Part shown: positions 1 through 64,000 of the stretch, one piece after another
Numbering within the stretch: position 1 is the first letter of the stretch
Layout: every line of letters starts with the position of its first letter
Source: a virus
Length of the DNA: 64,000 nucleotides
IMG/VR virus record: IMGVR_UViG_3300036820_000012
Coordinates: 1-64,000 of that record
Reading direction: 5' to 3' (one strand)
Made by a program: the position numbers and the translations under genes
Notes under the pieces: model-generated
What the model was told of the DNA's origin: nothing
What the model saw: only the letters and a program-made list of their open reading frames with translations
Databases searched by the model: none

Positions 1-36
1 CGTAACCAACCATAGCAGAAGGGACAGCCAAGCCAC

Positions 37-357
37 ATGAGCATCTCAACGCAGCCACCTCTGGCACCAGACCTGGACTGGCCGCACCAGGACCCGTCGC
101 AGCATCCGTTCGACGACGGCGACACGGCCGGCCGCCACGAGCGCACCCACCGCCAGTCCAGCGAGGACACCGTCACCGGCCTTGACGGCTGGAAGAGGTT
201 CCGGGCCGCGAACTTCCGGTCGGCAGCCGAGTCCTGGACCGGGCAGGCCGCATGGCTGCGGGTCAATGGCGGGTCGGCGCAAGAGGTGGCTGCGGCTGAC
301 TTTCACGCCCAGCGGTTCGCGCGCCAGGCCGAGGTGTACGGGCGGAAGGCGTCATGA
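37..357 (+). CDS. hypothetical early protein, 106 aa
   Basis: Hydrophilic protein with an acidic, Pro/His-rich N-terminal third and a basic helical C-terminal half; no family is recognised. ATG start at 37. Its stop overlaps the next start as ATGA, so it is the first visible member of a translationally coupled run that continues for about 8 kb. Third codon positions are almost all G or C, as in its neighbours. Confidence 0.7.
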   Translation: MSISTQPPLAPDLDWPHQDPSQHPFDDGDTAGRHERTHRQSSEDTVTGLDGWKRFRAANFRSAAESWTGQAAWLRVNGGSAQEVAAADFHAQRFARQAEVYGRKAS

Positions 358-536
358 CCGACGTCAGGGCCGCCGCGCTGGCCATGCCGACAACCGCCGA
401 GTGGGCTGCGGTCACCAAAGCCGTGGACGCCCTGCGCGCCGACCTCGGCCGGATGCGCAAGGACTACCGCGAGCTCGAAAAGCGGGTGGCGTTAGTGGAG
501 CGCGAGCAGGACAGCGCCGAGGAGCCGACGCCATGA
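354..536 (+). CDS. small coiled-coil protein, 60 aa
   Basis: The second half (residues about 20-55) is a heptad-rich charged helix suitable for a coiled coil. It overlaps the preceding stop as ATGA and ends in the same kind of overlap with the next gene. No enzymatic motif is visible; a structural or partner-binding role is inference. Confidence 0.65.
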   Translation: MTDVRAAALAMPTTAEWAAVTKAVDALRADLGRMRKDYRELEKRVALVEREQDSAEEPTP

Positions 537-1114
537 CCACGCCAAACGTGACCTCACCCAACGTCCGCATCCTCGTCCCGGAGGTTCCCTTGCCGGCCGA
601 CGCGCCGAAGTCCCAGACCCCGCTCGCCGAGGCAGCACTGGCCGAGCTGCTGCAAGGCGGACGGCTGGGCATCCGCGACATGCTCCGCCCGGTCAACGGC
701 GAGCAGGCCGAGTGGCCGTACCTGGACGTGCTACGCGCAGGGCTGGCGGCCATCGATGCCGATCACGCAGACGCGGAGAAGGCGGCAAAGGCCGAGGCGG
801 CGGGAGCGTTCACCGAAGCCGGCGAGCGGGAGAAGGAGCATCGCGAGACCCCGTGGTGGGACAAGACGCCGATGACGCCAAGCCCGGAAGCCCACCCCTA
901 CCCGGTGCCCGCTCCTGTCGCTGCGCCCGAACCTGAGCCAGCAGCAGACGAACCGGCTCCCGTGACGGACGCAACTGCCGTGCTCAAGGACATCGCCGCC
1001 GTGCAGGAAGCAGCGAAGGAGCCAGACGACGCCACGACGGTCATCGCGCTGGACAAGGCCGAGACCGAGGCCATGCCGACGGTACCGGCTGAGGACGCAG
1101 GTGAGCAGGCATGA
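533..1114 (+). CDS. hypothetical protein with Pro/Ala-rich C-terminus, 193 aa
   Basis: The ATG at 533 overlaps the upstream stop (ATGA) and is preferred over the long in-frame upstream extension, which would run through the two preceding genes. Residues 25-80 look helical and folded; residues 100-190 are Pro/Glu/Ala-rich and probably disordered. No family recognised. Confidence 0.65.
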   Translation: MTTPNVTSPNVRILVPEVPLPADAPKSQTPLAEAALAELLQGGRLGIRDMLRPVNGEQAEWPYLDVLRAGLAAIDADHADAEKAAKAEAAGAFTEAGEREKEHRETPWWDKTPMTPSPEAHPYPVPAPVAAPEPEPAADEPAPVTDATAVLKDIAAVQEAAKEPDDATTVIALDKAETEAMPTVPAEDAGEQA

Positions 1115-1494
1115 AGCTCCGGTGCGGGCGCAAGCAGCCCCAGAACCTCTACGTCCAGCAGGGCGACGAGGCCACCGACGAGGACCAGTACATCGGCGTC
1201 CTGTTCGACCCGGCACGTGCCGCAGTCCTCATCGACATCGTGAACGGCGAGCGCCCCCCGCTGCCGCAGGACACCGAGATCGAGAAGGCGTCCGGCAGCC
1301 TGCGCGCAATCCGCGGGCAGGCCCACCGCTACCTAGTGGCCCGCTACGGCGAGGACTACGTCTACGCCGTGCCGGAGACGTTCGAGAACACCCTGGAGCG
1401 GTGGATCTGGGCCGTAGCCGGTGATGCACCGTCCCTCGCTGAGAAGTGCATGAAGGCGATCGAGGAGCACGTTGGCGGTGAGGGCAATGGCTGA
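1111..1494 (+). CDS. hypothetical protein, 127 aa
   Basis: Compact alpha/beta-looking protein with well-spaced hydrophobic positions and a Trp-rich segment near residue 97. It overlaps both neighbours by a few bases, placing it in the same translational unit. No known motif is seen. Confidence 0.7.
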   Translation: MKLRCGRKQPQNLYVQQGDEATDEDQYIGVLFDPARAAVLIDIVNGERPPLPQDTEIEKASGSLRAIRGQAHRYLVARYGEDYVYAVPETFENTLERWIWAVAGDAPSLAEKCMKAIEEHVGGEGNG

Positions 1495-1795
1495 CGCACT
1501 CATCCTCGTCGGCGCCATCTCCGCCGCTGCCACGGTCCTTCTCGGCGGCATCGGCATCGGCTGGGAAGGCCACCGGCTGCTCAGCACGAACCGCTGCGGC
1601 TGCGGGCACACCTGGGGCTTCGCTGACTCCTTCGGCCGCTGCACTGGCAAGACCCGCATGCGCACCTACAGCTACGGCAGGCGCCTGGGCTGGAAGTGGG
1701 AGAACTGCGGCTGCCGCAAGCACGTGGCGCCAGGGATGAGCGCTCCTGACCTGTCCGGAAGCGAGCGGGCATTCGTGGAGGTGACTCAGCCGTGA
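1487..1795 (+). CDS. small membrane protein with Cys-rich tail, 102 aa
   Basis: One N-terminal hydrophobic helix (residues about 3-26) is followed by a short polar domain with four cysteines near residues 36-76 that could bind metal or form disulphides. The ATG at 1487, overlapping the upstream stop, is chosen over an in-frame TTG at 1472. Membrane location is inferred from the helix. Confidence 0.65.
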   Translation: MADALILVGAISAAATVLLGGIGIGWEGHRLLSTNRCGCGHTWGFADSFGRCTGKTRMRTYSYGRRLGWKWENCGCRKHVAPGMSAPDLSGSERAFVEVTQP

Positions 1796-2154
1796 GCATC
1801 GCCACGTTGCCGAAGCCGCGCGTCGTCGAGATTCCGCGCCGCTCACCGATGAGCCGGGGGCTGCTGCTGGCATGGCTGGCCGAGCGGGAGATCGAGACGC
1901 CCGAGCTGGTTCCGCCAGCGATCGTGTCCGACACCCTCGCCGGGAACGCCGCCGAGTCGCTGACAGGGGAAGCGCTCGGGCAGGCATGGCAGCGCTACCT
2001 CGACTGCATCCGCGAGAAGCGGGACGCGAAGGACAGGCCCGTCACCTGGGCTGACCTTCCCAAAGGCATGACCGGGCTGGGGATGGCCCGGAGCAACGCA
2101 CAGGCCGCGCTGCACTTCCTGATTCACGGAACACACAACAACGGGGGCGATTGA
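1792..2154 (+). CDS. hypothetical protein upstream of Rad52-like gene, 120 aa
   Basis: GTG start overlaps the previous stop (GTGA). Soluble, mostly helical sequence without a recognisable motif. It sits directly before the annealing-protein gene and may belong to the recombination module, but only position supports this. Confidence 0.65.
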   Translation: MSIATLPKPRVVEIPRRSPMSRGLLLAWLAEREIETPELVPPAIVSDTLAGNAAESLTGEALGQAWQRYLDCIREKRDAKDRPVTWADLPKGMTGLGMARSNAQAALHFLIHGTHNNGGD

Positions 2155-2155
2155 C

Positions 2156-2968
2156 ATGGGGCTAAATGCAAAGCAGATAGAGCAGCTATTGCGGCCGGTG
2201 AACCCGAAGCGAGTCCAGAAGGACAACAGCGGGATGTCGCACCTGGCCGGCTACGACGTGTCCGCGCACCTGACGCGGATCTTCGGGTTCGGCGGGTGGG
2301 AGAAGCGCATCACGTCGCTGGAGCTCGTCAGCGAGCAGGGCAACGAGAAGAACGGGCGCACCGGCTGGTGGGTCACCTACGGCTGCCAGATGACCCTGAT
2401 AGTCAAGGACCCGGCCGGGAACGTGATCTGGTCCAACGATGACGGCGCGACCGGCTCCGCGAGCAACCTGCCGAGCAAAGGCGACGCGCACGACTTCGCG
2501 ATGAAGAACGCGATCACCTATGCGCTGAAGCGCTGCGCGAAGGATCTCGGCGACCAGTTCGGGCTGTCGCTCTACAACAAAGGCAGCCTTCAGCCGCTGA
2601 TCGTCCGCACCCTCGACGTGGAGAGCAAGGACGACGCCGACGTTGAGAACGAGATTCCCGGCGAGCTTCACCCCGACACCGATGATGCGGGGGTATCCGA
2701 GACTCCGGCCGGGAAGCCTGCCGACCGGCCGGCCCGCCAGCAGGGCGCCGACCCTGCACCTGAGGCTGACGAGTCGGTCATCGCCGACTGGGGCACCAAG
2801 ATCGACGGCATCACTTCCCGCGAGGACGCCGCCCTCGCCGACAAGGAGCTACGGGAGGTCTTCAAGAACGGCCGGATGGACGCGACGACCGCGAACGCCA
2901 TCCGGACCGCCATCAAGGGGAAGGTGGCCAGCCTCGGCGACCGCGAGATGGCGGGTGCATCGCGGTGA
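2156..2968 (+). CDS. Rad52/22-family single-strand annealing protein
   Basis: Predicted to bind single-stranded DNA and anneal complementary strands during phage recombination and replication. Residues 10-144 match the Rad52 core: an N-terminal LRPVNPKRV-like lead-in, the GYDVSAHLTRIFGFGGW region (about 32-48), a beta-hairpin segment, and the hallmark helix with GDAHDFAMKNAITYALKRC followed by LGDQFGLSLYNK (109-142). The remaining ~125 residues are acidic and Pro-rich then helical, as in phage Rad52 homologues with a disordered linker. ATG at 2156, two bases after the upstream stop; the 3' end overlaps a Cas4/RecB-like nuclease start (GTGA), the usual annealase plus exonuclease pairing. Confidence 0.88.
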   Translation: MGLNAKQIEQLLRPVNPKRVQKDNSGMSHLAGYDVSAHLTRIFGFGGWEKRITSLELVSEQGNEKNGRTGWWVTYGCQMTLIVKDPAGNVIWSNDDGATGSASNLPSKGDAHDFAMKNAITYALKRCAKDLGDQFGLSLYNKGSLQPLIVRTLDVESKDDADVENEIPGELHPDTDDAGVSETPAGKPADRPARQQGADPAPEADESVIADWGTKIDGITSREDAALADKELREVFKNGRMDATTANAIRTAIKGKVASLGDREMAGASR

Positions 2969-3927
2969 GCTTCCTTGAGGAGGTGATCGGGCGAGTCCGC
3001 GAATACGACGCGGCGCGCCCGCGCTCCCTGCAAGCCAAGGTCGGCTGGTCGGAGGTGGGCGGCTGCCGCTCGCACCTCGCCTACCGGCTGGCGGGCACCG
3101 AAGCGACCGACGCCCCCGACTCGTGGGGCGCTGTCCGCGGTACGGCCATCCACGCCCTGCTGGAGGAGGTCATCACCGGGCCGGGCATCCTGACCGAGGT
3201 CGACACCGAGTACCGGGGCATCCCCGGTCACGCCGACGTGGTCCTGACCGACGCCAAAGCGGTCTGGGACTGGAAGACGAGCCGACTCGCCAGCATCCGG
3301 CTGTGGAAGTCCAGCCCGGCCGTGCTGCGGCAGAAGCGGATCCAGGTCCACGGCTACGCCGCCGGCCTGGTGGACACCGGGACGCTCCCCGAAGACTGCA
3401 CGGTCGGCCTGGTGGCGATCCCGGTCGACGGCACGTTCGCCGACTGGTGGGCGCACGAGGAGCCGTTCGACCGCTCGCTCGCCGACGAGGGCGCCGACCG
3501 CCTCGAGTGGGTCCGCGACCGGATGGCGGCCGGTGACGCGCTGCCGAAGGACATGCCGCTGTCGTTCTGCACCTCGTGGTGCGAGTTCGCCAGCCTGTGC
3601 CGGGGCGCCGAGGAGCAGGACGCAGCCGAGGCCATCACCGACCCCGAGCTCGTGTCCGCGATCGGCGCCTACGGGAACCTGGCGCAGCGCATCAGCGGCC
3701 TCTACAAGGAGAAGGACAGCCTCGCCGACATGATCCGCGGCCTCCGCGGCGTGGCGGGGGACTGGCGCATCAGCCTGAGCAGGCCCGGCGACCCGAAGAC
3801 CGTCATCGACGAGGAGTGGGTACGCGCCGAGTACGCATCGCGCGGCGAGGACGTCCCCGAGGTCAGCGTTCCCGGTGCCGCGCCTCGGCTGAACGTGACG
3901 CGCGTGCGGAAGGCGGCTGCGAAATGA
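2965..3927 (+). CDS. Cas4/RecB-like PD-(D/E)XK exonuclease with Fe-S cysteines
   Basis: Predicted nuclease of the PD-(D/E)XK superfamily that would resect DNA ends for the upstream annealing protein. Seen: RGTAIHALLE with H63, GHADVV with D91, and the core DWK with D102 and K104. Cysteines C34, C202, C206 and C212 are arranged one N-terminal plus a C-terminal CX3CX5C group, the spacing of the 4Fe-4S 'iron staple' of Cas4/AddB nucleases. There is no helicase domain. The last 80 residues are helical. GTG start overlaps the preceding stop. No cas1, cas2 or CRISPR repeats are nearby, so a recombination role is more likely than spacer acquisition. Confidence 0.85.
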   Translation: MSFLEEVIGRVREYDAARPRSLQAKVGWSEVGGCRSHLAYRLAGTEATDAPDSWGAVRGTAIHALLEEVITGPGILTEVDTEYRGIPGHADVVLTDAKAVWDWKTSRLASIRLWKSSPAVLRQKRIQVHGYAAGLVDTGTLPEDCTVGLVAIPVDGTFADWWAHEEPFDRSLADEGADRLEWVRDRMAAGDALPKDMPLSFCTSWCEFASLCRGAEEQDAAEAITDPELVSAIGAYGNLAQRISGLYKEKDSLADMIRGLRGVAGDWRISLSRPGDPKTVIDEEWVRAEYASRGEDVPEVSVPGAAPRLNVTRVRKAAAK

Positions 3928-4304
3928 CCGCCGAGACCCTGACCCCGGTTGAGGTCGAATCGAAGTTGCGAGCCCTGGTGAACGACCTCGGCCGCGCCCG
4001 GATCACGCTCGCGCAGGCCCGCAACCTTGAGGTCGACGCCAAGCACGCCTGGGAGCGGGCACGTCGCCGCGCCATCCTCGGCGAGCAGTCCCCGAAGGTC
4101 ACCAGGGGCGGCTACACAACGGCCGACCGGGACGCCTGGGTTGATGACCAGGTCAGCGACCTGCGGTTCGACTACGACAAGTCCACCGTCACCAGGGAAG
4201 CCGCGCAGGATCACCTGCGGGTCCTGATGGCGCAGGCCGAGGTGGTCCGCTCCCTCGGCGCTTCCGTAAGGCAAGCGTTTGACCTCGCCGGGCGGGCCGA
4301 CTGA
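3924..4304 (+). CDS. helical protein in recombination module, 126 aa
   Basis: Almost entirely helical, with charged heptads at residues 8-55 and 75-115, so probably a coiled-coil dimer. ATG overlaps the nuclease stop. The tight coupling suggests it acts with the nuclease or annealing protein, but the sequence alone gives no function. Confidence 0.65.
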   Translation: MTAETLTPVEVESKLRALVNDLGRARITLAQARNLEVDAKHAWERARRRAILGEQSPKVTRGGYTTADRDAWVDDQVSDLRFDYDKSTVTREAAQDHLRVLMAQAEVVRSLGASVRQAFDLAGRAD

Positions 4305-5050
4305 TGCGGCGCACCGAACTCAAGGCCCGCACCTCACTGCGCCGCAAGCCTCCGCTCCGGACACGTGCCGCAGGCATGTTCGGCCCCGGGACGTCACTCA
4401 AGCGTTCCCCGCCAAGGCACGCCAAGCGCAAGGACACCGGGTTCAGCGCCGCCGTCAAGCTCGCCGTCAGGACCCGCGCAGGGGATGGCGACCCGGACGA
4501 GGCGCGCTGTGAGGCAACCGGCGTCTGGCTCGGCCGCTACGGCGGGGAGATCCAGCACCGGGTAGCGCGGCTGTCCGGGGGGCGTGGCCCCAAGGCGCCC
4601 TGGTGGTTCCACACAGCCGCCAATGCCGCGGTGCTGTCCAAGGACGCGCACCGCCGCGCCGAGGCCGGGGACCGCCATCTCATCGCCGCGGGGTTCGCCC
4701 TGGACAGCACCGCGGACGCCACGGCCGAGCCCATCATGCTGGCCGACGCGAACGACGGCGGGGGCGTCACGGTGTGGCTCACGCCGAACGGTCACTACTC
4801 GCCTGAGCCGCCGAGGGGTGCCCCCGTGATCATCAAGGTCAGGCGCGGCTCGGTCACCACGACCGCCGTCAAGACGCGGGCCTGCATCGCCTGCGGTACC
4901 CGGCTGCGGCAGGAGCGCCCGTTCTGGCTGCCCTGCCTCGGCCGGCCTGACGAGACGCTGGCCGAGCTGCGGACGCTCGTGCGGATCTGGCTGGAGCGGC
5001 CGGAGCAGTGCAGGCGCTGCCCTGAGCCGCGGCCTGTGAGGGCGCCGTGA
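4304..5050 (+). CDS. HNH-like endonuclease, 248 aa
   Basis: The first 45 residues are very basic, consistent with DNA binding. A divergent HNH (beta-beta-alpha-metal) signature follows: C69, H85-R86, a Gly-rich loop, N107 and H116, in the order and spacing of phage HNH nucleases. A second Cys pair (CIACG, about 196-200) may bind zinc. Starts at ATG 4304 overlapping TGA. In this position, beside the annealing protein and DNA methylase, a role in junction or branch cleavage is possible; that is inference. Confidence 0.6.
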   Translation: MRRTELKARTSLRRKPPLRTRAAGMFGPGTSLKRSPPRHAKRKDTGFSAAVKLAVRTRAGDGDPDEARCEATGVWLGRYGGEIQHRVARLSGGRGPKAPWWFHTAANAAVLSKDAHRRAEAGDRHLIAAGFALDSTADATAEPIMLADANDGGGVTVWLTPNGHYSPEPPRGAPVIIKVRRGSVTTTAVKTRACIACGTRLRQERPFWLPCLGRPDETLAELRTLVRIWLERPEQCRRCPEPRPVRAP

Positions 5051-5889
5051 AGCCGCCATTCACGTACTTCGGCGGCAAGACCGCAATGGCCGAGCAGATA
5101 GCCGGACTCCTGCCGCCGCATGAGCACTACGTGGAGCCGTTCGCGGGAAGCCTCGCGGTGCTGCTGGCCAAGCCGCTCTCGCCGATGGAGACGGTCAATG
5201 ACCTCGACGGCCACCTGATGACCTTCTGGCGCGTGCTGCGCGAGCGCCCGGGCGACCTGGAGCGCGTGTGTGCGCTGACGCCGCACAGTCGCGCCGAGTA
5301 CTGGGCGTGCTATGAGCCAGCCGAGGACGAACTTGAGATTGCGCGCCGCATATGGGTGAACCTCACCCAAGGGCGCGGCGGGCAGATGCGGCGCACCGGC
5401 TGGCGCTTCTACCAGAACGGACGCTCCGGCGGCGCGTCGATGCCCGAGTACCTGGCCGCATACTGCGGCCGAATCGCCCCGGCCGCCGCCCGGCTGTCAC
5501 ACGTCACTCTCGAATGCAAGCCTGCACTGGAACTCATCGGCGCGTATGGCACTTACCCCGGGACGCTGATCTACGCAGACCCGCCGTACCTCGGCACGCT
5601 GCGGAACCGGACCAAGACCGGGCGCAGCCGCGGGCCTGCCTACACCTGCGACCTGCGCTCCGACGACGAGCACGGCGAACTGCTGGAGGCGCTGCTCGAC
5701 TGCCGCGCCGCGGTGGTGCTGTCCGGCTACGCCTCGCCGCTCTACGACGACCTGCTCTGCACATGGTCGCGCCGCGAGTTCGCCACGCAGACCGGCAACG
5801 GCGGCAGCGACCGGGAGCGCACCGAGGTCATCTGGTCCAACCGGCCGTTCCCGTTCGAGCAGCCCGACCTGTTCGAGGTGACCGCATGA
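5047..5889 (+). CDS. DNA N6-adenine methyltransferase, Dam/D12 class
   Basis: Transfers a methyl group from S-adenosylmethionine to adenine N6. Seen: the D12-class N-terminal FTYFGGK (5-11), the AdoMet-binding EPFAGS (30-35), the ND motif at 51-52 and the catalytic DPPY at 178-181. At 280 aa it is full length for the class. GTG start overlaps the upstream stop. No partner restriction endonuclease is visible nearby, so it is likely an orphan enzyme that protects phage DNA or marks it for regulation. Confidence 0.9.
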   Translation: MKPPFTYFGGKTAMAEQIAGLLPPHEHYVEPFAGSLAVLLAKPLSPMETVNDLDGHLMTFWRVLRERPGDLERVCALTPHSRAEYWACYEPAEDELEIARRIWVNLTQGRGGQMRRTGWRFYQNGRSGGASMPEYLAAYCGRIAPAAARLSHVTLECKPALELIGAYGTYPGTLIYADPPYLGTLRNRTKTGRSRGPAYTCDLRSDDEHGELLEALLDCRAAVVLSGYASPLYDDLLCTWSRREFATQTGNGGSDRERTEVIWSNRPFPFEQPDLFEVTA

Positions 5890-6212
5890 CCACCGCCTAC
5901 ATCGTCCTGGCTGCCATCCTCGCCGTCTGCAGCGCGGCGATGGTCTGGGGACTCTGGGAGATCGAGGTGTACCTCGTGCGCGCCGCTGGGCGCCTCCTGT
6001 GGCGCTTCTGCTGCCACATGCTGACCGAGTCCGAGCGCGAGCCCATGACGGCTCCGGAACTGCTGCGCCACCCGGCGGTGAAAGGCGCGATGGCCGGCAC
6101 TGTGCCCGCCGACGGCCAGCCTCTCAGCGCCGAAGAGGAGCGGATCCTCGGCCGCATCGAGATGGACGCGCTCATCGGCATTCCCGAGCCGACAGACGGG
6201 AGCGACCGGTGA
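5886..6212 (+). CDS. single-TM membrane protein, 108 aa
   Basis: N-terminal hydrophobic helix (residues 4-24) continuing into an amphipathic stretch, then an acidic soluble tail. The ATG at 5886 overlaps the methylase stop. No family recognised; membrane insertion is inferred from hydropathy. Confidence 0.65.
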   Translation: MTTAYIVLAAILAVCSAAMVWGLWEIEVYLVRAAGRLLWRFCCHMLTESEREPMTAPELLRHPAVKGAMAGTVPADGQPLSAEEERILGRIEMDALIGIPEPTDGSDR

Positions 6213-6611
6213 CCAACGGGGCGAACGCCTGGACCGAGCGCCTGCTCACCCCGCAGCAGGCCGGAAGGATTCTGCGCCTGTCCCCGATCACGCTGGCCAA
6301 GCGCGCCGACGAGGGGCGCCTTGAGTGCAGGCGCACGGCCGGCGGTCATCGCAGGTACCCCGAAAGCGCCGTGAACGCGGCTGCCGCCGAAGGGGACGGG
6401 GCGGCCGGTGATCTCGTCAGCCGCGCGCTTCGCCATCGAGCGCAGCAAACGCCGGGCCGAATACGCCCACATGCTCGTCGCCGGGGTGCTGGTGATGCTC
6501 GAGGAAGACATCGCCGACCTGGGCAAAGCCCTCGCATCCGAGGACGCGGTGCGGACCCTGTCGGCAGACAGCCGCCGGGGTGTACCTCAGCAGCGGAAAG
6601 GCGGCGGGTGA
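6209..6611 (+). CDS. BldC/MerR-type HTH protein with apparent +1 frameshift
   Basis: From the GTG at 6209, residues 10-50 form a winged-helix excisionase/BldC-type fold (LLTPQQAGRILRLSPITLAK, then RTAGGHRRYPES), a DNA-binding domain common in actinophage regulators and excisionases. G/C-rich third positions follow this frame up to about 6400 and then move to the next frame, which stops at 6611. Read with a +1 shift near 6400-6408 the product is about 133 aa. Without it, the starting frame stays open to 7102 through poor codons. The shift could be a real mutation, a programmed event or a sequencing error. Confidence 0.55.
6408..6611 (+). CDS. alternative small helical ORF in the shifted frame, 67 aa
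   Basis: If the HTH gene above is not frameshifted, this frame could be translated separately from GTG 6408, which follows a purine-rich AAGGGGACGGGG stretch. The predicted product is one long amphipathic helix. Codon use is excellent, so the reading frame itself is surely translated; what is uncertain is whether it is an independent gene or the C-terminus of the HTH protein. It ends in TGATG overlap with the next gene. Confidence 0.45.
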   Translation: MISSAARFAIERSKRRAEYAHMLVAGVLVMLEEDIADLGKALASEDAVRTLSADSRRGVPQQRKGGG

Positions 6612-7102
6612 TGGCCGAGGCGGCGATGTGCCTGACCGTGGATGAACTGCTCAGGGCAGCCCGCAGGCTGCGGCGCCCTCCCGCACCGCGCGTGACCATG
6701 CGTGACGACAGCCTGCCGCACCAGATCGTCATCTTCCTCGCTGAGAACGACCTTGCCGTCTCCTGCAACTGCATGCGCCGCAACGGCAGGCACGCCACGC
6801 CGTTCGCCGCACGTACCCGCTGGGAGCCACACGAGCCCATCGCACTCTGGCGGGCGCACATGCGCTCCCTGGCCTTCACCGGGGCCATCCCCGCATTCAC
6901 CCAAGACCCCGCTGCTGGCCACCCTTCCCCGGCCAACGCAGCGGCGGAAAGGCCCCCCGCTGCCCCCGTGGCGGGTGCGGGCCACCGCTCCCCCCTGCCG
7001 TCCGATCGGGGGTCGGCAGGGGGGAGCCCTAAGAGCCCGGGGATGCGCGTCGGAGGGGAACCTTCGCGCATCCCTGGTTCCACATCGGGAGGACCGCGGT
7101 GA
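6611..7102 (+). CDS. hypothetical protein with low-complexity tail, 163 aa
   Basis: ATG at 6611 overlaps the preceding stop. Residues 1-100 look folded, with a CNCMRR pair near residue 55; residues 105-163 are Pro/Gly/Ser-rich and probably disordered. The 3' end overlaps the VRR-NUC gene start. No function assigned. Confidence 0.55.
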   Translation: MAEAAMCLTVDELLRAARRLRRPPAPRVTMRDDSLPHQIVIFLAENDLAVSCNCMRRNGRHATPFAARTRWEPHEPIALWRAHMRSLAFTGAIPAFTQDPAAGHPSPANAAAERPPAAPVAGAGHRSPLPSDRGSAGGSPKSPGMRVGGEPSRIPGSTSGGPR

Positions 7103-7434
7103 GCGCGAACCCCGTCGCCGACGCGATGAGCGAGAACGAGCTCGAGGAGAACATCCGCGCGCTCTGCGCAGACCTCGGCATCTTGCGCTTCCACGTCAAG
7201 GACAGCCGCGGTACGAACGCCGGCCTTCCTGACGACATCCTCATCGGCCCCGGTGGCGTGCTGTGGCGCGAGTGCAAGACCCAGAAGGGGCAGCTGACAA
7301 AGGCCCAGTGGGCAGCGGCGAACGCTCTCAACCTCGCTGGCCAGGACTGGAATACGTGGCGCCCGGCCGACTTGCTCTCGGGGCAGATCGCGCGGGAACT
7401 GGCAGCGCTTGCCGGGCTGGTGAGAGCGACGTGA
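7099..7434 (+). CDS. VRR-NUC domain nuclease
   Basis: Small (111 aa) stand-alone VRR-NUC protein, a PD-(D/E)XK nuclease often found in phages and thought to cut branched DNA. Seen: GLPDDILIGPGGVLWRECK, which supplies the active-site D and ExK, followed by GQLTKAQ, the conserved family segment. GTG start overlaps the previous stop and the end overlaps a cytosine methyltransferase start. Likely processes recombination or replication intermediates. Confidence 0.82.
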   Translation: MSANPVADAMSENELEENIRALCADLGILRFHVKDSRGTNAGLPDDILIGPGGVLWRECKTQKGQLTKAQWAAANALNLAGQDWNTWRPADLLSGQIARELAALAGLVRAT

Positions 7435-8090
7435 GGCCGCTATTGCTCGATTTGTTCTCGGGCGCGGGTGGTGCGGCGCGCGGCTACCAGCTTGCCGGGT
7501 TCCACGTCACAGGCGTCGACCTCAGCCCGCAGCCGAACTACTGCGGCGATGAGTTCATCCAGGCGGATGCCACCACCTTCCCGTTGGAAGGCTTCAGCGC
7601 AGTTCACGCTTCCCCCCCATGCCAGGACCACTCCGGCCTGCGGCACCCGCTGGCAGGCTCGCACGGCACCGGCTGGATGCTCGCGGCCACCCGGGAACGG
7701 CTCCGGGCGCAGCGGGCACCATGGGTGCTCGAGAACGTGCTCGGCTCCGGCCTCGCCGAGCAGGACGACCTGCTGGGCACCCGCGGCCTGCTGCTGTGCG
7801 GTGCGATGTTCGGATTGCCGCTGTACCGGCACCGGCTGTTCGAGACCAGCTTTCCGGTAGGGGCACCGCATCACCCGCGGCATCTTGTACCGGCTAGCAA
7901 GGCGGGCCACTGGAAGCCGGGGACGGTCATCTCTGTCGCCGGCAACTGCGCGCCGATCGAACTCGCCCGTCACGCCATGGGCGACGTGGACTGGATGACA
8001 CGGGACGAGCTCGCCGAGTCGATCCCGCCAGCGTTCGCCGAGTACATCGGCACCAGCCTGCTCGAGCACCTCCGGCAGCGTGCAGCGTGA
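7431..8090 (+). CDS. DNA (cytosine-5) methyltransferase, short phage form
   Basis: Seen: motif I LDLFSGAGG (6-14), motif IV with catalytic Cys in SPPCQDHS (C64), motif VI ENV (101-103), a QxRxR-like YRHRLFE segment, and motif X IPPAFAEYIG near the C-terminus. At 219 aa it is much shorter than typical enzymes, with a minimal target-recognition region, as seen in actinophages. GTG 7431 overlaps the VRR-NUC stop. With the adenine methylase upstream, the phage modifies DNA in two ways and shows no cognate endonuclease, consistent with anti-restriction. Confidence 0.85.
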   Translation: MRPLLLDLFSGAGGAARGYQLAGFHVTGVDLSPQPNYCGDEFIQADATTFPLEGFSAVHASPPCQDHSGLRHPLAGSHGTGWMLAATRERLRAQRAPWVLENVLGSGLAEQDDLLGTRGLLLCGAMFGLPLYRHRLFETSFPVGAPHHPRHLVPASKAGHWKPGTVISVAGNCAPIELARHAMGDVDWMTRDELAESIPPAFAEYIGTSLLEHLRQRAA

Positions 8091-8389
8091 GTACCCGCCG
8101 CAAGTCCATGGCCTCCCGTGCCGCAGAGATGAACCTCGCCCCAGCCAAACCACCGCTCGCTGGCTTCTGGGACGACGGGGCTGTGCTGGCTATGCCCGTG
8201 ACTGACCGGGATGCAGAGCGGGCCGGGAAAGCAGAGCGCAGGCAGCAGAAAGACGCGGCGAGGGGAGTGGCCCGCTGGTCGATGCTCGCCGCCCACGGCT
8301 GTACGGGGAAGCGGTGCCGGTCACCTCAGCACGCAGCGGCACGGGAAGTGCGGAATGAGCTGCTGGACGCGCTGGGGGTCGGGCAGTGA
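8087..8389 (+). CDS. hypothetical basic protein, 100 aa
   Basis: Soluble, basic protein with a short CTGKRC cysteine pair near residue 73-77. GTG overlaps the methylase stop. It is the last gene of the first plus-strand run; a minus-strand gene converges on it two bases later. Confidence 0.6.
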   Translation: MSTRRKSMASRAAEMNLAPAKPPLAGFWDDGAVLAMPVTDRDAERAGKAERRQQKDAARGVARWSMLAAHGCTGKRCRSPQHAAAREVRNELLDALGVGQ

Positions 8390-8391
8390 GG

Positions 8392-8619
8392 TCAGGACTG
8401 CGCGGTCTTGCGCTTGGCTTCCTTCACGGCGTCGGCGGTGACCCGGCTGATAGTCGCGCGGTCGTAGAACTTGCCGATCGCGGCCTCGAGGTCGGCCAGC
8501 TTGAGGGCCGGATTCTCGCGGCGCACCTCAACCAGCAGTTCCTTGATCCGGCCCGTGTGGCGCTGGAGGGCGGCGTCAGCCCGGCGCGCTGCCTTGACTT
8601 CGGCGAGCAGTTCGTTCAT
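8392..8619 (-). CDS. putative small HTH DNA-binding protein, 75 aa
   Basis: A rare minus-strand gene in the early region. The ATG at 8619 is preceded by a GGGGAGG Shine-Dalgarno at good spacing, so it is chosen over the GTG at 8628. It is all helical; residues 38-62 end in YDRATISRV, which resembles the recognition helix of lambda-Cro/XRE-type HTH proteins. Divergent from the next plus-strand gene across a region with repeated GTCATGAC-like sites, so it may be an autoregulated repressor of the replication genes (inference). Confidence 0.6.
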   Translation of the reverse strand: MNELLAEVKAARRADAALQRHTGRIKELLVEVRRENPALKLADLEAAIGKFYDRATISRVTADAVKEAKRKTAQS

Positions 8620-8797
8620 CGCGTCCACCTCCCCATGATCGGTGATCTCGGGTCACGAACTCAAGTCATGACCGAGATCAGCGTACCACGAAAACCCGAT
8701 GTCGTGACCCACTCGCATCATCTCGCTTGATGATGTAGGATCATGACTCGCAGTAGTAATCGCAGGCTCCGGTTGGGATAGCGGATGGCGGGGATCA
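8620..8797. promoter_or_regulatory. divergent intergenic region with operator-like sites
   Basis: Between a minus-strand putative HTH gene and the plus-strand primase cluster. It is lower in GC than its surroundings. Four variants of the palindromic octamer GTCATGAC occur at 8652-8659, 8665-8672, 8701-8708 and 8740-8747. A perfect 7-bp inverted repeat CATCATC/GATGATG (8716-8722 and 8729-8735) lies among them. A possible -10 (TAGGAT) is at 8736-8741. This is the layout of a promoter-operator region; the actual start sites are not proven. Confidence 0.5.
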
Positions 8798-9304
8798 GTG
8801 GCGAAACCAGAGGCGCGCGGCAGCATCCCAGGGTGCAGCGATGAGCGCTGGACGGCAATCGCTGACGGCAAGGCCGAGCCCACGCCTGCCGAAATCGCCA
8901 TCCTCCTGGCAGTCAGCGCCGAGCGCGATCTCTGCGAGAAGCGGATCGATGCCGCGTGGCGTGCCGGGTTCGGCCGGGGCCGCGCATGCGGCCGGCGCGA
9001 GGGCTACATCCACGCCGACGCCGAGCGGGCTGCTGAATGGCAGACGACCCAGGCCCTGCTCATTGGCGCTACCGAGTCCGTTCTCAATCCCGATGGCATC
9101 GCGCTGCGCAACGTCCGGGGGGCCGTTGCTGCGGAACGGCGCGATGCCGCCGAGCGTGAGCGTGTGTTCGTGGCCAAGGCTTACGCCACCGCGGACAAGG
9201 ACCGCAGCGACGCGCAGCGCGCCGCCGTGCGGTCCTACCCGCCGCCATCCCAGGAGTGCAAGCCTGCCCGTGGTCGTCATCTTCGGGCGGTGGCCAATGA
9301 CTGA
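8798..9304 (+). CDS. hypothetical protein preceding primase, 168 aa
   Basis: GTG 8798 follows a GGCGGGG ribosome-binding site. The first 50 residues read like a short HTH-containing head (SDERWTAIADGKAEPTPAEI), followed by a long charged helical region. First gene rightwards from the operator-like region, overlapping the primase-helicase start, so it is probably co-regulated with replication. No family certain. Confidence 0.6.
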   Translation: MAKPEARGSIPGCSDERWTAIADGKAEPTPAEIAILLAVSAERDLCEKRIDAAWRAGFGRGRACGRREGYIHADAERAAEWQTTQALLIGATESVLNPDGIALRNVRGAVAAERRDAAERERVFVAKAYATADKDRSDAQRAAVRSYPPPSQECKPARGRHLRAVAND

Positions 9305-10805
9305 GCGCTGCAACTGCGGGCGCCCGCTGATTGACCGGCCCGGTGAGATCGGACTCACCTGCTCCCAGTGCTCCGACAAACCCGGCTTCTGCGAGTGCCC
9401 GCCGATGACGGCGCGGGTGGCGACGGCGGGGCGCGGCAGGCACCGCACGCTTCCGCCGCCCGGTCAGTTCGCCGACGACCCGCTGCCCGAAGAGCCGTGG
9501 ACGCAACTCGGGTACGCCAACCGGCTCGTGGTGGTCTACGGCGAGCGCCTGCGCTACGTACGCGCGTGGAAGCAGTGGCTGGTGTGGGACGGCAAGCGGT
9601 GGGCGCACGACGAGACCGGGCAGGCCGAACGGTGGGCCAAGATGACCGCGCGCCGGATGACGGACTTCGTGCTGGCCAGCGACGACCCGGACGTGCGACG
9701 CGACTGCTACCCCATCGCCGAGAAGGGCGAGACGAACGCGGTTGTCACCAGCGTCCTGAACCTGGCCAGCACCAATGAGCGCATCGCCATCACGCACGGC
9801 GACCTGGATGCCGACCCGTTCCTGCTCAACTGCCCGAACGGGGTACTTGACCTGCGCACCGGGGATCTGAGGCCGCACAGCCCGAATGACCTGCTTACCA
9901 AGATGACGCTGGCCGCTTACGACCCCGAGGCCCCAGGTCCGGGGTTCCGCGCGTTCCTGGAACGCGTCCAGCCGGACGAGGGTATGCGCGCCTTCCTGGC
10001 CCGGCTGCTCGGCCATGCACTCGAAGGCCGCATCACCGAGCACATCCTGCCGATCTTCTGGGGAACCGGCAAGAACGGCAAGTCCACGCTCACGACCGCC
10101 GTTGTCGAGGCCCTGGGCGACTATGCGGACACCGCCGACCGTGACCTGCTGGCCGCGCGGTCGTTCGACGCCCACCCGACCGGCGTTGCCGACCTGTTCG
10201 GCCTGCGCCTGGCCAGGATTGACGAGCCCGACCATGGCCGGCGTCTCGCCGAGGGCACCGTCAAGCAGCTGACTGGCGGCGACCGCGTGAAGGCGCGGCG
10301 AATGCGCGAGGACTTCTGGTCGTTCGACCCGACCCACACGTTCCTGATGCTGACCAACCACCGACCGGTGATCACGGGTACCGATGAGGGCATCTGGCGG
10401 CGGGTTCGGCTCGTCCCGTGGCCCATCGTCATCCCAGAAGCAGAGCGTGACCGCACACTCGGCGACCGGCTCCGGCTTGAAGCGGACGCGGTTCTCGCGT
10501 GGCTGGTGGCCGGCTACCGGGACTGGGCCGCGCACGGCCTCGGCGAACCCGATGCCGTGACGCAGGCCACAGCGAACTACCGCGACGGCTCAGACCCGCT
10601 CGGCCGGTTCCTGGCCGACAAATGCATGACCCACGGGGAGATCAAGTCCTCCGACCTGTTCGCCGCCTGGCAGAAGTGGTGCGCCAGCGAGGGCGAGGAG
10701 TCCGGCACCAACAAGGCGCTTTCCGAGGAACTCGAGAACAAGGGCTTCGACAAGAAGCGGGCAGCCACGGGGATCTTCTGGAAGGGGCTGAACCTCAGTG
10801 CATGA
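9297..10805 (+). CDS. D5-type primase-helicase (SF3 ATPase)
   Basis: Predicted replicative helicase with primase-associated region, as in P4-alpha/D5-like phage proteins. An N-terminal zinc module has paired cysteines (C5, C7, C22, C25, C32, C34). The D5_N region covers about 70-235 (with NCPNGVLDLRTGDL at 178-191). The SF3 helicase core has Walker A GTGKNGKST (256-264), Walker B LARIDEPD (about 305-312) and motif C ending in N354 (HTFLMLTN). No archaeo-eukaryotic or TOPRIM primase motif is evident in these 502 aa. Start ATG 9297 overlaps the previous stop. A repeat array that looks like an origin starts directly at its stop codon. Confidence 0.88.
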   Translation: MTERCNCGRPLIDRPGEIGLTCSQCSDKPGFCECPPMTARVATAGRGRHRTLPPPGQFADDPLPEEPWTQLGYANRLVVVYGERLRYVRAWKQWLVWDGKRWAHDETGQAERWAKMTARRMTDFVLASDDPDVRRDCYPIAEKGETNAVVTSVLNLASTNERIAITHGDLDADPFLLNCPNGVLDLRTGDLRPHSPNDLLTKMTLAAYDPEAPGPGFRAFLERVQPDEGMRAFLARLLGHALEGRITEHILPIFWGTGKNGKSTLTTAVVEALGDYADTADRDLLAARSFDAHPTGVADLFGLRLARIDEPDHGRRLAEGTVKQLTGGDRVKARRMREDFWSFDPTHTFLMLTNHRPVITGTDEGIWRRVRLVPWPIVIPEAERDRTLGDRLRLEADAVLAWLVAGYRDWAAHGLGEPDAVTQATANYRDGSDPLGRFLADKCMTHGEIKSSDLFAAWQKWCASEGEESGTNKALSEELENKGFDKKRAATGIFWKGLNLSA

Positions 10806-11155
10806 AAACCCGCAGGTCATGAAGGGTGTGCAGGGTCTACCGGACTTTGACATCAGCCTGGGCAGTGTAGGGAGGCGAACCCTTCATACCCTGCATGACC
10901 TGCGACGATGCGGCCTGTGTAGGGTCATGAAGGGTTTCAAGGTTCCCCGCCTTATAGGCGAATCGAACTGCCCTAGACCCTTCACAACCCTTCATTACCG
11001 CAGGTCATGCACCGTGTGCAGGGTGTGCAGGGTTCGCTGTTCCATTCCAGCGCGCACACGCACACACATGCATGGGCTGTCAATCTCTAAACCCTTCACA
11101 ACCCTGCATCCCTACACTGCGCCCGTCGCCTCCCTGGCAAGGGAGGGCGACTGAC
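10806..11155. repeat. iteron-like repeat region, candidate replication origin
   Basis: A 350-bp stretch without a convincing gene, richer in A/T than its neighbours. The 11-mer CGCAGGTCATG occurs at 10811-10821 and 10999-11009 and, inverted, at 10894-10904. It is combined with variants of AAGGGTnnnnnAGGGT: forward units begin near 10819, 10920 and 11010, and inverted units lie at 10879-10900, 10977-10999 and 11091-11119. A short CA-rich tract is at 11052-11070. Directly repeated and inverted 20-30 bp units beside the replicative helicase are typical of phage and plasmid origins; the function is inferred. Confidence 0.55.
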
Positions 11156-11920
11156 ATGCCGCTTCACGCCCTCGTTGACGGGGTTATGACCCGGGCTGAG
11201 CGCATCGGCCCGCGCGCTGCGGAGTGCTTCGAATGTGGCGACCCGATGATTGCCAAGACCGGCGACATCATCACATGGCACTGGGCGCACCGATCAGAGA
11301 ACCCGGCCTGCGGGCTCTCTGCCGAGTCCGAATGGCACCTGGCCTGGAAGGGCCGCGGCCTCCCTGGCACCCAGGAAATCCGCAGCGAGAACGGCAAGCG
11401 CCGCGCCGACGTGCTCAGCCCTACCGGGTTTGCTGTGGAGTTCCAGCGCTCGCCGCTGACGTGGAAAGAGGTCCGGGAGCGTGAGCACGACTGGGAGCAC
11501 CGGCTGGTCTGGGTGCTCGACGCGACCTCAGCGCTGCGGGCCAGGAGTATCGAGCCGCGCGGCGATGCTCTCACGCGCCTGACGTGGTGGCGCTGCCCGG
11601 CGACGGCTTCAGCCTGCATCGCCAAGTTCAGCCCCGACCCCGAGGTGAGGTTCTACCCGGGCTGCCGCACATTCCTCGATCTCGGCGAAGACATCGGCCT
11701 GTTCTACGCGCAGTACCGGGAGCAGGTGTACGACCGCGGCTCCAGCGCTGAGGAGGTGTACGGCCAGCTCATCACCGGCTGGCGCGTCACCACGGAGGCG
11801 TTCGTCCGCAACGTCCTGCACGGCACCGACCCGCAGCCGCTCAGCGCCATGACCCTGCGGCCGGACCTCTGGCAGCCGGAGCCGAAGCCGCTCGGGCCGC
11901 TTCCTGAGGAGTGGGAGTGA
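11156..11920 (+). CDS. CoiA-like nuclease with zinc finger
   Basis: Related to the competence protein CoiA, a predicted PD-(D/E)XK nuclease that acts on recombination intermediates. Seen: N-terminal zinc site with C24 and C27 (CFEC) and WHWAH (H42, H45); then the nuclease core KRRADVL (D85), AVEFQRS (E95, Q97) and the helix beginning WKEVREREHDWEH. The C-terminal 120 residues are less conserved. ATG 11156 is the first start after the repeat region. It may be the first gene of a new transcription unit reading from the presumed origin. Confidence 0.75.
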   Translation: MPLHALVDGVMTRAERIGPRAAECFECGDPMIAKTGDIITWHWAHRSENPACGLSAESEWHLAWKGRGLPGTQEIRSENGKRRADVLSPTGFAVEFQRSPLTWKEVREREHDWEHRLVWVLDATSALRARSIEPRGDALTRLTWWRCPATASACIAKFSPDPEVRFYPGCRTFLDLGEDIGLFYAQYREQVYDRGSSAEEVYGQLITGWRVTTEAFVRNVLHGTDPQPLSAMTLRPDLWQPEPKPLGPLPEEWE

Positions 11921-12174
11921 TGGCTTCTTCTCGGGCGTCTCTCGCAATTGAGCGCGGCACGCGCCGGGCCAAGACCGGCGTCACCCACCTGCTGGCCTCG
12001 CAGCCGGTGCAGCTCGGCTACATGCTCTGCGGGATCGGCGAGCCCTTGTGCGGCACCCCGGCTCCGCTGCAGCCCTGTCTCGGTGCCATGTCTTCAGCAT
12101 CAGCCTCATGCCACATCTGCGCTGCGCTTGCTGAGCGTGAGCACGTCGAAATCGAAGGGACCGAAGCAGCGTGA
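11920..12174 (+). CDS. small Cys-containing protein, 84 aa
   Basis: ATG at 11920 overlaps the upstream stop. It contains C36, C44, C53 and a CHIC pair (64-67), suggestive of a zinc-binding site; otherwise featureless. Part of the coupled gene run. Confidence 0.55.
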   Translation: MASSRASLAIERGTRRAKTGVTHLLASQPVQLGYMLCGIGEPLCGTPAPLQPCLGAMSSASASCHICAALAEREHVEIEGTEAA

Positions 12175-12359
12175 CCACCACCGGCCCCGTGCCCCTGTCC
12201 GACGCCATGGCCGAACTCATGGCCAGGTACCCAATGACGCCAGAGCGTGCCGCATCGAACGCCCGGATCCTCGGCGAGGAAGTAGCGGCCTGGGAGGCAG
12301 GCCACCCCGAGTTCAGCGACGAGGAACTGGCCGAGCCCGGAAGGGCTGGTGCCGCGTGA
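12171..12359 (+). CDS. small acidic helical protein, 62 aa
   Basis: GTG overlaps the preceding stop. Short acidic helices; residues 20-45 (MTPERAASNARILGEEVAAW) resemble residues 55-74 of the next protein (TPEQAARNAAVLDAEVRAYE), so the two share a small helical module. Function unknown. Confidence 0.55.
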   Translation: MTTTGPVPLSDAMAELMARYPMTPERAASNARILGEEVAAWEAGHPEFSDEELAEPGRAGAA

Positions 12360-12619
12360 CCTACCGCGAGCAATGCGGCACTCCCAAAGGTGCCCTGGCA
12401 CACCAGCGGGCAGGCGAAGACCTGTGCGGCTTCTGCTGCCTCGCTGACCGGGTTGCCGCTGCTGTCGCAGCACAGGCGTACCCGTCACGGCTGTGGCTGC
12501 CAGTCACCCCAGAGCAGGCAGCACGCAACGCCGCGGTGCTGGACGCAGAAGTGCGGGCCTACGAGATCGGCCACGGCCAGCACCAGCACGGGCGGCCGAA
12601 ACGAACGCGAGCCGCATGA
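12356..12619 (+). CDS. small zinc-ribbon-like protein, 87 aa
   Basis: GTG at 12356. The N-terminal half has C7, C25, C28 and C29 with His between, like small actinophage zinc proteins of the form CG..GA..H...GE..C..C. The C-terminal half carries the TPEQAARNAAVLDAEV helix shared with its upstream neighbour. Confidence 0.55.
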   Translation: MTYREQCGTPKGALAHQRAGEDLCGFCCLADRVAAAVAAQAYPSRLWLPVTPEQAARNAAVLDAEVRAYEIGHGQHQHGRPKRTRAA

Positions 12620-12633
12620 CCCCCGTCTCTGCT

Positions 12634-12687
12634 GCCGGACTCCCGGCGAGCACCTGAAAACAAGATCAGCGAGGAAGGAACGAACCG
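12634..12687 (+). repeat. direct repeat, left copy, in the leader before 12688
   Basis: GCCGGACTCCCGGC, a short spacer, then CAAGATCAGCGAG and a GGAAG ribosome-binding site. The same order recurs at 13285-13333. A short ATG reading frame from 12615 ends in the residues AGLPAST, matching the C-terminal AGLPAAS of the 12688-13308 protein, so the left copy looks like the residue of a duplicated 3' end. Confidence 0.55.
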
Positions 12688-13308
12688 ATGAGCCGCTACA
12701 GCGACTACGACGACTACGACGAAGACGATGCCAACTTCCGCTACGCAGCATGGCAGCGGAACGCGCGCCTGGCGCTCAGCGGCAAGCGGGGCCGGAAGAT
12801 GCTGGCCGAACTGCGCGAGGCGCTGATGGCGCTCCCCGAGAAGCGCCTGATTCGCGACGCGCTCTGCACTGTCGGCGCGGAGAAACGCAAGGCCGCCCTT
12901 CTGGCCCAGGCCGAGCGGGACAAGGTCCGGCTGGATGAGCAGTTTGCCGCGAAGTACGGCCCGGCGGAACTGGACGCCTCGCTGGCTGAGCAGTTCGCGG
13001 AGATTGCCGCCAGCCAGGGCGAAGGGGTCTGCGGGGTCGGTGCGTGGTTGTGGTACCGCAAGGTCAAGGCCGGGGCTGACCCGGCGGAGGCGTTCGACTC
13101 GCTGCCGCTGGTCTTCGACGGCGACGGCGAGGACAGCCTGCATGGGACGGCCGGCCTCGCGAAACAGGCCGGTGCCGCCTTCACCCTGGCCTGGGAACTC
13201 GCGTACAAGAACGACGAGACGTTCGCCAGCAAGACTCCCGAGGAGCGCCACGCGGCGTTCGTCGCCTGGATTGACGAGCAACTCGCCGGACTCCCGGCAG
13301 CGAGCTAA
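12688..13308 (+). CDS. hypothetical helical protein, 206 aa
   Basis: Begins with an Asp/Tyr-rich acidic stretch, then is helical throughout with few motifs. It has a strong ribosome-binding site (GAGGAAGGA) and its own leader. A nearly repeated block of about 50 bp lies immediately before it (from 12634) and across its 3' end (from 13285), so the gene looks like a cassette bounded by direct repeats. No function recognised. Confidence 0.7.
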   Translation: MSRYSDYDDYDEDDANFRYAAWQRNARLALSGKRGRKMLAELREALMALPEKRLIRDALCTVGAEKRKAALLAQAERDKVRLDEQFAAKYGPAELDASLAEQFAEIAASQGEGVCGVGAWLWYRKVKAGADPAEAFDSLPLVFDGDGEDSLHGTAGLAKQAGAAFTLAWELAYKNDETFASKTPEERHAAFVAWIDEQLAGLPAAS

Positions 13309-13333
13309 CCAAGATCAGCGAGAGGAAGCGAAC
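13285..13333 (+). repeat. direct repeat, right copy, spanning a gene end
   Basis: Right-hand partner of the block at 12634-12687. Here the GCCGGACTCCCGGC part encodes the last residues of the upstream protein and the CAAGATCAGCGAG part forms the leader of the next gene. Confidence 0.55.
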
Positions 13334-13528
13334 GTGATCATCCAGACCAGGCAGATCGAGGTGCGCGAAGGCGCAGCCCCGATGAGCCTGCACTTTGAGG
13401 ACGTTGACCCGGTGGCCGAGTGCCACGTAAAGGACTGCCGGTGGCACGGCCACGGCGACTCGGTGAACGATGCCGTGCTGGCGTGGACCGCGCACCTGGC
13501 CGCCAAGCACGCAGAGGACTGGGAATGA
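13334..13528 (+). CDS. small C/H-rich protein, 64 aa
   Basis: GTG 13334 follows AGAGGAAG. C30 and C35 with H39, H41 and a C-terminal AHLAAKH give a C2H2-like metal-binding arrangement. The ATG of the next gene overlaps its stop. Possibly a small DNA- or RNA-binding protein (inference). Confidence 0.6.
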   Translation: MIIQTRQIEVREGAAPMSLHFEDVDPVAECHVKDCRWHGHGDSVNDAVLAWTAHLAAKHAEDWE

Positions 13529-13953
13529 GCACCGACGGATTTTCCGCCAAGCCCACCCTGGACGGAGGCTCCGGGACCGGGGGCGGCGAAGGCAGGGAAT
13601 GGGCGGCCGGCCAGCGGCGCCTCTGCGAGAAGGCCGAGGCGCTGGCCGCCGCCTGGGACGCCCATGCCCAGGAATTGCGCGAGGACTACGCGGCCCGCCG
13701 CCGGCCCGCTGTCGGCCCAGGCGCCGCAGCGCTGGTCATCATGCTCACCAAGCACGCGGCCGACCTGCGCGCGGTGCTGGAAGCCGGCGCGACGTTCGCG
13801 ACGACAGGCCCGGACGGCATGACGGAATACACCTGCCACGCCTGCGGAGTGGAGTTCCGCTCCAACTGCAGCGCCGGCGACATCGAGTGCACCAACTGCG
13901 AGGCCCGGCTGTGCTCGTACTGCGGCGAGTGGGATCAGGAGTTGATCTACTGA
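13525..13953 (+). CDS. zinc-ribbon protein, 142 aa
   Basis: A Gly/Ser-rich head, a long helix (about 25-95) and a C-terminal Cys cluster made of CHAC, two further cysteines and CSYC (about 109-135), consistent with one or two zinc ribbons. ATG overlaps the previous stop. Confidence 0.6.
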   Translation: MSTDGFSAKPTLDGGSGTGGGEGREWAAGQRRLCEKAEALAAAWDAHAQELREDYAARRRPAVGPGAAALVIMLTKHAADLRAVLEAGATFATTGPDGMTEYTCHACGVEFRSNCSAGDIECTNCEARLCSYCGEWDQELIY

Positions 13954-14291
13954 TGAACGGCGAGAGCGGGGGCTTCCCTCCTGACCCGGAGGCACCGCAA
14001 CTGGGACTGACGGGGCCGGAGCCGACCTGGACCATCACCCGCTCCCAGCTGATAGACGCGCTGGCCAGCATCAAGCTGCGCGGCGTCCAGTTGCCCGGCC
14101 AGACCATAGCGACGGTCCTCGCCGACGACATGGCAGACGCGATCCTGGAGCAGCTTCCGGGAGGCGACGGCTCGGTCACCGTCTCCCGCGAGGACCTGGT
14201 GACGGTGCTGGCGGCAATGGACCCCTGGGTCGAGGCCGAGCCTCTTGAGTCGGCATTCAAGCGCCTTAGCGCCGCAGCGGGGGTGGAGTGA
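13953..14291 (+). CDS. hypothetical acidic protein, 112 aa
   Basis: Two repeated segments have a similar pattern: WTITRSQLIDALASI (about 26-40) and VTVSREDLVTVLAAM (about 75-89), each followed by a helix, so an internal duplication is likely. ATG at 13953 overlaps the upstream TGA. Function unknown. Confidence 0.6.
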   Translation: MNGESGGFPPDPEAPQLGLTGPEPTWTITRSQLIDALASIKLRGVQLPGQTIATVLADDMADAILEQLPGGDGSVTVSREDLVTVLAAMDPWVEAEPLESAFKRLSAAAGVE

Positions 14292-14617
14292 TGACCGCCG
14301 GCGGAACCGAGAGCACAGGCTTCGAGCCCGAGCCGTTCAGCCTCGCTGCCCTCGCCGGGCAGGAACAGCTGCAAGAGCGGATCCGCGAACTTGAGAACGA
14401 GCGGGCCGGCAAGGTCCTGGTGGACCCGCGAGACCTGCGCGTGTTCTTCGCCAAGCTCAGCCGTGGCCTGTTCCTGCGCCGGGACTCCGAGGCAGGACAG
14501 GCCGAGCGCAGGCTCCGTGACGCCGCTGACGGGCTATCGCATGGCGAGCTAAGCCGAGCCATGCCGGGAAGCGCTCAGGCCGTCTCCGTCGATCTGAGCG
14601 CCGGGGAGCAGCGATGA
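14291..14617 (+). CDS. helical protein, 108 aa
   Basis: ATG at 14291 directly follows the previous stop. Charged helices at 25-45 and 60-90, without known motifs. Overlaps the phosphatase start (ATGA). Confidence 0.6.
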   Translation: MTAGGTESTGFEPEPFSLAALAGQEQLQERIRELENERAGKVLVDPRDLRVFFAKLSRGLFLRRDSEAGQAERRLRDAADGLSHGELSRAMPGSAQAVSVDLSAGEQR

Positions 14618-15138
14618 GCGGGGCGCAGGAGGAGCGCGCGGTCCCGGTCCTGTACCTGGACATCGATGGCACCGTGCGCCAGGGCAAGGATGACCCGATC
14701 GGCCGGTTCGTCAACGGCCCCGAGGACGTCGCCGTCTTCCCGGAGGCGGTCGAGCGCATGCGCCTGTGGAAACTCGGCGGTGGCCGCATCGCCGGCGTCA
14801 GCAACCAGGGCGGCATCGCGCTCGGCATCCTCAGCGAGGCGAAGGTCGCCGCAGCGATGAGCGAGACGCAGCGCCAGTGCGGGAACCTGTTCGATCTCCT
14901 CCTCTGGTGCCGCCATCATCCGCAGGCGGAGCACCCGGAGATGGCCCGCTGCTGGTGCCGCAAGCCCTCGGCGGGCGCGGTCGTGGAAGCCGCGCACGGC
15001 CTGGCCGACAGGTATCCCGGCGAGTTCTACCCGCCGTACATGGGTCTGTTCGTCGGCGATCGCCCCGAGGACGAGCAGTGCGCCCGCTCGGCGGGGCTGG
15101 ACTTCGAGTGGGCTGCGGAGTGGAGGGCCGGAGCGTGA
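14614..15138 (+). CDS. HAD-family phosphatase, GmhB/PNKP-like
   Basis: Predicted small-molecule or nucleic-acid phosphatase. All HAD motifs are visible: motif I DIDGT (D16, D18), motif II S62 in SNQGG, motif III K116 in CRKPS, motif IV GDRPED (D148, D152). A zinc loop typical of GmhB and polynucleotide 3'-phosphatases is present: C98-x-H100, then C112-x-C114 just before RKP. 174 aa is full length for the GmhB subfamily. No kinase domain is fused. In phages such proteins can heal 3'-phosphate ends; the substrate here is unknown. Confidence 0.8.
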   Translation: MSGAQEERAVPVLYLDIDGTVRQGKDDPIGRFVNGPEDVAVFPEAVERMRLWKLGGGRIAGVSNQGGIALGILSEAKVAAAMSETQRQCGNLFDLLLWCRHHPQAEHPEMARCWCRKPSAGAVVEAAHGLADRYPGEFYPPYMGLFVGDRPEDEQCARSAGLDFEWAAEWRAGA

Positions 15139-15593
15139 CCGTGACCAGCCTGGACGCTGCAGCCGACCGCGAGCACGACGAAGCATCCGCCGTCCTCGGC
15201 GACCTGGTGCTCGACTCGGTGCGGTACGCCGCAGCGGGCCTCGCCGGGGCGATGAACGGCGGCGAGGGGCACGACCCGGAACTGGTGCGCTCCCTGCTCA
15301 ACGGCCGGTCGTACGCCGAGTTGCGGGCGATGGTCCTGCTGCTGGCTGACTGCGCCGACTACGCCAAGGTCACCGAAGCCTGCGGCGTGAGCCCGGGGCT
15401 GGCGGCAGGCAACGGGAAACGCATCGCAGACGCGGCCTGTTGGCAGCAGGAGTACCGGCATCTGCGTGACCACGGCGTCAGCAAGGAACTGGCGGCAGAC
15501 CGGTGCGGGTTCGGCAGTGTCGCGTCACGCAGCGAGGCCGAGACGGCGTACCAGACGGGCAAGCCTCGGCAGCGAAGGAGTGCGGCGGCATGA
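15135..15593 (+). CDS. hypothetical protein, possible HTH, 152 aa
   Basis: GTG 15135 overlaps the phosphatase stop. Helical; residues 75-100 and 115-140 each contain a short helix-turn-helix-like pattern (KVTEACGVSPGLAAG; VSKELAADRCGFGS). DNA binding is possible but unproven. Confidence 0.55.
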   Translation: MTVTSLDAAADREHDEASAVLGDLVLDSVRYAAAGLAGAMNGGEGHDPELVRSLLNGRSYAELRAMVLLLADCADYAKVTEACGVSPGLAAGNGKRIADAACWQQEYRHLRDHGVSKELAADRCGFGSVASRSEAETAYQTGKPRQRRSAAA

Positions 15594-15838
15594 GCCAGAC
15601 CACGGAACTTGAACCCCACGGCCAGGTCCGCTGCGACTGGGACGACGGCCCCGTCAACGAAGACGGCTCGGCGGTCCAGTGCGAGCGGCCGTCCCGGTTC
15701 CGCCTTGAGCGGCCTGGTGACGGCTACGTGCCTTCAGAGGCGTGCGAGTTCCACGTCGCCGACACCGCAGGCATCCTCGCTGACGGCCAGGACATCCCCA
15801 TCACGATTCGGATTCACTGGGACGGCAGCCGTGACTGA
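15590..15838 (+). CDS. small protein, paralogue of 19581-19985, 82 aa
   Basis: ATG 15590 overlaps the upstream stop. Residues 36-78 (RFRLERPGDGYVPSEAC, then HVAD, ILADGQDIP, RIHWD) align with the C-terminal half of the protein at 19581-19985. Cys at 18, 33 and 52 may bind metal. The family is unknown, but two copies in one genome argue that it is functional. Confidence 0.65.
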   Translation: MSQTTELEPHGQVRCDWDDGPVNEDGSAVQCERPSRFRLERPGDGYVPSEACEFHVADTAGILADGQDIPITIRIHWDGSRD

Positions 15839-16211
15839 CCACGACCTGCCCCCTGAGGCTGTCGCCGCAGCCGAGCGTGCTGCGCCGCAACGGCGTCACG
15901 GGTTCTCAAACTCGGCACCGCACTCACCGGCTGTCTACCGGGACGAGATCCGGACGATGCTCGAAGCCGCGGCGCCGGCCATCCTCGCTGCCGCTGCGGC
16001 GAGACTCAAGGCCGAGATCGCCGACGAACTCACGGTGATCTGCACTGAGACGGTCCTCGAAGCGGTCAGAGCCGAGCGGGAGCACATCATCAGCCTTGCC
16101 AGCGAAATGCGCGCCGCCATCCCGGCCGACCACCCGAAGGGCGCTCAGGCGTCGTTTGCCGACTACCTGCGGGTTACGTCCGCTGACCTTCCGGAGGCCA
16201 CCGATGGCTGA
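15831..16211 (+). CDS. hypothetical helical protein, 126 aa
   Basis: GTG 15831. After a disordered head, residues 35-100 form Ala-rich helices. No motif. Part of the coupled run. Confidence 0.55.
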   Translation: MTDHDLPPEAVAAAERAAPQRRHGFSNSAPHSPAVYRDEIRTMLEAAAPAILAAAAARLKAEIADELTVICTETVLEAVRAEREHIISLASEMRAAIPADHPKGAQASFADYLRVTSADLPEATDG

Positions 16212-16530
16212 CTGCCAGCACATCAGATGCGAGCCTTACCGCGAATGCCAGCTTGGGGACGTGCCCATCAGGCCAGCACCAATGATGACCACCGACAACC
16301 AGGGCGTCACCACGGGAAACACCCGGATGTTCCTGTCGGACGGCGAGCGCGCCGCGTACGAAGTGGGACGCCGTGACGAGCGTGAGCGCCACGCCCAGGA
16401 AATCGAGGACCGCCAGCGTGCCCTGGAACGGGCCGAAGCCCTCCTGGCCGAACGTGACAGGCAGCGAACTGACCTGCTGGTTGAGAACGGGCAACTGAGG
16501 GACAAGCTGATGGCGGTGGAGGGGCTGTGA
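16204..16530 (+). CDS. coiled-coil protein with Cys head, 108 aa
   Basis: ATG 16204. A short N-terminal C4/C9/C15 segment is followed by a clear coiled coil (about 45-105) rich in Glu, Arg and Leu heptads. Function unknown. Confidence 0.55.
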   Translation: MADCQHIRCEPYRECQLGDVPIRPAPMMTTDNQGVTTGNTRMFLSDGERAAYEVGRRDERERHAQEIEDRQRALERAEALLAERDRQRTDLLVENGQLRDKLMAVEGL

Positions 16531-16883
16531 CCGAACGGCTGAGGGAAGACGCGTCGCCGTACGCGGAGGCGCGCTGCGGCCTGCCCGGCTGCGGCGAGGC
16601 GCTGAGCATCACGTGGAGCTACGCCCGCGGAATCGACCTGCGGGACACACGCGAGGTGCTGTGTGGCCCTGGCACCGGCAACACGCTCACGGCGACCTGG
16701 GAGGTCCGCTGCGCCGCCGGCCACGTCGTCCTGCTGCCAGCCGACACGGCCGATGACTGGTACGAGTTCGGAGGCCGCTGCACCTGCAATCCGGACTACG
16801 ACGACGCGGAAGCCGGGAAGCGCTGCGCCCACAACGACATGGCTCGGCTTCGCGCGGTGCTTGCGCCAGAGCAGGAGGGGTGA
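16527..16883 (+). CDS. Cys-rich small protein, 118 aa
   Basis: GTG overlaps the upstream stop. Several cysteines (C17, C22, C46, C62, CTC near 85-87, C99) are consistent with zinc ribbons. No enzymatic motif. Confidence 0.55.
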   Translation: MTERLREDASPYAEARCGLPGCGEALSITWSYARGIDLRDTREVLCGPGTGNTLTATWEVRCAAGHVVLLPADTADDWYEFGGRCTCNPDYDDAEAGKRCAHNDMARLRAVLAPEQEG

Positions 16884-16886
16884 CCG

Positions 16887-17123
16887 GTGGCTGAGCAGCT
16901 GCGCACCCACGCCATCACCACCCTCGCCGAGCTCGAGAAGGCGATCGCCGAAGCCGTGGACGAAGCCTCCGACGCTGTGGCACCCGGTGCTGAGTTCCGC
17001 AAGGCACTGGCGCGGCGCATCTACGTGGATGCGTGTGAGTTCGCTGCGGCAGAGGCAGAGAGGGTTGCCCGGCCTGCGTACCGGAACTGGAAAGAGCGGC
17101 AGCAGGAGGCGAAGCCAGCGTGA
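16887..17123 (+). CDS. small helical protein, 78 aa
   Basis: GTG 16887, three bases after the preceding stop. Mostly helical, Ala/Glu-rich. Overlaps the next GTG start. Confidence 0.55.
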   Translation: MAEQLRTHAITTLAELEKAIAEAVDEASDAVAPGAEFRKALARRIYVDACEFAAAEAERVARPAYRNWKERQQEAKPA

Positions 17124-17476
17124 TCTTCAACTTCGCTGCCGGCTTGCTGCTGCCGCCGCTGTCGGGCGTGGGCTGGCACTGGTTCTACCGGATCTTCCGC
17201 GTCCGCGCCTCCGTGCTCAGCGGGTGGATGTGCAGCGCTGTCGTCGGCGGGACGTACTCCGTGATCCAGAAGGAGGACGCCTTCGCTGCGGGAGGCGGGA
17301 TCAGCCTCATGATCGCGCTGGCCATCTGGCTCTGGCGCAGGCGGGAGGGCCGCAAGCGGGCCCCTAAGGCTCTCGGCTACAAGGCCCGTGCCCTCGTCGC
17401 TGCTCTTGTCCAGCGGGCCCGTGAAGCCGCACAGCCCAGGCCAGTTCTGAAACCGCAGCGAGGAGGGGCGTTGTGA
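17120..17476 (+). CDS. two-TM membrane protein, 118 aa
   Basis: Hydrophobic segments at about 3-22 and 55-72, followed by a basic cytoplasmic tail, so an inner-membrane protein. Last convincing gene of this plus-strand run before minus-strand regulators. Confidence 0.6.
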   Translation: MIFNFAAGLLLPPLSGVGWHWFYRIFRVRASVLSGWMCSAVVGGTYSVIQKEDAFAAGGGISLMIALAIWLWRRREGRKRAPKALGYKARALVAALVQRAREAAQPRPVLKPQRGGAL

Positions 17477-17559
17477 AACGCCGTGGCGGCAAACGCTTCT
17501 CGTCGGCGGGGCCGCGTGTGGATGACCCGGAATCAATGGACGGTACATGGAAGGTGTGC

Positions 17560-17660
17560 GAACGGAGGTTCCGGTGTTCCTGTCGTCAGCTTCCGGTGTT
17601 CTGCGCGACGTTCCGGTGTTGCGCGTCAGGATCACGTGATCCTGGTTCCGGTGTTCCACT
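17560..17660. repeat. four TTCCGGTGTT repeats and an 18-bp perfect palindrome
   Basis: The decamer TTCCGGTGTT occurs at 17569-17578, 17591-17600, 17611-17620 and 17646-17655. An 18-bp perfect palindrome, CAGGATCACGTGATCCTG, lies at 17627-17644 between the third and fourth copies and overlaps the stop codon of the minus-strand HTH gene. The copy at 17646 lies inside that gene's 3' end. This looks like a protein-binding array (operator or iterons); which protein binds is inferred, not shown. Confidence 0.6.
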
Positions 17661-18054
17661 CAGCCTCAGCCTTCCGGGCGAGTGCAATCTTGCGCTCGTC
17701 GGCGCACAGCACGAAGACGCTGGCCCATCCACGCCGACCGTGGAACTTCCCGTTGGAGTGCCGGTACAGCAGGCCCTCCTCGAGCAGCACGTTGACGTGC
17801 TCGCGGACGGCCCGGGTGGACAGTCCCGTGGCCTGAGCGAGAAGCCGCTCACCGGGGCGCACGTTCTCGCCCGTGCCGTAGTCGGCGAAGGTGGCCAGCG
17901 CGTAGGCGACGGCCTTGGTCGTGGACGCGAGCGGCAGCCAGCGGATCAGGGGCACCCAGTCTTTGGGCGGCTGGGCCACGAGTTGGCGGGCGGTCACTGC
18001 TCGCTCGCCGTGCGGGGAGTGCCACGGTGAGTCACCGCGCGAGTCCGTGGACAA
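17632..18054 (-). CDS. winged-helix DNA-binding protein, replication-initiator-like
   Basis: Contains WVPLIRWLPLASTTKAVAYA, GTGENVRPGERLLAQATGLS and TRAVREHVNVLLEEGLLYR, the HTH_36-type winged helix found in actinobacterial plasmid/phage initiator-like and regulatory proteins. 140 aa from TTG 18054; a GTG at 17997 (about 121 aa, whole domain retained) is the alternative, and neither has a strong ribosome-binding site. It runs against the surrounding genes. Its last codons (for NTGT) are one unit of the repeat array that continues past the stop, so it probably binds DNA at its own 3' end. Confidence 0.7.
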   Translation of the reverse strand: MSTDSRGDSPWHSPHGERAVTARQLVAQPPKDWVPLIRWLPLASTTKAVAYALATFADYGTGENVRPGERLLAQATGLSTRAVREHVNVLLEEGLLYRHSNGKFHGRRGWASVFVLCADERKIALARKAEAEWNTGTRIT

Positions 18055-18109
18055 GTAGGGGCACTTCGCTTAGCATGAGGGCGTTCCTTGGGCTAACGGG
18101 GGCACGCAG

Positions 18110-18143
18110 GGCCGGTTATCTCTTGGCAGGGAGACCGGCCTTT
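18110..18143 (+). terminator. stem-loop with short T tract
   Basis: GGCCGGTTATCTC pairs with GAGACCGGCC (three-base bulge) and is followed by TTT on the plus strand. It lies downstream of the first early run and upstream of the promoter for the second, so it would insulate the two. Confidence 0.45.
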
Positions 18144-18157
18144 CGCATGCGCGAGGG

Positions 18158-18376
18158 CTATTCAGGCTTGCGGGCCGGCCTCTGCGGCATGTCGTCGATG
18201 TCGCCCACGTACCACCGGGCGAACTTGCGCAGAAGTGCGGAGCGGTTGGAGTCGGGGTCGGCGCGCTTAGCCGACTCGTCCAGCCGCCGCCATAGGTCGT
18301 CATCCATGCGGATGCGCCGGAATGGCGTTCCCTCTTGGGCCACGTGCTCTCCGTTGTCGGGCTTGCTGTCGTCCAC
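18158..18376 (-). CDS. ribbon-helix-helix (CopG-like) repressor candidate, 72 aa
   Basis: Residues 17-60 read as beta strand (FRRIRMDDDLWRRL) then two helices (DESAKRA...SNRSALLRKFARWYV), the ribbon-helix-helix pattern of CopG/Arc-type dimeric repressors. The GTG at 18376 has an AGAGGA ribosome-binding site six bases upstream and is preferred to the ATG at 18391, which would place that site inside the gene. Divergent from the 18457 operon across a promoter carrying an ACTGT/ACAGT inverted repeat, so it probably represses both directions (inference). Confidence 0.65.
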   Translation of the reverse strand: MDDSKPDNGEHVAQEGTPFRRIRMDDDLWRRLDESAKRADPDSNRSALLRKFARWYVGDIDDMPQRPARKPE

Positions 18377-18396
18377 CGGACATCCTCTCATGTGGG

Positions 18397-18425
18397 TTGA
18401 CTGTGCCTACAGTATGCCCTACGCT
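18397..18425 (+). promoter_or_regulatory. sigma-70-type promoter with operator in the spacer
   Basis: TTGACT (18397-18402), a 17-bp spacer and TACGCT (18420-18425) form a near-consensus promoter for the plus-strand genes that start at 18457. The spacer overlaps an inverted repeat ACTGT-GCCT-ACAGT (18400-18413), a natural operator for the divergent ribbon-helix-helix protein. Start-site mapping is not available from sequence. Confidence 0.65.
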
Positions 18426-18456
18426 GGGGAGGACAGCAAGCGATCTAGGAGTACCG

Positions 18457-18816
18457 ATGAGCGTGACCCTCACCACCATCGAGGCGACTGGCGACGCCAT
18501 CGCGGTCCTGCGTGACGCTGGCTACCCCGGCGCGTACTTCGCCCCGGACGGCGGCGTCACGGTCGAGAGCCACGAGTCCGCATACCCCGGAATCCAGCGC
18601 GCCGATCACACGCCGAAGGCGATCCGCACCGTCGTGCGGAAGGCCGCGCCGCGGACCGATCTCAGCGCCGCCACCGTTGCGCTCCGCTCGCTGCCGGGCG
18701 TCCTCCAGATCTCGGCGGACGCCGACACCGTGATCGTCATCCGCAACAAGGATCACTGCGGCCATCCCGGCTGCGTCTTCACGACGCCGCACACCCATGG
18801 AGGGATCGCGCCGTGA
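18457..18816 (+). CDS. hypothetical protein, first gene of second early operon, 119 aa
   Basis: ATG 18457 with TAGGAG upstream. Alpha/beta-looking; the C-terminus has a CGHPGC and His-rich segment (about 98-113) that may bind metal. Driven by the promoter at 18397-18425. Confidence 0.65.
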   Translation: MSVTLTTIEATGDAIAVLRDAGYPGAYFAPDGGVTVESHESAYPGIQRADHTPKAIRTVVRKAAPRTDLSAATVALRSLPGVLQISADADTVIVIRNKDHCGHPGCVFTTPHTHGGIAP

Positions 18817-19028
18817 GCGTCACCGCCCGCGACATCCTTCTCGACGCCGATACCTTCCGCCGGGCGTATCCGCACTGGCCGCACCCAGAGCCAGAGCCCG
18901 TCACCAGCGACTCGCGCTACGACTCCGTCCGGACCATGCTGCACAACCGCTACAACGGCGTCATCCCAGTCACTGACGAGATGGTCCTGGCAGTCCTGGA
19001 CGCGATAGACGAGGAGGCAGGGCAGTGA
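18813..19028 (+). CDS. hypothetical protein, 71 aa
   Basis: GTG overlaps the previous stop. Acidic, helical C-terminus (VTDEMVLAVLDAIDEEAGQ). No family recognised. Confidence 0.55.
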   Translation: MSVTARDILLDADTFRRAYPHWPHPEPEPVTSDSRYDSVRTMLHNRYNGVIPVTDEMVLAVLDAIDEEAGQ

Positions 19029-19282
19029 CCGACCTACCGCGCGGCTCACTGAAAGCTGGAGCCGAAGCCATCGACGGCGACCGCAAGACCGCCGAGGCAG
19101 TCCTGCGCGCAGCAATGCCGCACATCGAACGGGACGTGCGCCGCCAGATGGCCCGGCAGATGAAGAACGGCGCCATCGGCCTGGACCTGTACGGCACCTA
19201 CTACGCGTGGCAGCGGTCACTGAGCCACGCTGCGCGGTCCGGGCTGCTGCCTGAGCCCGCAGATACGGAGGAGTCCCGATGA
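19025..19282 (+). CDS. hypothetical protein, 85 aa
   Basis: GTG overlap with the upstream gene. Basic helical middle (DVRRQMARQMKNG). Unknown function. Confidence 0.55.
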   Translation: MTDLPRGSLKAGAEAIDGDRKTAEAVLRAAMPHIERDVRRQMARQMKNGAIGLDLYGTYYAWQRSLSHAARSGLLPEPADTEESR

Positions 19283-19584
19283 CCAGCCAGCCCACACCCG
19301 ACACCCTCGCCGCGCTGCTGCGCGAGACCTTCGCCGAGTACGACGGCGACCACATGGGCTTCCACGTCTACAAGGCAGTCCTTCGCCAGGTGATCATCGT
19401 GGAGATCCGCGGCGTCGACCTGCTGCCGTTCAATCCCGGCGAGGGGCCGAGGGCGGTCCTGGATGACTACGCGGCGGTGATCGCCGCTGCGGGCCATGAG
19501 GTGTGCAGCACGGGCTCGGTGCTCATGGTGTCGCCCACCCCTCCCACCTCCCCACCTGACCCAGCGCTGAGGAGCGAGCAATGA
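19279..19584 (+). CDS. hypothetical protein, 101 aa
   Basis: ATG overlap. Alternating strands around 35-65 suggest a small alpha/beta domain; Pro-rich tail. Unknown function. Confidence 0.55.
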   Translation: MTSQPTPDTLAALLRETFAEYDGDHMGFHVYKAVLRQVIIVEIRGVDLLPFNPGEGPRAVLDDYAAVIAAAGHEVCSTGSVLMVSPTPPTSPPDPALRSEQ

Positions 19585-19985
19585 CCGAGACCACGACTAC
19601 GGAGCGAGCGTTTGACCGCCGCTGCCTTTGCCGCAAGCCCATCAGGAAACTGGCCCCCGAGAACCCCGAAGGCAACGCGTGGGAGGACGAGAAGGGCGAC
19701 CTCTGGCACGAAGGCGGTGCGCTGCACGCACCAGACCCGGCATGGAAGCCACCTGAGACCGCGCCCTTCGTTTACGGCGTCGTCTTCTGCGGCGCCGACT
19801 GGGTCAGCGACTACTTCGGCGGCTGCCACGCGCACTCCCGCTACCGGGTGGAGCGCCCCGGCGACGGCTACGAGCCAGCCGAAGCGTGCCCAGCCCATCT
19901 CGCTGACATGATCGCCTACCTCGTGGACGGCGATGACGTGGCGGCCACGGTGCACGTCCGGTGGGACGAGGAGGACTCCCCGTGA
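19581..19985 (+). CDS. small protein, paralogue of 15590-15838, 134 aa
   Basis: The C-terminal half (RYRVERPGDGYEPAEAC, then HLAD, LVDGDDVA, HVRWD) aligns with the 82-aa protein at 15590-15838. The N-terminal half is extra and carries an RRCLCRKP segment and a WHEGGALHAP segment. ATG overlaps the upstream stop. Confidence 0.6.
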   Translation: MTETTTTERAFDRRCLCRKPIRKLAPENPEGNAWEDEKGDLWHEGGALHAPDPAWKPPETAPFVYGVVFCGADWVSDYFGGCHAHSRYRVERPGDGYEPAEACPAHLADMIAYLVDGDDVAATVHVRWDEEDSP

Positions 19986-20344
19986 CCACCGCCACCCTCC
20001 CGCTCCAGCCGGGCTGCATCCGTCTCATGCTCATCTGGGACGTGGCAGGCATCAGGATCATCAACGCGGACGTCTTCACCGACGCCGCCGAGGCAGCCCA
20101 GGCCCGCGCGAACCTGCGGGCCGGCCTGGATAGCGAGTTCCGCGACTATCCCGTCTCGCTGCCGGGGTTCATCTCGGCCGCATCCCTCCGTGAGCATCTG
20201 GAACGGCAGGCAGGCATCGAGCACGAACTCGGCGACGACTACTCCGAGCGCGACATGAACGACGCGTACGAGCACTGGGGCGCTGCCCGCGGGTTCCGGG
20301 AAGCCGTCAAGCACATCGATCACGAACTGGAGACATCCCGATGA
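19982..20344 (+). CDS. hypothetical protein, 120 aa
   Basis: GTG 19982. A beta-rich start (residues 12-30) followed by helices. No motif recognised. Confidence 0.55.
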   Translation: MTTATLPLQPGCIRLMLIWDVAGIRIINADVFTDAAEAAQARANLRAGLDSEFRDYPVSLPGFISAASLREHLERQAGIEHELGDDYSERDMNDAYEHWGAARGFREAVKHIDHELETSR

Positions 20345-20634
20345 CCACCCGCCAGCCACCCCCTGACCGTGACGCCCCCGAGGGCTACCACCTGGTCGCC
20401 GTCCCCGAGGCCATAGGGCACTGGAGGGTGGCCGACGGGAAGCCGTGCCGCTATGCCCGGCAGGGTCACATCCGGTGCGGCCAGCCGTCTGTCGCCGAGA
20501 TCCAGCGCGGAACCGTGCGGCGCCAGTGGTGGGCCTACTGCGAAACCCACGCCTACAGCCGCTGGGTCGAGAACGGGCGCGTCTGGGTCTGGATCCTGCG
20601 GGCCGACGATGACGAACTGGAGACGGCCCGATGA
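20341..20634 (+). CDS. small Cys/Trp-rich protein, 97 aa
   Basis: ATG overlap. C36, C46 and C67 with His residues and a Trp-rich centre; probably a small zinc-stabilised domain. Ends in the residues DELETAR, much like the end of the preceding protein (HELETSR). Confidence 0.55.
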   Translation: MTTRQPPPDRDAPEGYHLVAVPEAIGHWRVADGKPCRYARQGHIRCGQPSVAEIQRGTVRRQWWAYCETHAYSRWVENGRVWVWILRADDDELETAR

Positions 20635-20843
20635 CCACCGAAGCTCTGGACTGGCCAGCCGCACGCAAGGCCATCGACACCGCCATAGAACGCGCCCGGA
20701 TCGAGATCGGGCGCACGGTCGAGGGTGCGCTGTACGAGCTCGGTGACGTCGGGAAGCGCATCGAGGCCACCATCCTGAGCCAGGTGCAGGACTCCCTGGA
20801 CGACATAGACCAGACCGTGCCACCGGAGGAAGACGATGGCTGA
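20631..20843 (+). CDS. small helical protein, 70 aa
   Basis: ATG overlap. One extended amphipathic helical region with an acidic end. Begins MTTEALDW, like MNKEALDW of the gene at 21568, a shared N-terminal signature of unknown meaning. Confidence 0.55.
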   Translation: MTTEALDWPAARKAIDTAIERARIEIGRTVEGALYELGDVGKRIEATILSQVQDSLDDIDQTVPPEEDDG

Positions 20844-21084
20844 CGAGCGCCCCCCCAACATCCACCTCGGCGCCGAGGCGACCGGCATCAAGGTCGGCCA
20901 CGCCTGGACCGATGAGTGGGGTACCACCCACGGCTCGCTGGACTTCGCCGCCTACAGCGACATCGTGTTCCACGACCCGCACCAGCCGCGCCACGTTGCT
21001 GCACTGCTGGAGGAACTCGCCGCAGCGATGGAGGCCGAGGCCGCAAGAGCGGAAGCAGAGAAGGAGGAACCCGATGGCGACTGA
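20836..21084 (+). CDS. hypothetical protein, 82 aa
   Basis: ATG 20836. An N-terminal part with several His, then a charged coiled-coil tail (about 55-80). Unknown function. Confidence 0.55.
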   Translation: MADERPPNIHLGAEATGIKVGHAWTDEWGTTHGSLDFAAYSDIVFHDPHQPRHVAALLEELAAAMEAEAARAEAEKEEPDGD

Positions 21085-21571
21085 GACTGACCCCGTAACC
21101 GCCGAACTGGCCAAGATCTGCGCGATCACGGACGCGGCGACGCAAGGCCCGTGGGAGCACCTGCTTGACAACGAGGTCACCTACGGCTATCGGCGCGAAG
21201 GCTCCAAGCACATCGCTACCTGGATCGCCACAGCCGGCGAAGGTGACGAGGACATCAGCGAGGAGGAGGACGACGCCAACGCCGACTTCATTGCTGCTGC
21301 CCGGTCCTACGTCCCCGTTCTCCTCGCTGCGGTTGAAGCGGTGCTGGCGCTCCACCAGCCGGGGCCCTTCGTGCTGCTCGGCGCCCTGTGCAAGGACCAT
21401 GCGGTGTGCCGCGACTTCTCGATTACCAGCAATGAGGCAGATCGCGTCAGGGCCTGCCCGGACTGCTCGGCGACCGTCAGGGTCTCCTGCACCTGCGGCT
21501 ACCCGGATATCGAACGCTGCCCGCACCGTGAGGCCATCACCGCCAAACTGCTCAGCGAGGAGGGGGAGTGA
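21074..21571 (+). CDS. Ead/Ea22-like early protein with zinc cysteines, 165 aa
   Basis: ATG 21074 follows AAGGAGG. The N-terminal 95 residues have the pattern of a widespread phage family: a short helix, ATQGPWEHL, and DANADFIAAARSYVPVLLAAVEAVL. The C-terminal third has a Cys-rich segment (ACPDC, CTCG, C near 128-150). Role unknown even in known relatives. Confidence 0.6.
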   Translation: MATETDPVTAELAKICAITDAATQGPWEHLLDNEVTYGYRREGSKHIATWIATAGEGDEDISEEEDDANADFIAAARSYVPVLLAAVEAVLALHQPGPFVLLGALCKDHAVCRDFSITSNEADRVRACPDCSATVRVSCTCGYPDIERCPHREAITAKLLSEEGE

Positions 21572-21924
21572 ACAAGGAAGCGCTGGACTGGCTCGGCGAG
21601 GTCGTCCCCGTCTTCCGGGAGGCACCGGCCGCCAACTATCCGCTGGCCGCCATCGGCGGATGGTCGCACGCCAATACCACTGTCCGCGAGGTTGCCGCCG
21701 AACCGGAGTTCTGGGAGTACGCGGACCTGCCGCGAGCCGAACTGGAGGCGCGCATCGCGGCAGCCGACGGCATCGAGCCCGCCCACGCGCTCTACGGCTG
21801 CACGTTCCTGTCTGGCGAGGTTCTTCTCGTTGACGGCTGCCACCGCTGGGCTGCCGCCGCAGCCCTCGGCTTCACGATCGCGCCGGTAGAGATGGCGTTC
21901 GAGCTGGTGAAGACCGATGACTGA
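21568..21924 (+). CDS. ParB/Srx-like fold protein, 118 aa
   Basis: The C-terminal half contains GEVLLVDGCHRWAAAAALG (about 83-101), which matches the ParB-nuclease/sulfiredoxin-like signature (xxxDGxHRxxAA). No DNA-binding HTH domain follows, so this is not a partition protein; small ParB-like ATP-binding proteins are common in phages. GTG overlaps the previous stop. Confidence 0.55.
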   Translation: MNKEALDWLGEVVPVFREAPAANYPLAAIGGWSHANTTVREVAAEPEFWEYADLPRAELEARIAAADGIEPAHALYGCTFLSGEVLLVDGCHRWAAAAALGFTIAPVEMAFELVKTDD

Positions 21925-22156
21925 CACCGCCTTCGTCACCGCCTTCCTCGAGGACGTCCGCGCCCAGGCACAGCAGGGCATGGTTCCCGCTGACGACGCG
22001 CTCAGGCTGCTGGCCATCGCCCAGGGCGTGCTGGACCTCGCCGACGGCTGGGAGGACAAAGCCACCACGCAGTACGCAGCTGTCCGGCAGTGCGCGGACG
22101 AGCTAAGGCGGCGGGTGGAACGGGAACTGCTCGGCGAGGGGGAGAGCGATGCCTGA
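21917..22156 (+). CDS. small helical protein, 79 aa
   Basis: ATG overlap. Mostly helical with an acidic end; no motif. Confidence 0.5.
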   Translation: MTDTAFVTAFLEDVRAQAQQGMVPADDALRLLAIAQGVLDLADGWEDKATTQYAAVRQCADELRRRVERELLGEGESDA

Positions 22157-22694
22157 CCCCGGAGAGCGCGTGGCCGAGACGAGCGGCCACCAGCATCGTT
22201 GGACTAGGCGCAGCTGGAAGGCGCAGCGCAGGTTCTGCGTCTGCGGCGAATGGGAGCCGGAGCCCGAGACGCCACTCCGCCCCCCACCCGAGCCGTGGAT
22301 GACGCCCGAGGAAATGCTCCGCGAGTTCCACGAGACGGCCGGCCTCAGGCTGCCGGATCACCCGACGTTCGACATCGGCGCCGAGTTCGTCTCCGACGAG
22401 GTGCGGCAGAAAATGCTGGACTCCGAGGTGCAGGAACTCCGCGATGCCGTGGCGGCCGGGAACCTCACCGAAATAGCCGACGCGCTGGCCGACATCGTCT
22501 ATGTCGCGGTCGGAACAGCGGTGACCTACGGCATCCCGTTCGACGCGGTTTTTACTGAGGTCCACCGCAGCAATATGACCAAGTTCCTGCCGGGCGGCCC
22601 CGTGATCAACGAGGACGGGAAGATCGTCAAAGGGACTGGCTACAAGCCGCCGCGCATCGCCGAACTACTCGGCAAGGAGACGGACCATGCCTGA
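22149..22694 (+). CDS. MazG-like NTP pyrophosphohydrolase
   Basis: Residues 85-145 contain the all-alpha NTP-PPase signature: E93-x-x-E96, then E108-x-x-D111 and a Tyr-rich helix, closing with EVHRSNMTKF. Such enzymes hydrolyse NTPs to NMP and pyrophosphate and may remove modified nucleotides or alarmones in phage-infected cells. An extra N-terminal arm carries a CVCG pair. 181 aa is long for the family because of this arm. Confidence 0.8.
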   Translation: MPDPGERVAETSGHQHRWTRRSWKAQRRFCVCGEWEPEPETPLRPPPEPWMTPEEMLREFHETAGLRLPDHPTFDIGAEFVSDEVRQKMLDSEVQELRDAVAAGNLTEIADALADIVYVAVGTAVTYGIPFDAVFTEVHRSNMTKFLPGGPVINEDGKIVKGTGYKPPRIAELLGKETDHA

Positions 22695-23016
22695 CTACCC
22701 AGACGAGGCCGTCCAGCGCGCCGCCGAGGTGATGCTGCGCCAGTACGAGAGCCAGTACGACGCGGCCCATCTCACCTGGCAGGACTTCGCCGATGACGCC
22801 AAGGCAATCCTGGACGCCGCCGCACCTTCCCTCGCTGAGCCTTATGAGGATCTGCTCGGCAGCATCCACCTCTACATCCCCTGGCGCTTCGTCACGCTGC
22901 ACCTCACGACGGAGCAGAAGGAACTGTGGGCCGACGCGGTTGAGGCATGGTCAGCACGGCTGAACGCGGGCACCGAGGAGACGGCGACGGTCGACCGGTG
23001 GTGGCGTGATGCCTGA
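22687..23016 (+). CDS. hypothetical protein, 109 aa
   Basis: ATG overlap. The N-terminus (DEAVQRAAEVML...AKAILDAAAPSL) is an Ala-rich helical segment; the rest holds Trp/Leu-rich helices. Unknown. Confidence 0.55.
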   Translation: MPDYPDEAVQRAAEVMLRQYESQYDAAHLTWQDFADDAKAILDAAAPSLAEPYEDLLGSIHLYIPWRFVTLHLTTEQKELWADAVEAWSARLNAGTEETATVDRWWRDA

Positions 23017-23332
23017 CCTGTCCCTCCTCCTCGGTGCCGCTGTCTTCGCCGCAGGCATGCTCACGGGACGGCTGTGGCCAGCGCGGCGCAAGCACCCGAA
23101 GCCGCCGAAGGCCGTGAAGCCCACCTGCGGCTGTAAGCACGACCTGGCACACCACGAGCCAGACGGCAATGGCGGGGGAACCGTCTGCCACGGCACGCGC
23201 TCCGTGCCCATCGGGTGGAACATCTACGGTGAGGAGCGGCAGTGGCGCGAGGAGCCATGCACCTGCAGGCAGTACACAGGAGCAAGGATCATCGACCCTG
23301 GCTACGTGGCCAGGGAACTGACGGAGGGTTAG
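23009..23332 (+). CDS. membrane-anchored Cys/His protein, 107 aa
   Basis: N-terminal hydrophobic helix (3-24), then a small domain with CGCKHDLAHH and later C and CTC residues, typical of many actinophage proteins of unknown role. ATG 23009 chosen over GTG 23006. Confidence 0.6.
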   Translation: MPDLSLLLGAAVFAAGMLTGRLWPARRKHPKPPKAVKPTCGCKHDLAHHEPDGNGGGTVCHGTRSVPIGWNIYGEERQWREEPCTCRQYTGARIIDPGYVARELTEG

Positions 23333-23342
23333 CCTGAGTCCC

Positions 23343-23594
23343 GTGACCGACGACACCGCCTACCTCCAGGCAATCCTTGACAGGGGAGGCTGGCCGCCGC
23401 CAGGCGTGTATCAGATCAGCGCTCCGCTGACTCTGACAGGTGGCGGCGGCGGGTGGACTTCCGGTATCGCGGGCGCTAACGGAGGCTCAGGCGCCCCGAG
23501 CACCACGGCTGCCGTTCTCGCTGAGATTGACGCGGTCCTTGAAGACTGGGAAGACGACGAGGACGCCGCGCGGTGGCGGCCGGATGGCGAGTGA
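23343..23594 (+). CDS. tail-spike-like N-terminal fragment, 83 aa
   Basis: GTG 23343. Residues 1-32 (DDTAYLQAILDRGG, PPGVYQISAPLTL) match the start of pectate-lyase-fold phage spikes, where this pattern begins the first turn of a beta helix. The sequence then becomes Gly-rich and ends acidic; there is no helix body. It looks like a captured remnant or a very small protein built from a spike fragment, far from the spike genes at 34-43 kb. Confidence 0.5.
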   Translation: MTDDTAYLQAILDRGGWPPPGVYQISAPLTLTGGGGGWTSGIAGANGGSGAPSTTAAVLAEIDAVLEDWEDDEDAARWRPDGE

Positions 23595-23838
23595 CGGCCC
23601 GGTCATCCTCACCGCGTTCTGTCCGCCCGTCTGTGAGCACGGCCACGTCCTGCGTTACGGGGGCCGCAAGGACGCCAGGTTCCTGCCGAACAGAGTCACA
23701 GTCTCGTTCGCTACCTGCGACTGCCCGGCAGCCAGAGCGAAACCCGGTGCGTCAGGGCACATCGCCGTGCTCTGCCGCCGTTGCGAAGACGCAGGAGTTG
23801 AGACCTTGTTCTACGACCCTCCCCACGTTCCCGGTTAG
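23584..23838 (+). CDS. Cys-rich small protein, 84 aa
   Basis: ATG 23584. Cysteines at 13, 17, CDC near 45-47 and CRRC near 64-67 indicate a zinc-binding fold. Its TAG stop is interlocked with the TAA stop of the opposing GIY-YIG gene within TTAG (23835-23838). Confidence 0.55.
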   Translation: MASDGPVILTAFCPPVCEHGHVLRYGGRKDARFLPNRVTVSFATCDCPAARAKPGASGHIAVLCRRCEDAGVETLFYDPPHVPG

Positions 23839-25250
23839 GGCGCGGGAGGGGCAGACCCCCAAAGTGCGTGGACCTCGGCCAGATAGTCGTCCGGGCTCAT
23901 ATGGTCAGGCTGGGCGAGGCCCCTGCGAACCAGCGCGCCGCTGATTGCCCGTGCCTCGATGACTCCGCGCCCTGACCAGTTGTAGTAGTCCGGGAGTGCG
24001 ACGGCAGGCAACGTCTGCGCTGAGCGGTCGGCGGCCCGCCGGACCCCTACGCCAGCCGAATGCGGGCCGAGGCGCTCAACCAGCGCCTGGAGCACGCGGC
24101 CCGTAGTGCCCGCTGGCAGGCTGAGGCTGAGATCTAGGTCGCGGGCGACATCATTGCCGAAGGCCGAATCGAGCGCGCCCGGGTCCAGTTGCACGAGCAG
24201 ATCGGCCATGGGCCGCGTCAGCATGTGGTCTCTGGCAGCATCGCTCAGGACGCCCCCGACATTGGACCGGATGGCCGGTGCCGGGATCACGTCCGAATAC
24301 GCGGCCGAAACTGCGCCGAGCAGGTAACCCGGGCCCTCTTCCCACGGTTTGCGGCCTACCGACAGCTTCGCCAGCATCCCATCACCACGGCCAGCCAGGA
24401 AGCCGAGCGCCTCTCTGACCGCAGCATCTTGGCCGGCCCACCTGGTGAAGGATGCGTCATCCATTGGCAGCCCTGCGAGTTCCGCCAGGTGTCGCCATGG
24501 GTCCACCGCCACCATGTACCAGACGATCAGCGCCAGGAACTGGGAGGCGTCCTCGCGCCTGCCGCATGGCGTTTCTGACGCACGAGAGAAGTTGCGCTGC
24601 ATCCGCGGGCCGAAGAAATCGTCGCTCATCCCGCGGACTTGCCCCCACGTCCGGCGCGTCTCGCGCCACAGGTACTCCGCCGCGCCGTCCTGCTCGCTGC
24701 TCAGGGCGCGCCAGAGTTCGTGCTTCCCGGCAGTCCTGGTCAGCGACCTCATGTACTCGTGGTGGCGTGGGCCCACTTTCGACATGAAGCGCCACGACAC
24801 GTCCGGGATCGTGATCTCGGGCAGGTCGCCGGGCGGCACCGGGCCGCCCAGGACGGACATGGCGAGGTCGGCTAGTTCTGCCCAGCCCGCTCGCTCAGAT
24901 GCTTTGCGTTCCGCGTCGTGGCGCTCGTACAGCAGCTCGCGCCCGAGTGCTGTCGCTTGTTCATTCAGGAGCGTGCCGCCCGCGGCGACGATGCGCGTGA
25001 TCTCTTCGCTCTCGGCTACGAGAAGATCCCCTGCCGGTACGTCCTCCCGGATTGGGACCATCAGGGGCCTAAGCCCGGCGTTCCGCAATTCGGCTATCCA
25101 GGAGCGCACTCGCCGCGCATAGCTACCGCGCAGGCGCTCCGGGAGAGTCTTGGTGGTCTGGCCGATGTACTTCAACTGGTCGTCGCGCGGGTCAACGAGT
25201 CCGTAGACGGTGCCCGTGGCGGGGGGTGCCGCAGTTGTCGTCGCCATCAT
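23835..25250 (-). CDS. GIY-YIG nuclease domain fused to a large unknown domain, 471 aa
   Basis: Residues 13-98 form a GIY-YIG nuclease: VYG (15-17), KYIG (27-30), R39/R41, E80 or E82 and N96 in LLNEQ are the expected catalytic positions. The remaining ~370 residues are helical and match no family I recognise, so this is not a standard homing endonuclease. The start ATG overlaps the stop of the upstream tyrosine recombinase (ATGA), so the two proteins are made together. A role in cutting DNA during excision, transfer or superinfection exclusion is speculation. Confidence 0.75.
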   Translation of the reverse strand: MMATTTAAPPATGTVYGLVDPRDDQLKYIGQTTKTLPERLRGSYARRVRSWIAELRNAGLRPLMVPIREDVPAGDLLVAESEEITRIVAAGGTLLNEQATALGRELLYERHDAERKASERAGWAELADLAMSVLGGPVPPGDLPEITIPDVSWRFMSKVGPRHHEYMRSLTRTAGKHELWRALSSEQDGAAEYLWRETRRTWGQVRGMSDDFFGPRMQRNFSRASETPCGRREDASQFLALIVWYMVAVDPWRHLAELAGLPMDDASFTRWAGQDAAVREALGFLAGRGDGMLAKLSVGRKPWEEGPGYLLGAVSAAYSDVIPAPAIRSNVGGVLSDAARDHMLTRPMADLLVQLDPGALDSAFGNDVARDLDLSLSLPAGTTGRVLQALVERLGPHSAGVGVRRAADRSAQTLPAVALPDYYNWSGRGVIEARAISGALVRRGLAQPDHMSPDDYLAEVHALWGSAPPAP

Positions 25251-25900
25251 GCGTCCACGTGCGGCAGGTCGACGGCTTGCAGCGCCGCGATGGCCTCACG
25301 GTTGGTGAGGTGTGACAGATAGCGGTGGGTCACGGCGATGGATGAGTGGCCCAGCAACTTTGAAATCTGGGTCACCGGCACGCCTGCCGTCTCAAGCTCA
25401 GCCGCATAGGTGTGCCGCAGACCGTGGGGCGTCACCCGCTTTTCCACCCCCGCCTCTGCAGCGAGGCGGTGAAGCATCAGCCGCACATACTGGGCCCGTA
25501 GCGGGGAACCCCTGAGGGTGCAGAACAGCGGGCCCCGGATGCCCATGGCCTTCCGGGTGTCGATCCACCTTGCCACCGCGTCCGTGGCGCTCAGGTGGAA
25601 ACCGCGAGTCGTGGCCACGTCGCCCTTGCCGTGAAGCACGCGGATGCTGTGCTCGCTCAGGCTGACGTCAGACACCTTGAGCGGGGGTATGTCCCGCCGG
25701 TCATCCCCGACCGCCTCCGCGACCCGCAGCCCGGAGCGGTACAGCAGCATCAGGAGCGCGCGATTGCGGATACCTGTCGGTGCTGCGGCTGAGCAGCCCG
25801 CGATTATGGCCTGGACTTCATCGGTCGTCAGGACCTGGGGTGGGTACTTCTCACCCTTGTTGGCAGGCTCCTGGCCCTTCACCGAGCCAAACTGCACCAT
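25247..25900 (-). CDS. tyrosine recombinase, short catalytic form
   Basis: Site-specific recombinase of the XerC/phage integrase family. Catalytic residues are complete: R59 (GLRVAEA), K92 (HGKGD), H159-x-x-R162 (HGLR), H185 (LGHSS) and nucleophile Y194 (HRYLSH). ATG 25900 has a GGGAGG site six bases upstream, giving 217 aa; the GTG at 25978 gives 243 aa. Either way the usual ~80-100-residue core-binding (SAM-like) domain is missing and only ~30 residues precede the catalytic domain. It is coupled to a downstream GIY-YIG gene. Confidence 0.85.
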   Translation of the reverse strand: MVQFGSVKGQEPANKGEKYPPQVLTTDEVQAIIAGCSAAAPTGIRNRALLMLLYRSGLRVAEAVGDDRRDIPPLKVSDVSLSEHSIRVLHGKGDVATTRGFHLSATDAVARWIDTRKAMGIRGPLFCTLRGSPLRAQYVRLMLHRLAAEAGVEKRVTPHGLRHTYAAELETAGVPVTQISKLLGHSSIAVTHRYLSHLTNREAIAALQAVDLPHVDA

Positions 25901-26009
25901 GCGGGTCCTCCCGGCCGGTTTAGAAGTGCTACTGCACAGAAGCACTATCATTTCAGCCTGGAATCCAGCCCTCCACATGCCACGCCGCAGAAGCGCAACT
26001 ATTTCGGCC
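25901..26009. promoter_or_regulatory. intergenic region between the two recombinase genes
   Basis: Contains an inverted repeat AGTGCT/AGCACT (25925-25930 and 25941-25946) with a second GTGC/GCAC pair nested inside. It lies upstream of the tyrosine recombinase start, so it could be an operator or an arm-type recombinase site; nothing decides between them. Confidence 0.3.
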
Positions 26010-27401
26010 CTACTCGCGCGGCTCTACCTTCACCGAATCGCGGTCAAAGCCAGGCCCGCGCCGAGCCGGCAAGATCGTGATGCGGAAGCTTGCCGCCACC
26101 AGCCCCCGCCGTGTAGCCAGCGGAAGCGCCTCCCACTCCTCCAGCGTGATCCCCTCGTACTGGGCCAGCAGCCGCCGTCCCGGTGTAGCTGCGATCCGCT
26201 CCCGCACCGCGGCGATGCGCTCGTCAAACGAGGCGATGGCCCGCACCGTCACTGCCGGGTCCAGCCCCGGATGGTCGGCCAGTGCCTCCAGCGACTTCTG
26301 AGCCGCAGCCTTCCGCTTCTCAAGGACGGTGATCTCTGACGCTGCTGCAGGCTCCGGGGCCTTGCGGACGAGCGCGGCCAGCTGGTCCGAGGACAGCCAC
26401 TCCAGCATCCGTCCCACGATGTAGGCGTCGAGGTGGGCCACCGACCGGTGCAACTGTCGCTTGCACGCCGGGTTCACGCAGCCGTAGCCCAGGCGCAGGA
26501 TGCCGGCCCGCCTGGTCTGGCGCGGGCCGGCTGGCTTGCCGCAGCTGCCGCACAGCGCGATACCTGAGAGCAGGTGCCGACGCTGGCCGGAGGCGTTCGC
26601 GTACCCGGCGGCCCGCCCGGCGAGCATGGCGCACGCCAGTTCCCAGTCGTCGCGCTCCAGCACCGGCTCCCACGCCGCTTTCTGCTCTCCGTCCGGCATC
26701 AGCCCGGCGTAGCGCGGGTTCGTCACCACACGGCGGATCCCGGCATGCGTCCACGCCTTGCCGGTGACGGTCGTCTCGCCGCGGCTGTTGAGGCTGGCGG
26801 CGATGATCCGTGTGCCTTCCCCGGCCAGCACGCGGCGGGCCATCTCCCGGATGAGCGCAGTTTCGGCCGGGACGTGGGTGACGCCGTCGCTGGTGAAGCC
26901 GTAGAACCGGCCGCCGGGGCCGCCGGGGCGCACGAGGCCCTCGCGCCGCATCCGGTCGTACTGGGTTTTCTTGCGCCGGGAGATGGTGTCGGACTCGTTG
27001 CAGGCGCGGGCGACTTCCCAGCGCATCATCATCCGGTGGTCGGGGTTGTCGAAGTCGTACTGCCCGGCGATGGAGGCCACGGTGATGTGCCGGCCGTCGC
27101 GCAGGTCGAGCAGGTCTTCGAGGTCGCGGGGCTGGCGGACGATCCGGTCGCCCCAGTAGCTGACGATCGCGGCTGCCTTGCCTGCGGCGACGTCGGCGAG
27201 CATCTGGTCCCAGGCGGGGCGCTTGCGGTTGCGTTTCCAGGCAGATTTTGAGTGGTCGGTGTAAACGCCGGCGATCTCCCAGCCGCGCTGCCGGCACAGT
27301 TCCCGGCACTGGCGTTCCTGGTCGTCGGTTTTCGTGGTGTCCTCAAGGGCGGCAAGGCTGATCCTGCAGTAGATTGCAGCGCGCAGGCGTGGCTTAGGCA
27401 C
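26010..27401 (-). CDS. large serine recombinase (phage integrase)
   Basis: Large serine integrase of 463 aa. N-terminal resolvase domain with nucleophile S15 in YCRIS; the conserved DDQERQC segment follows (26-32), and a Recombinase domain spans about 160-260. A zinc ribbon has C284, C287, C308 and C313, followed by a coiled-coil region (about 350-395) and a C-terminal tail. All domains of phiC31/Bxb1-type integrases are present in order. GTG 27401. The predicted attP lies 10 bp upstream of the start. It would catalyse attP x attB integration without host factors, needing a directionality factor to excise. Confidence 0.9.
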   Translation of the reverse strand: MPKPRLRAAIYCRISLAALEDTTKTDDQERQCRELCRQRGWEIAGVYTDHSKSAWKRNRKRPAWDQMLADVAAGKAAAIVSYWGDRIVRQPRDLEDLLDLRDGRHITVASIAGQYDFDNPDHRMMMRWEVARACNESDTISRRKKTQYDRMRREGLVRPGGPGGRFYGFTSDGVTHVPAETALIREMARRVLAGEGTRIIAASLNSRGETTVTGKAWTHAGIRRVVTNPRYAGLMPDGEQKAAWEPVLERDDWELACAMLAGRAAGYANASGQRRHLLSGIALCGSCGKPAGPRQTRRAGILRLGYGCVNPACKRQLHRSVAHLDAYIVGRMLEWLSSDQLAALVRKAPEPAAASEITVLEKRKAAAQKSLEALADHPGLDPAVTVRAIASFDERIAAVRERIAATPGRRLLAQYEGITLEEWEALPLATRRGLVAASFRITILPARRGPGFDRDSVKVEPRE

Positions 27402-27410
27402 CGCCCGATA

Positions 27411-27462
27411 TTACCGCTACCTGGGGACAATGAACAATTTCACTGTATAAGTCTGGCGGTAA
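27411..27462. other. candidate attP of the serine integrase
   Basis: A 52-bp imperfect palindrome ten bases upstream of the serine integrase start. Both 26-bp halves read TTACCGC, one base, A, seven bases, ACA, one base, TGAA towards the centre; 15 of 26 positions match, with the unpaired middle around 27435-27438 (CAAT). Length, symmetry and position beside the integrase gene are those of serine-integrase attP sites. The crossover dinucleotide cannot be fixed from sequence alone. Confidence 0.6.
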
Positions 27463-27499
27463 CCTGAACGGGCTCGCTGGACGTCCTACAGGAGCACGG

Positions 27500-27540
27500 A
27501 ACCGTCCCCGTGGTACGTGGCCGCGCGCAGGCCGAGGGCG
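27500..27540 (+). repeat. leader repeat, copy A
   Basis: AACCGTCCCCGTGG, then TACGTGGCC and, after a short gap, GGCCGAGGGCG; nearly repeated at 28486-28523. It ends 35 bp before the start at 27576. Role unknown. Confidence 0.45.
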
Positions 27541-27575
27541 ACGGCGTGACAGGAGTTCGATGAAGGGGGAACTGC

Positions 27576-27701
27576 ATGGCCGCCATCGGTGAGCCCGTCA
27601 AGACCTACGAGATACCGGATCCAGAGGAAGTCCCCGATGAGATTCCGCAGGAGGAGCCAGCCGAGCCCGTCCGCGAGCCCGGCGCCCCCGTCCCAGCGTG
27701 A
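27576..27701 (+). CDS. very small acidic Pro-rich protein, 41 aa
   Basis: ATG 27576 preceded by GAAGGGGGA. The product is rich in Pro, Glu and Asp (YEIPDPEEVPDEIP and onward) and ends 34 bp before the next start. Third-position G/C is high. Short acidic proteins like this are common among actinophage accessory genes; function unknown. Confidence 0.55.
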   Translation: MAAIGEPVKTYEIPDPEEVPDEIPQEEPAEPVREPGAPVPA

Positions 27702-27735
27702 GCCACCGGACCCGGAGAAGGAAGCAGCGGGGGAG

Positions 27736-28443
27736 ATGTCCAAAGAGGTAGCGAAGCCAGGGCTTCCGCAGGAGCCCCGGCAGGACCCGATCCGCGCCCG
27801 GAAGGCCGCGTACCTGATGGCCACCAATGAGCGCATCGGGTTCGGGCCGCTGACCCAGTCCGGCGTGATGTACGCCCCGGAAGGGGTGGCCGAGTGCCGG
27901 TGCGGTAGCTCCAGCGGCTACGTGCTGGCATCCGGTGGCAGCATCTCGGTGACACCGGGCACCTACTACGGCCTGGTCGCCAACAGCGGCGGCGGAGGCG
28001 GCTACCCGGTGGTCTACGGCGGCGGCGGTGGGGGGGGCTCGGCCTTCTATTACCCGGAGCCAGAGCCGGCCAAGCAGCACGGCCGGCCCGACCCCGACAA
28101 CTCATGCGGGTTCTACGCCTGGAAAGCGGACAGCGACCTCCCGTGGCAGGTCGGCACATGGCTGCTGGAAGTTGACCTTTACGGGACCGTCATCGAGCAC
28201 GAGAGCGGCTACCGCGCGCAGAAGCAGCGGGTCCTGTCCATCTCCCCGGTGCCGGGTTTCCTGTGCGACGAGCCCACGTCGCTGAGCGTCGATCGCGACA
28301 GCGGGCACCTGACGGCCCTTTGCCCAGCGTGCCCGTCACCAGCAGGCCACGTAGTCACCCCGGACCGCCTGCGCAGTTTCCTGAACGTGGAGGTCGACAT
28401 GACCCGCGCGTGGCGGATGCGCAAGTCCGCGACCGCTCCGTAG
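27736..28443 (+). CDS. Gly-rich protein with conserved C-terminal domain, 235 aa
   Basis: ATG 27736 is preferred over GTG 27589, which would overlap the small gene above in another frame. Residues 25-60 contain a CRC segment. A central Gly/Tyr tract (two runs of G with VVY between) acts as a linker. The C-terminal domain (CGFYAWK, then VDLYGTVIEHESGYRAQKQRVLSI, and CPAC near the end) resembles a family common in actinobacteria and their phages whose role is unknown. Soluble, no signal peptide. Confidence 0.6.
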   Translation: MSKEVAKPGLPQEPRQDPIRARKAAYLMATNERIGFGPLTQSGVMYAPEGVAECRCGSSSGYVLASGGSISVTPGTYYGLVANSGGGGGYPVVYGGGGGGGSAFYYPEPEPAKQHGRPDPDNSCGFYAWKADSDLPWQVGTWLLEVDLYGTVIEHESGYRAQKQRVLSISPVPGFLCDEPTSLSVDRDSGHLTALCPACPSPAGHVVTPDRLRSFLNVEVDMTRAWRMRKSATAP

Positions 28444-28566
28444 CCCGAAAGCTTCCCCGTAGCCCGCTCCACGGGGGGAACGCGCAACCGCCCGCGTGGC
28501 ACGTGGCCTGAGGGCCGAGGGCGGGAAACGAAAGCTAGCTAGCTACGAAGTGAAAGCGAGATCTCT
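28444..28566 (+). promoter_or_regulatory. leader of the secreted-protein gene
   Basis: Contains a small hairpin (CCCCGT 28455-28460, ACGGGG 28471-28476), the leader repeat copy B (28486-28523) and a GCTAGCTAGC motif. A GTG-initiated reading frame at 28496 encodes a 24-residue basic peptide whose TGA overlaps the GTG start at 28567, so translational coupling through a leader peptide is possible. Confidence 0.4.
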
Positions 28567-29274
28567 GTGAGATTCCCGAAGTTCCTTCCCACCCTGGCGG
28601 TCGTGGCGCCTGTCGTGGCTGCCGGCGCCCTGTCGGTAGCGATGGCAACGCCAGCGTCAGCCGCGGTGCACGGCGTGAAGCCGCAGGCCACCTCGGCGTG
28701 CGGCCATAAGTGCTTCGACCTGTCCAGCCTGCAGCTCGGGCCGGGCTTCATCCAGGACAAGTCCAACACGAAGGCCGGCCGGGTGATCCTGCGGATCGCC
28801 TCAAACACCTTCACCAACGAGGACTTCATCGACCAGGCCGACGGGACGGTGGCCGACTACTGCACCACCGGCACGCCGTCGGCGCAGCAGTTCGCGTCGA
28901 CCAGCTACATCTGCTCGCACTACAGCGCGTTCCCGGTGTTCGAGGCGAACTTCGCGCCGGACACCAACGAGAGCGGCCTGTGCGCGGGCGTCTCGGCGCC
29001 GAACACCTCTGGCGCCAACGTCAAGATGATCGCCTGCGGCCAGACCACGGCGACGCTGTGGATCTCCGACATCGCTGACGGCACCTTCCACCACGGGCAC
29101 CTGTACACCCCGTGGATCAACGGCGGCGACACGTCGTTCAGCCACCCCGAGATCATGACGCTGAACATGGGCACGAAGCCCGCGGATGAGCTCCAGCTTG
29201 AGCCGGAGAACACCACGGGCGGCGCGCTGCCGCTAACCCAGGAGTTCACGGAAGTGCAGGGTCCGGCATCCTGA
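28567..29274 (+). CDS. secreted protein with Sec signal peptide, 235 aa
   Basis: Classical signal peptide: basic start (MRFPKF), a hydrophobic core (9-27) and a likely cleavage after ASA near residue 33. The mature part has six or more Cys (CGHKC at the start, then pairs near 97, 113, 138 and 157), consistent with disulphides in an exported protein. No catalytic motif is recognised. Embedded in a phage beside the attP region, it is a candidate for lysogenic conversion: a protein the prophage adds to the host's secretome. Confidence 0.7.
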   Translation: MRFPKFLPTLAVVAPVVAAGALSVAMATPASAAVHGVKPQATSACGHKCFDLSSLQLGPGFIQDKSNTKAGRVILRIASNTFTNEDFIDQADGTVADYCTTGTPSAQQFASTSYICSHYSAFPVFEANFAPDTNESGLCAGVSAPNTSGANVKMIACGQTTATLWISDIADGTFHHGHLYTPWINGGDTSFSHPEIMTLNMGTKPADELQLEPENTTGGALPLTQEFTEVQGPAS

Positions 29275-29431
29275 TCCGCTAGATGTGCCCGGTTCGCGCG
29301 GCCTTTGCTGCTGGGGGGTTCAGGCCGTGGACGTCCGGGCACCCGCGCAGGACTGGGGTCCTCCCCCGAGGCTCTGGTCCCGCGCCTGACGGGCGGCAGC
29401 CGTCCCGCGCATGAGGCGGCTGTAGCCCCCG

Positions 29432-29473
29432 GCCCCCGGCAGTCTGGTGCTCCAGGCCCAGACTGCCGGGGGC
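29432..29473 (+). terminator. long perfect hairpin after the secreted-protein gene
   Basis: 16-bp perfect inverted repeat (GCCCCCGGCAGTCTGG 29432-29447 with its complement 29458-29473) and a 10-nt loop. There is no strong T tract, as is common for actinobacterial terminators. It separates the secreted protein from the next genes; the 150 bp between 29275 and 29431 contain no gene. Confidence 0.65.
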
Positions 29474-29501
29474 TCTCGTATCCCAATCGGCAGGAGAAGC
29501 G

Positions 29502-29666
29502 ATGGGACTGCTGAGGCGTAAACGCGGCAAGCCCGAACCCGAGGCTGGCGAAGACCGCAGCGAAGAGGAAGCCGAAGTCCGCGAGGTTGGCGAGCCCGAC
29601 CCGTCCAAGGTGACGGTTCGCAAGGACACTGTGACTGGCCGCTGGGCCAGCCTGAAGGGCATGTGA
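29502..29666 (+). CDS. small basic/acidic protein, 54 aa
   Basis: ATG 29502 after CAGGAGAAG. Basic head (LLRRKRGK), acidic middle and a terminal VTVRKDTVTGRWASLKGM. Good codon bias. Function unknown. Confidence 0.55.
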   Translation: MGLLRRKRGKPEPEAGEDRSEEEAEVREVGEPDPSKVTVRKDTVTGRWASLKGM

Positions 29667-29672
29667 TCCGCC

Positions 29673-29924
29673 GTGGACGATGACGCCGTGATCACGCTGA
29701 CCAGGACGGCGGCCGGCCAGTTCCAGGTCACCGTAGACGGGGACGGGGCGCCTGACGTGATCGACCTCTGGCTGTCGGTGTCTGCTGAGTCGCATCCTTC
29801 AGCGGCATCCATCGGCCTGACCCGGATGAGGGTCGAGGGCGATGACCTGTGGAAGGCGGAGCAGCACTTCGAGGTCACCGAGGTCACGATGACAGTCAAG
29901 GGGAAGCGCTACCCGCGGCACTAG
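29673..29924 (+). CDS. hypothetical beta-rich protein, 83 aa
   Basis: GTG 29673, six bases after the preceding stop. Alternating beta-strand pattern throughout; no motif. Last plus-strand gene before the bidirectional terminator. Confidence 0.55.
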   Translation: MDDDAVITLTRTAAGQFQVTVDGDGAPDVIDLWLSVSAESHPSAASIGLTRMRVEGDDLWKAEQHFEVTEVTMTVKGKRYPRH

Positions 29925-29936
29925 TCCGGGCACACG

Positions 29937-29983
29937 AAAAAAGCCGCTCGCCGCACCACCCATTAGGGCAGTGCGGCGAGCGG
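29937..29983 (-). terminator. bidirectional intrinsic terminator
   Basis: Perfect 13-bp stem (29944-29956 with 29971-29983), 14-nt loop, and on the minus strand a following run of six T (AAAAAA at 29937-29942 on the plus strand). It lies exactly between convergent transcription units and would end the minus-strand membrane/lysis operon. Confidence 0.85.
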
Positions 29984-30045
29984 TTATGGCGTCAGCGCCG
30001 AGTGTCGCAAGCAGGGATCAGGCTAGCAGGGCGCGGCGACAGTCC

Positions 30046-30549
30046 TCACCAGGTCCCCAGGAGCAGCGACGTATCGTAGGCCGCTGTCATGCCGCCGGCG
30101 TACTGCTGAGCCCAGACGTGGGCCGGGTCAAGCGTGACGTGGTAGCGGGTGGCCATCTCCGCGAGCTCGGCTGCGGTGCGCTGCACGCCGTCGAGCGTTG
30201 CAAGCCACCAGCGCACGTTGGCCAGTCCCTGCAGCCGCGCGGCTGCGAGGGCGAGGTTGGCGAAGCTCGTGTAGCAGCGGGCGAGGTTGCCGGCCGCGAG
30301 GCGCCCTTGCGCCCAGGCACGCAGCGCAGCCGGGTCCTCGAAGCTCTCGTTACCCGGCTCGAAGTCGCATGCGCCCGCTCTGGCTGCGACGGCCTGCCCG
30401 GCGAGCACGGTGTTCCACCGGACGTGCGGGATCGCCTTCACCTGCTCGGCGGTGGCTGCGTAGCGGCCGTCGACATACGGGATGGCGTACTGGGTGCCTG
30501 CCGGGAAGTGCTCGCTCGCTGCGTCGTAGACGCGGATGATCTCGGTCAC
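30046..30549 (-). CDS. GH25/DUF1906-like TIM-barrel protein, possible lysin
   Basis: 167 aa with the pattern of a short glycoside-hydrolase-like barrel: YVDGRYAA (25-32), the acidic strand CDFEPGN (61-67), RCYTSFANLA, WWLATLDG and a closing WAQQYAGGMTAAYDTSLLLG. Relatives in actinobacteria are annotated as DUF1906/GH25-like. It is short for a full lysozyme and has no wall-binding domain. GTG overlaps the stop of the channel-like gene. Its place at the end of a membrane-protein operon fits a lysis role, but activity is unproven. Confidence 0.5.
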   Translation of the reverse strand: MTEIIRVYDAASEHFPAGTQYAIPYVDGRYAATAEQVKAIPHVRWNTVLAGQAVAARAGACDFEPGNESFEDPAALRAWAQGRLAAGNLARCYTSFANLALAAARLQGLANVRWWLATLDGVQRTAAELAEMATRYHVTLDPAHVWAQQYAGGMTAAYDTSLLLGTW

Positions 30550-31025
30550 GGCTGGCGCTCCTTCGGGTCACGCAGCTTGCGGGAGTCGGTCACCGTTGGC
30601 TCGCTGGGCGGCCCGGCTCGCTCGTCGCGGGTGGCGAGTCTCTCGCTGGTGCCGTTCGGCTTCGCTGGCCTGCGCGCTGGGGGCATCACGGCCAGTCCCT
30701 TGTGGTGCTCCGCGAGCCGTTCTTCCAGGTGCCGCTTGATGCGTCCTTCGGCCTTGTCGACGTGGGTCGCTGTCAACCCGCTGGTAAAGAGGGAGAAGCT
30801 GGCGCCAAAGAGCGGGACCACCGACAGGCACTCGCCGGCGTTGACTATGTGCGCCCAGACGCCCACCGGGGTCACGTCCCCGCCGAGGGTCACGGCGTTG
30901 GCTAGCGCGTTGTAGAGCCCGTCCCAGACGCCGATGTGCATGGCTGCCGAGTAGGCGATGCCGAGCCCTGCGTCGAGCACCAGGGCGCTGGCGATCACCA
31001 GCAGGGCAACCCGGTGGTGCCTCAC
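30546..31025 (-). CDS. two-TM protein with K+-channel-like pore loop
   Basis: Two transmembrane helices (about 5-28 and 63-85) flank a re-entrant segment LYNALANAVTLGGDVTPVGVW (about 37-57) that resembles the pore helix and filter of two-TM potassium channels, with TLGGD where channels have TVGYGD. A long charged tail (90-159) follows. It could be a degenerate channel, or a holin-like protein given its neighbours. GTG 31025 overlaps the upstream stop. Confidence 0.5.
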   Translation of the reverse strand: MRHHRVALLVIASALVLDAGLGIAYSAAMHIGVWDGLYNALANAVTLGGDVTPVGVWAHIVNAGECLSVVPLFGASFSLFTSGLTATHVDKAEGRIKRHLEERLAEHHKGLAVMPPARRPAKPNGTSERLATRDERAGPPSEPTVTDSRKLRDPKERQP

Positions 31026-31156
31026 ACCCGCTCTCGCAGGAGAGCTATCAGTTCGTCAAGCTTGTCCTCGAGCGTCTCCTCTGGCCGCGCGTCCTCGTGG
31101 TGGCGGTTGCACCACGCGGAAATGGTAGGATCATCACATGCCCGAGTGGAATCCAT
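31022..31156 (-). CDS. very small protein, 44 aa
   Basis: ATG 31156 gives a peptide with WCNRHH and an acidic helical end (ETLEDKLDELIALLRERV). Its stop overlaps the next GTG, supporting coupling. The first few codons overlap the start of the plus-strand HNH gene, so part of an originally longer gene may have been replaced by that insertion. Confidence 0.45.
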   Translation of the reverse strand: MDSTRACDDPTISAWCNRHHEDARPEETLEDKLDELIALLRERV

Positions 31157-31593
31157 GCAGCGTTGAGACCTGCGGCAGGCTCGCTCAGAGCAGCGGTGGC
31201 CGGTTTTGCTCGAAGCACCTTTCCCGCTTCCGCAAGCATGGAGATCCGCTGTTTGAGCGGAGGCCGGGACGTCCTGACAAGCACGGCCATGCGAAGCGCA
31301 GGGGTAAGGGCGCGGTACGGCCTCCCACTCGCGAGTACGTGACTTGGTGCGCGATGAAGGCGCGCTGTCAGAGCACGGCGTGCAAAGACTGGCCCCGGTA
31401 TGGCGCCCGTGGGATATCAGTGTGCGAACGCTGGCAAGTCTTCGAGAACTTCCTGGCCGATATGGGTACGCGCCCGGCAGGCATGACACTTGACCGGATT
31501 GATGGTGACGGTAACTACGAGCCCGGTAACTGCAGGTGGGCAACGTACGCCAAGCAGCGGGCCAACCAGCGCCGGACGCGGCGCTCCGGCTGA
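31138..31593 (+). CDS. HNH homing-endonuclease-like protein
   Basis: 151 aa. N-terminal zinc segment (C7, C12, C24, H27), then the canonical phage HNH block: REYVTWCAMKARC, YGARGISVCERW, FENFLADMG and LDRIDGDGNYEPGNCRWAT (118-136), ending in a basic tail. It is the only plus-strand gene in a minus-strand operon, which is how free-standing homing nucleases insert. A -10-like TAGGAT lies six bases before its ATG, suggesting its own promoter and a leaderless message. Confidence 0.85.
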   Translation: MPEWNPCSVETCGRLAQSSGGRFCSKHLSRFRKHGDPLFERRPGRPDKHGHAKRRGKGAVRPPTREYVTWCAMKARCQSTACKDWPRYGARGISVCERWQVFENFLADMGTRPAGMTLDRIDGDGNYEPGNCRWATYAKQRANQRRTRRSG

Positions 31594-31622
31594 TAAGTGG
31601 CGCTATCGCGCTGCCGACTGGG

Positions 31623-31982
31623 CTATGCATGATCGTCATGCCACCTCTTGATGTGGCTGTGGCTAACGTTGCCGTGCCTGACCTCATCTGCTGGGTGATG
31701 CCTGCGGCACACGCGAAAGGCCCCCCCGGCTACGTGGTAGCGGCCTACTCTCATGCACCTGTCAACATGACAGTTCACGGAATGCCACAGGCCGGTGATG
31801 ATCGTGGACATGCCGACGATGGAGACAATGGCGGGCACAGAGCCGGACCACGCCGAATAGTTGTCCGAGGTCTGGCCGTCCCAGCCGAGGAAGTGCAGCA
31901 GGACGCGGTCAAAGACGCAGACGTAGGTGATGGCCAGGGCAACCAGGAGGAAGACGATCAGCAGGCGCAGCGGCCGTCTCAC
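31623..31982 (-). CDS. two-TM membrane protein with Cys/His tail, 119 aa
   Basis: Hydrophobic helices at 6-26 and about 48-68, then a soluble tail with CHVDRC and CRRHH. The general layout (two TM, then C/H-rich) recurs in actinophage lysis regions. GTG 31982 overlaps the stop of the small upstream gene. Confidence 0.65.
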   Translation of the reverse strand: MRRPLRLLIVFLLVALAITYVCVFDRVLLHFLGWDGQTSDNYSAWSGSVPAIVSIVGMSTIITGLWHSVNCHVDRCMRVGRYHVAGGAFRVCRRHHPADEVRHGNVSHSHIKRWHDDHA

Positions 31983-32140
31983 GCCGGCGGCGTCCTGCGG
32001 AACGGCCAGACAGCCCAGACAAGGTGCGCGGCGATGCAGAGCCAGCCGAGGATCTCGGCGTCGCTGACGTACTTGCCGACCCCGGCGACGTGGAGGATAA
32101 ACGCTACAGCGAAGGCGATGATGGCCAAGATCGCGAACAT
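31979..32140 (-). CDS. small two-TM protein, holin-like, 53 aa
   Basis: ATG 32140 with GAGAGGGG upstream. Two hydrophobic helices (1-20 and 29-46) separated by a short polar turn and a basic end: the size and layout of a small holin. Its stop overlaps the start of the next membrane protein. Holin function is inferred from topology and context only. Confidence 0.6.
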   Translation of the reverse strand: MFAILAIIAFAVAFILHVAGVGKYVSDAEILGWLCIAAHLVWAVWPFRRTPPA

Positions 32141-32162
32141 GGCTAGCCCCTCTCAGGGATGG

Positions 32163-32624
32163 TCACTTGCGCCCCAACGCGGCACAGTTGCGAGGCGCGT
32201 ACGTCTTCGCCAGATAGGCCTTGAACGACCGCTCGAAAACCCGGGCCGCCTGCGTCTTCGGCTCTCCGAGGTCGCCCAGGAGGGTGTCCCAGACGCCGAT
32301 GGTCTGGCGCCTGCTGGTGTTGCTGGCCTCGCACAGGGCCTTGTTGCTGGCGTAGGCGTGCTGGGCGGTCGCCGTGGCCCTCGTCGCCCGGCTGCTGGCG
32401 TCCGTGGCCTGGTTGCTGGCGTCGTGTGCCTGCACGGCGACCAGGCCGAGGATGATCGTCAGGGCCACGTCCACGCACAGCGAGACCGCCAGGGCGATGA
32501 TGATGTGCCGGGACCGGCGCACGCGGCCGTTGAGCCGCTCAAGCTCAGCCCGGACGCCGCCCAGCGCCTCGGTGAGGCCTCTTGCCGTGTTCAGTGCTTC
32601 GCGGTCCGGGGTCGGCTCGGTCAC
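32163..32624 (-). CDS. single-TM coiled-coil protein, 153 aa
   Basis: A charged helix (10-35), one TM segment (about 39-64), then a long polar helix and a C-terminal domain with two Cys. GTG overlaps the preceding stop. Probably a membrane-anchored accessory of the lysis operon, conceivably spanin-like, although a Gram-positive host would not need a spanin. Confidence 0.6.
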   Translation of the reverse strand: MTEPTPDREALNTARGLTEALGGVRAELERLNGRVRRSRHIIIALAVSLCVDVALTIILGLVAVQAHDASNQATDASSRATRATATAQHAYASNKALCEASNTSRRQTIGVWDTLLGDLGEPKTQAARVFERSFKAYLAKTYAPRNCAALGRK

Positions 32625-32779
32625 TGCGGCACCAGCCTTTCCTGGGCGTCATCGCCGGGCGGCGCCGCCGGGCGCGTGAGGATCTCGTTCATCGCGGCGA
32701 CGTTGCCTTCGAGCCGGGCCAGCAGCGCATCTAGCTCGGCGGCGACCCGGCGCACTTCGGCGTCCTTGTCCTTAGCCAC
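32621..32779 (-). CDS. small coiled-coil protein, 52 aa
   Basis: GTG 32779, preceded by AGGGAG, is preferred over the ATG at 32806. Charged helix (2-40) then a Pro-rich end. Unknown role. Confidence 0.5.
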   Translation of the reverse strand: MAKDKDAEVRRVAAELDALLARLEGNVAAMNEILTRPAAPPGDDAQERLVPQ

Positions 32780-33035
32780 CAGGACTCCCTGCGGGATCGC
32801 CATCATCGAGGAGAGCGGCCAGGCTTCCGAGCAGGTAGGCGACCCTGGCCGCCTGGGCGATGGCGTCAGTGGCGAGCTGGCGGATCTCGTCCGGCGTCAT
32901 GTCCGCTCCCGAGGTCATGGCCATCTGGGCTATCTCGGATGCCTGCGGGGCGTGCGCGGCCCGTTCCTGGACGCGGGCAGCGATCACGCGGGCTTCGTCC
33001 GAGATGTCATCGTCGCGGCCTGCGGTCGATGGCAC
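32772..33035 (-). CDS. helical protein, 87 aa
   Basis: GTG 33035. Helical, with a hydrophobic C-terminal helix (ATDAIAQAARVAYLLGSLAALL) that may be membrane-peripheral. It overlaps both neighbours, so it is co-translated with them. Confidence 0.55.
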   Translation of the reverse strand: MPSTAGRDDDISDEARVIAARVQERAAHAPQASEIAQMAMTSGADMTPDEIRQLATDAIAQAARVAYLLGSLAALLDDGDPAGSPGG

Positions 33036-33426
33036 GGCGGTCCTCCCGGTCGCGAATCAGCTCCTGCAAGACCGGCAGCAGGCTTCCCGTGGCGGCCGTA
33101 AATTGCCCGAGCAGCGGGACCAGTTGCTGGACGGCGAAGTCGCGGGCGTCATCCCGCTGCCGCTCGGCTTCGGCCTTCTCGGCGATGAGCCGCTTGTTCT
33201 CCTCCATCAGGTCGGCCCGCGCCTGTTCCCTGGCCTCGTCGACGGCCTTGCCGGGAACGATGACGCGCATCGTGTAGAGGACGACGCCGATCCCGAGTGG
33301 CCCGAAGCCCAGCACGTAGGTCGTGATATCGCCCGCTACCGAGGAGAGCGGGGAGATGTTGCCGCCCGTCGCCATGAGCCACGGGGCAGCGGCGGGGAGG
33401 CCCGATGCAAGATAAGCCAGCCACAT
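33007..33426 (-). CDS. membrane protein with coiled-coil tail, 139 aa
   Basis: Hydrophobic segments at 2-20 and about 34-56, followed by a strong coiled coil (60-100) and a basic end. Topology is compatible with a holin or membrane scaffold. First gene of the membrane/lysis operon downstream of the palindrome array. Confidence 0.6.
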   Translation of the reverse strand: MWLAYLASGLPAAAPWLMATGGNISPLSSVAGDITTYVLGFGPLGIGVVLYTMRVIVPGKAVDEAREQARADLMEENKRLIAEKAEAERQRDDARDFAVQQLVPLLGQFTAATGSLLPVLQELIRDREDRRAIDRRPRR

Positions 33427-33570
33427 TCGCCGCCTCCTCGCCAGGGTTTGCCGCCTCCCGGCGAGGGGGTGTGGGTGCTTGTTTCGGCTCAGCCAGCCGC
33501 CGGTCCTTGTCCGGACCGCGCTAGCGTAGCACGAGGAAGCAAACTCGTCATATCGGCACTTCTTAGCCCT

Positions 33571-33683
33571 CTGACCTGCGGTGTTGTCGCGGATTTGCGA
33601 CAGCGTTCCGAAGCGTTCCGATGTCAGGATGTCGCAGAATTGCGACAGTCACTGACCTGCGGGTTTGTCGCAGAATTCCGACA
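33571..33683. repeat. three TGTCGC palindromes with associated direct repeats
   Basis: Near-perfect palindromes TGTCGCnnnnnnGCGACA at 33585-33602, 33630-33647 and 33666-33683 (the last with one mismatch). CTGACCTGCGG precedes the first and third (33571 and 33652), and a perfect tandem decamer AGCGTTCCGA x2 lies at 33602-33621. The third palindrome is inside the 3' end of the CHC2/HTH gene. It resembles an operator or iteron array. The rest of 33427-33570 holds no gene. Confidence 0.65.
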
Positions 33684-34110
33684 GCTGATCTCGTATCCGG
33701 TAGCGGCTCGTGCGGTCAATCCCGAGTTTGTCCATCGCGGCATTCCGGCCCATGCCAGCCATCTCGAGGAGCGCCACCTTGAGGGCGGTCGCCGGGATGC
33801 CCGACAGCGCCAGGGCGGTGAGGTCGTCGGCGCTCATGGCCGCTCGCCGCTGCGATGGCTTCTTGCCCGTGACGCAGTCCGGCAGCAGGTCCCGCAGCGC
33901 GGCTGTCACGACGTCCTGCGGGCACGGGTCGCCGCAGTGGCACTTCCACAGCAGCCCTTTGCCCTTGACCGTCAGCGACAGTCCTGGCTTGCCGTGGACC
34001 GGGCACCAGCCGTCCCACTGCTGACCCGCGCGGGTGCAGCGGAGATGGAGTGGGGCTATCTCACACCAGTGCTGGACAACGCACTCAGCGGCATCGCGTC
34101 CGCAGTGCAC
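33649..34110 (-). CDS. CHC2-type zinc finger plus HTH DNA-binding protein, 153 aa
   Basis: Residues 30-80 resemble the DnaG CHC2 zinc finger: GWCPVHG (C36, H39), a beta hairpin LSLTVKGKGLLWK, then CHCG and the helix QDVVTAAL. The C-terminal half (about 95-150) is helical and ends in a HTH-like unit (MGRNAAMDKLGIDRTSRYRIRDQL). Zinc plus HTH suggests a sequence-specific DNA-binding protein, perhaps replication- or repressor-related. GTG 34110. Its last codons encode one of three palindromes that continue past the stop. Confidence 0.6.
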   Translation of the reverse strand: MHCGRDAAECVVQHWCEIAPLHLRCTRAGQQWDGWCPVHGKPGLSLTVKGKGLLWKCHCGDPCPQDVVTAALRDLLPDCVTGKKPSQRRAAMSADDLTALALSGIPATALKVALLEMAGMGRNAAMDKLGIDRTSRYRIRDQLSEFCDKPAGQ

Positions 34111-34404
34111 GGGGCGGCTACGCGGCGGGAGAAGGGGAGGCTATCGAGAGGGGCGCCCGCGCGAGGGCAGGCGCAAAAGGTATCGTGCTCATGGGCTTCA
34201 CCGTGTTCTTAGCGGAGGCGGTGTGGTCAAGTCCCTGGCGGTGGCCGAGAATCCATCGCTGGGGGCGTTTTAAGTTGTGCCGACCACAATAGCGGATAGT
34301 CGCTACCTGATCACTGGCGGTCGAAAAGCTGACCGATAGCGCTCTCGTTAGCGCTTACCCGATTACCCGACGTGACGGAGTGGTGACCGGTAGGGTCTGC
34401 GGGC
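34111..34404. promoter_or_regulatory. divergent regulatory region
   Basis: Gene-free 294 bp between a minus-strand CHC2/HTH gene and a plus-strand TM gene, with A/T-rich patches. Seen: CGGTC/GACCG inverted repeat (34319-34336), two copies of the palindrome AGCGCT six bases apart (34338-34355), and TAGGGT (34391-34396) eight bases before the ATG at 34405. These are promoter/operator-like; no RNA gene is recognised. Confidence 0.45.
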
Positions 34405-34611
34405 ATGACCAACGGGGGATGGTTAGCAAGAAGGCGCCGGCGGCAGGCCGCGTGGTGCGTGACCGGGTTCGGTGCCCTCTGCTTCAGCGCGGCGCTCGTC
34501 CTTTACGCAGCCCGGGTGATCTCGCGTGAAGGTGCGATGGCGGTCACTGAACTGGCTGTGCTCGTGGTGCTGGGAGGTGCCCGGTGTGCGTACCTGTGGC
34601 GCCGTCAGTGA
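34405..34611 (+). CDS. small two-TM protein, 68 aa
   Basis: A very basic head (ARRRRRQ), then two hydrophobic helices (15-36, 44-61). Codon bias supports translation. It faces the last tail-spike gene across an 8-bp gap. With the TAGGGT hexamer 8 bp upstream it may be expressed from its own promoter in the lysogen. Confidence 0.5.
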   Translation: MTNGGWLARRRRRQAAWCVTGFGALCFSAALVLYAARVISREGAMAVTELAVLVVLGGARCAYLWRRQ

Positions 34612-34619
34612 CCAGGCGC

Positions 34620-37600
34620 CTAGGTATTGATCCCGGTGGCCCGGCACTTCTCCACCCAGTACGTGCCGTTGTAGATGAACGTGACCGAGTCGGTGTAGTT
34701 CGCCGTCGCGGTCGCTGACGGAGCCGAAGCGCCGGCGAACTTGCACGCCGTCGGCCACGCGTAGGTGCGTGACCCGGTGGCGTCCTGAATCCACTGGATG
34801 GTCAGTTCCTGCCCGGTCACGGGGTTGGTGATGGACGAACTGGTTGCGTTCGCCTCCAGGGTGACGGCCTGGACGTTGCCGTTGTTCGCGTTGATCGTGA
34901 CCGCGCCGTTTGAGGCCAGCGTCTGGGTGGCGATGAGGTCAGCGACGCCGCCGCCGAACACGGTCTGCGCGGCGTTGCAGGTGATCGGGTTCAAACTCTC
35001 GCTGCCGTTGTAGAGCCTGAACGGGATGCCGCCGCCCGAGCTGTATGCAAGCCCGAGACCCCATGACACGTCACTGCTGAGCCACACCGCTATGCGCCTG
35101 TTGTCGGTGCCGTCGTTCTGGTAGGCGGTGAACCCGACCGTGCCCGCCGCGCTTTCCGTCGTGACGCTGAACTGGCCCTGCTGCAGTGGCAGCGCGGTGT
35201 TCCTCGGGGGCGCGCCGTTGACGTACATGTATGACGGGACGATCACGCCATAGCCGGGGTCAATAACCTGGCAAGTCGTCCCGGACGTGTCGGTGTAGTT
35301 TGCGACGCTGCTGTCGACGTAGAGCGGGCCGATGATGTAGTTGTAGTTGCTGTCAGCGTCAGTGGTCCAGCCGGTCGCGTTCGCCTCGAACCGGCAGCCG
35401 TCGATCACGTTGCCGGTGCTGTTGCCGCCAGAGCCTCCGGTCGAGGTCATCGCCACGCCGGTCGTGTTGGACTCGAACTGGCAGCCGAGGAACTGGTTCT
35501 GGTTGGAGTCGGCTATCGCCACGCCCGTCGTGCCGCCGCTGCCCCGGCAGCCCATGAGGGTGTTGGAGTTGGAGCCTTCCCCGCCGATCTGCCAGCCGGT
35601 GCCGTTGCCGATGGAGTCGACGTTCTGGAACCGGTTGTAGACGCAGCCGCCATCGGTCGTGGAGGTGAGGCTGACACCGGTCCCGAAATCGGTGACCAGG
35701 ACGTCCTTGACGGTGGCCGCGCTGCGGCTGTTGAGGTCCAGGCCGATCGTCGCGTTGCCGGAGTCGGCGCCGTAGAGCTCAAAGCCTTCCAGGTGCCCGA
35801 ACGTGATCAGCGTGCCGGGGCTCGGGTTGGCGAACGCGGAGCCGGAGGTGATCGTGGAGTGGAACTTGGTGACGTCCTCACCCTGGCCGGTGATGGAGAT
35901 GCCCTGCGCCCAGTTGATGGTTGTGAACGCGAACGTCCCGGCCCCGGCGGTGATCATCCCGGGGCTGCCGCCGAGGGCGGAGATGGCCCCGGCGAGGGTG
36001 GCTTTCGCCGACCCCCAGGACAGCCCGTCGCCGGTGTCGCTGGCATAGGCGTCCGACGACAGGTAGATCACCGCGTCAGCGGAGGTGCCCTTGGCCGCGT
36101 ACGGGACCGTGACCACGCCGTAGGCGTCGTCGATCTCCGTTGCGGCGGCGGATGAGCCGCGGTAGTAGGTGACGCGGTTGGTTGAGGCGTCGTTGAAGAT
36201 CCCGTAGACGTTGACGTGGGCCGGGGCCTGCCCGGCGAACCCGGCGGAGATCGTCCCCGAGCCCGAGGAGAGGGTGACGCCGGTCAGCGTCGTCGAGGTC
36301 GTGCCGGTGTAGGCGAGCACCGCGGTGCCTGCGGAGGTGGGGACCGTGACCGTGCCGGAGCCAGCGAAAACTGATGTGGGAGAGGTGTTGCGGAGGGTTC
36401 CCTGGAGGGTCAGCGTCGTGACCGAGGACACGTTCAGGCCCACGGAGGCGGAGGCCAGGACGGCCTGGGCCTGCACGGTTCCCGTCGTGCAGGTCAGCAC
36501 CGGCCCGATCGTCCCGGTGCTGTACCCGGACGGCAGCCAGACCGCGCCGGCGTGGCCGAGGGTGTCCCACGCGTCGGTGACGGTGTTCGCCCCGATGGTG
36601 AAGCCGTCGTTGTCGTGGTAGAGGCAGATCCCCGCCGGGCCGCAGCCGTGGACCGTGTTCCCGGTGATCACCAGGCTCTGGGTGGCGAACGCGGTGATGC
36701 CGCCCTCGGTGACCGTCGACTCGTAGGGCTGCCCGTAGCCGGTGACCTCGTTCCCGGTCACCGAGCACCCGGTGGCCGGGTCAGTGGGTGACCCGGTGGT
36801 GACGATGGCGCCGGAGACGACGATCCCGTATGTCCCCTGCCCGGCGCCGAGCGCCCCGATGTCGGCGACGTTCCCGGTGATCTTGACCCGGTGGGGGCCG
36901 GTGACGGGCGTGCTGGCGGTGTCGTGCTGGGCGCCGACCTGAATGGCGAGGTTGCAGCCCTGGACGATGTTGTTCGCGATCGTGACGTTGGTCCCGGCGT
37001 GCATGTCGATGCCGGTCCAGATTGCAACATTGGTGACCGTGTTGCCGGTGATGGCGATGTTCTCGCACACCGGGTCGATGGAGCCGACGCCGAGGATCGC
37101 TTCCGACAGGCTGATCCCGTAGCAGTCCGTGGAGTTCGAGGACGACCCGGTGATGTTGTTCACCCGGTTATCCGCTATCTGCCCGGTGGCCACGCTGAGG
37201 TAGACGCAGCCCGCGTACTGGATGTCGTAGATGTCGTTATCGGCGACCACAACATCGTTCGCGTACTGCGCGTACACGCCGTAGGCGCCCCAGCTTGAGA
37301 TCGCGGCGTGGCGGATGCGGATGAAGCTGATGTAGGACGAGGACGATGCGCCGGTTACCTTGATCGCTGACTCTGATGCGTGGTAGGCGGCGTACTGCGG
37401 GCCGGTGAGCGCGGGGCCGTCCCAGGTGAACCCGCCTGCGGTGACCAGCACGCCCGCCGTGTTGGAGGTGACCTGGATGATCGTGGCGCTGCCGTAGAAG
37501 GCCAGGGATTTGCTGACCGTCAGCGCGGTGTCGATGTAGTACGGGGCGCTGGCGTTCAGCGTGATGGCGCTCCCCGCCGGGGCCGCGCTGATGAGGGCCG

Positions 37601-38279
37601 ACAGCGCGGCGTAATCGGTTGCCCCGGAGGTGTCGTTACTGGGCGCGGGGACCGCCACGCCCGTGCCGCCGCTGCCCGTCGCCAGTGTGGAACTCAGCCC
37701 CGCTGCGGTCCCGGAAGTGCTCGCGGCATTGGCCGGGATGTCGGCGGAGACGAGCCCGCGGAACGACGGTGCGCCAGTGCCGCCGCTCCCTGGCCCGGCG
37801 AAGATCTCGTTCTGCGGCGCGCCGGTTTCCGTTCCGGTGCCGCCCTGGTTTACGGGCAGCGCGGCTGTCAGGTGGGTGCTGACCACGGCGGGAACGGCGG
37901 TGGTGCCGCCGAGATCCCCGGCGAGCTGCACGGTGCCCGAGGTGCCGCTTTCGAGGGCCGCGATGGCTGCGGTGTTCGCCTGGATCAGCGCCGGCTCATA
38001 GCCGGTTGTGCCGTGCTCGACCTGCGCGCCCGCGTTGTGCGCCTGCTGCGTGGTTCCGTCTATCCCGCGGGTGCAGGGGAGGGTGTACGGGCCGGTCCCG
38101 GTCGGGGCTGAGGTGACCAGGATCGCTTCCTGCGCCGACGTGCCCCAGTCGATCAGGACAGGAAAGGGATATTCCGTCGGCCACGTTCCGGGCAGGTTCA
38201 GCACCGAGGGATTCCCGCTGGCCCCGAGGGCCGAAGACAGGACTGTCGGGAGCGCTGTGCTGACGTAATACCGGGTCAC
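34620..38279 (-). CDS. large tail spike with two beta-helix regions, 1219 aa
   Basis: Virion protein for host-surface binding or degradation. The N-terminal ~200 residues are a virion-anchoring region with a collagen-like NQGGTGTE segment. A first pectate-lyase-type beta helix (about 215-480) has repeated NxI/ITGN rungs and a DYAALSALI start, then beta-rich linkers. A second helix (about 765-1020) has SITGQGEDVT-like and NxxxGCRF rungs. The C-terminal ~100 residues repeat a module (QDATGSR...W, FIYNGTYW) also found near the N-terminus of the 41043-43280 protein. GTG 38279. Last gene of the virion operon. Confidence 0.8.
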   Translation of the reverse strand: MTRYYVSTALPTVLSSALGASGNPSVLNLPGTWPTEYPFPVLIDWGTSAQEAILVTSAPTGTGPYTLPCTRGIDGTTQQAHNAGAQVEHGTTGYEPALIQANTAAIAALESGTSGTVQLAGDLGGTTAVPAVVSTHLTAALPVNQGGTGTETGAPQNEIFAGPGSGGTGAPSFRGLVSADIPANAASTSGTAAGLSSTLATGSGGTGVAVPAPSNDTSGATDYAALSALISAAPAGSAITLNASAPYYIDTALTVSKSLAFYGSATIIQVTSNTAGVLVTAGGFTWDGPALTGPQYAAYHASESAIKVTGASSSSYISFIRIRHAAISSWGAYGVYAQYANDVVVADNDIYDIQYAGCVYLSVATGQIADNRVNNITGSSSNSTDCYGISLSEAILGVGSIDPVCENIAITGNTVTNVAIWTGIDMHAGTNVTIANNIVQGCNLAIQVGAQHDTASTPVTGPHRVKITGNVADIGALGAGQGTYGIVVSGAIVTTGSPTDPATGCSVTGNEVTGYGQPYESTVTEGGITAFATQSLVITGNTVHGCGPAGICLYHDNDGFTIGANTVTDAWDTLGHAGAVWLPSGYSTGTIGPVLTCTTGTVQAQAVLASASVGLNVSSVTTLTLQGTLRNTSPTSVFAGSGTVTVPTSAGTAVLAYTGTTSTTLTGVTLSSGSGTISAGFAGQAPAHVNVYGIFNDASTNRVTYYRGSSAAATEIDDAYGVVTVPYAAKGTSADAVIYLSSDAYASDTGDGLSWGSAKATLAGAISALGGSPGMITAGAGTFAFTTINWAQGISITGQGEDVTKFHSTITSGSAFANPSPGTLITFGHLEGFELYGADSGNATIGLDLNSRSAATVKDVLVTDFGTGVSLTSTTDGGCVYNRFQNVDSIGNGTGWQIGGEGSNSNTLMGCRGSGGTTGVAIADSNQNQFLGCQFESNTTGVAMTSTGGSGGNSTGNVIDGCRFEANATGWTTDADSNYNYIIGPLYVDSSVANYTDTSGTTCQVIDPGYGVIVPSYMYVNGAPPRNTALPLQQGQFSVTTESAAGTVGFTAYQNDGTDNRRIAVWLSSDVSWGLGLAYSSGGGIPFRLYNGSESLNPITCNAAQTVFGGGVADLIATQTLASNGAVTINANNGNVQAVTLEANATSSSITNPVTGQELTIQWIQDATGSRTYAWPTACKFAGASAPSATATANYTDSVTFIYNGTYWVEKCRATGINT

Positions 38280-38332
38280 AGCGCCCCCTCAGGAACAGGT
38301 AAAGCGTGCTTGACCCAAATTCGGGCGAACCG

Positions 38333-39700
38333 TTACTGGAAGTACGTCACGACCAGGACGTAGCCCTGGGCGCCGGTCCCGCCCGCTCCGGAGCTGAACG
38401 CGGATTCCGCGGCACCCCCTCCGCCACCCCCGCCGCCATAGCCTGCGGCGTTTGCGCCCTGCTGGGCGTTCGTGGTGATGGACGACGCGCCGCCGCCAGC
38501 GCCAGTGCCGCAGTTGCCGCGGACGGCGACGGAGTTCCCGCCGCCCGGCGCGGTGCTGTCCACGACGCCGCCAGTCGCGGTGTTGCCGGTGGATGGCCCC
38601 AGCACGGATGTGCCGGCGGCGCTGCCGTTGCAGGCAGCCGGCGTGGTGATGGTCAGGCCGCCTCCCGCGCCGCCTCCCGCCGCGGCCACTGCCGTTGATG
38701 AGGTCGCCCCGATGGTGCCCGCTGCAATGCTGGGCGAGCCGGCGCCGCCGGCCGCGATCCCGGTCCCGCCGTTGCCGCCCGCTGCGGCAGTCCCGGCCCC
38801 CCCGCCGTTACCGCCAAACCCGCGGATCGCCTGGAGGTAGCCGCCGAACAGGGAGTTGCCTCCCGCAGTCCCGGTGTTTCCGGGATTCGTCCCGGTGACG
38901 GACGCGCCAGTACCCGAGCCGGCCGCACCAACGGTGACAGTGACGGTGCCGGTGAGGTCAGCCGCCGCGAACAGGCCCCATGCCGCACCGCCTCCCCCTC
39001 CGCCGCTCCCGCCGGTCCTGGCCGCCGCAGAGGTCCCCGCTGCCCCGGAGCCGCCCTGGCCCCCGCCGGCGACGGCGAACGCGTAGACCAGCGCCGCGCC
39101 CGCCGGCATAGTCCACGTGAACGTGCCCGGCGTGCCGTTGAACCACTGGACGTTCGGCGCCTTGACCCCGAGGTTCGTCAGCGCGGTGCTGGCACTAGTG
39201 AGATCCGACAGGTTGTTCGCGGTCTGCGCGACGGCTGCGGACGCCAGGGTTGCGGCAGTGCCGAGGCCGAGGGCCGTCCGGGTGGCGCTGCTGTTCAGCG
39301 CGTTGCCGGCGATCTGCGCCACGGCGGGGTTCGGGTAGGTGCCCGACAGGTCCCCGCCAGCGGCCCCGGTGGGCGGGCCCCCGCCGCCAGTCTGTCCCTC
39401 TAAGCTGTATGCCAGTTCAGCCGTTATCGTCCCAGTGCCGCTGTAGCCGGACAGAACAGCCTGGAAATACTGATACAAAATGCCGGTTCCCATGCTCGTC
39501 CCGGCCGTCGTGCTCGTGATCGCCGAGCCGATAGCGCCGAAGTTGAAACCGTCGATAGAGCCTTGCAGGACGACCGAAAATGCGGACACGGTGCCCGTCG
39601 TGGAGACCGAAAGCGTTAGGTTCCCGTAGGGCGTCCCGAGCCCGGCAACAGGCCCGGTTGTGTTCGCCGAGACAGCGTTCAGCAGGGTGACAACAGCCAT
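38333..39700 (-). CDS. Gly-rich tail fibre protein, 455 aa
   Basis: The N-terminal ~100 residues are beta-rich; then the tail-fibre phrase AAGGDLSGTYPNPAVAQIAGN, a short helical connector and a ~260-residue Gly/Ala/Ser-rich domain starting WFNGTPGTFTWTMPAGA, as in Gly-rich phage adhesins that form polyglycine-II bundles. Ends in GYVLVVTYFQ. ATG 39700. Likely receptor-binding or adhesin. Confidence 0.75.
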   Translation of the reverse strand: MAVVTLLNAVSANTTGPVAGLGTPYGNLTLSVSTTGTVSAFSVVLQGSIDGFNFGAIGSAITSTTAGTSMGTGILYQYFQAVLSGYSGTGTITAELAYSLEGQTGGGGPPTGAAGGDLSGTYPNPAVAQIAGNALNSSATRTALGLGTAATLASAAVAQTANNLSDLTSASTALTNLGVKAPNVQWFNGTPGTFTWTMPAGAALVYAFAVAGGGQGGSGAAGTSAAARTGGSGGGGGGAAWGLFAAADLTGTVTVTVGAAGSGTGASVTGTNPGNTGTAGGNSLFGGYLQAIRGFGGNGGGAGTAAAGGNGGTGIAAGGAGSPSIAAGTIGATSSTAVAAAGGGAGGGLTITTPAACNGSAAGTSVLGPSTGNTATGGVVDSTAPGGGNSVAVRGNCGTGAGGGASSITTNAQQGANAAGYGGGGGGGGAAESAFSSGAGGTGAQGYVLVVTYFQ

Positions 39701-39712
39701 CGGGCAGTCCTC

Positions 39713-39844
39713 TCAGGAGCCGGTCGGGACCGTAAGCAGGGTGGTTGCGTCGTGGGTGATCACGTTCACGCCCCCAGGAGCAGCCACAGCCACGTAGGAG
39801 ACGACGGTGACCTGGAGGTAGGTCGGCGCGGCGGGCAGGCTCAC
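39713..39844 (-). CDS. very small virion-operon protein, 43 aa
   Basis: GTG 39844 overlaps the upstream stop (GTGA) and the end lies 12 bp before the next gene. Beta-rich (YLQVTVVSYVAVAAPGGVNV). Possibly a small tail accessory or a remnant; coupling supports translation. Confidence 0.5.
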   Translation of the reverse strand: MSLPAAPTYLQVTVVSYVAVAAPGGVNVITHDATTLLTVPTGS

Positions 39845-40191
39845 GGCTGCGTCACCGCGGGCGTGACAGTGAACAGCCCGGCCAGCAGCGTGACCACGTC
39901 CCCGCCGCCGTCCGTCATCTGCAGGTCGTAGACGCCGGCGCCGAACGCCCAGCCCGTGGTGACCGAGGGAGCGGCCAGCAGCGTGATGGTCCCCGCTGAC
40001 CCGCCGAGGGTGATCGAGGCGTCCGTGGTCGTGAAGCTGGCGAGCAGTGCGCCTGCCTCGGAGCGGACCTGCATGGCGGCTGAGGCCCAGGCGCTCAGGT
40101 TGACCGGGGTCGCCTGATCCGATTCGAGCCAGTAGAACTCGAGGTAGAACGTGGCCCCCTGGTCAGCCGTGATGTCGAACTGCGCGCTCAC
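39841..40191 (-). CDS. small beta-rich tail protein, 116 aa
   Basis: Begins MSAQFDITADQGATFYLEFYW, the typical start of small immunoglobulin- or BppU-like baseplate/tail modules (DITADQGATF), and stays beta-rich to VVTLLAGLFTVTPAV. Probably a distal tail connector between adhesins. Confidence 0.65.
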   Translation of the reverse strand: MSAQFDITADQGATFYLEFYWLESDQATPVNLSAWASAAMQVRSEAGALLASFTTTDASITLGGSAGTITLLAAPSVTTGWAFGAGVYDLQMTDGGGDVVTLLAGLFTVTPAVTQP

Positions 40192-40201
40192 GGCACCTCC
40201 G

Positions 40202-41041
40202 TCACAGCATCCCGCTCATCAGCACGCCGCCCGGCCCGTAGCCGTAGCCAGGAGGTGGTGGAGGCGGCGGAGGACCGCCCCCGCCAGAGGTGGACCAGGT
40301 GATGATCACCTGGCCGGGTGCGCCAAGACCGCCGGTCCAGTACTGGCTGCTGCCGAAGAACGAGCCGCTGGGAGGCGAACTCGCGCCACCACCACCACCG
40401 CCCGGGCTGCTGCCAGCGACTCCGTTGCCGCCTCCAACAGCGCCGCTGGCCCCCCCGGCGCCACCGCCAGCGACCGCAGCGCCGCCCGCAGCCGGGTACG
40501 CCTGGATGTCCGGCGGCGTCTGGCCCGCGTTCCCGGGCACTGACGGGCCCGCTGAGGACCCGCCGCCTCCGCCGAGCCCGGAGATGTAGCTCCCTGCCCC
40601 GCCTGCGCCCCCGGCGTTCTCCGGGTTCGCTGAGCCGCCGCCCCCGGTGCCGCCGATGGCCGGGTAGGACTGCGTCTGCGACTGCCCGCCGCCGCCGCCG
40701 TGGGCTACGATGGAACTGCCGCCCACGGTCGTGGCAGCCCCGGCCGAGCCGTTGCCGCCGAAGTTCGGCGGCAGGCCGCCAGCCGCGCCCCCGCCGCCGA
40801 TCACGATGGTGACGGTGCCGGACACCGACAGGGCCGCCACGGACGCGTACTCCCCGCCGCCGCCGCCGCAGCCCGCGTAGGCCGTGGTGTCGCCGGACGC
40901 GTCGTTCTGCACGATGCCGGCCTGGCCACCGCCGCCGCCCGCACCCCAGCACTGAACCGTAGCCACGGTTACGCCTGCGGGGACGCTCCAGGAGTACGTT
41001 CCGGCACCGGAGCCAGCCGGCGGCCAGGTCTGGGACGGCAA
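40202..41041 (-). CDS. Gly-rich adhesin-like tail protein, 279 aa
   Basis: A short beta start (TYSWSVPAGVTVATVQCWGAGGG) followed by Gly-rich runs and a Pro stretch near the end. The start matches the Gly-rich N-terminal repeats of the 1625-aa tail protein (WTCPAGVFSVLAECWGAGGG), so these modules are related. Likely a receptor-binding tip. Confidence 0.7.
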   Translation of the reverse strand: MPSQTWPPAGSGAGTYSWSVPAGVTVATVQCWGAGGGGGQAGIVQNDASGDTTAYAGCGGGGGEYASVAALSVSGTVTIVIGGGGAAGGLPPNFGGNGSAGAATTVGGSSIVAHGGGGGQSQTQSYPAIGGTGGGGSANPENAGGAGGAGSYISGLGGGGGSSAGPSVPGNAGQTPPDIQAYPAAGGAAVAGGGAGGASGAVGGGNGVAGSSPGGGGGGASSPPSGSFFGSSQYWTGGLGAPGQVIITWSTSGGGGPPPPPPPPGYGYGPGGVLMSGML

Positions 41042-41042
41042 G

Positions 41043-43280
41043 CTAGACCGCTGCGACCGTGATGGTGACCGGGGCGCCCAGCGTGCCCGTCGGCGTGGTG
41101 CCGGACTGGCCGATGGCCTGGATGGTCAGCGTGCCCGTGGCGATAGCGCCGAGCAGGTCGAACTGGTAGCTGCTGCCGCTCGTCAGGCCGCTTACAACGA
41201 AGACGAGATTGTGGAACAGCTTGATGTTCGCGCTGCTGACCTCGCAGGTGATGACGTTGCCGACCGGCGTGGTAGTCCCGTGGTCTGCGAGCGCGAAACC
41301 GTAAACCTGGTTGGCGCTCGCCATCGTTGCCGAGCAGGTCACGGTGACCACGACCGTGCCGCTGGCTGGCGCAAGGAACGAATTAGTGGTCAGCACCGAG
41401 GACGAGAAGGCGCTGAGCGTCGAGCCGGACGCCGTATAGGTGGTCAGGCTGCCCGGGTTTACGACAGTGGGGACGCAGAGGTACTGGCCAGAGACGGTGC
41501 CGGCGGCCACGGACGGGTTGGCGTAGGTGCCGTTGCCGCAGAGGAAGTCGCTGGAATTGCCGTTCGGCTGCGGGGTTTGCGGGATCGCCGCAGAGGCGGA
41601 GTCGATGATGGCGGAGATGAACGAGCCGCCGCCGCCGAACACAACGTTGCCGTCCAGCCGGATAGCACCCGACGGGATACCGCTGTGCCCGCTGAGCTGC
41701 AGGAGCGCCGTGACCGAGGAGCCGTTCAGATTACATTCGTTGCCCTGGAACGACATCTCGGCGGGCGACCCGACGCTGACTGCGACCAGGCTGACCGCTG
41801 TTGACGTGGATGCGGCCAGCAGGTGGTTGGAGTTAAAAACGCCCTTATCGTTGGCAAGCTGGACGCAGACGTCAGAACCGTCCTGGTCGAAATAATTGCC
41901 GACAATTGAATAGTCCCCGGCTTGCGAACCGAGGGACAGGTGGTAGCCGCCCGAGGATGCGCCCGTGTAGGTGGCGTGCACGCCGTTCATCTGCAGGCCG
42001 CCGCCACCCGCCGTGGCACCGAGCGTCACGTTTTGCAGGCAGGCGTGCAGCAAGCCGCCCCGGAGCCGCAAGTCAGTTATTCCTGCGCCGTCGCCGTATA
42101 TGCCGCGCCACGAGGCCGAGAAGATAGACCCGTCGCTCTCGAATCCGACGCCGTTGCCAGCCGTCCCCGACGCCAGTTGCACGCAGGTCCCGGTACTGCC
42201 CGGCCGGTCGAAGTTGCCCAGGAAGCACCGGTCCATGTACACATCGGCCGTGTCGGTGATCAGGATGCCGATGCAGTTCGCGGCATAAGTCGACGACGTG
42301 CCGGCTACCACGCCGGACATGCACAGGCCCCGGAGCTTGACCCCGCACGGGTTGGTGGTGGGCGCCCCGGATGTGCCGATAGCCATCAGCGGGGTCGGCG
42401 AGCCCGTGGGGAAGCTGCTGGACGGCTGGATGCAGCCGCCGACGAACGTGTCCGGGAAGACCCCGCCGCCCCGGTTGCCCTGGCCGGTGCAGAGGATGTC
42501 CACGCCGGGCAGCAGCGTGAACGTGGAGTCAACCGCGCAGGGCTGCTCGATCACCAGCGGGCCCGGGTTCGTGCCTGCGTTGATCGCGGCGATTGCAGCC
42601 GTGAGCGCTACCTGGTCACCGGAGGTGCCGGTGATAGTTCCGAAATCCTCTGGATGCGTACCCGTGGTCGATGCCCACCTGGCCGCCGTGGGGGACGTCG
42701 CAACCGGCGCAAGCCCCGCTGCGGGTGTGCCCGTGAGGGTCACGCCAATGCCTGCCGCATTGCCGCCCGTGGTCGAGCCCAGGAACTTCCACAGCGAGGT
42801 ACCCGCGTTGTAGCTGAACCCAACGACGTCGGTCGCCCCAGCCGCGGTGGACAGCACGGGAGCGGAGCCGCCGGTCCCGAAGTCGAACGCGGCGTTCCAG
42901 GTCACGAGCCGGGAGCCGGTGCCGTCCTGGGTGAGCCAGATCTGGATGGTCTGCCCGTCAGTGGGGGAGACCGGCGCGGCGAAGGTGGGGCTGCCGGTCA
43001 GGGTGACCCGGAAGTCATTGCCCTGCGTCGCCGTGATCGTGATCGTGGAGGCGTAGGAGAGCGAGGCGACCGAGGGCGCGACGTAGCCGGTGTACTCGGC
43101 GCCGGACAGCAGGGCGTACCCGGAGCCGCCGCCTCCGCCACCAGAGCCGCCGAGCTGGGAGACCGTGATTATCTTGGTCGTTCCCGCTGGCGACTGGGTT
43201 GGGTCAGAGACGTCAACGATGGGGATGACGTCAGCGCCCTCAACCGTGACGATGGCCGGGTAACTCGTGATGTCGGGCAC
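41043..43280 (-). CDS. tail spike with beta-helix domain, 745 aa
   Basis: N-terminal module (about 30-175) with DGQTIQIWLTQDGTGSRLVTW and FSYNAGTSLWKF, related to the C-terminus of the 1219-aa spike. Residues about 215-600 form a pectate-lyase-type beta helix (start GDQVALTAAIAAINAG). The C-terminal ~150 residues are a jelly-roll-like beta domain. ATG 43280. Likely degrades or binds host surface polysaccharide. Confidence 0.75.
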   Translation of the reverse strand: MPDITSYPAIVTVEGADVIPIVDVSDPTQSPAGTTKIITVSQLGGSGGGGGGSGYALLSGAEYTGYVAPSVASLSYASTITITATQGNDFRVTLTGSPTFAAPVSPTDGQTIQIWLTQDGTGSRLVTWNAAFDFGTGGSAPVLSTAAGATDVVGFSYNAGTSLWKFLGSTTGGNAAGIGVTLTGTPAAGLAPVATSPTAARWASTTGTHPEDFGTITGTSGDQVALTAAIAAINAGTNPGPLVIEQPCAVDSTFTLLPGVDILCTGQGNRGGGVFPDTFVGGCIQPSSSFPTGSPTPLMAIGTSGAPTTNPCGVKLRGLCMSGVVAGTSSTYAANCIGILITDTADVYMDRCFLGNFDRPGSTGTCVQLASGTAGNGVGFESDGSIFSASWRGIYGDGAGITDLRLRGGLLHACLQNVTLGATAGGGGLQMNGVHATYTGASSGGYHLSLGSQAGDYSIVGNYFDQDGSDVCVQLANDKGVFNSNHLLAASTSTAVSLVAVSVGSPAEMSFQGNECNLNGSSVTALLQLSGHSGIPSGAIRLDGNVVFGGGGSFISAIIDSASAAIPQTPQPNGNSSDFLCGNGTYANPSVAAGTVSGQYLCVPTVVNPGSLTTYTASGSTLSAFSSSVLTTNSFLAPASGTVVVTVTCSATMASANQVYGFALADHGTTTPVGNVITCEVSSANIKLFHNLVFVVSGLTSGSSYQFDLLGAIATGTLTIQAIGQSGTTPTGTLGAPVTITVAAV

Positions 43281-43333
43281 GAACCCCCCTGCTCTGCTGG
43301 GCGTGAGTGCGTGCCGGACGGAAGGATGACGGC

Positions 43334-43531
43334 ATGAGCGTCTTCGAACTGTTCAGGCAGACGTGCGATGGCTGCGGCGCGGCGATCGACGACATGGCCA
43401 AGCACGTCGTGTGGCACGAGGGACTCAGCGAGATCACGCGGCTGGTTGTCGCACCTGACGTGTCAAAAGAGGACTGGGCCGAGGCCGCAGAGCAAGCCGC
43501 AGCGAGACGGCGCGAGGACGAACGGAGCTAG
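43334..43531 (+). CDS. small zinc-finger protein, 65 aa, antisense to the virion operon
   Basis: ATG 43334 with GAAGGA upstream, which can also be read as a -10-like AAGGAT six bases away. CDGCG (11-15) with H23 and H27 gives a C2H2-type site; acidic/basic helical tail. One of nine plus-strand genes between virion genes. Function unknown. Confidence 0.6.
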   Translation: MSVFELFRQTCDGCGAAIDDMAKHVVWHEGLSEITRLVVAPDVSKEDWAEAAEQAAARRREDERS

Positions 43532-43540
43532 GCGGCGCGG

Positions 43541-46500
43541 TTAGAACATCGGCTCCCCAGCCTGATCAAGGATCGGTGCGCCGGATTCGTCGTCCAGTTC
43601 CTGGGCCTGCCCGGTGCCCCACCACCACGGCGGGCACCAGTCAGCGAGGACCGCGGCGGAGGCCGTGCCAGCAGCAAAGTTGAGCTTCCGCTTGACCTGT
43701 GTCACACGCCAGATTCCGGTGAACGCGGACTGGCCGGGCATCCACTGGGTGACCTGGATCACGTCGCCAGGGTTGACGCTCAGCACGTACTCCCACGCCC
43801 CGGCAACGCCCGCCATCGCTGCCGCGTCCACGGTCAGCGACGTGACCCGCTGGCGGGGGGTGCCGTAGGTCGCGAACACCCACGAGGCCTGGTCCTGGAT
43901 CTGCGTGGTGTCCTGCAAGTACGAGGTGAACTGAAGCTGGCAGTCACCGAATTGACCGAGGCTTGCCTGCACCGCTGCCGCGTACTCGGCGCCCGGCCCG
44001 AACACGAGGCCGCCGTGGCTCTCACCGGAGCCCGTTGCGGACCCGGCTTCGCCTGCGGGAACGGACGTGACGTCGTACTGCGTGATGGCGATGTCGTTGT
44101 ACACGCGCTGCGGGTCGGTGTCGAACGTGACGTCCGGCAAGTACGGAACCTGGCCGTAGGCGACCAGCGGGCCGAGATGCCACGCCGGGGACTGGGCGGC
44201 GAGATGCGGGCGGGAGAAGTAGCACAGGTTGCCGCAGGTGTCGACATACATCAGCCCGTCGTCGGACTGGACGATGTTGGAGATGTTGTCGCCGCAGCTT
44301 TGCCCCGCCGTGTCGAGTTCGGCGACGCAGGCGAGGTCAGCGGGGTCGATGCACCGCTGCGGGCTGGTCACGCCACCGGACCACAGCAGCCGCTCGATGC
44401 GGTTCTGCACCGAGTCCCCGAGCGCTGAGGCTTCCGCGGGCGGCACGGGAGCGTCGGGCGGGGCGTAGGACGTGCAGTAGATGTAGGGCAGGATGCCCGA
44501 GCCGAGAAGCTGCTCGCCGCCCCCGGTGTTGCCCACCCAGAAGCTGTAGGCCGGCGCGAGGCCGGTGGCCGACAGCCACGCCTCACCCGTCTGCGCGCCC
44601 TCGGAGATCGTGAACAGGTTCACGCTTTCGGGCTGGGAGACGGCCGAGGTCAGCTCACCCGCCGTGGCGGTGACGTAGCAGGCGAGGACTGAGCGGTCCA
44701 CCCCGTGGGAGTAGAAGCTGGACCCGGCGCCGATCAGGTTGAAGAACGGGATGTTGAGGTACGCGTTGCCGTCCGGGTAGTACGTCGGGCCGCCCGCCGC
44801 GTTGCCGAAGAACTGGCAGCTGACCGTAGGTGCCGGAAGCTGCCCGAACGCCGAGTACGCCGCGAGGAAGTGCGCCATCACCCTGGCAGCGGGAAGGACG
44901 CCCGGGTAGATCGCCAGGTGCGACCACGCGGCGCACGGGATGCCGGTGATCGTGGAGGCCGTGGGAGGTGCCCCGGTGTTCCCCGTCGCTGCGGTTGTGG
45001 CCCCGCCGAAGAAGACCCAGTCCCAGTTCGCCGGCATCGACGCCGTCCCGGAGACCGTGGCGATGACGCCGCCGTTCACGTAGACGGTCCACGAGTCCTG
45101 CGTCATGGTGACGGTGACGCCCATCCAGGCGCCGTCCCAGAGGTAGTTCTCCGGGTAGATGCTGTAGATCACCGTGGAACTTGCCACGCCGCCGGACCAG
45201 GTGGTGAACGTCAGCTGGGAGTGGTTGTCGAGCCACAGCATGGCCAGCGGGCCGTCTTCGTTCGCGGCTTCCCAGATGGTCAGCGGCGCGACGGCGACCC
45301 CGGTGAAGGTGAGTTCCCGGCCGGTCATCGGCTGCCCGGTGTAGCCCTGCGGCAGCGGCACTTCGGGAATCGCCGGGGGAATGCTGTACCCCGCGTTGGC
45401 GAGGGCGGGCTGCCACCAGATCTCGATGGTTGCCCCGTCAGCGAGGGACGGGAACGTGTCGTTAGCGGACAGGTACCGGCCGCAGGTGGAGACCCCGCTG
45501 CCGGTCTGCTGCCACGCCGCGCTCAAGCTGTCCCCGTACATCCAGCCGGACTGCTGCGCGAACTGCTGGATCGCGACGTACGCGAAGACCCCGCCGGCGC
45601 CGTTGTACGGCCCGTAGGACCCGATGCCGTTCGGGCTGACGACGATGTCCAGCGCCGTGTCCGACGCGGGCGCGGCGTTCACCAGGGACGTGGCCTGGTT
45701 GACCCCGCTGTCGTCGCACGGCCACCACCAGCCGGGCGAGTCAGCGAGGACTTCAGCCCGGTAGCACGCCGGGACGTAGCGGTTGGCCGTGCTCCAGAGG
45801 TCAGTTCCGGTGGCGTTGCTGACGCCGCGGAACGTCTTCTCCCACGACTGCGGCCAGCGCTCCATGTTCCGCTGGATGATGTGCCACCTGTTGCCATTCG
45901 GCGGCACGCAGCGCAGCCGGATCGGCGTTCCGGGAGTGATCCACGGGTAGTACGGGCTGCCGGGGTTCGACGGGCTCAGGTAGCCGTCCGGATTGTCGAG
46001 GGCGATCTCGGTCTCGGATGCCTCGAGCTGGTCGAGCTCGTACTGGATGCCGGTGGTCTCACTCCACGAGCGCATCCGGTGGCCGCCCTGCGGCGACTGA
46101 ATGTTCGTCCACACCATCTGATCCGGCGGCGTCTGCATCCCGCTGCCGAACGCCGCCTCGGCGATCACGTACGGCCAGACGGTGTTCCTGACGACCGGGA
46201 CGGGCGAGGGTGCGTCAATCACCGCAGCGAGGATCATGCCGGACAGGTTCTCCGCACCGACCGCCGTGGCGGTGATGTTCTGGCCTGCCGTGGAGATGGT
46301 GCACGCGGCGGTGAGGACGGCGTCCGAGGAGGCGTCGGTCCCGTTGGCGCAGGTCACGGTGGCCAGCGACGTCCAGCCGTACGGCTCCAAGGCGGTCTGC
46401 GCCGCGACGGAGTCCCCGCAGGCTGCGGCGAGGAAGAACGTCACCTGGGGCGTTGCGGAGGCCCCGGTGTCGCTGATGGGGTGAAGGACCGGGCTCAGCA

Positions 46501-48418
46501 CCCCGGCCGTGTACGTGTCACTGATGGTCCCCGCCGGGCAGTACATGTCCAGCGATGTGGCAGCGGGCGCGGAACCGGCCGAGGCCAGGGTCAGGTCCCA
46601 GTCCCCGAGCCCGGCGACCTCCACGACCAGCACCGAGAAGCCGGGCGCGTAGCCGTTGGGGGCCACGTAGACGTACCCGGGCGGCCGGATCAGGTTCGGC
46701 GTGTACCAGATGGTGGTCCGCGAGCCGCCCGAGGCGTCTGAGGGGGCCTGAGGACGCCACCAGGAGCGGACGTCGTCGCCGCAGTTGATGGTCACCGGGG
46801 ACTGCGCCGCGTGCCAGCCGATGACGGTGAACAGCCAGTTGCCCGCGGTCGGGACGCCCGTGCCACCGCCGACCGACGAGGCTACGTCCAGGGCGACGAC
46901 CGTCGAGGCGTTCAGCGGCAGCGACGGCCCGAACACGGGGTTGTGCGGCGTGGTGTCAGCCCACTGGTTGACGACCTGCGGCGCGGCGAACTGGGACGCG
47001 GTGAAGCTGGACGTGCACTGGATGCTGGCAACGGCCCACGTGAGCGTGACACGGCCCGCGAACCCGGACCCACCCGCTGCCCCGTCCCCGCCGCCTCCGC
47101 CGCCACCGGGGCCGCTGAGGGGCGTCAGGCCGCCAGGCTGGCCCGAGGCACCCCCAGCCGCACCAGGACCGCCCCCGGTGAGCGCGACACCGCCAGCACC
47201 CGCTACGGATGAGGTGGCGTTGCCGCCCGCGTTGCCGACCGAGCCGGCTGCAGCGGATGACCCGCCGCCTCCGCCGCCGCCTGAGGCACCGGTACCGCCG
47301 CTGCCGCCGTTGTAGTGCGCGGTCGCTGACGACCCGGTACCGCCAGCACCAGCCGACGTGGTCCCGGCACCAGCCGAGCCGCCGTGAGCGGTGACCGTTA
47401 CCGAACCATCGCCAGGGAAGAGGGAGTTGCCGCCAGCCGATCCGGCCGAGCCGAGGGAGGTTGACCCGGCCCCGCCAGTACCGACCGTGACGCTGTAGGT
47501 GTCCCCGGGCGTGGTCGCGACGATCTGCGCCGCGTACTCCCCGCCACCACCTGCACCAGCACCGCCAGAGGACTTCGCGCCCCCGCCGCCGCCAGCGCCC
47601 CAGCATTCGGCGAGGACCGAGAAGACGCCGGCGGGGCATGTCCACACGGGCGGCAGGACGTAGGTGAGCAGGATCTGGCCGCTGGCGCCGTTCCCGCCAG
47701 CGGTGCCGCGCCCCGGGCCGAGGCCGCAGGATCCCCCGCCCCCGCCGCCGGGGAAGCTTCCGGGCTGGCCGTTGGCGGCGAACGCCGAAGCGTAGGTGCC
47801 GCCGGTCCCGCCGGCACCGCCGCCTGACGGAGCGGTTCCCCCGTTGCCGCCAACGCCGTCACCCGTGGGAACGGACGGGTTCGGCGTGGACGACAGTCCG
47901 CCGATCTGGCCGGCTGCCCCGGCTGACGCGGTCCCGGCTGAGCTTCCGCCACCGCCGCCACCGCTGGCCTCCTCGCCGCTGAGGCCCGTCAGCCCCGCAC
48001 CGCCAGCACCGCCAGCGTGGGCGATCGGGGCTGACCCGGCCGTTCCGCCTGCCCCGGCCGCGTAGCCGTTGGTGCCGCTGCCCTGGCCGCCGTTCGCGGT
48101 GACCGTGACCGAGGTGCCGGTGAAGCTGGTAGTCCCGCCAGCGGTTCCGGGGTACATGCCGTTGGTCGTGACGAGCAGGCCGCCAGCGCCGCCCTGGCCG
48201 ACGGCGAAGTTGTACAGGTTCGGGTACGAGACAGCGACAGCAGTGTTCGCCGCGTAGGCGCCACCACCACCTGCGCCACCCGAGCCGCCGTTCCAGACTC
48301 CGCCGCCACCGCCAGCGCCCCAGGCCTGGACGGAAACGGACGTAACGCCTTCCGGGCACTGCCACTGACCTGACCCGCTGAGGACAACCACCTGGGGGCC
48401 AAAGGTTACGAAAGCCAT
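43541..48418 (-). CDS. large minor tail protein with Gly-rich N-terminus, 1625 aa
   Basis: Residues 1-470 are two tandem Gly-rich adhesin modules, each starting with a W(T/Q)CP(A/E)GVxSVxxxxWGAGGG phrase. Residues about 470-760 are a beta-rich connecting region. From about 760 the sequence matches actinophage minor tail proteins (GHRMRSWSETTGIQYELDQL, IALDNPDGYLSP, W-rich PGTPIRLR), including a LamG/concanavalin-like part (about 900-1150). The C-terminal ~350 residues have features of the tail-tip hub. ATG 48418. It may form the central tail tip and host-recognition knob. Confidence 0.75.
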   Translation of the reverse strand: MAFVTFGPQVVVLSGSGQWQCPEGVTSVSVQAWGAGGGGGVWNGGSGGAGGGGAYAANTAVAVSYPNLYNFAVGQGGAGGLLVTTNGMYPGTAGGTTSFTGTSVTVTANGGQGSGTNGYAAGAGGTAGSAPIAHAGGAGGAGLTGLSGEEASGGGGGGSSAGTASAGAAGQIGGLSSTPNPSVPTGDGVGGNGGTAPSGGGAGGTGGTYASAFAANGQPGSFPGGGGGGSCGLGPGRGTAGGNGASGQILLTYVLPPVWTCPAGVFSVLAECWGAGGGGGAKSSGGAGAGGGGEYAAQIVATTPGDTYSVTVGTGGAGSTSLGSAGSAGGNSLFPGDGSVTVTAHGGSAGAGTTSAGAGGTGSSATAHYNGGSGGTGASGGGGGGGSSAAAGSVGNAGGNATSSVAGAGGVALTGGGPGAAGGASGQPGGLTPLSGPGGGGGGGDGAAGGSGFAGRVTLTWAVASIQCTSSFTASQFAAPQVVNQWADTTPHNPVFGPSLPLNASTVVALDVASSVGGGTGVPTAGNWLFTVIGWHAAQSPVTINCGDDVRSWWRPQAPSDASGGSRTTIWYTPNLIRPPGYVYVAPNGYAPGFSVLVVEVAGLGDWDLTLASAGSAPAATSLDMYCPAGTISDTYTAGVLSPVLHPISDTGASATPQVTFFLAAACGDSVAAQTALEPYGWTSLATVTCANGTDASSDAVLTAACTISTAGQNITATAVGAENLSGMILAAVIDAPSPVPVVRNTVWPYVIAEAAFGSGMQTPPDQMVWTNIQSPQGGHRMRSWSETTGIQYELDQLEASETEIALDNPDGYLSPSNPGSPYYPWITPGTPIRLRCVPPNGNRWHIIQRNMERWPQSWEKTFRGVSNATGTDLWSTANRYVPACYRAEVLADSPGWWWPCDDSGVNQATSLVNAAPASDTALDIVVSPNGIGSYGPYNGAGGVFAYVAIQQFAQQSGWMYGDSLSAAWQQTGSGVSTCGRYLSANDTFPSLADGATIEIWWQPALANAGYSIPPAIPEVPLPQGYTGQPMTGRELTFTGVAVAPLTIWEAANEDGPLAMLWLDNHSQLTFTTWSGGVASSTVIYSIYPENYLWDGAWMGVTVTMTQDSWTVYVNGGVIATVSGTASMPANWDWVFFGGATTAATGNTGAPPTASTITGIPCAAWSHLAIYPGVLPAARVMAHFLAAYSAFGQLPAPTVSCQFFGNAAGGPTYYPDGNAYLNIPFFNLIGAGSSFYSHGVDRSVLACYVTATAGELTSAVSQPESVNLFTISEGAQTGEAWLSATGLAPAYSFWVGNTGGGEQLLGSGILPYIYCTSYAPPDAPVPPAEASALGDSVQNRIERLLWSGGVTSPQRCIDPADLACVAELDTAGQSCGDNISNIVQSDDGLMYVDTCGNLCYFSRPHLAAQSPAWHLGPLVAYGQVPYLPDVTFDTDPQRVYNDIAITQYDVTSVPAGEAGSATGSGESHGGLVFGPGAEYAAAVQASLGQFGDCQLQFTSYLQDTTQIQDQASWVFATYGTPRQRVTSLTVDAAAMAGVAGAWEYVLSVNPGDVIQVTQWMPGQSAFTGIWRVTQVKRKLNFAAGTASAAVLADWCPPWWWGTGQAQELDDESGAPILDQAGEPMF

Positions 48419-48424
48419 ATCAGC

Positions 48425-48835
48425 TCACGACTGCGACAAAATCAGGCCGCCAGCTGCCGGCGCTAGCTCGTCCCCAGGTGGTATAAGCAGGGGCGCACCG
48501 GCCCATACGCCCTGGAACTGGCGCACGGGGGTTGCTTGCGTGGTCCAGATCTCGGCGCCGGTCACTGCCCACGGCGTGGTGCCGCTGTTGGTCCAGAGCG
48601 GGACCGACGTGTTGGACGTGAGCGCGGGGGTGCCAGTGGGCGTGGCCCACGTGACGAGCAGGCCCCCGGCTGTGTAGCCGGTGGCGACAAGCTCGGTCAT
48701 GTACCCGCTGCCCGTGGGGGCCGTGGGCGCGGTCGAGCCGAGCCGCAGGTGCACGCCAGAGATCGACGGGTAGGCAGCGATGCCCAGGGCTGCTGCCATG
48801 GACGTTGCCGCAGCGCCGGAATCCCAGCCGCCCAT
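48425..48835 (-). CDS. small tail protein, 136 aa
   Basis: Resembles a family of small phage tail/virion proteins (ALGIAAYPSISGVHLRLG, then a beta-rich body with W residues and QFQGVW). ATG 48835 overlaps the stop of the upstream zinc protein (TGATG); an internal ATG at 48799 is the alternative. Confidence 0.6.
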   Translation of the reverse strand: MGGWDSGAAATSMAAALGIAAYPSISGVHLRLGSTAPTAPTGSGYMTELVATGYTAGGLLVTWATPTGTPALTSNTSVPLWTNSGTTPWAVTGAEIWTTQATPVRQFQGVWAGAPLLIPPGDELAPAAGGLILSQS

Positions 48836-49023
48836 CAGCCCGCTCGCAGGACCATAGGTGGCGGGCTGATCCGCACCGGCCGGCAGGGCACACCGCTGGC
48901 GATGGCTGCCTGCCCGTGGTCATGGGGAAGCGGGCAGCAGCCGCACTGCAGGAGCAGGTGACCGCTCAGGACATCGGCAGCGAAGACGGAGGCACCGCAG
49001 CGCAGGCAGGTCACGGTCAGCAT
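48835..49023 (-). CDS. small Cys-rich protein, 62 aa
   Basis: ATG 49023 with GGAAGGGAG five bases upstream, a strong ribosome-binding site. CLRCG and CGCCPLPHDH supply a zinc-binding set. Its end overlaps the next start, so it belongs to the minus-strand operon. Unknown role. Confidence 0.55.
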   Translation of the reverse strand: MLTVTCLRCGASVFAADVLSGHLLLQCGCCPLPHDHGQAAIASGVPCRPVRISPPPMVLRAG

Positions 49024-49056
49024 CTCGCTCCCTTCCGGGGCGTTACGCTGGCTGGC

Positions 49057-49356
49057 GTGAGCATGAAAGCCGAGTGCCCGGCCTGCAAGGCGTATCTCTC
49101 CGGCGTCTGGGACGCGATGGAGTACGGCGGTGCCTGCCCGAGTTGCGGACTGCCAGGGACCGCCATCGCCGATGTCTACGCAGCGCGCAAGACGAACGCC
49201 GAGAAGGAACTACTCGCCAAGTACGAGGAGGCGGTCATCCGCGCGGGGAGGGCTGAAGCCGAGCGAGATATGCTGCGCGGCCACCTTGAGGCCATTGACT
49301 CCGAGATGCGCGTCTGGCAGGCGGATGAAAAGCACCTGGCGAAGGCCGAGGGCTAA
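49057..49356 (+). CDS. zinc-ribbon coiled-coil protein, 99 aa, antisense to the virion operon
   Basis: GTG 49057 (or ATG 49063). N-terminal CPAC and CPSC pairs form a zinc ribbon (5-29); residues 45-99 are a charged coiled coil. TACGCT (49044-49049) lies seven bases before the GTG. The TAA stop interlocks with the TAG stop of the tape-measure gene in CTAA (49353-49356). Confidence 0.6.
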   Translation: MSMKAECPACKAYLSGVWDAMEYGGACPSCGLPGTAIADVYAARKTNAEKELLAKYEEAVIRAGRAEAERDMLRGHLEAIDSEMRVWQADEKHLAKAEG

Positions 49357-52300
49357 GTTCCGCGCCCCGAGAGCTGCAGCCCGCTGCCCGTGTTCCGCCG
49401 CGCGTGCTGGAGCGTGTACGTCTGCACGACCTGCGCGATCTCCTGGCCGCCGACTTCCAAGTGAAAATGCATCGTCTGCGACCCGCCGCCACCGCCTGAG
49501 CCGCCCCCGGCAACGATGGGCATCGGATGGGCCGTCGACCCGCCGCCGTAGCCGGAAGCCCCCCGGGACGCGACGATGGCCAGTTCCCTCGCCGCCGCGC
49601 CCACCATCGGGCCGCCCGACGTGATGCCGCCCGCCATGCCCGCCGCGAACTGGGAGCCCATGTCGAACGCCACCATCGACGGGGAGTGGATCTTTAGGTC
49701 CTTCTGCATCTCGGTGACGATCTGCGACGCCAGGGACTTGATCGCCGTCGTCACCGAGCCGAGCTCGGACTTCAGGCCCTGCGCGAGCCCTTCGCCGATC
49801 TGCGACCCGGACTCGTAGGTGGCGTTCGCCCCGGTCGTGCCCAGCTGCTTCGCGGCGGCCCCGATCTGCTTCTGCAGCGACGCGATTTCCTGCACGCCCT
49901 TGGTGCCGCCGGACAGCATCATCTTCGAGGCTGACAGGCCCCCGCCGCTGACGCCGGCCTGCAGAAGCTGCTGCAGGGACGTCGGGTCCAGGCCCTCCGC
50001 CTTGAGCTTCTTGATGTCGCCCGTGAACGCGCGGGTCTGGCTCAGGTACTGCTGCAGCTGCCCCTGGATGGAGTCGCTGGCCGTCAGGGACGCCGGGGCC
50101 TTGATGTTCATCGTGTTGCCGGTCATCTGGTTCGCCGCGGCGACGGCCTGGGCGTTCTGCTGCGCGAGGTCGAGCGGCGTCCCGGCCGACCCGTACGGCG
50201 AGGAACTGGTGCCCGACGACGACGATGAACTGCTGGACGACGACCCACCTGATGTCACGTTCCCGGCGAACGTCGCCACGTTCGCGCCGGCAACAGTGGC
50301 CTGGTCCACCGACTTGTACAGGGCATCGGCTGCGGTGATCTTGGACTCGATGTCCTTGCGCTGCTTGGCGAGCGACATCAGGCGCTTGTTGTCGGCGTCG
50401 AGCCACGCCGAGATGCCGGTCTCCTGCGACGGGGAGATGGTCCCGGCCTTCAGCGCGCCCTTCAGGTCGGTCTGGAGCTTGGCGATCGTGTCGGTGATCG
50501 TTTTGTCGGTGAACGGCGCCGTGATGCCCTTGGCGGCGTCTTTCGCTGCCGTGGCGAGCTGGGACTTGCCGCCTTCGAGGCCGAGGATGTAGCCCTTCAC
50601 GTCGTCCTGGGCGATGCCCTTGAAAACCTTGGACGGGGACTGCGTGCCGTGGGCCGCTTTCACCGCTGCCGTGACTTCGTTGGCCATCGTCCGCGCTGCC
50701 GCTACGGCTGCCCCGGTGGACGCGGCGATCCCGGCTGCCAGGCCCGCGCCGAGGGCGGCGCCTGCTGCCGAGCCTGCGCCGCCGAGGGATGACAGGGCGG
50801 ACTTGATCTCGGCCACGACATGCTGCGCTGCCGCTTCTGGCTGCCCGGCGCCGCCGTTGATGCCCGAGGCGAGGCCCGTGTCGAACGAGCGGCCGGCGGA
50901 GGACCCGGCTGAGTTCAGCGACGAGGACAGGGCGGTCAGGCCGGACAGTTTCGCGTCGGACAGGTCGACGGTGACGCCGTGGATCTTGACGTTGCTCGCG
51001 GCCTTGTTGATGCCTGAGGTGTCTACCTTGTCCACCTGGGCGGTAGCGGGGACCTTGGTGTCGCCGCCCTTGAGGCCCGAGGTGTCGGCCTTGTCGACCT
51101 TCGCCTCGGCGGGGACCGGGACCTTCGGGCCGCCCAGGTTCAGGGACTTCACCATCGCGCCCGGGTCGATCTTGGGTTCCACCTTGACCGGCAGCGGCAG
51201 TGCCGATCCGCCGGACAGCTGGTGCGCCAGCGCGCCCGTGTCGATGTGGCCGCCCTTGACGTCGACCTTCGGGTCGACCGTGACCGGCCAGTGCAGGGTC
51301 TGCGGCTTCAGGTTGGAGCCGAGGCCGGGAATGATCTGCCCGAGCGCTTCCTTCGCGGCGCTCCCCAGGCGGCTTGTCAGCCCCTTGGGCAGCGTGTCAT
51401 AGTCCTTCTCGTACTTGTCAGCCAGGCTGAGGATCTGGGTGAGCGGGTTGCTGCTCTTGCTCCCGCTGCCGCTGGCCTGGTTGCCGAGGTTGAGGATGCT
51501 CTGAAGCTGGGAATGCAGGCTGCTGAGGTTGATCTTCTCCAGGGCGCCGAGGCTGCCGGCGATCTTCCCGATCTGGGGGGCCGCCTGGGACGCGTCGTTC
51601 ATGATGTCCTGCATGGCGCCAGCCAGGCCCTTGACCACACTGCCGGTACCGGGGCCGATGGCCTTCAGGAGGCCGTCGAACGACTTGATGAACGACTCGG
51701 ACCCCTTGAGCCCCTCGCCGCCGAACGCGTCGCCGATGTACTTCCCGACACTGGAGATCGCCGACCCCGCCGACTTGACCGCTCCCGGGGTCTCCTTCAG
51801 CAGGTCGTTGAAGGTCTTGACCGCGCCGCCGGACTCCATGAACGTCTGGAGATTCTTGATGCCCTTGTCGAGCAGGCTCCCGCCGAGATTCGCCGCCGGC
51901 TTGAGGAACTGCGACATGCCCTCGGACACCGCCGACAGGGCATCCCCGGTGACCCGCAGCACCTCGGGCTGGAACGATTTCGCCATCGAGTCGTACTGCG
52001 ACTGCAGGTTCCCGAACGCCTGGATGACAGGGCGGATCGTGGCCGGCACGTCGGCGTAGGCGGCTTTCAGTTTCGCCGCGTCGGTGGCTGCGTCCGCGAT
52101 GTTGGAGGTGGTCGGGTCAAGCTTCGCGACCTGCTCAGCCTGCGTCCACGTCTTGCGTGCCGTCGCGACGTTCTCGTAACTCGACTCGATCTTGGACAGG
52201 GTCGGCAGCGCGAGAGCGGCGAACCCGCCGAGCGCGACACCGCCGCCCGCCGCAGCCGTCGCGAATGCCGGGCCGAGGCCGCCGACCAGCCCGATCAGGC

Positions 52301-53396
52301 CGCCGATCGCGCCCGTCATCGGCGACAGTTTGGACGTGATGGGATCGAACGCCTCGGAGACCGACTCCCCGAACCCGCCGACGCCTTCCTCAGCGTCGCC
52401 CGCGCCGGCAGCAACGCCCTCAAGGCCGGCAGCCGCGCCCTCAACCACCGGTGCGGCGTCACCCAGGGCAGCGGCCACATCGTCGTACTGGCCAGCGAAG
52501 TTGTGCAGGCCGTCAACGACCCTCGGGACGGTCCCGCCGAACTGGCCGAGATGGCTCTCGGCATCATCCAGCCCGTCGCTGAGCGAGTCCATCCGCATCT
52601 GGATGTCTTCCAGCGCGGACGCCGTCGTGCCGCCCCTGGCCCCGACTTCGCCGAGACTCTGGCCAAGGTCCTCAAGATCGTTGTGCAGGCCTGCGGTGGA
52701 GATGTCCGCCCCGCCGGCAGCCTGGTCGAACTCGCGAAGCTCGCCCGACAGCGCCGAGAACCGCTCGTTGGCTTCCGAGATCTCATCAGCCGTGGCCGCG
52801 ATCCCGGACGCCTTCGCAGCGCCGCCGCCGGCACCCGCAGCGTCCATCGCGGTTACAGCGGCGGCGGCCTCGGCCGCCTCGTCCCGGACGTGGCCGAGGG
52901 AACTGGCCAGCGCATCCGCCGACGCCGCATCCCCGGCCAGCCCTGCGCCTGACGTGCCCAGCGAGTCAAGCGCCGCTTCGGCCTCAAGGGCTTCGTCACG
53001 CAGGTGCCCGAGCGCCGTGGCGTCAGCATCAGCGGCCGGGGCAATGTCCGCGATGTCGTCGCCAGTGGTGGCGAGCGACTGGACCGCGGCCTCAGCCTCT
53101 GCGGCGTCGTCCCGCATCGAGGCGAGACCCTTGGCGGCAGCCTCAGCACCAGCGGCGACGTCGCCGACCCCGGCGCCGGCGTCCCGGATCGACTTGAGCG
53201 CCTTGGCTGCTTCCTCAGCGTCGTTGCGGAGTTTGCCTGCCGCCTCGGCGGCGGACCCGAAGGCGCCGCTGATTGAGCCAGCCGACGCCTCGGCGTCCTT
53301 CAGCGCTGAGGCGAGGTTCCGCGCTGCCTCAGCGGCATCCTCAAGAGCCCCGGCGCCTTCGACGGTGATATCTACGTTGCCTTCGACGTCAGCCAC
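49353..53396 (-). CDS. tail tape measure protein, 1347 aa
   Basis: Sets tail length and fills the tail tube. Begins with long Ala/Glu/Asp-rich helical repeats (1-330), continues into a hydrophobic Gly-rich stretch typical of tape measures (MTGAIGGLIGLVGGLGPAFAT, about 360-405), then mixed helices and a Ser/Gly-rich C-terminus. Residues about 770-865 carry repeated KVP(A/V)-type units. Immediately downstream of the tail chaperone genes in transcription order, the standard place. No lytic transglycosylase or peptidase motif is noticed. The many long opposite-strand reading frames here are side effects of GC-rich codons. Confidence 0.88.
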   Translation of the reverse strand: MADVEGNVDITVEGAGALEDAAEAARNLASALKDAEASAGSISGAFGSAAEAAGKLRNDAEEAAKALKSIRDAGAGVGDVAAGAEAAAKGLASMRDDAAEAEAAVQSLATTGDDIADIAPAADADATALGHLRDEALEAEAALDSLGTSGAGLAGDAASADALASSLGHVRDEAAEAAAAVTAMDAAGAGGGAAKASGIAATADEISEANERFSALSGELREFDQAAGGADISTAGLHNDLEDLGQSLGEVGARGGTTASALEDIQMRMDSLSDGLDDAESHLGQFGGTVPRVVDGLHNFAGQYDDVAAALGDAAPVVEGAAAGLEGVAAGAGDAEEGVGGFGESVSEAFDPITSKLSPMTGAIGGLIGLVGGLGPAFATAAAGGGVALGGFAALALPTLSKIESSYENVATARKTWTQAEQVAKLDPTTSNIADAATDAAKLKAAYADVPATIRPVIQAFGNLQSQYDSMAKSFQPEVLRVTGDALSAVSEGMSQFLKPAANLGGSLLDKGIKNLQTFMESGGAVKTFNDLLKETPGAVKSAGSAISSVGKYIGDAFGGEGLKGSESFIKSFDGLLKAIGPGTGSVVKGLAGAMQDIMNDASQAAPQIGKIAGSLGALEKINLSSLHSQLQSILNLGNQASGSGSKSSNPLTQILSLADKYEKDYDTLPKGLTSRLGSAAKEALGQIIPGLGSNLKPQTLHWPVTVDPKVDVKGGHIDTGALAHQLSGGSALPLPVKVEPKIDPGAMVKSLNLGGPKVPVPAEAKVDKADTSGLKGGDTKVPATAQVDKVDTSGINKAASNVKIHGVTVDLSDAKLSGLTALSSSLNSAGSSAGRSFDTGLASGINGGAGQPEAAAQHVVAEIKSALSSLGGAGSAAGAALGAGLAAGIAASTGAAVAAARTMANEVTAAVKAAHGTQSPSKVFKGIAQDDVKGYILGLEGGKSQLATAAKDAAKGITAPFTDKTITDTIAKLQTDLKGALKAGTISPSQETGISAWLDADNKRLMSLAKQRKDIESKITAADALYKSVDQATVAGANVATFAGNVTSGGSSSSSSSSSSGTSSSPYGSAGTPLDLAQQNAQAVAAANQMTGNTMNIKAPASLTASDSIQGQLQQYLSQTRAFTGDIKKLKAEGLDPTSLQQLLQAGVSGGGLSASKMMLSGGTKGVQEIASLQKQIGAAAKQLGTTGANATYESGSQIGEGLAQGLKSELGSVTTAIKSLASQIVTEMQKDLKIHSPSMVAFDMGSQFAAGMAGGITSGGPMVGAAARELAIVASRGASGYGGGSTAHPMPIVAGGGSGGGGGSQTMHFHLEVGGQEIAQVVQTYTLQHARRNTGSGLQLSGRGT

Positions 53397-53430
53397 GGGT
53401 CACCCCCGTCCGCCGTCTCAGCAGGTCAGA

Positions 53431-53865
53431 TCACAGTCCGGACGCGTCGAAGATCTCCTGGACGACCTCCTCCATCACCCCGGGCAGCGCACCGTCAGCC
53501 CACGAGATCGTCCGCTCGAGGTAGTGAGCGCCTTCCTGGTGGACGTGGCGCGCGAACGTTCCGTCGAAGTGCAGGAACCCCATGTGGACCTTGCCGGTGC
53601 GCTTGTCCACGTACGTGTGCTTCGGCTCGATGTCGCCGCCGTAGTTGCGGAACGACGCATACAGCGGAAGGTGGGTGCGGAACGTCACGCCGCCGTCAGA
53701 CACTTCCGTGCCCTCGGAGTCGGCCAGCGCCCCGGTCAGCTTGGGCGTATAGCCCCTGAATGCCTCAAGCAGTTCCGGGGCGAACTTCTCCGCGATGGTG
53801 CGCGGGCAGTTCTCGAGTTCCCCGGCGAGCTTGTCCAGCGCGTCAGCGAGGCCACCGAGGTCCAC
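53431..53865 (-). CDS. HK97-gp10-like neck/tail completion protein, 144 aa
   Basis: Small protein with features of the HK97 gp10 family: a helical N-terminus, APELLEAFRGYTPKLTGALADS near 30-50, and a beta-rich middle with YASFRNYGG. GTG 53865 lies 3 bp after the frameshifted chaperone ends. In most siphophages this gene precedes the major tail protein, so its place just before the tape measure is unusual. Confidence 0.6.
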   Translation of the reverse strand: MDLGGLADALDKLAGELENCPRTIAEKFAPELLEAFRGYTPKLTGALADSEGTEVSDGGVTFRTHLPLYASFRNYGGDIEPKHTYVDKRTGKVHMGFLHFDGTFARHVHQEGAHYLERTISWADGALPGVMEEVVQEIFDASGL

Positions 53866-53868
53866 GGG

Positions 53869-54491
53869 CTAGCCGCCGTTCTCTATGGCGCGGATGCAGG
53901 ACTTCATCGGGTTGAGCCACCGGTACATCCCGAGCGGGAGCGCTTGGACCTGCGGTGGCAGCAGGTTGTGCTCCAGGAACCACCGGCAGTCCGAAGCGGT
54001 CCTAGGGTCCAGGCCGGGCGGAGGTTCTGCTACCTCACCTTTCAGCCACTGTCTGAGCCAGAGCCATCCGTCGTACTCGTCTTGGGTTCGGGCTCTTTTG
54101 GGCCGGCCGGGCCGTCCAGCGCGGCAATGTGAGGCTTGGTGGCCTCATTCAGCGTCTTGCCCGCAGTCAGCGGCAGGAGCTTGCGCGATTCCGCGGAGTA
54201 GGGCAGCGGGATGTGCGGCACCGCGCCCTCGGCCGCGTAGGACCAGTCCAGGATCAGCGAGGCGAACAGGGCGTCACGGCGCTGGGCCAGCATGTCGGCG
54301 GTGAGGCGCAGCTTCGGCTTCGGTACGCCCTCGCCCTCCTCGTCGGCGTCGGCGTCAGCTTCCTCGGCGGCCTTTTTCGCCCAGGCCTCCTGAATCACAT
54401 TGCGCCACGCGTCGTCGTCGGCTGCGGTGAGCGAATCGGGATCCCGGAGTTCCACCCAATGACTGCCGGGCCCCGGGATTTCGATTCGCAT
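53869..54491 (-). CDS. tail assembly chaperone GT fusion by -1 frameshift
   Basis: The G reading frame from ATG 54491 reaches the slippery heptamer C-CCA-AAA (minus strand, 54102-54096). A -1 slip there continues for 75 more codons to the stop at 53869, giving a ~207-aa product. The T extension is Trp/Arg-rich (DGWLWLRQWLKG) and ends MKSCIRAIENGG. Production of a minor GT product from G is a near-universal feature of long-tailed phages; it helps load tail-tube subunits on the tape measure. Confidence 0.8.
54042..54491 (-). CDS. tail assembly chaperone G, 149 aa
   Basis: Main, unshifted product. ATG 54491 preceded by AGGAGG; the upstream ATG at 54527 would ignore it. A basic beta N-terminus, a long acidic helix (about 25-60) and a C-terminal Pro/Ser tail. 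Directly upstream of the tape measure in transcription order, with the slippery site 55 bp before its stop. Confidence 0.8.
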   Translation of the reverse strand: MRIEIPGPGSHWVELRDPDSLTAADDDAWRNVIQEAWAKKAAEEADADADEEGEGVPKPKLRLTADMLAQRRDALFASLILDWSYAAEGAVPHIPLPYSAESRKLLPLTAGKTLNEATKPHIAALDGPAGPKEPEPKTSTTDGSGSDSG

Positions 54492-54564
54492 AGTGCCTCC
54501 TGGTCGAACACGTGTGTGGACCGCCATTGATGACGGTGAGTAGCGATAGAATGACTAGACGAAG

Positions 54565-54598
54565 GATCGCCGCCGCGATTAGGCCCGCGACGGCGATC
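54565..54598. terminator. hairpin between chaperone and plus-strand genes
   Basis: GATCGCCGCCGCG (54565-54577) pairs with CGCGACGGCGATC (54586-54598), with one mismatch and an 8-nt loop, in the divergent gap. It may terminate or attenuate transcripts, or form part of the leader of the plus-strand gene at 54638. Confidence 0.4.
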
Positions 54599-54637
54599 TG
54601 CCGGACAGCACCTAGATGAGACCTAGGAGTGCACGAC

Positions 54638-55213
54638 ATGGAACAACTTACGCTTGACGGTGGCACGGTGCCGATCTGCACCGCCTCGGCCGATGACCTC
54701 TTCCGCTGGTGCCGCATGGCGAACGTGGTCGCCTTTGAAATGCTCGGCTACCGGAACAGCTGCATTCTGACGTCCCACGCCCTCACTGCGTTTCTGCGCC
54801 AGAAGGGACTGGATGCCGAGCCGTTCCGTGCCGAGGTGCATGTGCACCATCTGACGGACCGCACCGTTTCCGGCTGCGGGCTGGGCTGGGACGGCGACGG
54901 GACGCGGCGCCCTGCCGCCGAACCCGGCTCCTGGCGCGGTCATCTCGCCGTGATGTGCGACGGCTACGTGCTTGACCCGACGATCGACCAGGCCGAGGTT
55001 GGCGGCAAGACGATCCAGCCAGCCGTGTTCGCCATGCCGCCGGGCTGGGATGACGGCAAGAGGCACATCTGGACGGAGAGCGGACTCCAGGTCAGCCACC
55101 AGCGCTACCGCCGGCAGATCGGGTGGAAGTCAGCACAGGCCGCCCGGCCGATCCACTGGCGGGACGTGCTGACCGTGATGCAGAACTCCGAGGTGTACGG
55201 AGACTGGCGATGA
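54638..55213 (+). CDS. papain/transglutaminase-like fold protein, 191 aa
   Basis: Contains an NSCILTSHALTAFLRQKG helix with C42 at its start, then GHLAV (H102) and LDPTIDQ (D113, Q118). A Cys-His-Asp order with this spacing is typical of transglutaminase/papain-like cysteine hydrolases. ATG 54638 with TAGGAG upstream. It overlaps the next HNH gene (ATGA), and the pair lies antisense within the virion operon. The enzyme's target is unknown. Confidence 0.5.
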   Translation: MEQLTLDGGTVPICTASADDLFRWCRMANVVAFEMLGYRNSCILTSHALTAFLRQKGLDAEPFRAEVHVHHLTDRTVSGCGLGWDGDGTRRPAAEPGSWRGHLAVMCDGYVLDPTIDQAEVGGKTIQPAVFAMPPGWDDGKRHIWTESGLQVSHQRYRRQIGWKSAQAARPIHWRDVLTVMQNSEVYGDWR

Positions 55214-55902
55214 GCGCATCAGCCGCGCTCGAGCTAGTGCCAGCATCCACAGTGGAAGATGAGCCTGAGCGCTGGCTGCCCGTCGTGGACTTCGGGCACT
55301 ACGAGGTCAGCAGCCTCGGCCGTGTCCGCAGCATTGACCACGACGTCATCGCAGCCAACCGATGGGGCGGCCAGAATGTGCGCCGCCTCCGCGGTCGCAT
55401 GCTTGAGGGCACGTGGGATCACACCGGCTACCTGATGGTCTCGATGTACCGGGCTCCCGGCGAGAAGCAAGAGAAGCGGCCCGTGCACCAACTGGTCGCC
55501 GATGCCTTCATCGGCGAGTGCCCTCCTGGCCAGGAGGTGCGTCATGGGCCGAACGGGAGGACGGATAACCGGGCGTCGCAACTCTGCTACGGGACCAGGA
55601 AGGAGAACGCAGGTGACAAGAAGCGCGACGGCACGGAGTTTTACTCCAGCCGCGATGAGTGCGGCGCAGGTCACAAGTACACGCCCGAGACAAGTTACGT
55701 CCGCAACAAGCCTGACGGGACGTTCAAGCAGCGCGTCTGCCGGATCTGCGAGGCCGACGCTCATCAGCGGCGCGCGGAACGGCTGAAGGAGAACCCGCCA
55801 CCGCCGTGCACCAAGCCCGGCTGTGACGATCCCCAGCTAGCCAGGGGCCTGTGCAACAAGCACTACAAGCAGTGGCGGAAGGCCCAGCCCAAGGCCGCGT
55901 AA
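55210..55902 (+). CDS. NUMOD4/HNH homing endonuclease with zinc fingers, 230 aa
   Basis: Residues 20-42 (RWLPVVDFGHYEVSSLGRVRSI) are a NUMOD4 motif; residues 91-136 (VHQLVADAFIG, RHGPNGRTDNRASQL) are the HNH_3 active site. The C-terminal third holds two C/H-rich zinc-finger-like segments (CGAGH...CRIC; CTKPGC...CNKHY). Coupled to the preceding gene. The typical architecture suggests mobility of this two-gene insert. Confidence 0.85.
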   Translation: MSASAALELVPASTVEDEPERWLPVVDFGHYEVSSLGRVRSIDHDVIAANRWGGQNVRRLRGRMLEGTWDHTGYLMVSMYRAPGEKQEKRPVHQLVADAFIGECPPGQEVRHGPNGRTDNRASQLCYGTRKENAGDKKRDGTEFYSSRDECGAGHKYTPETSYVRNKPDGTFKQRVCRICEADAHQRRAERLKENPPPPCTKPGCDDPQLARGLCNKHYKQWRKAQPKAA

Positions 55903-55915
55903 CCTGATGTCCGTT

Positions 55916-57187
55916 TCAGTACCCGCTTATCCCGTTCTCCAAGGTGATCTGCACAGCGCCCCACCCGCCCGAGTTGCCCACGTTCACGGTGTTACCTCCC
56001 AAAATACCTGAGGTTTGGTACCCGAAGGTGGTTTTGCCCGGTGTGAGCTGCGCCTTGTTAAATGCCCCGATGTGGGCCGCCACGGAGAACGACACGAGAC
56101 CCGACCCGCTGCCCCCGTTGCTGGTTGTCCACAAAAGGGTAGGTTGTACATTATTGATGTAGTTCAGGAGGGCACTCTGATCTACCGCCGGCGAGTACAG
56201 GAGGTCAAATGTCCCATCTAGGGGACCTCGTGCTATTACGTACGGGGCTTCCTGTCCGTCGATAGCCGGAATTGGCTCGACATCGCGGGTCAAAGTGACC
56301 GTCCATTCGGCCACATTGTAGATAGATGTGCCCCCAACGGTGGATGTGCCTTTCCACGCAGGGATCGCCCGCACCGAGGACAGGGTGGGAGTCACCGCCG
56401 ATGCTGGTGCCTGCTGCGGCCAGCCTGTGAAGCTGCCAGACCACATCAAAAGCCCCGTAGCTGCACCAGTCAGCTTAAGCTGTGACATGCAGCAGTACGG
56501 GTACTGGTCGGTGTAGTAGTTCGCGGATCCGCCCGTCTGGTTCCGGTCCAGGATCGCGTGGCTCGGTGGCTGGCCTGAGATGTTCCCCGTTGCCGACGCC
56601 GGGTTCAGCGTCGAAAACACGTGCGTAAAGGGAGCTACTACGGTCGTAACGGTCACGGCTGACGCGTGCGCGAACCGGATCGGCGTCGTCGCCGCGACCA
56701 CGATGGAGGTGACCCCAGACCCGGTCCCCACCGTCACGATCTCGGCGAGGCTGCCGGTGTCGATCTGGATGTAGGTGCCGGCCGTGGCGGCGGTACCGGT
56801 GGTAACGGCGATCGGGCCGGCGCCGGGAGTGAGCGCGCTGGAGGTCGTCCAGGTCGGCGTGCTCGCGGTGCCGGTGTCCGTCCAGTCGCCGAGCATGTTG
56901 GCCAGGATGTGGCCGATGGTGTCGCCGAACAGGGGCGAGTCCGGGACCGTCATCTCAGTCCAGAACGCGGCAGGCTGAATGTCGAAGATCGACGTCATCG
57001 CGCCGCGGAGTCCCTTGTCCTCCACATAGTTCAGCTTCGGATCTGGGGCAAATCCGGCAACTGGGACTTCCACGTACCCTGCGGTCGGCGGCTGCCCGTA
57101 CCCGGCCAGTTCGCGTGCGATGCCGAGGTACCGCTCTGCAGGCGGGAAGATTGGGCTCGGAACGGCCAGGTTGCTCACGGAAACCAC
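55916..57187 (-). CDS. major tail protein (tail tube), 423 aa
   Basis: Long major-tail-protein-like sequence: an N-terminal segment with NYVEDKGLRGAM, beta-rich middle repeats (ITVGTGSG, TTPIRFAH), and a C-terminal ATLTRDVEPIPAI-like tube core. Related over most of its length to the 384-aa protein at 59304-60458 (shared RFAHxxA...HVFs, tRDxxPIPAI/HRDLGICPVI, LLNYINNVQ). GTG 57187; a second in-frame GTG at 57178 is also possible. One of two tail-tube-type proteins in this operon. Confidence 0.65.
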   Translation of the reverse strand: MVSVSNLAVPSPIFPPAERYLGIARELAGYGQPPTAGYVEVPVAGFAPDPKLNYVEDKGLRGAMTSIFDIQPAAFWTEMTVPDSPLFGDTIGHILANMLGDWTDTGTASTPTWTTSSALTPGAGPIAVTTGTAATAGTYIQIDTGSLAEIVTVGTGSGVTSIVVAATTPIRFAHASAVTVTTVVAPFTHVFSTLNPASATGNISGQPPSHAILDRNQTGGSANYYTDQYPYCCMSQLKLTGAATGLLMWSGSFTGWPQQAPASAVTPTLSSVRAIPAWKGTSTVGGTSIYNVAEWTVTLTRDVEPIPAIDGQEAPYVIARGPLDGTFDLLYSPAVDQSALLNYINNVQPTLLWTTSNGGSGSGLVSFSVAAHIGAFNKAQLTPGKTTFGYQTSGILGGNTVNVGNSGGWGAVQITLENGISGY

Positions 57188-57266
57188 CCGTTTCTGTCAG
57201 TCAATGGGCAGGTGGGATAGCCGGGCCGGGCCATTGCCGTCCGGTAGGTCTGCGGGGAGGTGCAGG

Positions 57267-57614
57267 TCAGGCGCCGTCAGTGCCGCTGGGCAGCGCGGAG
57301 GCGAGCGGGGGCGGCGTCACGGGCCTGGGCGCAAGTGGCGGCAGGGCCGCAGCCGCAGGAGCGCTCTCAGCCGCTTCCGGCTCCGGGTCAGCCAGCCGCT
57401 TGGGCAGCGGCCCGTCACTGGCGAACCAGTCAGCGGTTGGGGCGGGGAACCACCAGGCGCGCTCGTCAGCGTCTTCCGGAGGTGTGGCGCCGAAGGGAGC
57501 GTCGAACTCGCGCTCAGCACCGGGCTCGACGTAGCCCACGATGTCCGCGTGAGCGTCCCGGGACTCAGGAAAATTGGAGGCTACGCAGCCGCAGAAGGTG
57601 AAACTGCTGGGCAT
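57267..57614 (-). CDS. hypothetical virion-operon protein, 115 aa
   Basis: ATG 57614 with AGGAGG at ideal spacing. N-terminal CGC, then an acidic middle, and a Pro/Ala-rich disordered C-terminus. Between tail genes; role unknown. Confidence 0.6.
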   Translation of the reverse strand: MPSSFTFCGCVASNFPESRDAHADIVGYVEPGAEREFDAPFGATPPEDADERAWWFPAPTADWFASDGPLPKRLADPEPEAAESAPAAAALPPLAPRPVTPPPLASALPSGTDGA

Positions 57615-57663
57615 GACGGCCTCCTGGGGCTAAAGAGCGGCAGCGAGTGGGACGATGGCGCGC

Positions 57664-58062
57664 ATGGTCACTGATGAGCAGGTGGCGTTCCTGCGGGACC
57701 GGTTCAGCGAGGACGAGGCGTCCGCGAAGGCTGCATGCCTGTTTGGCAGCGGGAACTGGGTGCAGGATGACCCCGGCCGGTATCCGGGCCACATTGACTC
57801 CGACACCGGCACTGTCACCTACGACGAGGGTTCACCGACCCACGATCAGGCTGCGCACATCGCCCGCCATAACCCGGCGCGGGTGCTGCGCGATGTGGAG
57901 GTCTGGCGCAGGATCCTGCTGGAGTACGGGACCGCAGGCCTGGACGCGAAGTACGCAGGCACCGAGCGGGAGACCGGGTTCCAGCTGGCGCTCAGCTTCG
58001 CCCTGAAGTCCAAGGCCGCGGTCTACAAGGACCACCCGGACTACGGGAGGCTGTTCGGATGA
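57664..58062 (+). CDS. DUF6221-like protein, 132 aa, antisense to the virion operon
   Basis: Resembles a family abundant in Streptomyces chromosomes: start VTDEQVAFLRDRFSEDEA, a Trp/Tyr-rich middle with GNWVQDDPGRY, then HIARHNPARVLRDVEVWRRIL. The ATG at 57664 fits the family start and follows GACGAT (57651-57656); an upstream ATG is at 57655. Its stop overlaps the next ATG. Function unknown; host-like ancestry suggests acquisition from the bacterium. Confidence 0.7.
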   Translation: MVTDEQVAFLRDRFSEDEASAKAACLFGSGNWVQDDPGRYPGHIDSDTGTVTYDEGSPTHDQAAHIARHNPARVLRDVEVWRRILLEYGTAGLDAKYAGTERETGFQLALSFALKSKAAVYKDHPDYGRLFG

Positions 58063-58415
58063 GCGAGATGGCGCAGCGCAGCAGCCTGCCCGCGGTACCG
58101 AGCACGCAGAGTTTCGGCGACCTGCTCGGCCGCTACATGTGGGTCCAGGAGGTCGCGATGGACTGGGGCTGGATGAACGGGGTGCTCACGATCCGGGGCA
58201 ACCTGAAGCCCGATCCGGACGCCGCCAGCCCGTCAGCTTTGCGCCGGTCGTTCCTGGACTCGCTAGACGCCGTGATGGCGATCATGGAGGCGGCCGGGGC
58301 GAAGTGGGAGTCGCATCCGGAGGTCGAGATCGTCGGCAGTGCGATTCACAAACTTGGCGGTGGTCAGGAGTTCGCGGGTATCGAGTGCCGCTGCAAGCTG
58401 GAGATCTTCGGCTAG
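58059..58415 (+). CDS. hypothetical protein, 118 aa, antisense to the virion operon
   Basis: ATG overlaps the DUF6221-like stop, so both are one unit. Alpha/beta pattern, Trp-rich segment WVQEVAMDWGWMNG, and CRC near the end. Its TAG stop is interlocked with the TAG stop of the facing virion gene in CTAG (58412-58415). Confidence 0.6.
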   Translation: MSEMAQRSSLPAVPSTQSFGDLLGRYMWVQEVAMDWGWMNGVLTIRGNLKPDPDAASPSALRRSFLDSLDAVMAIMEAAGAKWESHPEVEIVGSAIHKLGGGQEFAGIECRCKLEIFG

Positions 58416-58834
58416 CGCGTCTTCGGCGTCAGGTTGGAAGCGGTGCCGCGCTTGGCGTGCTTGAGCGGCTTGATTTCCTGCGGCGCAGCGATCCGCATCT
58501 CGGTGACCAGGAACCGGAACGTGCCGGTGACGGGCTTGCCGTCCTCGCCCAGGTGCAGCTTCGCGGGCGTGCGGTAGATGGGCTGCCCGTCCTCATCGGT
58601 GAACATGACGACCTCGGCCCAGATGATGCCGCTGGCCTTGGCGTGGAGCGTGATCTCCGAGATGGTCGTGACCGGGCCGTCAGCGTTGAAGGGCGCGACG
58701 CCCCACCCGGCGATGGCCCATCTGGTGCCCCGCGCATGAACCGGCCACTCGATTCCGATCTCGCCGATGGCGTCGTCCCACTCGTGCGCCTGGACTAGGT
58801 CGTCGTCTGCCACGGCTGCTGCGCTCTCAGGCAT
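58412..58834 (-). CDS. hypothetical tail-region virion protein, 140 aa
   Basis: ATG 58834 with GGGAGGT upstream; the reading frame extends further but this start has the only good ribosome-binding site. Soluble, beta-rich centre (TISEITLHAKASGIIWAEVVMF). Located between the two tail-tube paralogues; probably a tail component. Confidence 0.6.
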   Translation of the reverse strand: MPESAAAVADDDLVQAHEWDDAIGEIGIEWPVHARGTRWAIAGWGVAPFNADGPVTTISEITLHAKASGIIWAEVVMFTDEDGQPIYRTPAKLHLGEDGKPVTGTFRFLVTEMRIAAPQEIKPLKHAKRGTASNLTPKTR

Positions 58835-58872
58835 GAGACCTCCCAGGTGGCGTGACGTGCGACGATGGCGAA

Positions 58873-59313
58873 ATGAGCGAAACCGAAGCGCTGCCAGCCG
58901 GAACGACCGTCTACTTCTGCCCGCTGTGCGGATGGTCGCATCCCCAGTTGCCGCCGACTGAGCAGGAACTGATGGAGGCTGCAGCGGACCCGATCGTGAC
59001 CTACCTGCACCGCAAGTTCCGCGATGTGGAGGCCGCGGTTGAGGCGCACCTGAACACGCACGGCCTGCTCGACTGGCTGAACGAGGTGAGCCGTCTGCGG
59101 TCAGAGCTGGACGCCTCGCAGGAGGCATTCCGCCGGCTGGAGGTGGAGAGGCAGAACGGGGAACGCGACGCCGCAATGGTTGCGGCCGTCCTGACGCGCA
59201 AGCTTGGCGGGACCGTGCTGGTGACCGACCTCGACCTCGTTCAGGAGAGCGCGGCGCTCGTGCGGGTTCCTGAACCGCACGGCTTCACGCTCACCATCGT
59301 GAGTCACCCGTAG
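58873..59313 (+). CDS. zinc-motif coiled-coil protein, 146 aa, antisense to the virion operon
   Basis: ATG 58873, six bases after GACGAT (58861-58866). CPLCG (about 16-20) with H23 and a His further along make a zinc site; residues 75-110 are a coiled coil. Its 3' end overlaps the end of the facing tail-tube gene by 10 bp. Unknown role. Confidence 0.6.
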   Translation: MSETEALPAGTTVYFCPLCGWSHPQLPPTEQELMEAAADPIVTYLHRKFRDVEAAVEAHLNTHGLLDWLNEVSRLRSELDASQEAFRRLEVERQNGERDAAMVAAVLTRKLGGTVLVTDLDLVQESAALVRVPEPHGFTLTIVSHP

Positions 59314-60458
59314 GCGTCCTGCACGTAGTTGAGCAGCGTCGCCGTGAACGCCGCCCCGCCTGCTGGCTGCGCGATCCCGGCCAGCGAGTACGTGGCGGAA
59401 AGGTAGTTTCCGGTCGTGATCGGCTCGCCTGTCAGCCACCCGGAGCGCGGCATCGTCAGCGTGACCGAGCAGCCCCCGGCGAGGACGGGCTGCACCAGCG
59501 AGTGAACGACGGGGTCCTGCGTGTTGCCCCAGAAGTTGTCGAAATCGTCCGTGTTCTCAAAGATCGCCGTGTACGTCCCGTCCGCCTGCAGCGGCCCCGG
59601 CCAGATGCCAAGCGGCTGCTGACTGTTGGCGATGACGGGGCAGATGCCCAGGTCCCGGTGCAGGGTCAGGTCCATCTGCTGGCCACGGGTTGACGCGCCG
59701 CCCCCGGTGGTGACCGCCCACGCCCACCCGTAAGCAGGCTGAGCGGACGTCCCTTCCCAGGCGAAGGTCTCCACCGCAGCAGGCGGGAAGCCGGACGCGC
59801 TCGCGGTGAGCTTCGCCATCCCGTCGCTGCCGATCTTCACCGCCAGCGAGGAGACGACGGTCCCTGGCCAGCCGAGCGGTCCCGTGCCGTCGTCCATCGT
59901 CAGGCTCCAGCGGGGCCAGGAGAACGTCGGCCCTTCGGAGTTCTGCGTGAACACGTGCTGGCTCTGCGAGACCGCCGTGTCGCCGTCAGGGTGGGCGAAC
60001 CGCAGCGGCGTGGTCAGCGGCACCGTGTACGGCCCGGAACCTGTCGGAGTGCCTGCCTGCGCGTACTCCAGCGCGGCACCGGAGCCGAGCATGAGCACCG
60101 CGCCAGCGGCAGGCTCAGCGGCGAGGGAGACAGCCTCAGCGCCTGCGCTCGCCGCCGCCGTGAGCGTGGTGGTGATGCCGGGGGTGCAGTCGTCCGGCCC
60201 GATGACGCTGGCCAGCCAGAAGCCGATCAGGTCCGGGTACAGGCCGCTGGGGATGACCCACTCCGACCATGCCGGGCCCTGGAGCAGGTCCTGGAGCTCG
60301 GAGTCGCTGCCGCGCAGCGCGATGTCCCGCAGGGGGGTGATGACCTGCTTGTACTTGGCACCGGAGGAGAAGATCACCGGGAACGTGGGGAGTTCGTAGA
60401 CGCCGGGGACGGACTCAGCGGCGATGCCGAGCTTGGCCGTGCGGCTCAGCACCGACAC
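59304..60458 (-). CDS. tail-tube paralogue, 384 aa
   Basis: Second tail-tube-type protein. A helix-poor beta N-terminus (SRTAKLGIAAESVPGVYELPTF), ITPLRDIALRG, a central RFAHPDGDTAVSQSQHVF and a C-terminal tube-like fold (MDLTLHRDLGICPVIANSQ). Matches the 423-aa protein at 55916-57187 in order and motifs but is clearly divergent. GTG or ATG near 60458. It may be the major tail subunit or a specialised segment of the tail; which of the two is the main tube cannot be decided from sequence. Confidence 0.65.
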   Translation of the reverse strand: MSVLSRTAKLGIAAESVPGVYELPTFPVIFSSGAKYKQVITPLRDIALRGSDSELQDLLQGPAWSEWVIPSGLYPDLIGFWLASVIGPDDCTPGITTTLTAAASAGAEAVSLAAEPAAGAVLMLGSGAALEYAQAGTPTGSGPYTVPLTTPLRFAHPDGDTAVSQSQHVFTQNSEGPTFSWPRWSLTMDDGTGPLGWPGTVVSSLAVKIGSDGMAKLTASASGFPPAAVETFAWEGTSAQPAYGWAWAVTTGGGASTRGQQMDLTLHRDLGICPVIANSQQPLGIWPGPLQADGTYTAIFENTDDFDNFWGNTQDPVVHSLVQPVLAGGCSVTLTMPRSGWLTGEPITTGNYLSATYSLAGIAQPAGGAAFTATLLNYVQDAYG

Positions 60459-60487
60459 GGCGGCCTCCCGGCGCTATCGTGGCGGCC

Positions 60488-60892
60488 ATGACCGCGAGCA
60501 CGAGGATTGACAACCCGCTTGAGCTGCACTCGGCTTGCGTGCCGTGGCTCGGCCATTCATCACAGGTCAGGGTGCCGTGGCTCGGTGCCGTGACGGGCTA
60601 CATCCCTGCGACAGTCGTCTCACTTGCCGGCAACGTTGAGCCGGGCGATGGCGCGGACATGACCAGTGCCGGTGTGGCGCGACTGCACCTGCTGACGCGC
60701 GCCCACGAACTGATCACGTTCCTGGCCGCCAGCGGCTGGGTGCTGAACGACGCTCCCGTGATGGACTTCCGCGGTCACCTTGAGAGTGGCCGCTGGACTA
60801 TCGGCGGCGAGATGGCCGAGCCGCCTCAGGAGTACGGCATCTGCCTGTCGGTGAGCCTTGAGTTGATCGCGAGCGGACTCCACCGGGTGTAA
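60488..60892 (+). CDS. hypothetical protein, 134 aa, antisense to the virion operon
   Basis: ATG 60488, seven bases after TATCGT (60475-60480); GTG 60479 is the in-frame alternative. Small alpha/beta protein with no motif recognised. It diverges from the tail-tube paralogue, the starts being 29 bp apart. Confidence 0.55.
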   Translation: MTASTRIDNPLELHSACVPWLGHSSQVRVPWLGAVTGYIPATVVSLAGNVEPGDGADMTSAGVARLHLLTRAHELITFLAASGWVLNDAPVMDFRGHLESGRWTIGGEMAEPPQEYGICLSVSLELIASGLHRV

Positions 60893-60943
60893 CCTTCCCG
60901 CCAGCGCGCAACGGGGGAACGTCAGCCGCGCCAGGGGGAGAAC

Positions 60944-61273
60944 ATGAACGCTGACATCAAGCCGCGCCGCAGTAACCAGCGGTGGCCCATCGTGGACGTG
61001 ATCGCCGGGGGCGTACTCGTGCTCGCCCGGCTGATCGCGCCAGGGGTTCCGGGGCTGGTCTTCAGGGACAGCATCAGCCAGGTGCAGGGCATCTGCGCGT
61101 CGAACTTAGGGACGTTAGCCCAGACCGCTGACTCATCGGTTGCGCATGGCTGCGCGAATGCATCCACCGCGATGACCGTGCTCAACGTCGCCGCCGCAGT
61201 CGGCGTCCTGCTGCTGGCAGTCGGGGGCGCGAACCTGCTGCTCAGGGCGATCCGGCAGGCCCAGCACGGCTAG
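60944..61273 (+). CDS. two-TM protein, 109 aa, antisense to the virion operon
   Basis: ATG 60944 with AGGGGGA upstream. TM helices at about 16-38 and 79-101, joined by an extracytoplasmic loop with two Cys that may form a disulphide. Basic ends. Its TAG stop interlocks with that of the facing virion gene in CTAG (61270-61273). A superinfection-exclusion role is possible but unproven. Confidence 0.6.
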   Translation: MNADIKPRRSNQRWPIVDVIAGGVLVLARLIAPGVPGLVFRDSISQVQGICASNLGTLAQTADSSVAHGCANASTAMTVLNVAAAVGVLLLAVGGANLLLRAIRQAQHG

Positions 61274-61785
61274 CCGTTCACCTCGAAGTCGTCACCCTTG
61301 TAGACGACGGACGCCAGAAGCGAGTTGGACTGCGGGATCGTGACCGATGGGTCCTGCTTCTCGTAGGTGACCGTGCGCGGGTTCTCGGCGACGGACAGGA
61401 ACCTGCCGCCGTGGCTCTTGTCGCCGAGCGGCCCCCGGATCCGCTCGATCAGCAGCGCCGCGGCGTTGTCGAGGTTCTGCTGTTCCGTCTCCGGGATGCG
61501 GCTGGTTCCGCTCGCGCCCGCCGTTGCGCCTTGTGCCTTGAGCGGCCACAGAAGCGTCAGGACGAACGTGTACTGGGGCCGGATGCGCTGGTTCGAGACG
61601 CGGGGGTCGGCGACCGGCCGGGCGTCCACGTAGATGCCGTGCTTGTTCTTTGCGAGGTGGGCACCGGGCCAGTACGCCTGCACCACGTCCCACGGGCCAC
61701 CGTCTTCGGCGAGCAGCGATGGGAGCGAGTCGGTCGCCGTCTGGAGCCAGGCCGCCTCGCGGGCAGCGGCGTCAGCCGTTGTCAA
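61270..61785 (-). CDS. tail terminator/completion-like protein, 171 aa
   Basis: TTG 61785 overlaps the preceding stop (TTGA) and is the only start consistent with coupling; there is no ATG/GTG nearby. Helical N-terminus, then RPQYTFVLTLLWPLK and a long helix, with a C-terminal beta part (SLLASVVYKGDDFEVNG). Size and position after the head-tail connector fit a tail terminator or neck protein. Confidence 0.6.
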   Translation of the reverse strand: MTTADAAAREAAWLQTATDSLPSLLAEDGGPWDVVQAYWPGAHLAKNKHGIYVDARPVADPRVSNQRIRPQYTFVLTLLWPLKAQGATAGASGTSRIPETEQQNLDNAAALLIERIRGPLGDKSHGGRFLSVAENPRTVTYEKQDPSVTIPQSNSLLASVVYKGDDFEVNG

Positions 61786-62447
61786 GCCCGGCCCCAGTTC
61801 GTCAGGATCGCCACGGCGTCCGCGTGCAGCGCGCCCGGGTCGTGACCGGGGCCATCGGCTTCCGGGTCGAGCTCGCGGATGATGATCTCCGCCGTCAGCA
61901 GCTTGTTCGCCCGCACCAGCGGAGCCGGGACGGCCACCGTGTAGCCGCCGGAGTAGGTGCAGCGGACCCGTGAGCCGATGGGGATGAACTGGCCGAGCTG
62001 GAACCACAGATGCCCTGTGTCGTCCGGCCCGTCGAGGATCTGCGACGGGATCAGCGTCTCGGTGCCGCCGTAGGAGCGGATGATCTCCACGGTCAGGCCC
62101 GAGTAGGCCCACATGTCCTGGTAGCGCGGCGGGTGCTCGTGCAGCCAGGCGTGCCGCACCAGCGTCACCGCGCCGAGCGTTGTCGCGTAGGACAGGCCGA
62201 GGGTGCCCTGGATGTCCATCGGGATGTTCGCCGACTCGGCGTACTCGTCGGGGTCCAGGGCTGAGGCGCGAAGGGTCTCGGTGATGGTGAACGGCGCCAG
62301 GCGCCGCTCGGTCAGGTCCTCACAGGCCCGCGTCCCCTCGAGCAGGAAGTCCTGCAGCGCTTCCGGCTCAATGGCCGACGCCAGGTCGCTGAATGGCCCG
62401 ATGCCGAAGTCGGCGAGAGACGCGAGGCTGGTACCGGGGTCGCCCAC
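61782..62447 (-). CDS. head-tail connector protein, 221 aa
   Basis: Helical N-terminus (ALQDFLLEGTRACEDLTERRLAP) and a beta-rich body, as in gp6/gp15-like connector (adaptor) proteins that sit on the portal. GTG 62447. Two genes downstream of the capsid gene, the expected place. Confidence 0.65.
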   Translation of the reverse strand: MGDPGTSLASLADFGIGPFSDLASAIEPEALQDFLLEGTRACEDLTERRLAPFTITETLRASALDPDEYAESANIPMDIQGTLGLSYATTLGAVTLVRHAWLHEHPPRYQDMWAYSGLTVEIIRSYGGTETLIPSQILDGPDDTGHLWFQLGQFIPIGSRVRCTYSGGYTVAVPAPLVRANKLLTAEIIIRELDPEADGPGHDPGALHADAVAILTNWGRA

Positions 62448-62472
62448 GCCAGCCTCCCGCTGCTGCTAGGTG

Positions 62473-62712
62473 CTACGGCTTCGCGGCAGGCTTGGCCGGC
62501 GCTGGCTCAGCCTTGACCGCTGGTGCGGCCGGTGCCTGCTTTGGCGCTGGCGCGGCGGCCTTTGCCTCGTCCTCAGTGGCCACGGAGTACCCGCCGCCGC
62601 GGATGCCGAGCAGCGACCGGGCCAGGTCGCCAGGGACTTCCTCCACGTCGCCGTCGTGTTTCCAGGTGATGCCCTCGACGGTCGAGCCGCCCTTGTCCTT
62701 GCGCAGCAGCAC
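62473..62712 (-). CDS. small capsid-region protein with Ala/Pro-rich tail, 79 aa
   Basis: A short folded head (VEGITWKHDGDVEEVPGDLARSLL) and a low-complexity Ala/Pro/Lys tail. The segment resembles small proteins located directly after the major capsid gene in many actinophages. GTG 62712. Confidence 0.6.
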   Translation of the reverse strand: MLLRKDKGGSTVEGITWKHDGDVEEVPGDLARSLLGIRGGGYSVATEDEAKAAAPAPKQAPAAPAVKAEPAPAKPAAKP

Positions 62713-62783
62713 AGCAGGCGCCTTCCTGATCTGGTGACCGCGCAGGTCCCGGCGGCTGAAGCCGGGACCTGCGCGGTCGGGGC

Positions 62784-64000
62784 TTACACGCTGACGGAGA
62801 CGCGGTACAGGCGCCCGAGGAACTTCAGCGCGCGGACCGCGAAGGTCGTGTCACCGATCAGGGCGTACGGCAGCGTGTCCGGCGAACTGGTCGTCGGGTA
62901 CACGTCCAGGGGAACGGCCTCGCGGACGTACGGGCGCACGACGTTGCCCGGGTCGCGGCTGATCAGGTAGAGGTTCTCCTGGCCGACCGAGGGCGGCAGC
63001 ATGGCCGCGACCGTCCCGATGTAGGCCGTGGGCAGGATCGACGGCACAACCGACCCGCTGGACTGCTGCGGGATGAGCGCCGCGCCAGTGTCCACGATCT
63101 GGTTGGTGAGGATCTGCGTCACGCCATCGGACTGCAGGCCCACCGTGGCGTCCACGTAGCCGAGGAACGTCTCGCTGCCCGACGCGCCAGCGGCTGCGGT
63201 GCGCCACACCTTGTACAACTGAGGCGCCAGGCCATCGAGGCCGGTCGGCGGGGTGAACGACAGCACCGCGGCGTTGCCGGTCGTGACCGCCTGCGACACC
63301 TCGACCGAGGGCGCGATCTCGCCCTGGCGGGCGATGATGGCGCTGACCTGGTACTTATACGTGGCGTTCAGCGTCGCCCCGGAGTACGTCGCGGTGGACG
63401 GGGTGACCGTGCCGACCGAGTAGCCGCGCATCGCCTGGAACGACGACTTGACGATCGGGACGTTGCGGTAGGACGGGACGATCAGGCCCGCCTCGACTTC
63501 CACCTGGTCCACGAACCGCTGCTGGTTGGTGAGCAGCTGCGAGATCTTGGACTGGCCGGTGGACGAGGTGACGAACATCCACGAGTCGTCCTGGATGGGC
63601 ATGGCGGCATTGGACTCCACCATGTCGATGAGCTCATCGAGGAACGCCAGGGTCAGCGTGTTGCCGGCCTTGTCGATGACGTTCTGGGTGCCGCCGCTGA
63701 AGGTGTTGATGAGCGTGTCGAGACCGTCGAACTGCGGCTGCGCCTGGTTGAGCGTCGCCGCTGCGTTGCCCCAGCCGATGAACGTCTCCAGGTCCCAGTA
63801 GTACCCCTTGATGGCGCCCTCGATTTCAGTCGCCCTCAGGTCCTGGATGATCGCCTTGGTCACGGCTTCCGCGTAGCCCGTGACGGCGCCGACCGACTCG
63901 ATGTGCTTCATGTAGTAGTTGAGCTGGGCGTACACCGAGCTCGTAACCGGCCGAGCGCCGCCATCCGGCACCGCGCCACCGGACGGGACCGACGTCCTCT
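62784..64000 (-). CDS. major capsid protein, HK97-like (5' end cut by the window)
   Basis: The longest visible product is 395 aa from GTG 63971, but the frame stays open to the window edge (upstream codons TSVPSGGA), so the true start may lie outside. Features: N-terminal YAQLNYYMKHIESVG, a helix-rich middle (DLETFIGWGNAAAT, FLDELIDMVESN, SQLLTNQQRF), a fibronectin-like insert (about 210-300; ATYKYQVSAIIARQGEIA), and a C-terminal P-loop/A-domain end (GDTTFAVRALKFLGRLYRVSVSV). The insert resembles an Ig-like surface domain of some HK97-type capsids. Confidence 0.8.
   Translation of the reverse strand, partial: RTSVPSGGAVPDGGARPVTSSVYAQLNYYMKHIESVGAVTGYAEAVTKAIIQDLRATEIEGAIKGYYWDLETFIGWGNAAATLNQAQPQFDGLDTLINTFSGGTQNVIDKAGNTLTLAFLDELIDMVESNAAMPIQDDSWMFVTSSTGQSKISQLLTNQQRFVDQVEVEAGLIVPSYRNVPIVKSSFQAMRGYSVGTVTPSTATYSGATLNATYKYQVSAIIARQGEIAPSVEVSQAVTTGNAAVLSFTPPTGLDGLAPQLYKVWRTAAAGASGSETFLGYVDATVGLQSDGVTQILTNQIVDTGAALIPQQSSGSVVPSILPTAYIGTVAAMLPPSVGQENLYLISRDPGNVVRPYVREAVPLDVYPTTSSPDTLPYALIGDTTFAVRALKFLGRLYRVSVSV

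What the first reader, a model, noticed from the sequence alone, without database searches (positions are those of the whole stretch)
8620..8797. Switch-like divergent region with four GTCATGAC variants
The gap between a small HTH gene (minus) and the primase cluster (plus) contains four variants of a palindromic octamer and a perfect CATCATC/GATGATG inverted repeat. This is a plausible operator for repression of replication in the lysogen.
Basis: partly seen in the sequence, partly recalled or inferred. Interest (0 to 1): 0.5.

Follow-up and report, generated by a model that had tools for sequence, protein, structure and literature searches.

The report
Probable operator upstream of phage primase
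A short stretch between two oppositely pointing genes of a bacterial virus looks like an ordinary control region, with repeated palindromes placed near its likely promoters, but no relative or experiment yet shows which protein binds there.

Summary
The motifs exist. In 8620-8797 GTCATGAC occurs exactly at 8665, with one mismatch at 8701 and 8740, and with two at 8652. CATCATC/GATGATG is real but chance level. The cluster is locally unusual: no other 178-bp stretch of the 80.7-kb record holds four TCRYGA cores. It fades to P about 0.13 once any palindrome may be chosen, and is unremarkable if two mismatches are allowed. The strongest feature was missed: a 38-bp imperfect inverted repeat (8643-8680) that contains two of the four octamers.

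The phage carries two integrases. The gap separates a coding-like 75-aa minus gene from a plus cluster with a D5/P4-type primase-helicase. Best reading: a divergent promoter/operator region bound by a local regulator, perhaps the 75-aa protein. That protein has no detected family; 'HTH' rests on inspection. Lysogenic repression is plausible but unshown. The origin is more likely the iteron cluster just 3' of the primase (10806-11130), where phage A2 has its annotated origin. Ordinary in kind.

The parts
8392..8619 (-). 75-aa orphan gene (P0001), presumed local regulator; GGAGG 8 nt upstream of its ATG
   Evidence: Coding score 0.39 per codon, GC3 0.88; picked by the simple gene caller; no relative confirmed
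8643..8680 (.). 38-bp imperfect inverted repeat (arms 8643-8658 and 8666-8680) holding octamers 8652 and 8665; possible main operator or leader hairpin
   Evidence: 1 of 300 shuffles as good; RNA fold z -2.14
8652..8659 (+). octamer variant GTCACGAA (2 mismatches)
8665..8672 (.). octamer GTCATGAC (exact)
8680..8685 (-). only TANNNT -10 candidate of the minus strand in 8610-8807 (TACGCT, preceded by TGG)
   Evidence: weak, P 0.35 in Markov sequences
8701..8708 (.). octamer variant GTCGTGAC; overlaps the -35 position (17-nt spacer) of the minus-strand candidate; 8702-8710 is an exact inverted copy of GGGTCACGA 8650-8658
8716..8735 (.). CATCATC/GATGATG 7-bp perfect inverted repeat
   Evidence: chance level
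8736..8741 (+). only TANNNT -10 candidate of the plus strand in 8610-8807 (TAGGAT), poor -35
8740..8747 (.). octamer variant ATCATGAC; overlaps the plus-strand -10 candidate
8798..9304 (+). 168-aa ORF, possible first gene of the plus-strand cluster
   Evidence: Weak coding score 0.09 per codon; not picked by the gene caller; no relative confirmed
9300..10805 (+). D5/P4-type primase-helicase (501 aa as tested; the gene caller starts it at 9270)
   Evidence: PF08706 E 7.6e-35; phrog_6088 E 8.4e-114

Best explanation
The gap is a divergent promoter/operator region of a probably temperate, high-G+C virus. A minus-strand promoter (-10 TACGCT, 8680-8685) reads the 75-aa gene and a plus-strand promoter (-10 TAGGAT, 8736-8741) reads the 168-aa ORF and the primase-helicase. 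A local regulator, most likely the 75-aa protein itself, binds TCRYGA-cored half-sites: two form the 38-bp inverted repeat just downstream of the inferred minus-strand start (about 8673), one lies over its -35 position, one overlaps the plus-strand -10. Binding would limit the regulator's own synthesis and hold back primase expression, in the prophage or early in infection. Shown: motifs, layout, coding character of the 75-aa gene and primase, integrases. Inferred: promoters, binding, regulator identity, timing.
For: Four TCRYGA cores in 178 bp, the only such place in 80.7 kb, 1 of 3,000 shuffles. 38-bp inverted repeat, 1 of 300 shuffles. GGGTCACGA found twice in 80.7 kb, both in this gap, in opposite orientation. 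One TANNNT candidate per strand, with octamers over or beside them. Coding support strong for the 75-aa gene and primase, weak for the 168-aa ORF. Integrases: phrog_95 E 5e-81 and phrog_216 E 6e-28 ('serine' and 'tyrosine' type are my recall). Of 38 gaps of at least 60 bp (genes plus two ORFs I added) only this one has three octamers with at most one mismatch, which fits a locally acting regulator. In the two closest of nine GTDB primase relatives (L021, L022; 60-61% identity) a minus-strand gene that reads by eye as an XRE-type repressor is divergent from a plus-strand cluster leading to the primase.
Against: Octamer P about 0.13 after choosing among palindromes, and 0.076 at two mismatches. 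Two octamers are one inverted repeat. The 75-aa protein has no family, confirmed relative or HTH in its model. No octamer cluster upstream of the primase in 19 IMG/VR relatives, 6 of which have under 2 kb there, or in L021 and L022. Promoter candidates are weak (P 0.35 minus; 0.04 plus with a consensus chosen to fit; none in the sigma-70 scan).
Confidence: 0.47

Rival explanations
1. Divergent promoter region whose octamers bind a different regulator (another phage protein such as the RHH-like 72-aa or winged-helix-like 121-aa protein, or a host factor); the 75-aa protein has another job.
For: Other small regulator-like minus genes exist: RHH_1-like at 18158-18376 (E 0.004) and HTH_24/CggR_N-like at 17632-17997 (E 0.001), both below curated cut-offs. 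The 75-aa protein has no HTH match above cut-off and no NCBIfam match.
Against: The gaps flanking those genes (17477-17631, 17998-18157, 18377-18456) hold no octamer with at most one mismatch.
Confidence: 0.2
2. The inverted repeat acts as an RNA hairpin in the leader of the 75-aa gene, just upstream of its Shine-Dalgarno, tuning mRNA stability or translation; the octamers are side effects of the hairpin plus chance.
For: RNA fold of 8620-8690 minus strand: -29.4 kcal/mol, z -2.14, 5 of 200 shuffles as good.
Against: Does not explain octamers 8701 and 8740 or the exact GGGTCACGA copy outside the hairpin; no Rfam match at E up to 1. The whole gap folded as DNA is unremarkable (z -0.77).
Confidence: 0.14
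3. The gap is (part of) the phage replication origin, the repeats being initiator sites.
For: Lower G+C, near a primase-helicase, palindromic sites.
Against: A much stronger iteron cluster lies just 3' of the primase, 10806-11130: its repeated-7-mer coverage exceeds all 661 background stretches; ACCCTKCA/TGMAGGGT 11 times within 700 nt of the primase end, 5 times elsewhere in 80.7 kb. Lactobacillus phage A2, with a related primase, has its annotated rep_origin at that position. The gap shares no more 7-mers with the iteron region than background.
Confidence: 0.04
4. Ordinary spacer; octamers and repeats are chance.
For: Corrected P about 0.13, and 0.076 at two mismatches; two other places with five two-mismatch copies; 7-bp repeat at chance level.
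Against: The TCRYGA cluster is unique in 80.7 kb and the 38-bp inverted repeat is rare in shuffles; some promoter is expected between two divergent genes.
Confidence: 0.15

Closest known systems
CI/Cro-type divergent immunity switch of temperate phages (e.g. Staphylococcus phage 13, PMC8516035; only the listing and the start of the abstract were seen)
   Same: Regulator gene divergent from the early/replication cluster, several related palindromic sites near the promoters, integrase genes in the genome
   Different: No CI/XRE-family protein detected next to the gap; 75-aa orphan protein; sites not shown to be bound
Actinobacterial loci with a related P4-type primase (L021 Actinomycetes MAG; L022 Pseudonocardia parietis)
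   Same: Minus-strand regulator-like gene divergent from a plus cluster leading to a 60-61% identical primase
   Different: Their regulators read by eye as larger XRE-type proteins followed by an excisionase-like gene (not profile-tested); the octamer cluster is absent
Streptomyces plasmids NBC_00104 unnamed1 and pSITFR-6c
   Same: A minus-strand gene divergent from a plus cluster that ends in a related P4-family primase
   Different: The first plus gene is annotated as a GntR regulator, and the divergent gap lies about 3 kb before the primase
Lactobacillus phage A2 replication module (NC_004112)
   Same: Related D5/P4-type primase (31% identity) with an iteron-rich stretch directly 3'
   Different: No divergent regulator next to the primase in the stretch shown; the annotated origin is 3' of the primase, not a gap before it

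Membership tests
CI/Cro-type divergent immunity switch | Repressor gene divergent from the lytic/replication cluster | tested here: inconclusive
   Divergent layout 8392-8619 minus / 8798-10805 plus is met; that the minus gene is a repressor is not shown
CI/Cro-type divergent immunity switch | Repressor with a recognisable DNA-binding domain | tested here: not met
   No Pfam match above cut-off (best HTH 13.8 bits against 33.7), no PHROG, NCBIfam or PDB sequence match; model shows two long helices, best Foldseek E 5.4
CI/Cro-type divergent immunity switch | Multiple related operators overlapping both promoters | tested here: inconclusive
   Four TCRYGA cores, unique cluster, but P 0.13 after choice of palindrome; promoters weak
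CI/Cro-type divergent immunity switch | Temperate genome (integrase) | tested here: met
   phrog_95 and phrog_216 integrases
CI/Cro-type divergent immunity switch | Sequence-specific binding and repression in the lysogen | not testable with these tools
   Needs footprinting and reporter assays
Iteron replication origin | Clustered iterons near the initiator or primase gene | tested here: not met
   Direct repeats of 8500-8900 are five two-copy families only; the iteron cluster is at 10806-11130 instead
Structured RNA of a known family | Match to an Rfam model | tested here: not met
   0 matches at E up to 1 in 8300-9400

The most novel reading that the evidence does not exclude
The 75-aa orphan founds a new small DNA-binding family that couples control of primase transcription to the origin: it binds GGGTCAYGA half-sites in the gap and also the copy inside the iteron cluster 3' of the primase. 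GGGTCAYGA occurs three times in 80.7 kb, two in the gap and one at 10922. Against it: the gap shares no more 7-mers with the iteron region than background.
Probability: 0.05. Interest if true: 0.45.

Novelty: new member of a known kind. Interest (0 to 1): 0.2.

Why it matters
If right, it marks the control point of replication-gene expression in a divergent temperate virus (portal 21-24% identical to the 15 listed of 26 matching phage records) and names an orphan 75-aa protein to test. It would not change a general concept.

Tried and rejected
Relatives of the 75-aa protein: IMG/VR (91 stretches matched a pattern, none confirmed), GTDB genomes (596 stretches, none confirmed), phages and plasmids, no match at E up to 1. 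Two genomes of primase relatives gave none. A draw of 394 genomes of one class gave 2 weak partial matches (E 0.0014 and 0.0048) inside frames of 299 and 1,282 aa, judged chance. A tblastn against 35 fetched loci gave, below E 0.01, only those same two. Structure prediction from one sequence and a PDB fold search gave nothing usable.

Conservation of the octamers upstream of primase relatives: scanned in the 2 kb before the primase of 19 IMG/VR loci, 6 of which have less than 2 kb there (L002, L009, L012, L013, L017, L019). At most three copies per locus, scattered. L021 and L022 have one and six copies over the whole 11-kb locus. The other 7 GTDB loci (L023-L029) were not scanned for octamers. 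The strict inverted-repeat pattern had no exact match in IMG/VR, and a related pattern matched none of the other 29 loci fetched by then.

Origin reading of the gap: rejected, see rivals. Shared sites between gap and iteron region: 6 shared 7-mers against a background mean of 9.0, not supported. Relatives of the 168-aa ORF: none confirmed; a weak 50-aa match before the primase in L021 (E 0.04) was not counted.

Papers: only search listings and starts of abstracts were seen; no paper was opened. Recalled or by eye, from no call: the TANNNT form of -10 sites, serine/tyrosine labels of the integrases, XRE- and excisionase-like labels in L021 and L022.

Full report
What and where. The window is bases 1-64,000 of an 80,723-bp virus record, G+C 68.5%. 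Around the finding the order is: plus-strand methyltransferase-like gene (7440-8087 as tested, phrog_363 E 2.6e-27), a 100-aa plus ORF ending at 8389, the 75-aa minus gene 8392-8619, the gap 8620-8797, a 168-aa plus ORF 8798-9304 and a D5/P4-type primase-helicase to 10805. Coding scores support the 75-aa gene clearly (0.39 per codon, GC3 0.88), the 168-aa ORF weakly (0.09) and the 100-aa ORF not (-0.12). My simple gene caller picked the 75-aa gene and the primase (start 9270) but neither of the other two ORFs, so the untranslated stretch before the primase could be longer than 178 bp. Two integrases make a temperate life likely.

The observation. All quoted motifs exist. The cluster of TCRYGA cores is unique in the 80.7 kb and rare in shuffles. 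Cautions: the octamer was chosen after looking (corrected P about 0.13); at two mismatches, which the fourth variant needs, P is 0.076 and two other places hold five copies; two of the four copies are the arms of one inverted repeat; CATCATC/GATGATG is expected in about one such gap in ten.

Anatomy. The inverted repeat 8643-8680 is the strongest single element (1 of 300 shuffles; tied seventh in 80.7 kb). Its half-site GGGTCACGA recurs exactly, inverted, at 8702-8710, and this 9-mer was found nowhere else in the record. A TANNNT scan of 8610-8807 finds one -10 candidate per strand: TACGCT (minus, 8680-8685) and TAGGAT (plus, 8736-8741), with poor -35 hexamers; the sigma-70 scan found none. 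One octamer overlaps the plus -10, one the minus -35 position, and the exact one lies just downstream of the inferred minus start. The P of 0.04 for the plus candidate used TAGGAT itself as consensus and is flattering; the minus candidate has P 0.35.

The regulator. The 75-aa protein has no family above cut-off and no confirmed relative. 'HTH' rests on the stretch LADLEAAIGKFYDRATISRV, HTH-like by eye with two extra residues in the turn; the best Pfam HTH hit is 13.8 bits against a cut-off of 33.7, and the model is two long helices (mean pLDDT 82, pTM 0.50). It is the nearest candidate because, of 38 gaps, only the one beside its gene has three octamers.

Comparison. In the two closest of nine GTDB primase relatives a minus-strand gene that reads as an XRE repressor is divergent from the cluster leading to the primase, so the position is a plausible control point; their sites differ. 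Of five annotated primase regions that I chose from the hits, phi105 and Amohnition show no minus gene within about 3.5 kb upstream, A2 only a small one nested in another gene, and the two Streptomyces plasmids a minus gene divergent from a GntR-led cluster about 3 kb before the primase.

The origin lies elsewhere. Directly 3' of the primase (10806-11130) are dense ACCCTKCA/TGMAGGGT repeats in both orientations; their repeat coverage beats all 661 background stretches. The motif itself is absent 3' of the primase in all 28 relatives scanned, but other repeats are rich there: of 26 relatives with enough sequence, L006, L021 and L025 beat every background stretch and L023 and L027 all but one, while others do not stand out (L016 has none). 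phi105 and A2 beat every background stretch, Amohnition all but one, the two Streptomyces plasmids do not. The observed value is the best of up to five offsets, which favours it slightly. A2 has its rep_origin annotated there. The two GTCATGAA variants at 10816 and 10924 belong to these iterons.

Verdict. A probable divergent operator/promoter region of a known kind, with an orphan candidate regulator. Lysogenic repression of replication is possible but rests on layout alone. On rechecking I added the two-mismatch result, which I had left out, and for it moved the best explanation from 0.50 to 0.47 and chance from 0.12 to 0.15.

Noticed in passing
window 10806-11130: Dense iteron-like ACCCTKCA/TGMAGGGT repeats in both orientations directly 3' of the primase, probably the replication origin. 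Primase relatives carry different repeats at the same place (ACCCTCCA in L021, ACGGGAG in phage A2's annotated origin, AAGTAAC in phi105, ATCTGTG in Amohnition). By eye also inverted pairs in L002, L003, L022, L035 and L037, which the repeat count did not rank at the top.
   Followed up: partly
window 25247-25951 and 26010-27401 (minus): Two integrase genes of different PHROG families (phrog_216 and phrog_95; by recall tyrosine and serine type) side by side in one phage.
   Followed up: no
window 18158-18456: RHH_1-like 72-aa minus gene (E 0.004, below cut-off) divergent from a plus gene across an 80-bp gap of 57% G+C: a second possible control region.
   Followed up: no
G000 77839-77912 (L030 16839-16912), outside the window: Divergent 74-bp gap of 51% G+C, the lowest of the 38 gaps of at least 60 bp, between two genes without Pfam or PHROG matches.
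   Followed up: no
window 17632-17997 (minus): 121-aa winged-helix-like protein resembling phage replication initiators (phrog_270 E 5e-6, phrog_678 E 3.5e-4; its best match is to a PHROG of unknown function), away from the primase.
   Followed up: no

Follow-up and report, generated by a model that had tools for sequence, protein, structure and literature searches.

The window, i.e., the whole stretch of DNA that was analyzed, covers 64 kb, from the first position onward, of an IMG/VR virus record that is 80,723 bp long. It is GC rich (mostly 65 to 72% G+C), and no tRNA genes were found in it. The minus strand carries the virion genes, encoding TerL, the portal, an intein-split MuF-like protein, MCP, two major-tail-like paralogues, the tape measure protein, and large glycine-rich and beta-helix tail proteins, and the left arm of the contig is plus stranded. 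MCP, portal, and TerL were assigned by homology and are located upstream of the tail module. The tape measure protein (TMP; 49353..53396, minus strand) matched PHROG tail families with E values down to 8.5e-36. The major-tail-like protein MTP (59304..60452, minus strand) has a paralogue, MTP2 (55916..57178, minus strand), with approximately 28% identity between both families, and the beta-helix tail protein (34620-38279, minus strand) is a further virion neighbor.

A large serine recombinase (26010..27401, minus strand; Pfam Resolvase, 8.6e-25, and Recombinase, 1.8e-12) and a tyrosine recombinase (25247-25900) are also encoded in the window, and the predicted serine integrase is a marker of a temperate lifestyle. 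No match was obtained when the 40- to 64-kb half of the window was compared to phage records by megablast. A contig of a Streptosporangiaceae MAG carries a capsid gene 71% identical to that of the window, and a second Streptosporangiaceae genome also harbors a relative, which points to an actinobacterial soil host.

Plus-strand genes in the gaps of the tail module

An earlier note on this DNA had described nine genes on the strand opposite to the virion genes between positions 43334 and 61273, and we found all nine ORFs at these places. They occupy six gaps of the minus-strand tail module, here called slots. Slot g076/g074 contains a gene for a 65-aa CxxC protein (43334..43531), an ORF with the coding GC signature that is preceded by a Shine-Dalgarno-like sequence, and slot TMP/g077 contains a gene for a 99-aa CxxC/coiled-coil protein with a GTG start (49057..49356). 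Slot MTP2/TAC harbors two genes, one for a 191-aa protein (54638..55213) whose C/H/D motif is, by sequence alone, reminiscent of cysteine hydrolases, and one for a NUMOD4-HNH homing-type endonuclease (55210..55902). Slot g088/g085 also holds two genes, encoding a DUF6221 protein (57664..58062, with the frame open from 57655) and a 118-aa protein (58059..58415), which overlap by ATGA. A 146-aa CxxC/coiled-coil protein is encoded in slot MTP/g088 (58873..59313), and a 134-aa protein (60488..60892) and a 109-aa TM protein (60944..61273) are encoded in slot g093/MTP. All nine genes are on the plus strand.

The DUF6221-like and HNH annotations proposed earlier were borne out by Pfam, with DUF6221 at 57655-58062 (2e-22) and NUMOD4 and HNH_3 at 55210-55902 (1e-10 and 3.4e-7, respectively). 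A homing endonuclease (7.6e-9), this same HNH gene, was the sole PADLOC match in the window. The other seven plus-strand genes gave no significant Pfam or PHROG match. The label "zinc" given to the proteins of 43334, 49057, and 58873 is based solely on CxxC motifs. No homologues of 54638 were found in phage records or in the IMG/VR searches, and its single-sequence structure model was too poor to be used (pLDDT 35). The model of the DUF6221 protein (pLDDT 76.5) had no match in the PDB with an E value below 2, and no mention of DUF6221 was found in the literature searched.

Since long antisense ORFs are abundant in GC-rich DNA, the plus-strand ORFs might be spurious. However, they fill gaps between virion genes, overlapping them by just 4 to 10 bp at some stop codons, and thus are not shadow ORFs of GC-rich genes. 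Furthermore, all nine share the coding GC signature of the genome (GC3 of approximately 0.78 to 0.88 and GC2 of approximately 0.41 to 0.51), and four have Pfam domains or homologues in other contigs. We therefore regard spurious ORFs as barely credible; this explanation is already refuted for DUF6221, HNH, 58059, and 58873, and its refutation is weakest for 43334.

The density of these genes had been called unusual, which holds outside the lineage: the virion blocks of five cultured actinophages, a small and hand-picked sample, contain 0, 0, 0, 0, and 3 opposite-strand genes. Within the lineage it does not hold, as the closest relative, G001, carries more antisense genes than the window, and G020 and G005 carry at least seven. 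The trait nevertheless varies within the family, since no antisense genes were found past the capsid gene in contigs G002 and L069. In the Streptosporangiaceae contigs with a related capsid, the tail module holds few antisense genes or none.

Turnover and content of the antisense genes

G001 (IMGVR_UViG_3300036820_000026) is a single contig in which the flanking virion proteins are 48 to 98% identical to those of the window (89% for MTP) and stand in the same order. In contrast, the antisense content differs in every slot, the genes being absent, moved, or replaced. Slot g076/g074 holds one gene in the window versus at least five antisense genes in G001, and slot g088/g085 holds two versus approximately 208 bp between the flanking genes, where the DUF6221 gene is missing and the GACGAT hexamer found ahead of it in the window is altered. 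The DUF6221 gene of G001 stands instead in slot MTP/g088, behind a junction matching that of 58873. Absence from close relatives that keep the virion genes, one of the traits of morons, was thus found in G001 and in other contigs, and all six slots display, relative to G001, the high turnover between conserved flanks that characterizes phage cargo hotspots.

This was also seen on a larger scale. Across 13 related contigs, genes without a relative in the set accounted for 33 of the 49 antisense genes but only 11 of the 195 sense genes (Fisher 1.5e-19); the contigs are related and not fully independent, so that this P value is overstated, but the contrast is nonetheless large. G016, for which genes had been called on the wrong strand, was excluded from these numbers. 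The suggestion that the plus-strand genes come and go between relatives is in good agreement with these data.

Cargo families switch slots yet stay antisense. DUF6221, found in slot g088/g085 of the window, occupies several different slots among the relatives, and the homologues of 58059 (41%) and 58873 (37%) in G020 are both antisense, the former in a different slot and the latter in the tail-fibre region. Relatives carrying the same genes in sense orientation had been named in the earlier note as evidence against its reading; no sense copy of the DUF6221, 58059, 58873, or Imm_superinfect family was found in virion blocks. HNH genes occur in both orientations, and antisense HNH-like ORFs (judged by eye) are also present in slot MTP2/TAC of G001 and G013.

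An alternative account of this pattern would be ordinary moron mosaicism, in which accessory genes and homing endonucleases insert where the virion genes stay intact and antisense copies are kept since they leave translation of the operon undisturbed, orientation having no regulatory role. The presence of HNH-type genes in slot MTP2/TAC of three contigs, together with sense HNH genes, fits such an account, as do the small sense accessory genes often found in G006, G007, and G010 between the portal and MuF genes. However, the non-shared genes of the tail module are mostly antisense, and the junctions with their promoter-like elements are conserved apart from the cargo (see below). We thus consider mosaicism by itself unlikely.

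Pfam analysis of the 49 cargo proteins of the relatives identified DUF6221 in seven and Imm_superinfect in one (G013; 7.2e-17), besides a metallophosphatase and an XRE-type HTH protein. A second Imm_superinfect protein (7.3e-16), missed by the gene caller, is encoded in slot g093/MTP of G001 (17171-17491). This second gene sits behind the leader that serves the 60944 TM protein in the window, the two leaders being 70% identical. This shared position, rather than the sequence of the protein, makes 60944 a candidate immunity protein. In addition, G001 and G013 harbor large multi-pass membrane proteins, encoded antisense after the beta-helix tail protein; that of G001 had no Pfam match. Outside virion blocks, DUF6221 was found at 76970-77431 of the window contig and in gene 40 of Arthrobacter phage Hestia, near the integrase.

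Junctions and start signals of the slots

To the high turnover of the cargo corresponds a conservation of the DNA in front of it. In alignments of the window with G001 alone, five of the six junctions aligned were 66 to 83% identical, with 83% for TMP/g077, 74% for MTP2/TAC (whole junction), 66% for MTP/g088, and 77% for g093/MTP, where the DNA between both genes was 70% identical. In contrast, the cargo behind these junctions aligned at the level of shuffled sequence. This conservation partly reflects selection on the ribosome-binding site and start of the virion gene itself. In slot TMP/g077, a 62-aa CxxC ORF divergent from 49057 (48835..49023, minus strand) lies within a 243-bp stretch 94% identical to G001, in which the same hexamer as in the window (see below) precedes a gene for a 101-aa TM protein. 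The sixth junction, g076/g074, is conserved at its ends (57 bp at 84% and 20 bp at 90%) but not in the middle. There, a TGCTCT-N7-GTG element and an 8-codon mini-ORF (VSACRTEG and a stop codon; 43290..43329, plus strand) precede 43334, and in G001 a TACTCT-N7-GTG heads a 73-aa Cys-rich ORF. The mini-ORF retains the first and last codons of this 73-codon ORF, and the window copy hence looks like a clean internal deletion in which both junctions were kept.

In five slots, a -10-like hexamer ends 6 to 7 nt before the first start codon. These are TATCGT (TATCGT-N7-ATG, 60475-60490), TACGCT (49044-49049, ahead of 49057), GACGAT (GACGAT-N7-ATG, 57651-57666), again GACGAT (GACGAT-N6-ATG, 58861-58875), and the TGCTCT described above; the start choices for 49057, 57664, 58873, and 60488 are backed by these hexamers. 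Slot MTP2/TAC differs: its divergent junction (54492..54637, plus strand) contains a TAGAAT hexamer (54547-54552) followed by a leader and a Shine-Dalgarno sequence before 54638. A hairpin in this leader was strong in the window (z of -4.8) but not significant in G001 (z of -0.2), and a conserved hairpin was therefore dropped as a candidate.

We then counted [TGC]ANNNT hexamers located 6 to 8 nt before the called start. They were present in 13 of 34 slot-leading antisense genes versus 4 of 222 sense genes (P of 6.6e-10) and in 5 of 25 internal antisense genes, against a background of 5.9% for all ATG/GTG in the contig. A hexamer without a Shine-Dalgarno sequence, the combination expected of leaderless mRNAs, was found in 11/34 slot-leading genes and 0/222 sense genes. 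This antisense-versus-sense contrast mainly shows that antisense genes have start signals and operon-internal genes do not. Moreover, a Shine-Dalgarno-like sequence accompanies the called start in 16 of these 34 slot-leading genes, and thus not all are leaderless. In Corynebacterium glutamicum, TAnnnT is found at 97% of start sites and 33% of the mRNAs are leaderless (PMC3890552). Two of the candidate -10 hexamers deviate from this consensus, GACGAT at the first base and TGCTCT at the second, and the slots showed no signal in an E. coli-type promoter scan.

The junction string GCCTCC-N3..28-TGACGTGGGANNATG matched six times over IMG/VR, two of the matches being G001 and G013. Of the remaining four, three come from AT-rich contigs, and the fourth (L072, 60% GC) is surrounded by same-strand genes; we took these four as chance matches and rejected the string as a general phage promoter. 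A shorter junction element was no commoner than chance in the window when one mismatch was allowed. For this reason, only its exact copies were used, of which there are two, both at slot starts.

Proposed transcription of the slots and comparison with known systems

At their other ends, most antisense genes stop less than 50 bp from the stop codon of the neighboring virion gene, and the stops overlap by exactly 4 bp in 11 of 34 convergent pairs. In the window, the stop of 49057 overlaps that of TMP (CTAA, 49353-49356), 58059 shares CTAG with g088 (58412-58415), and 60944 shares CTAG with g093 (61270-61273). Terminator-like sites were no commoner than in shuffled DNA. Because of these close convergent ends and the lack of a terminator excess, transcripts of both strands probably overlap. 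Together with gene order, this lack also suggests a single transcription unit for the tail genes, which would span the antisense genes.

We thus hypothesize, with a probability of roughly 60%, that the tail module is a multi-slot noncontiguous late operon whose cargo is read against it in the lysogen and is probably silenced on induction. The six intergenic junctions would act as docking slots, at each of which the start of a virion gene adjoins, in divergent orientation, a short promoter-like element driving one or two accessory genes in the opposite direction. In five slots, the hexamer would initiate transcripts of the leaderless kind known from actinobacterial mRNAs, and in slot MTP2/TAC a transcript whose leader includes a Shine-Dalgarno sequence. 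The cargo usually ends on or near the neighboring virion stop codon. Cargo is probably exchanged when relatives recombine in the conserved virion genes and junctions, perhaps aided by homing endonucleases. Host sigma-A-type promoters most likely drive the cargo in the lysogen, where it may provide prophage-state functions, e.g., immunity to superinfection. Once the prophage is induced, late transcription would cross the cargo as antisense and switch it off. Counting against this reading are the occurrence of DUF6221 outside virion blocks and the scarcity of antisense genes in the tail modules of the Streptosporangiaceae contigs. The prophage-state programme proposed in the earlier note hence remains plausible in view of the accessory genes, the promoter-like elements, the integrase, and the lysogeny-type cargo of relatives (Imm_superinfect and an XRE-type regulator). 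More tentatively, the junctions might be standing promoter docks, i.e., leaderless-type promoters that accept interchangeable antisense genes, all of which late transcription would silence jointly with no dedicated regulator; we see this as possible, with the odds against it.

The earlier note had suggested the opposite direction of interference, by plus-strand transcripts on late transcription; in such a reading, these transcripts would mainly restrain the late operon in the lysogen and the proteins would be secondary. Convergent overlapping ends without terminators would indeed let these transcripts enter the virion genes, and superinfection exclusion by prophage BTP1 is mediated by an RNA that is antisense to virion genes (PMC7067206). 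However, the ORFs are kept as coding genes, the cargo is swapped as whole coding units, and slot g088/g085 has lost its genes in G001, all of which makes this an improbable main role. Restraint of the late genes by cargo transcripts and silencing of the cargo would be two sides of one reciprocal arrangement. In view of the published layouts of 80-alpha ith/tha (PMC11087260) and TaiEcA (PMC11364771), reciprocal silencing in which strong late transcription switches the cargo off appears more likely than a restraint exerted mainly by the cargo transcripts. Alternatively, the plus-strand genes could act early in the lytic cycle or in host takeover, being expressed ahead of late transcription and unlinked to lysogeny. 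In Rhodococcus phage Trogglehumper, a DUF6221 relative does lie among small genes of the left arm, and the left arm of the window contig has the same plus orientation as the slot genes, but Imm_superinfect and the XRE-type regulator among the cargo of relatives, as well as the integrase, make such a role quite improbable.

If lysogen expression from the slots is correct, prophage-state genes of uncultured actinophages could be found by a simple rule, namely, by searching downstream of those divergent junctions that are conserved in the tail module. One phage could then also carry many immunity-type genes, all switched off at induction by their orientation alone. The slots thereby define candidate superinfection-immunity genes, 60944 being the first, and a place to seek the role of DUF6221.

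Antisense morons, noncontiguous operons, and phage cargo hotspots are already known; a limited literature search found no description of a single tail module with several slots whose junctions are conserved independently of their exchangeable cargo. The nesting of nine plus-strand genes among minus-strand virion genes is that of a noncontiguous operon, as described for ith/tha of Staphylococcus aureus phage 80-alpha, in which three further such regions were shown (PMC11087260). In that phage, the cI operon surrounds an antisense gene that inhibits the immune system, whereas here the tail module encloses six slots whose cargo is exchanged behind conserved junctions. TaiEcA, a prophage defence gene, is modelled as transcribed against a Q-controlled late operon (PMC11364771); it is one gene, whereas here several slots carry varied cargo. 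In both systems, an immunity gene is linked to lysogeny through its orientation, which suggests that the slots may be on in the lysogen and off with the late operon.

Antisense placement has been called characteristic of moron loci, and the Salmonella ST64B antisense moron and STnc6030 of BTP1 are expressed in the lysogen, antisense to lytic genes, from their own promoter (PMC7067206). These are single loci with demonstrated expression, in contrast to the many slots known here from sequence, and STnc6030 is described as an RNA, whereas the slot units code for proteins. Finally, the defence hotspot of P2-like phages also places high-turnover cargo between two conserved phage genes (PMC9122126), but it is one locus adjoining the cos site, whereas the phage studied here has six short slots inside its tail module.

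Tail genes and the leader of 54638

The tail assembly chaperone gene carries the slippery sequence CCCAAAAG on the minus strand (54095-54102), where a -1 shift would give a predicted product of 207 aa. The leader of the plus-strand cargo gene at 54638 contains a strong hairpin in the window (54558-54640; z -4.8), and its counterpart in G001, a close relative, was not significant. Two major-tail-like paralogues (55916-57178 and 59304-60452) share about 28% identity, and several relatives keep both of them.

Genes past the end of the window and in G001

A second DUF6221-like gene was found at contig positions 76970-77431 (14971-15432 of L002, a stretch of the same record). It has the same direction as the virion genes, yet lies beyond the virion block. 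Just beyond the window, an in-frame intein splits a MuF-like head protein (contig 67004-69091, L002:5005-7092; Hint_2, 1.4e-11; Intein_splicing, 6e-5). Read by eye, an intein-like stretch also lies within the 1424-aa portal-like protein of G001 (contig 4907-9181, locus L026).

Recombinases and a relative in a bacterial genome

Within 23835-27401, a 217-aa tyrosine recombinase adjoins the serine integrase; a Pfam search with the 471-aa protein beside these recombinases gave no match. Contig 224 of G136, a Streptosporangiaceae-family genome, carries a relative of the window phage (loci L084-L086). As judged by eye, one end of this relative carries an integrase-like gene, and the opposite end carries FtsK-like and XRE-like genes.
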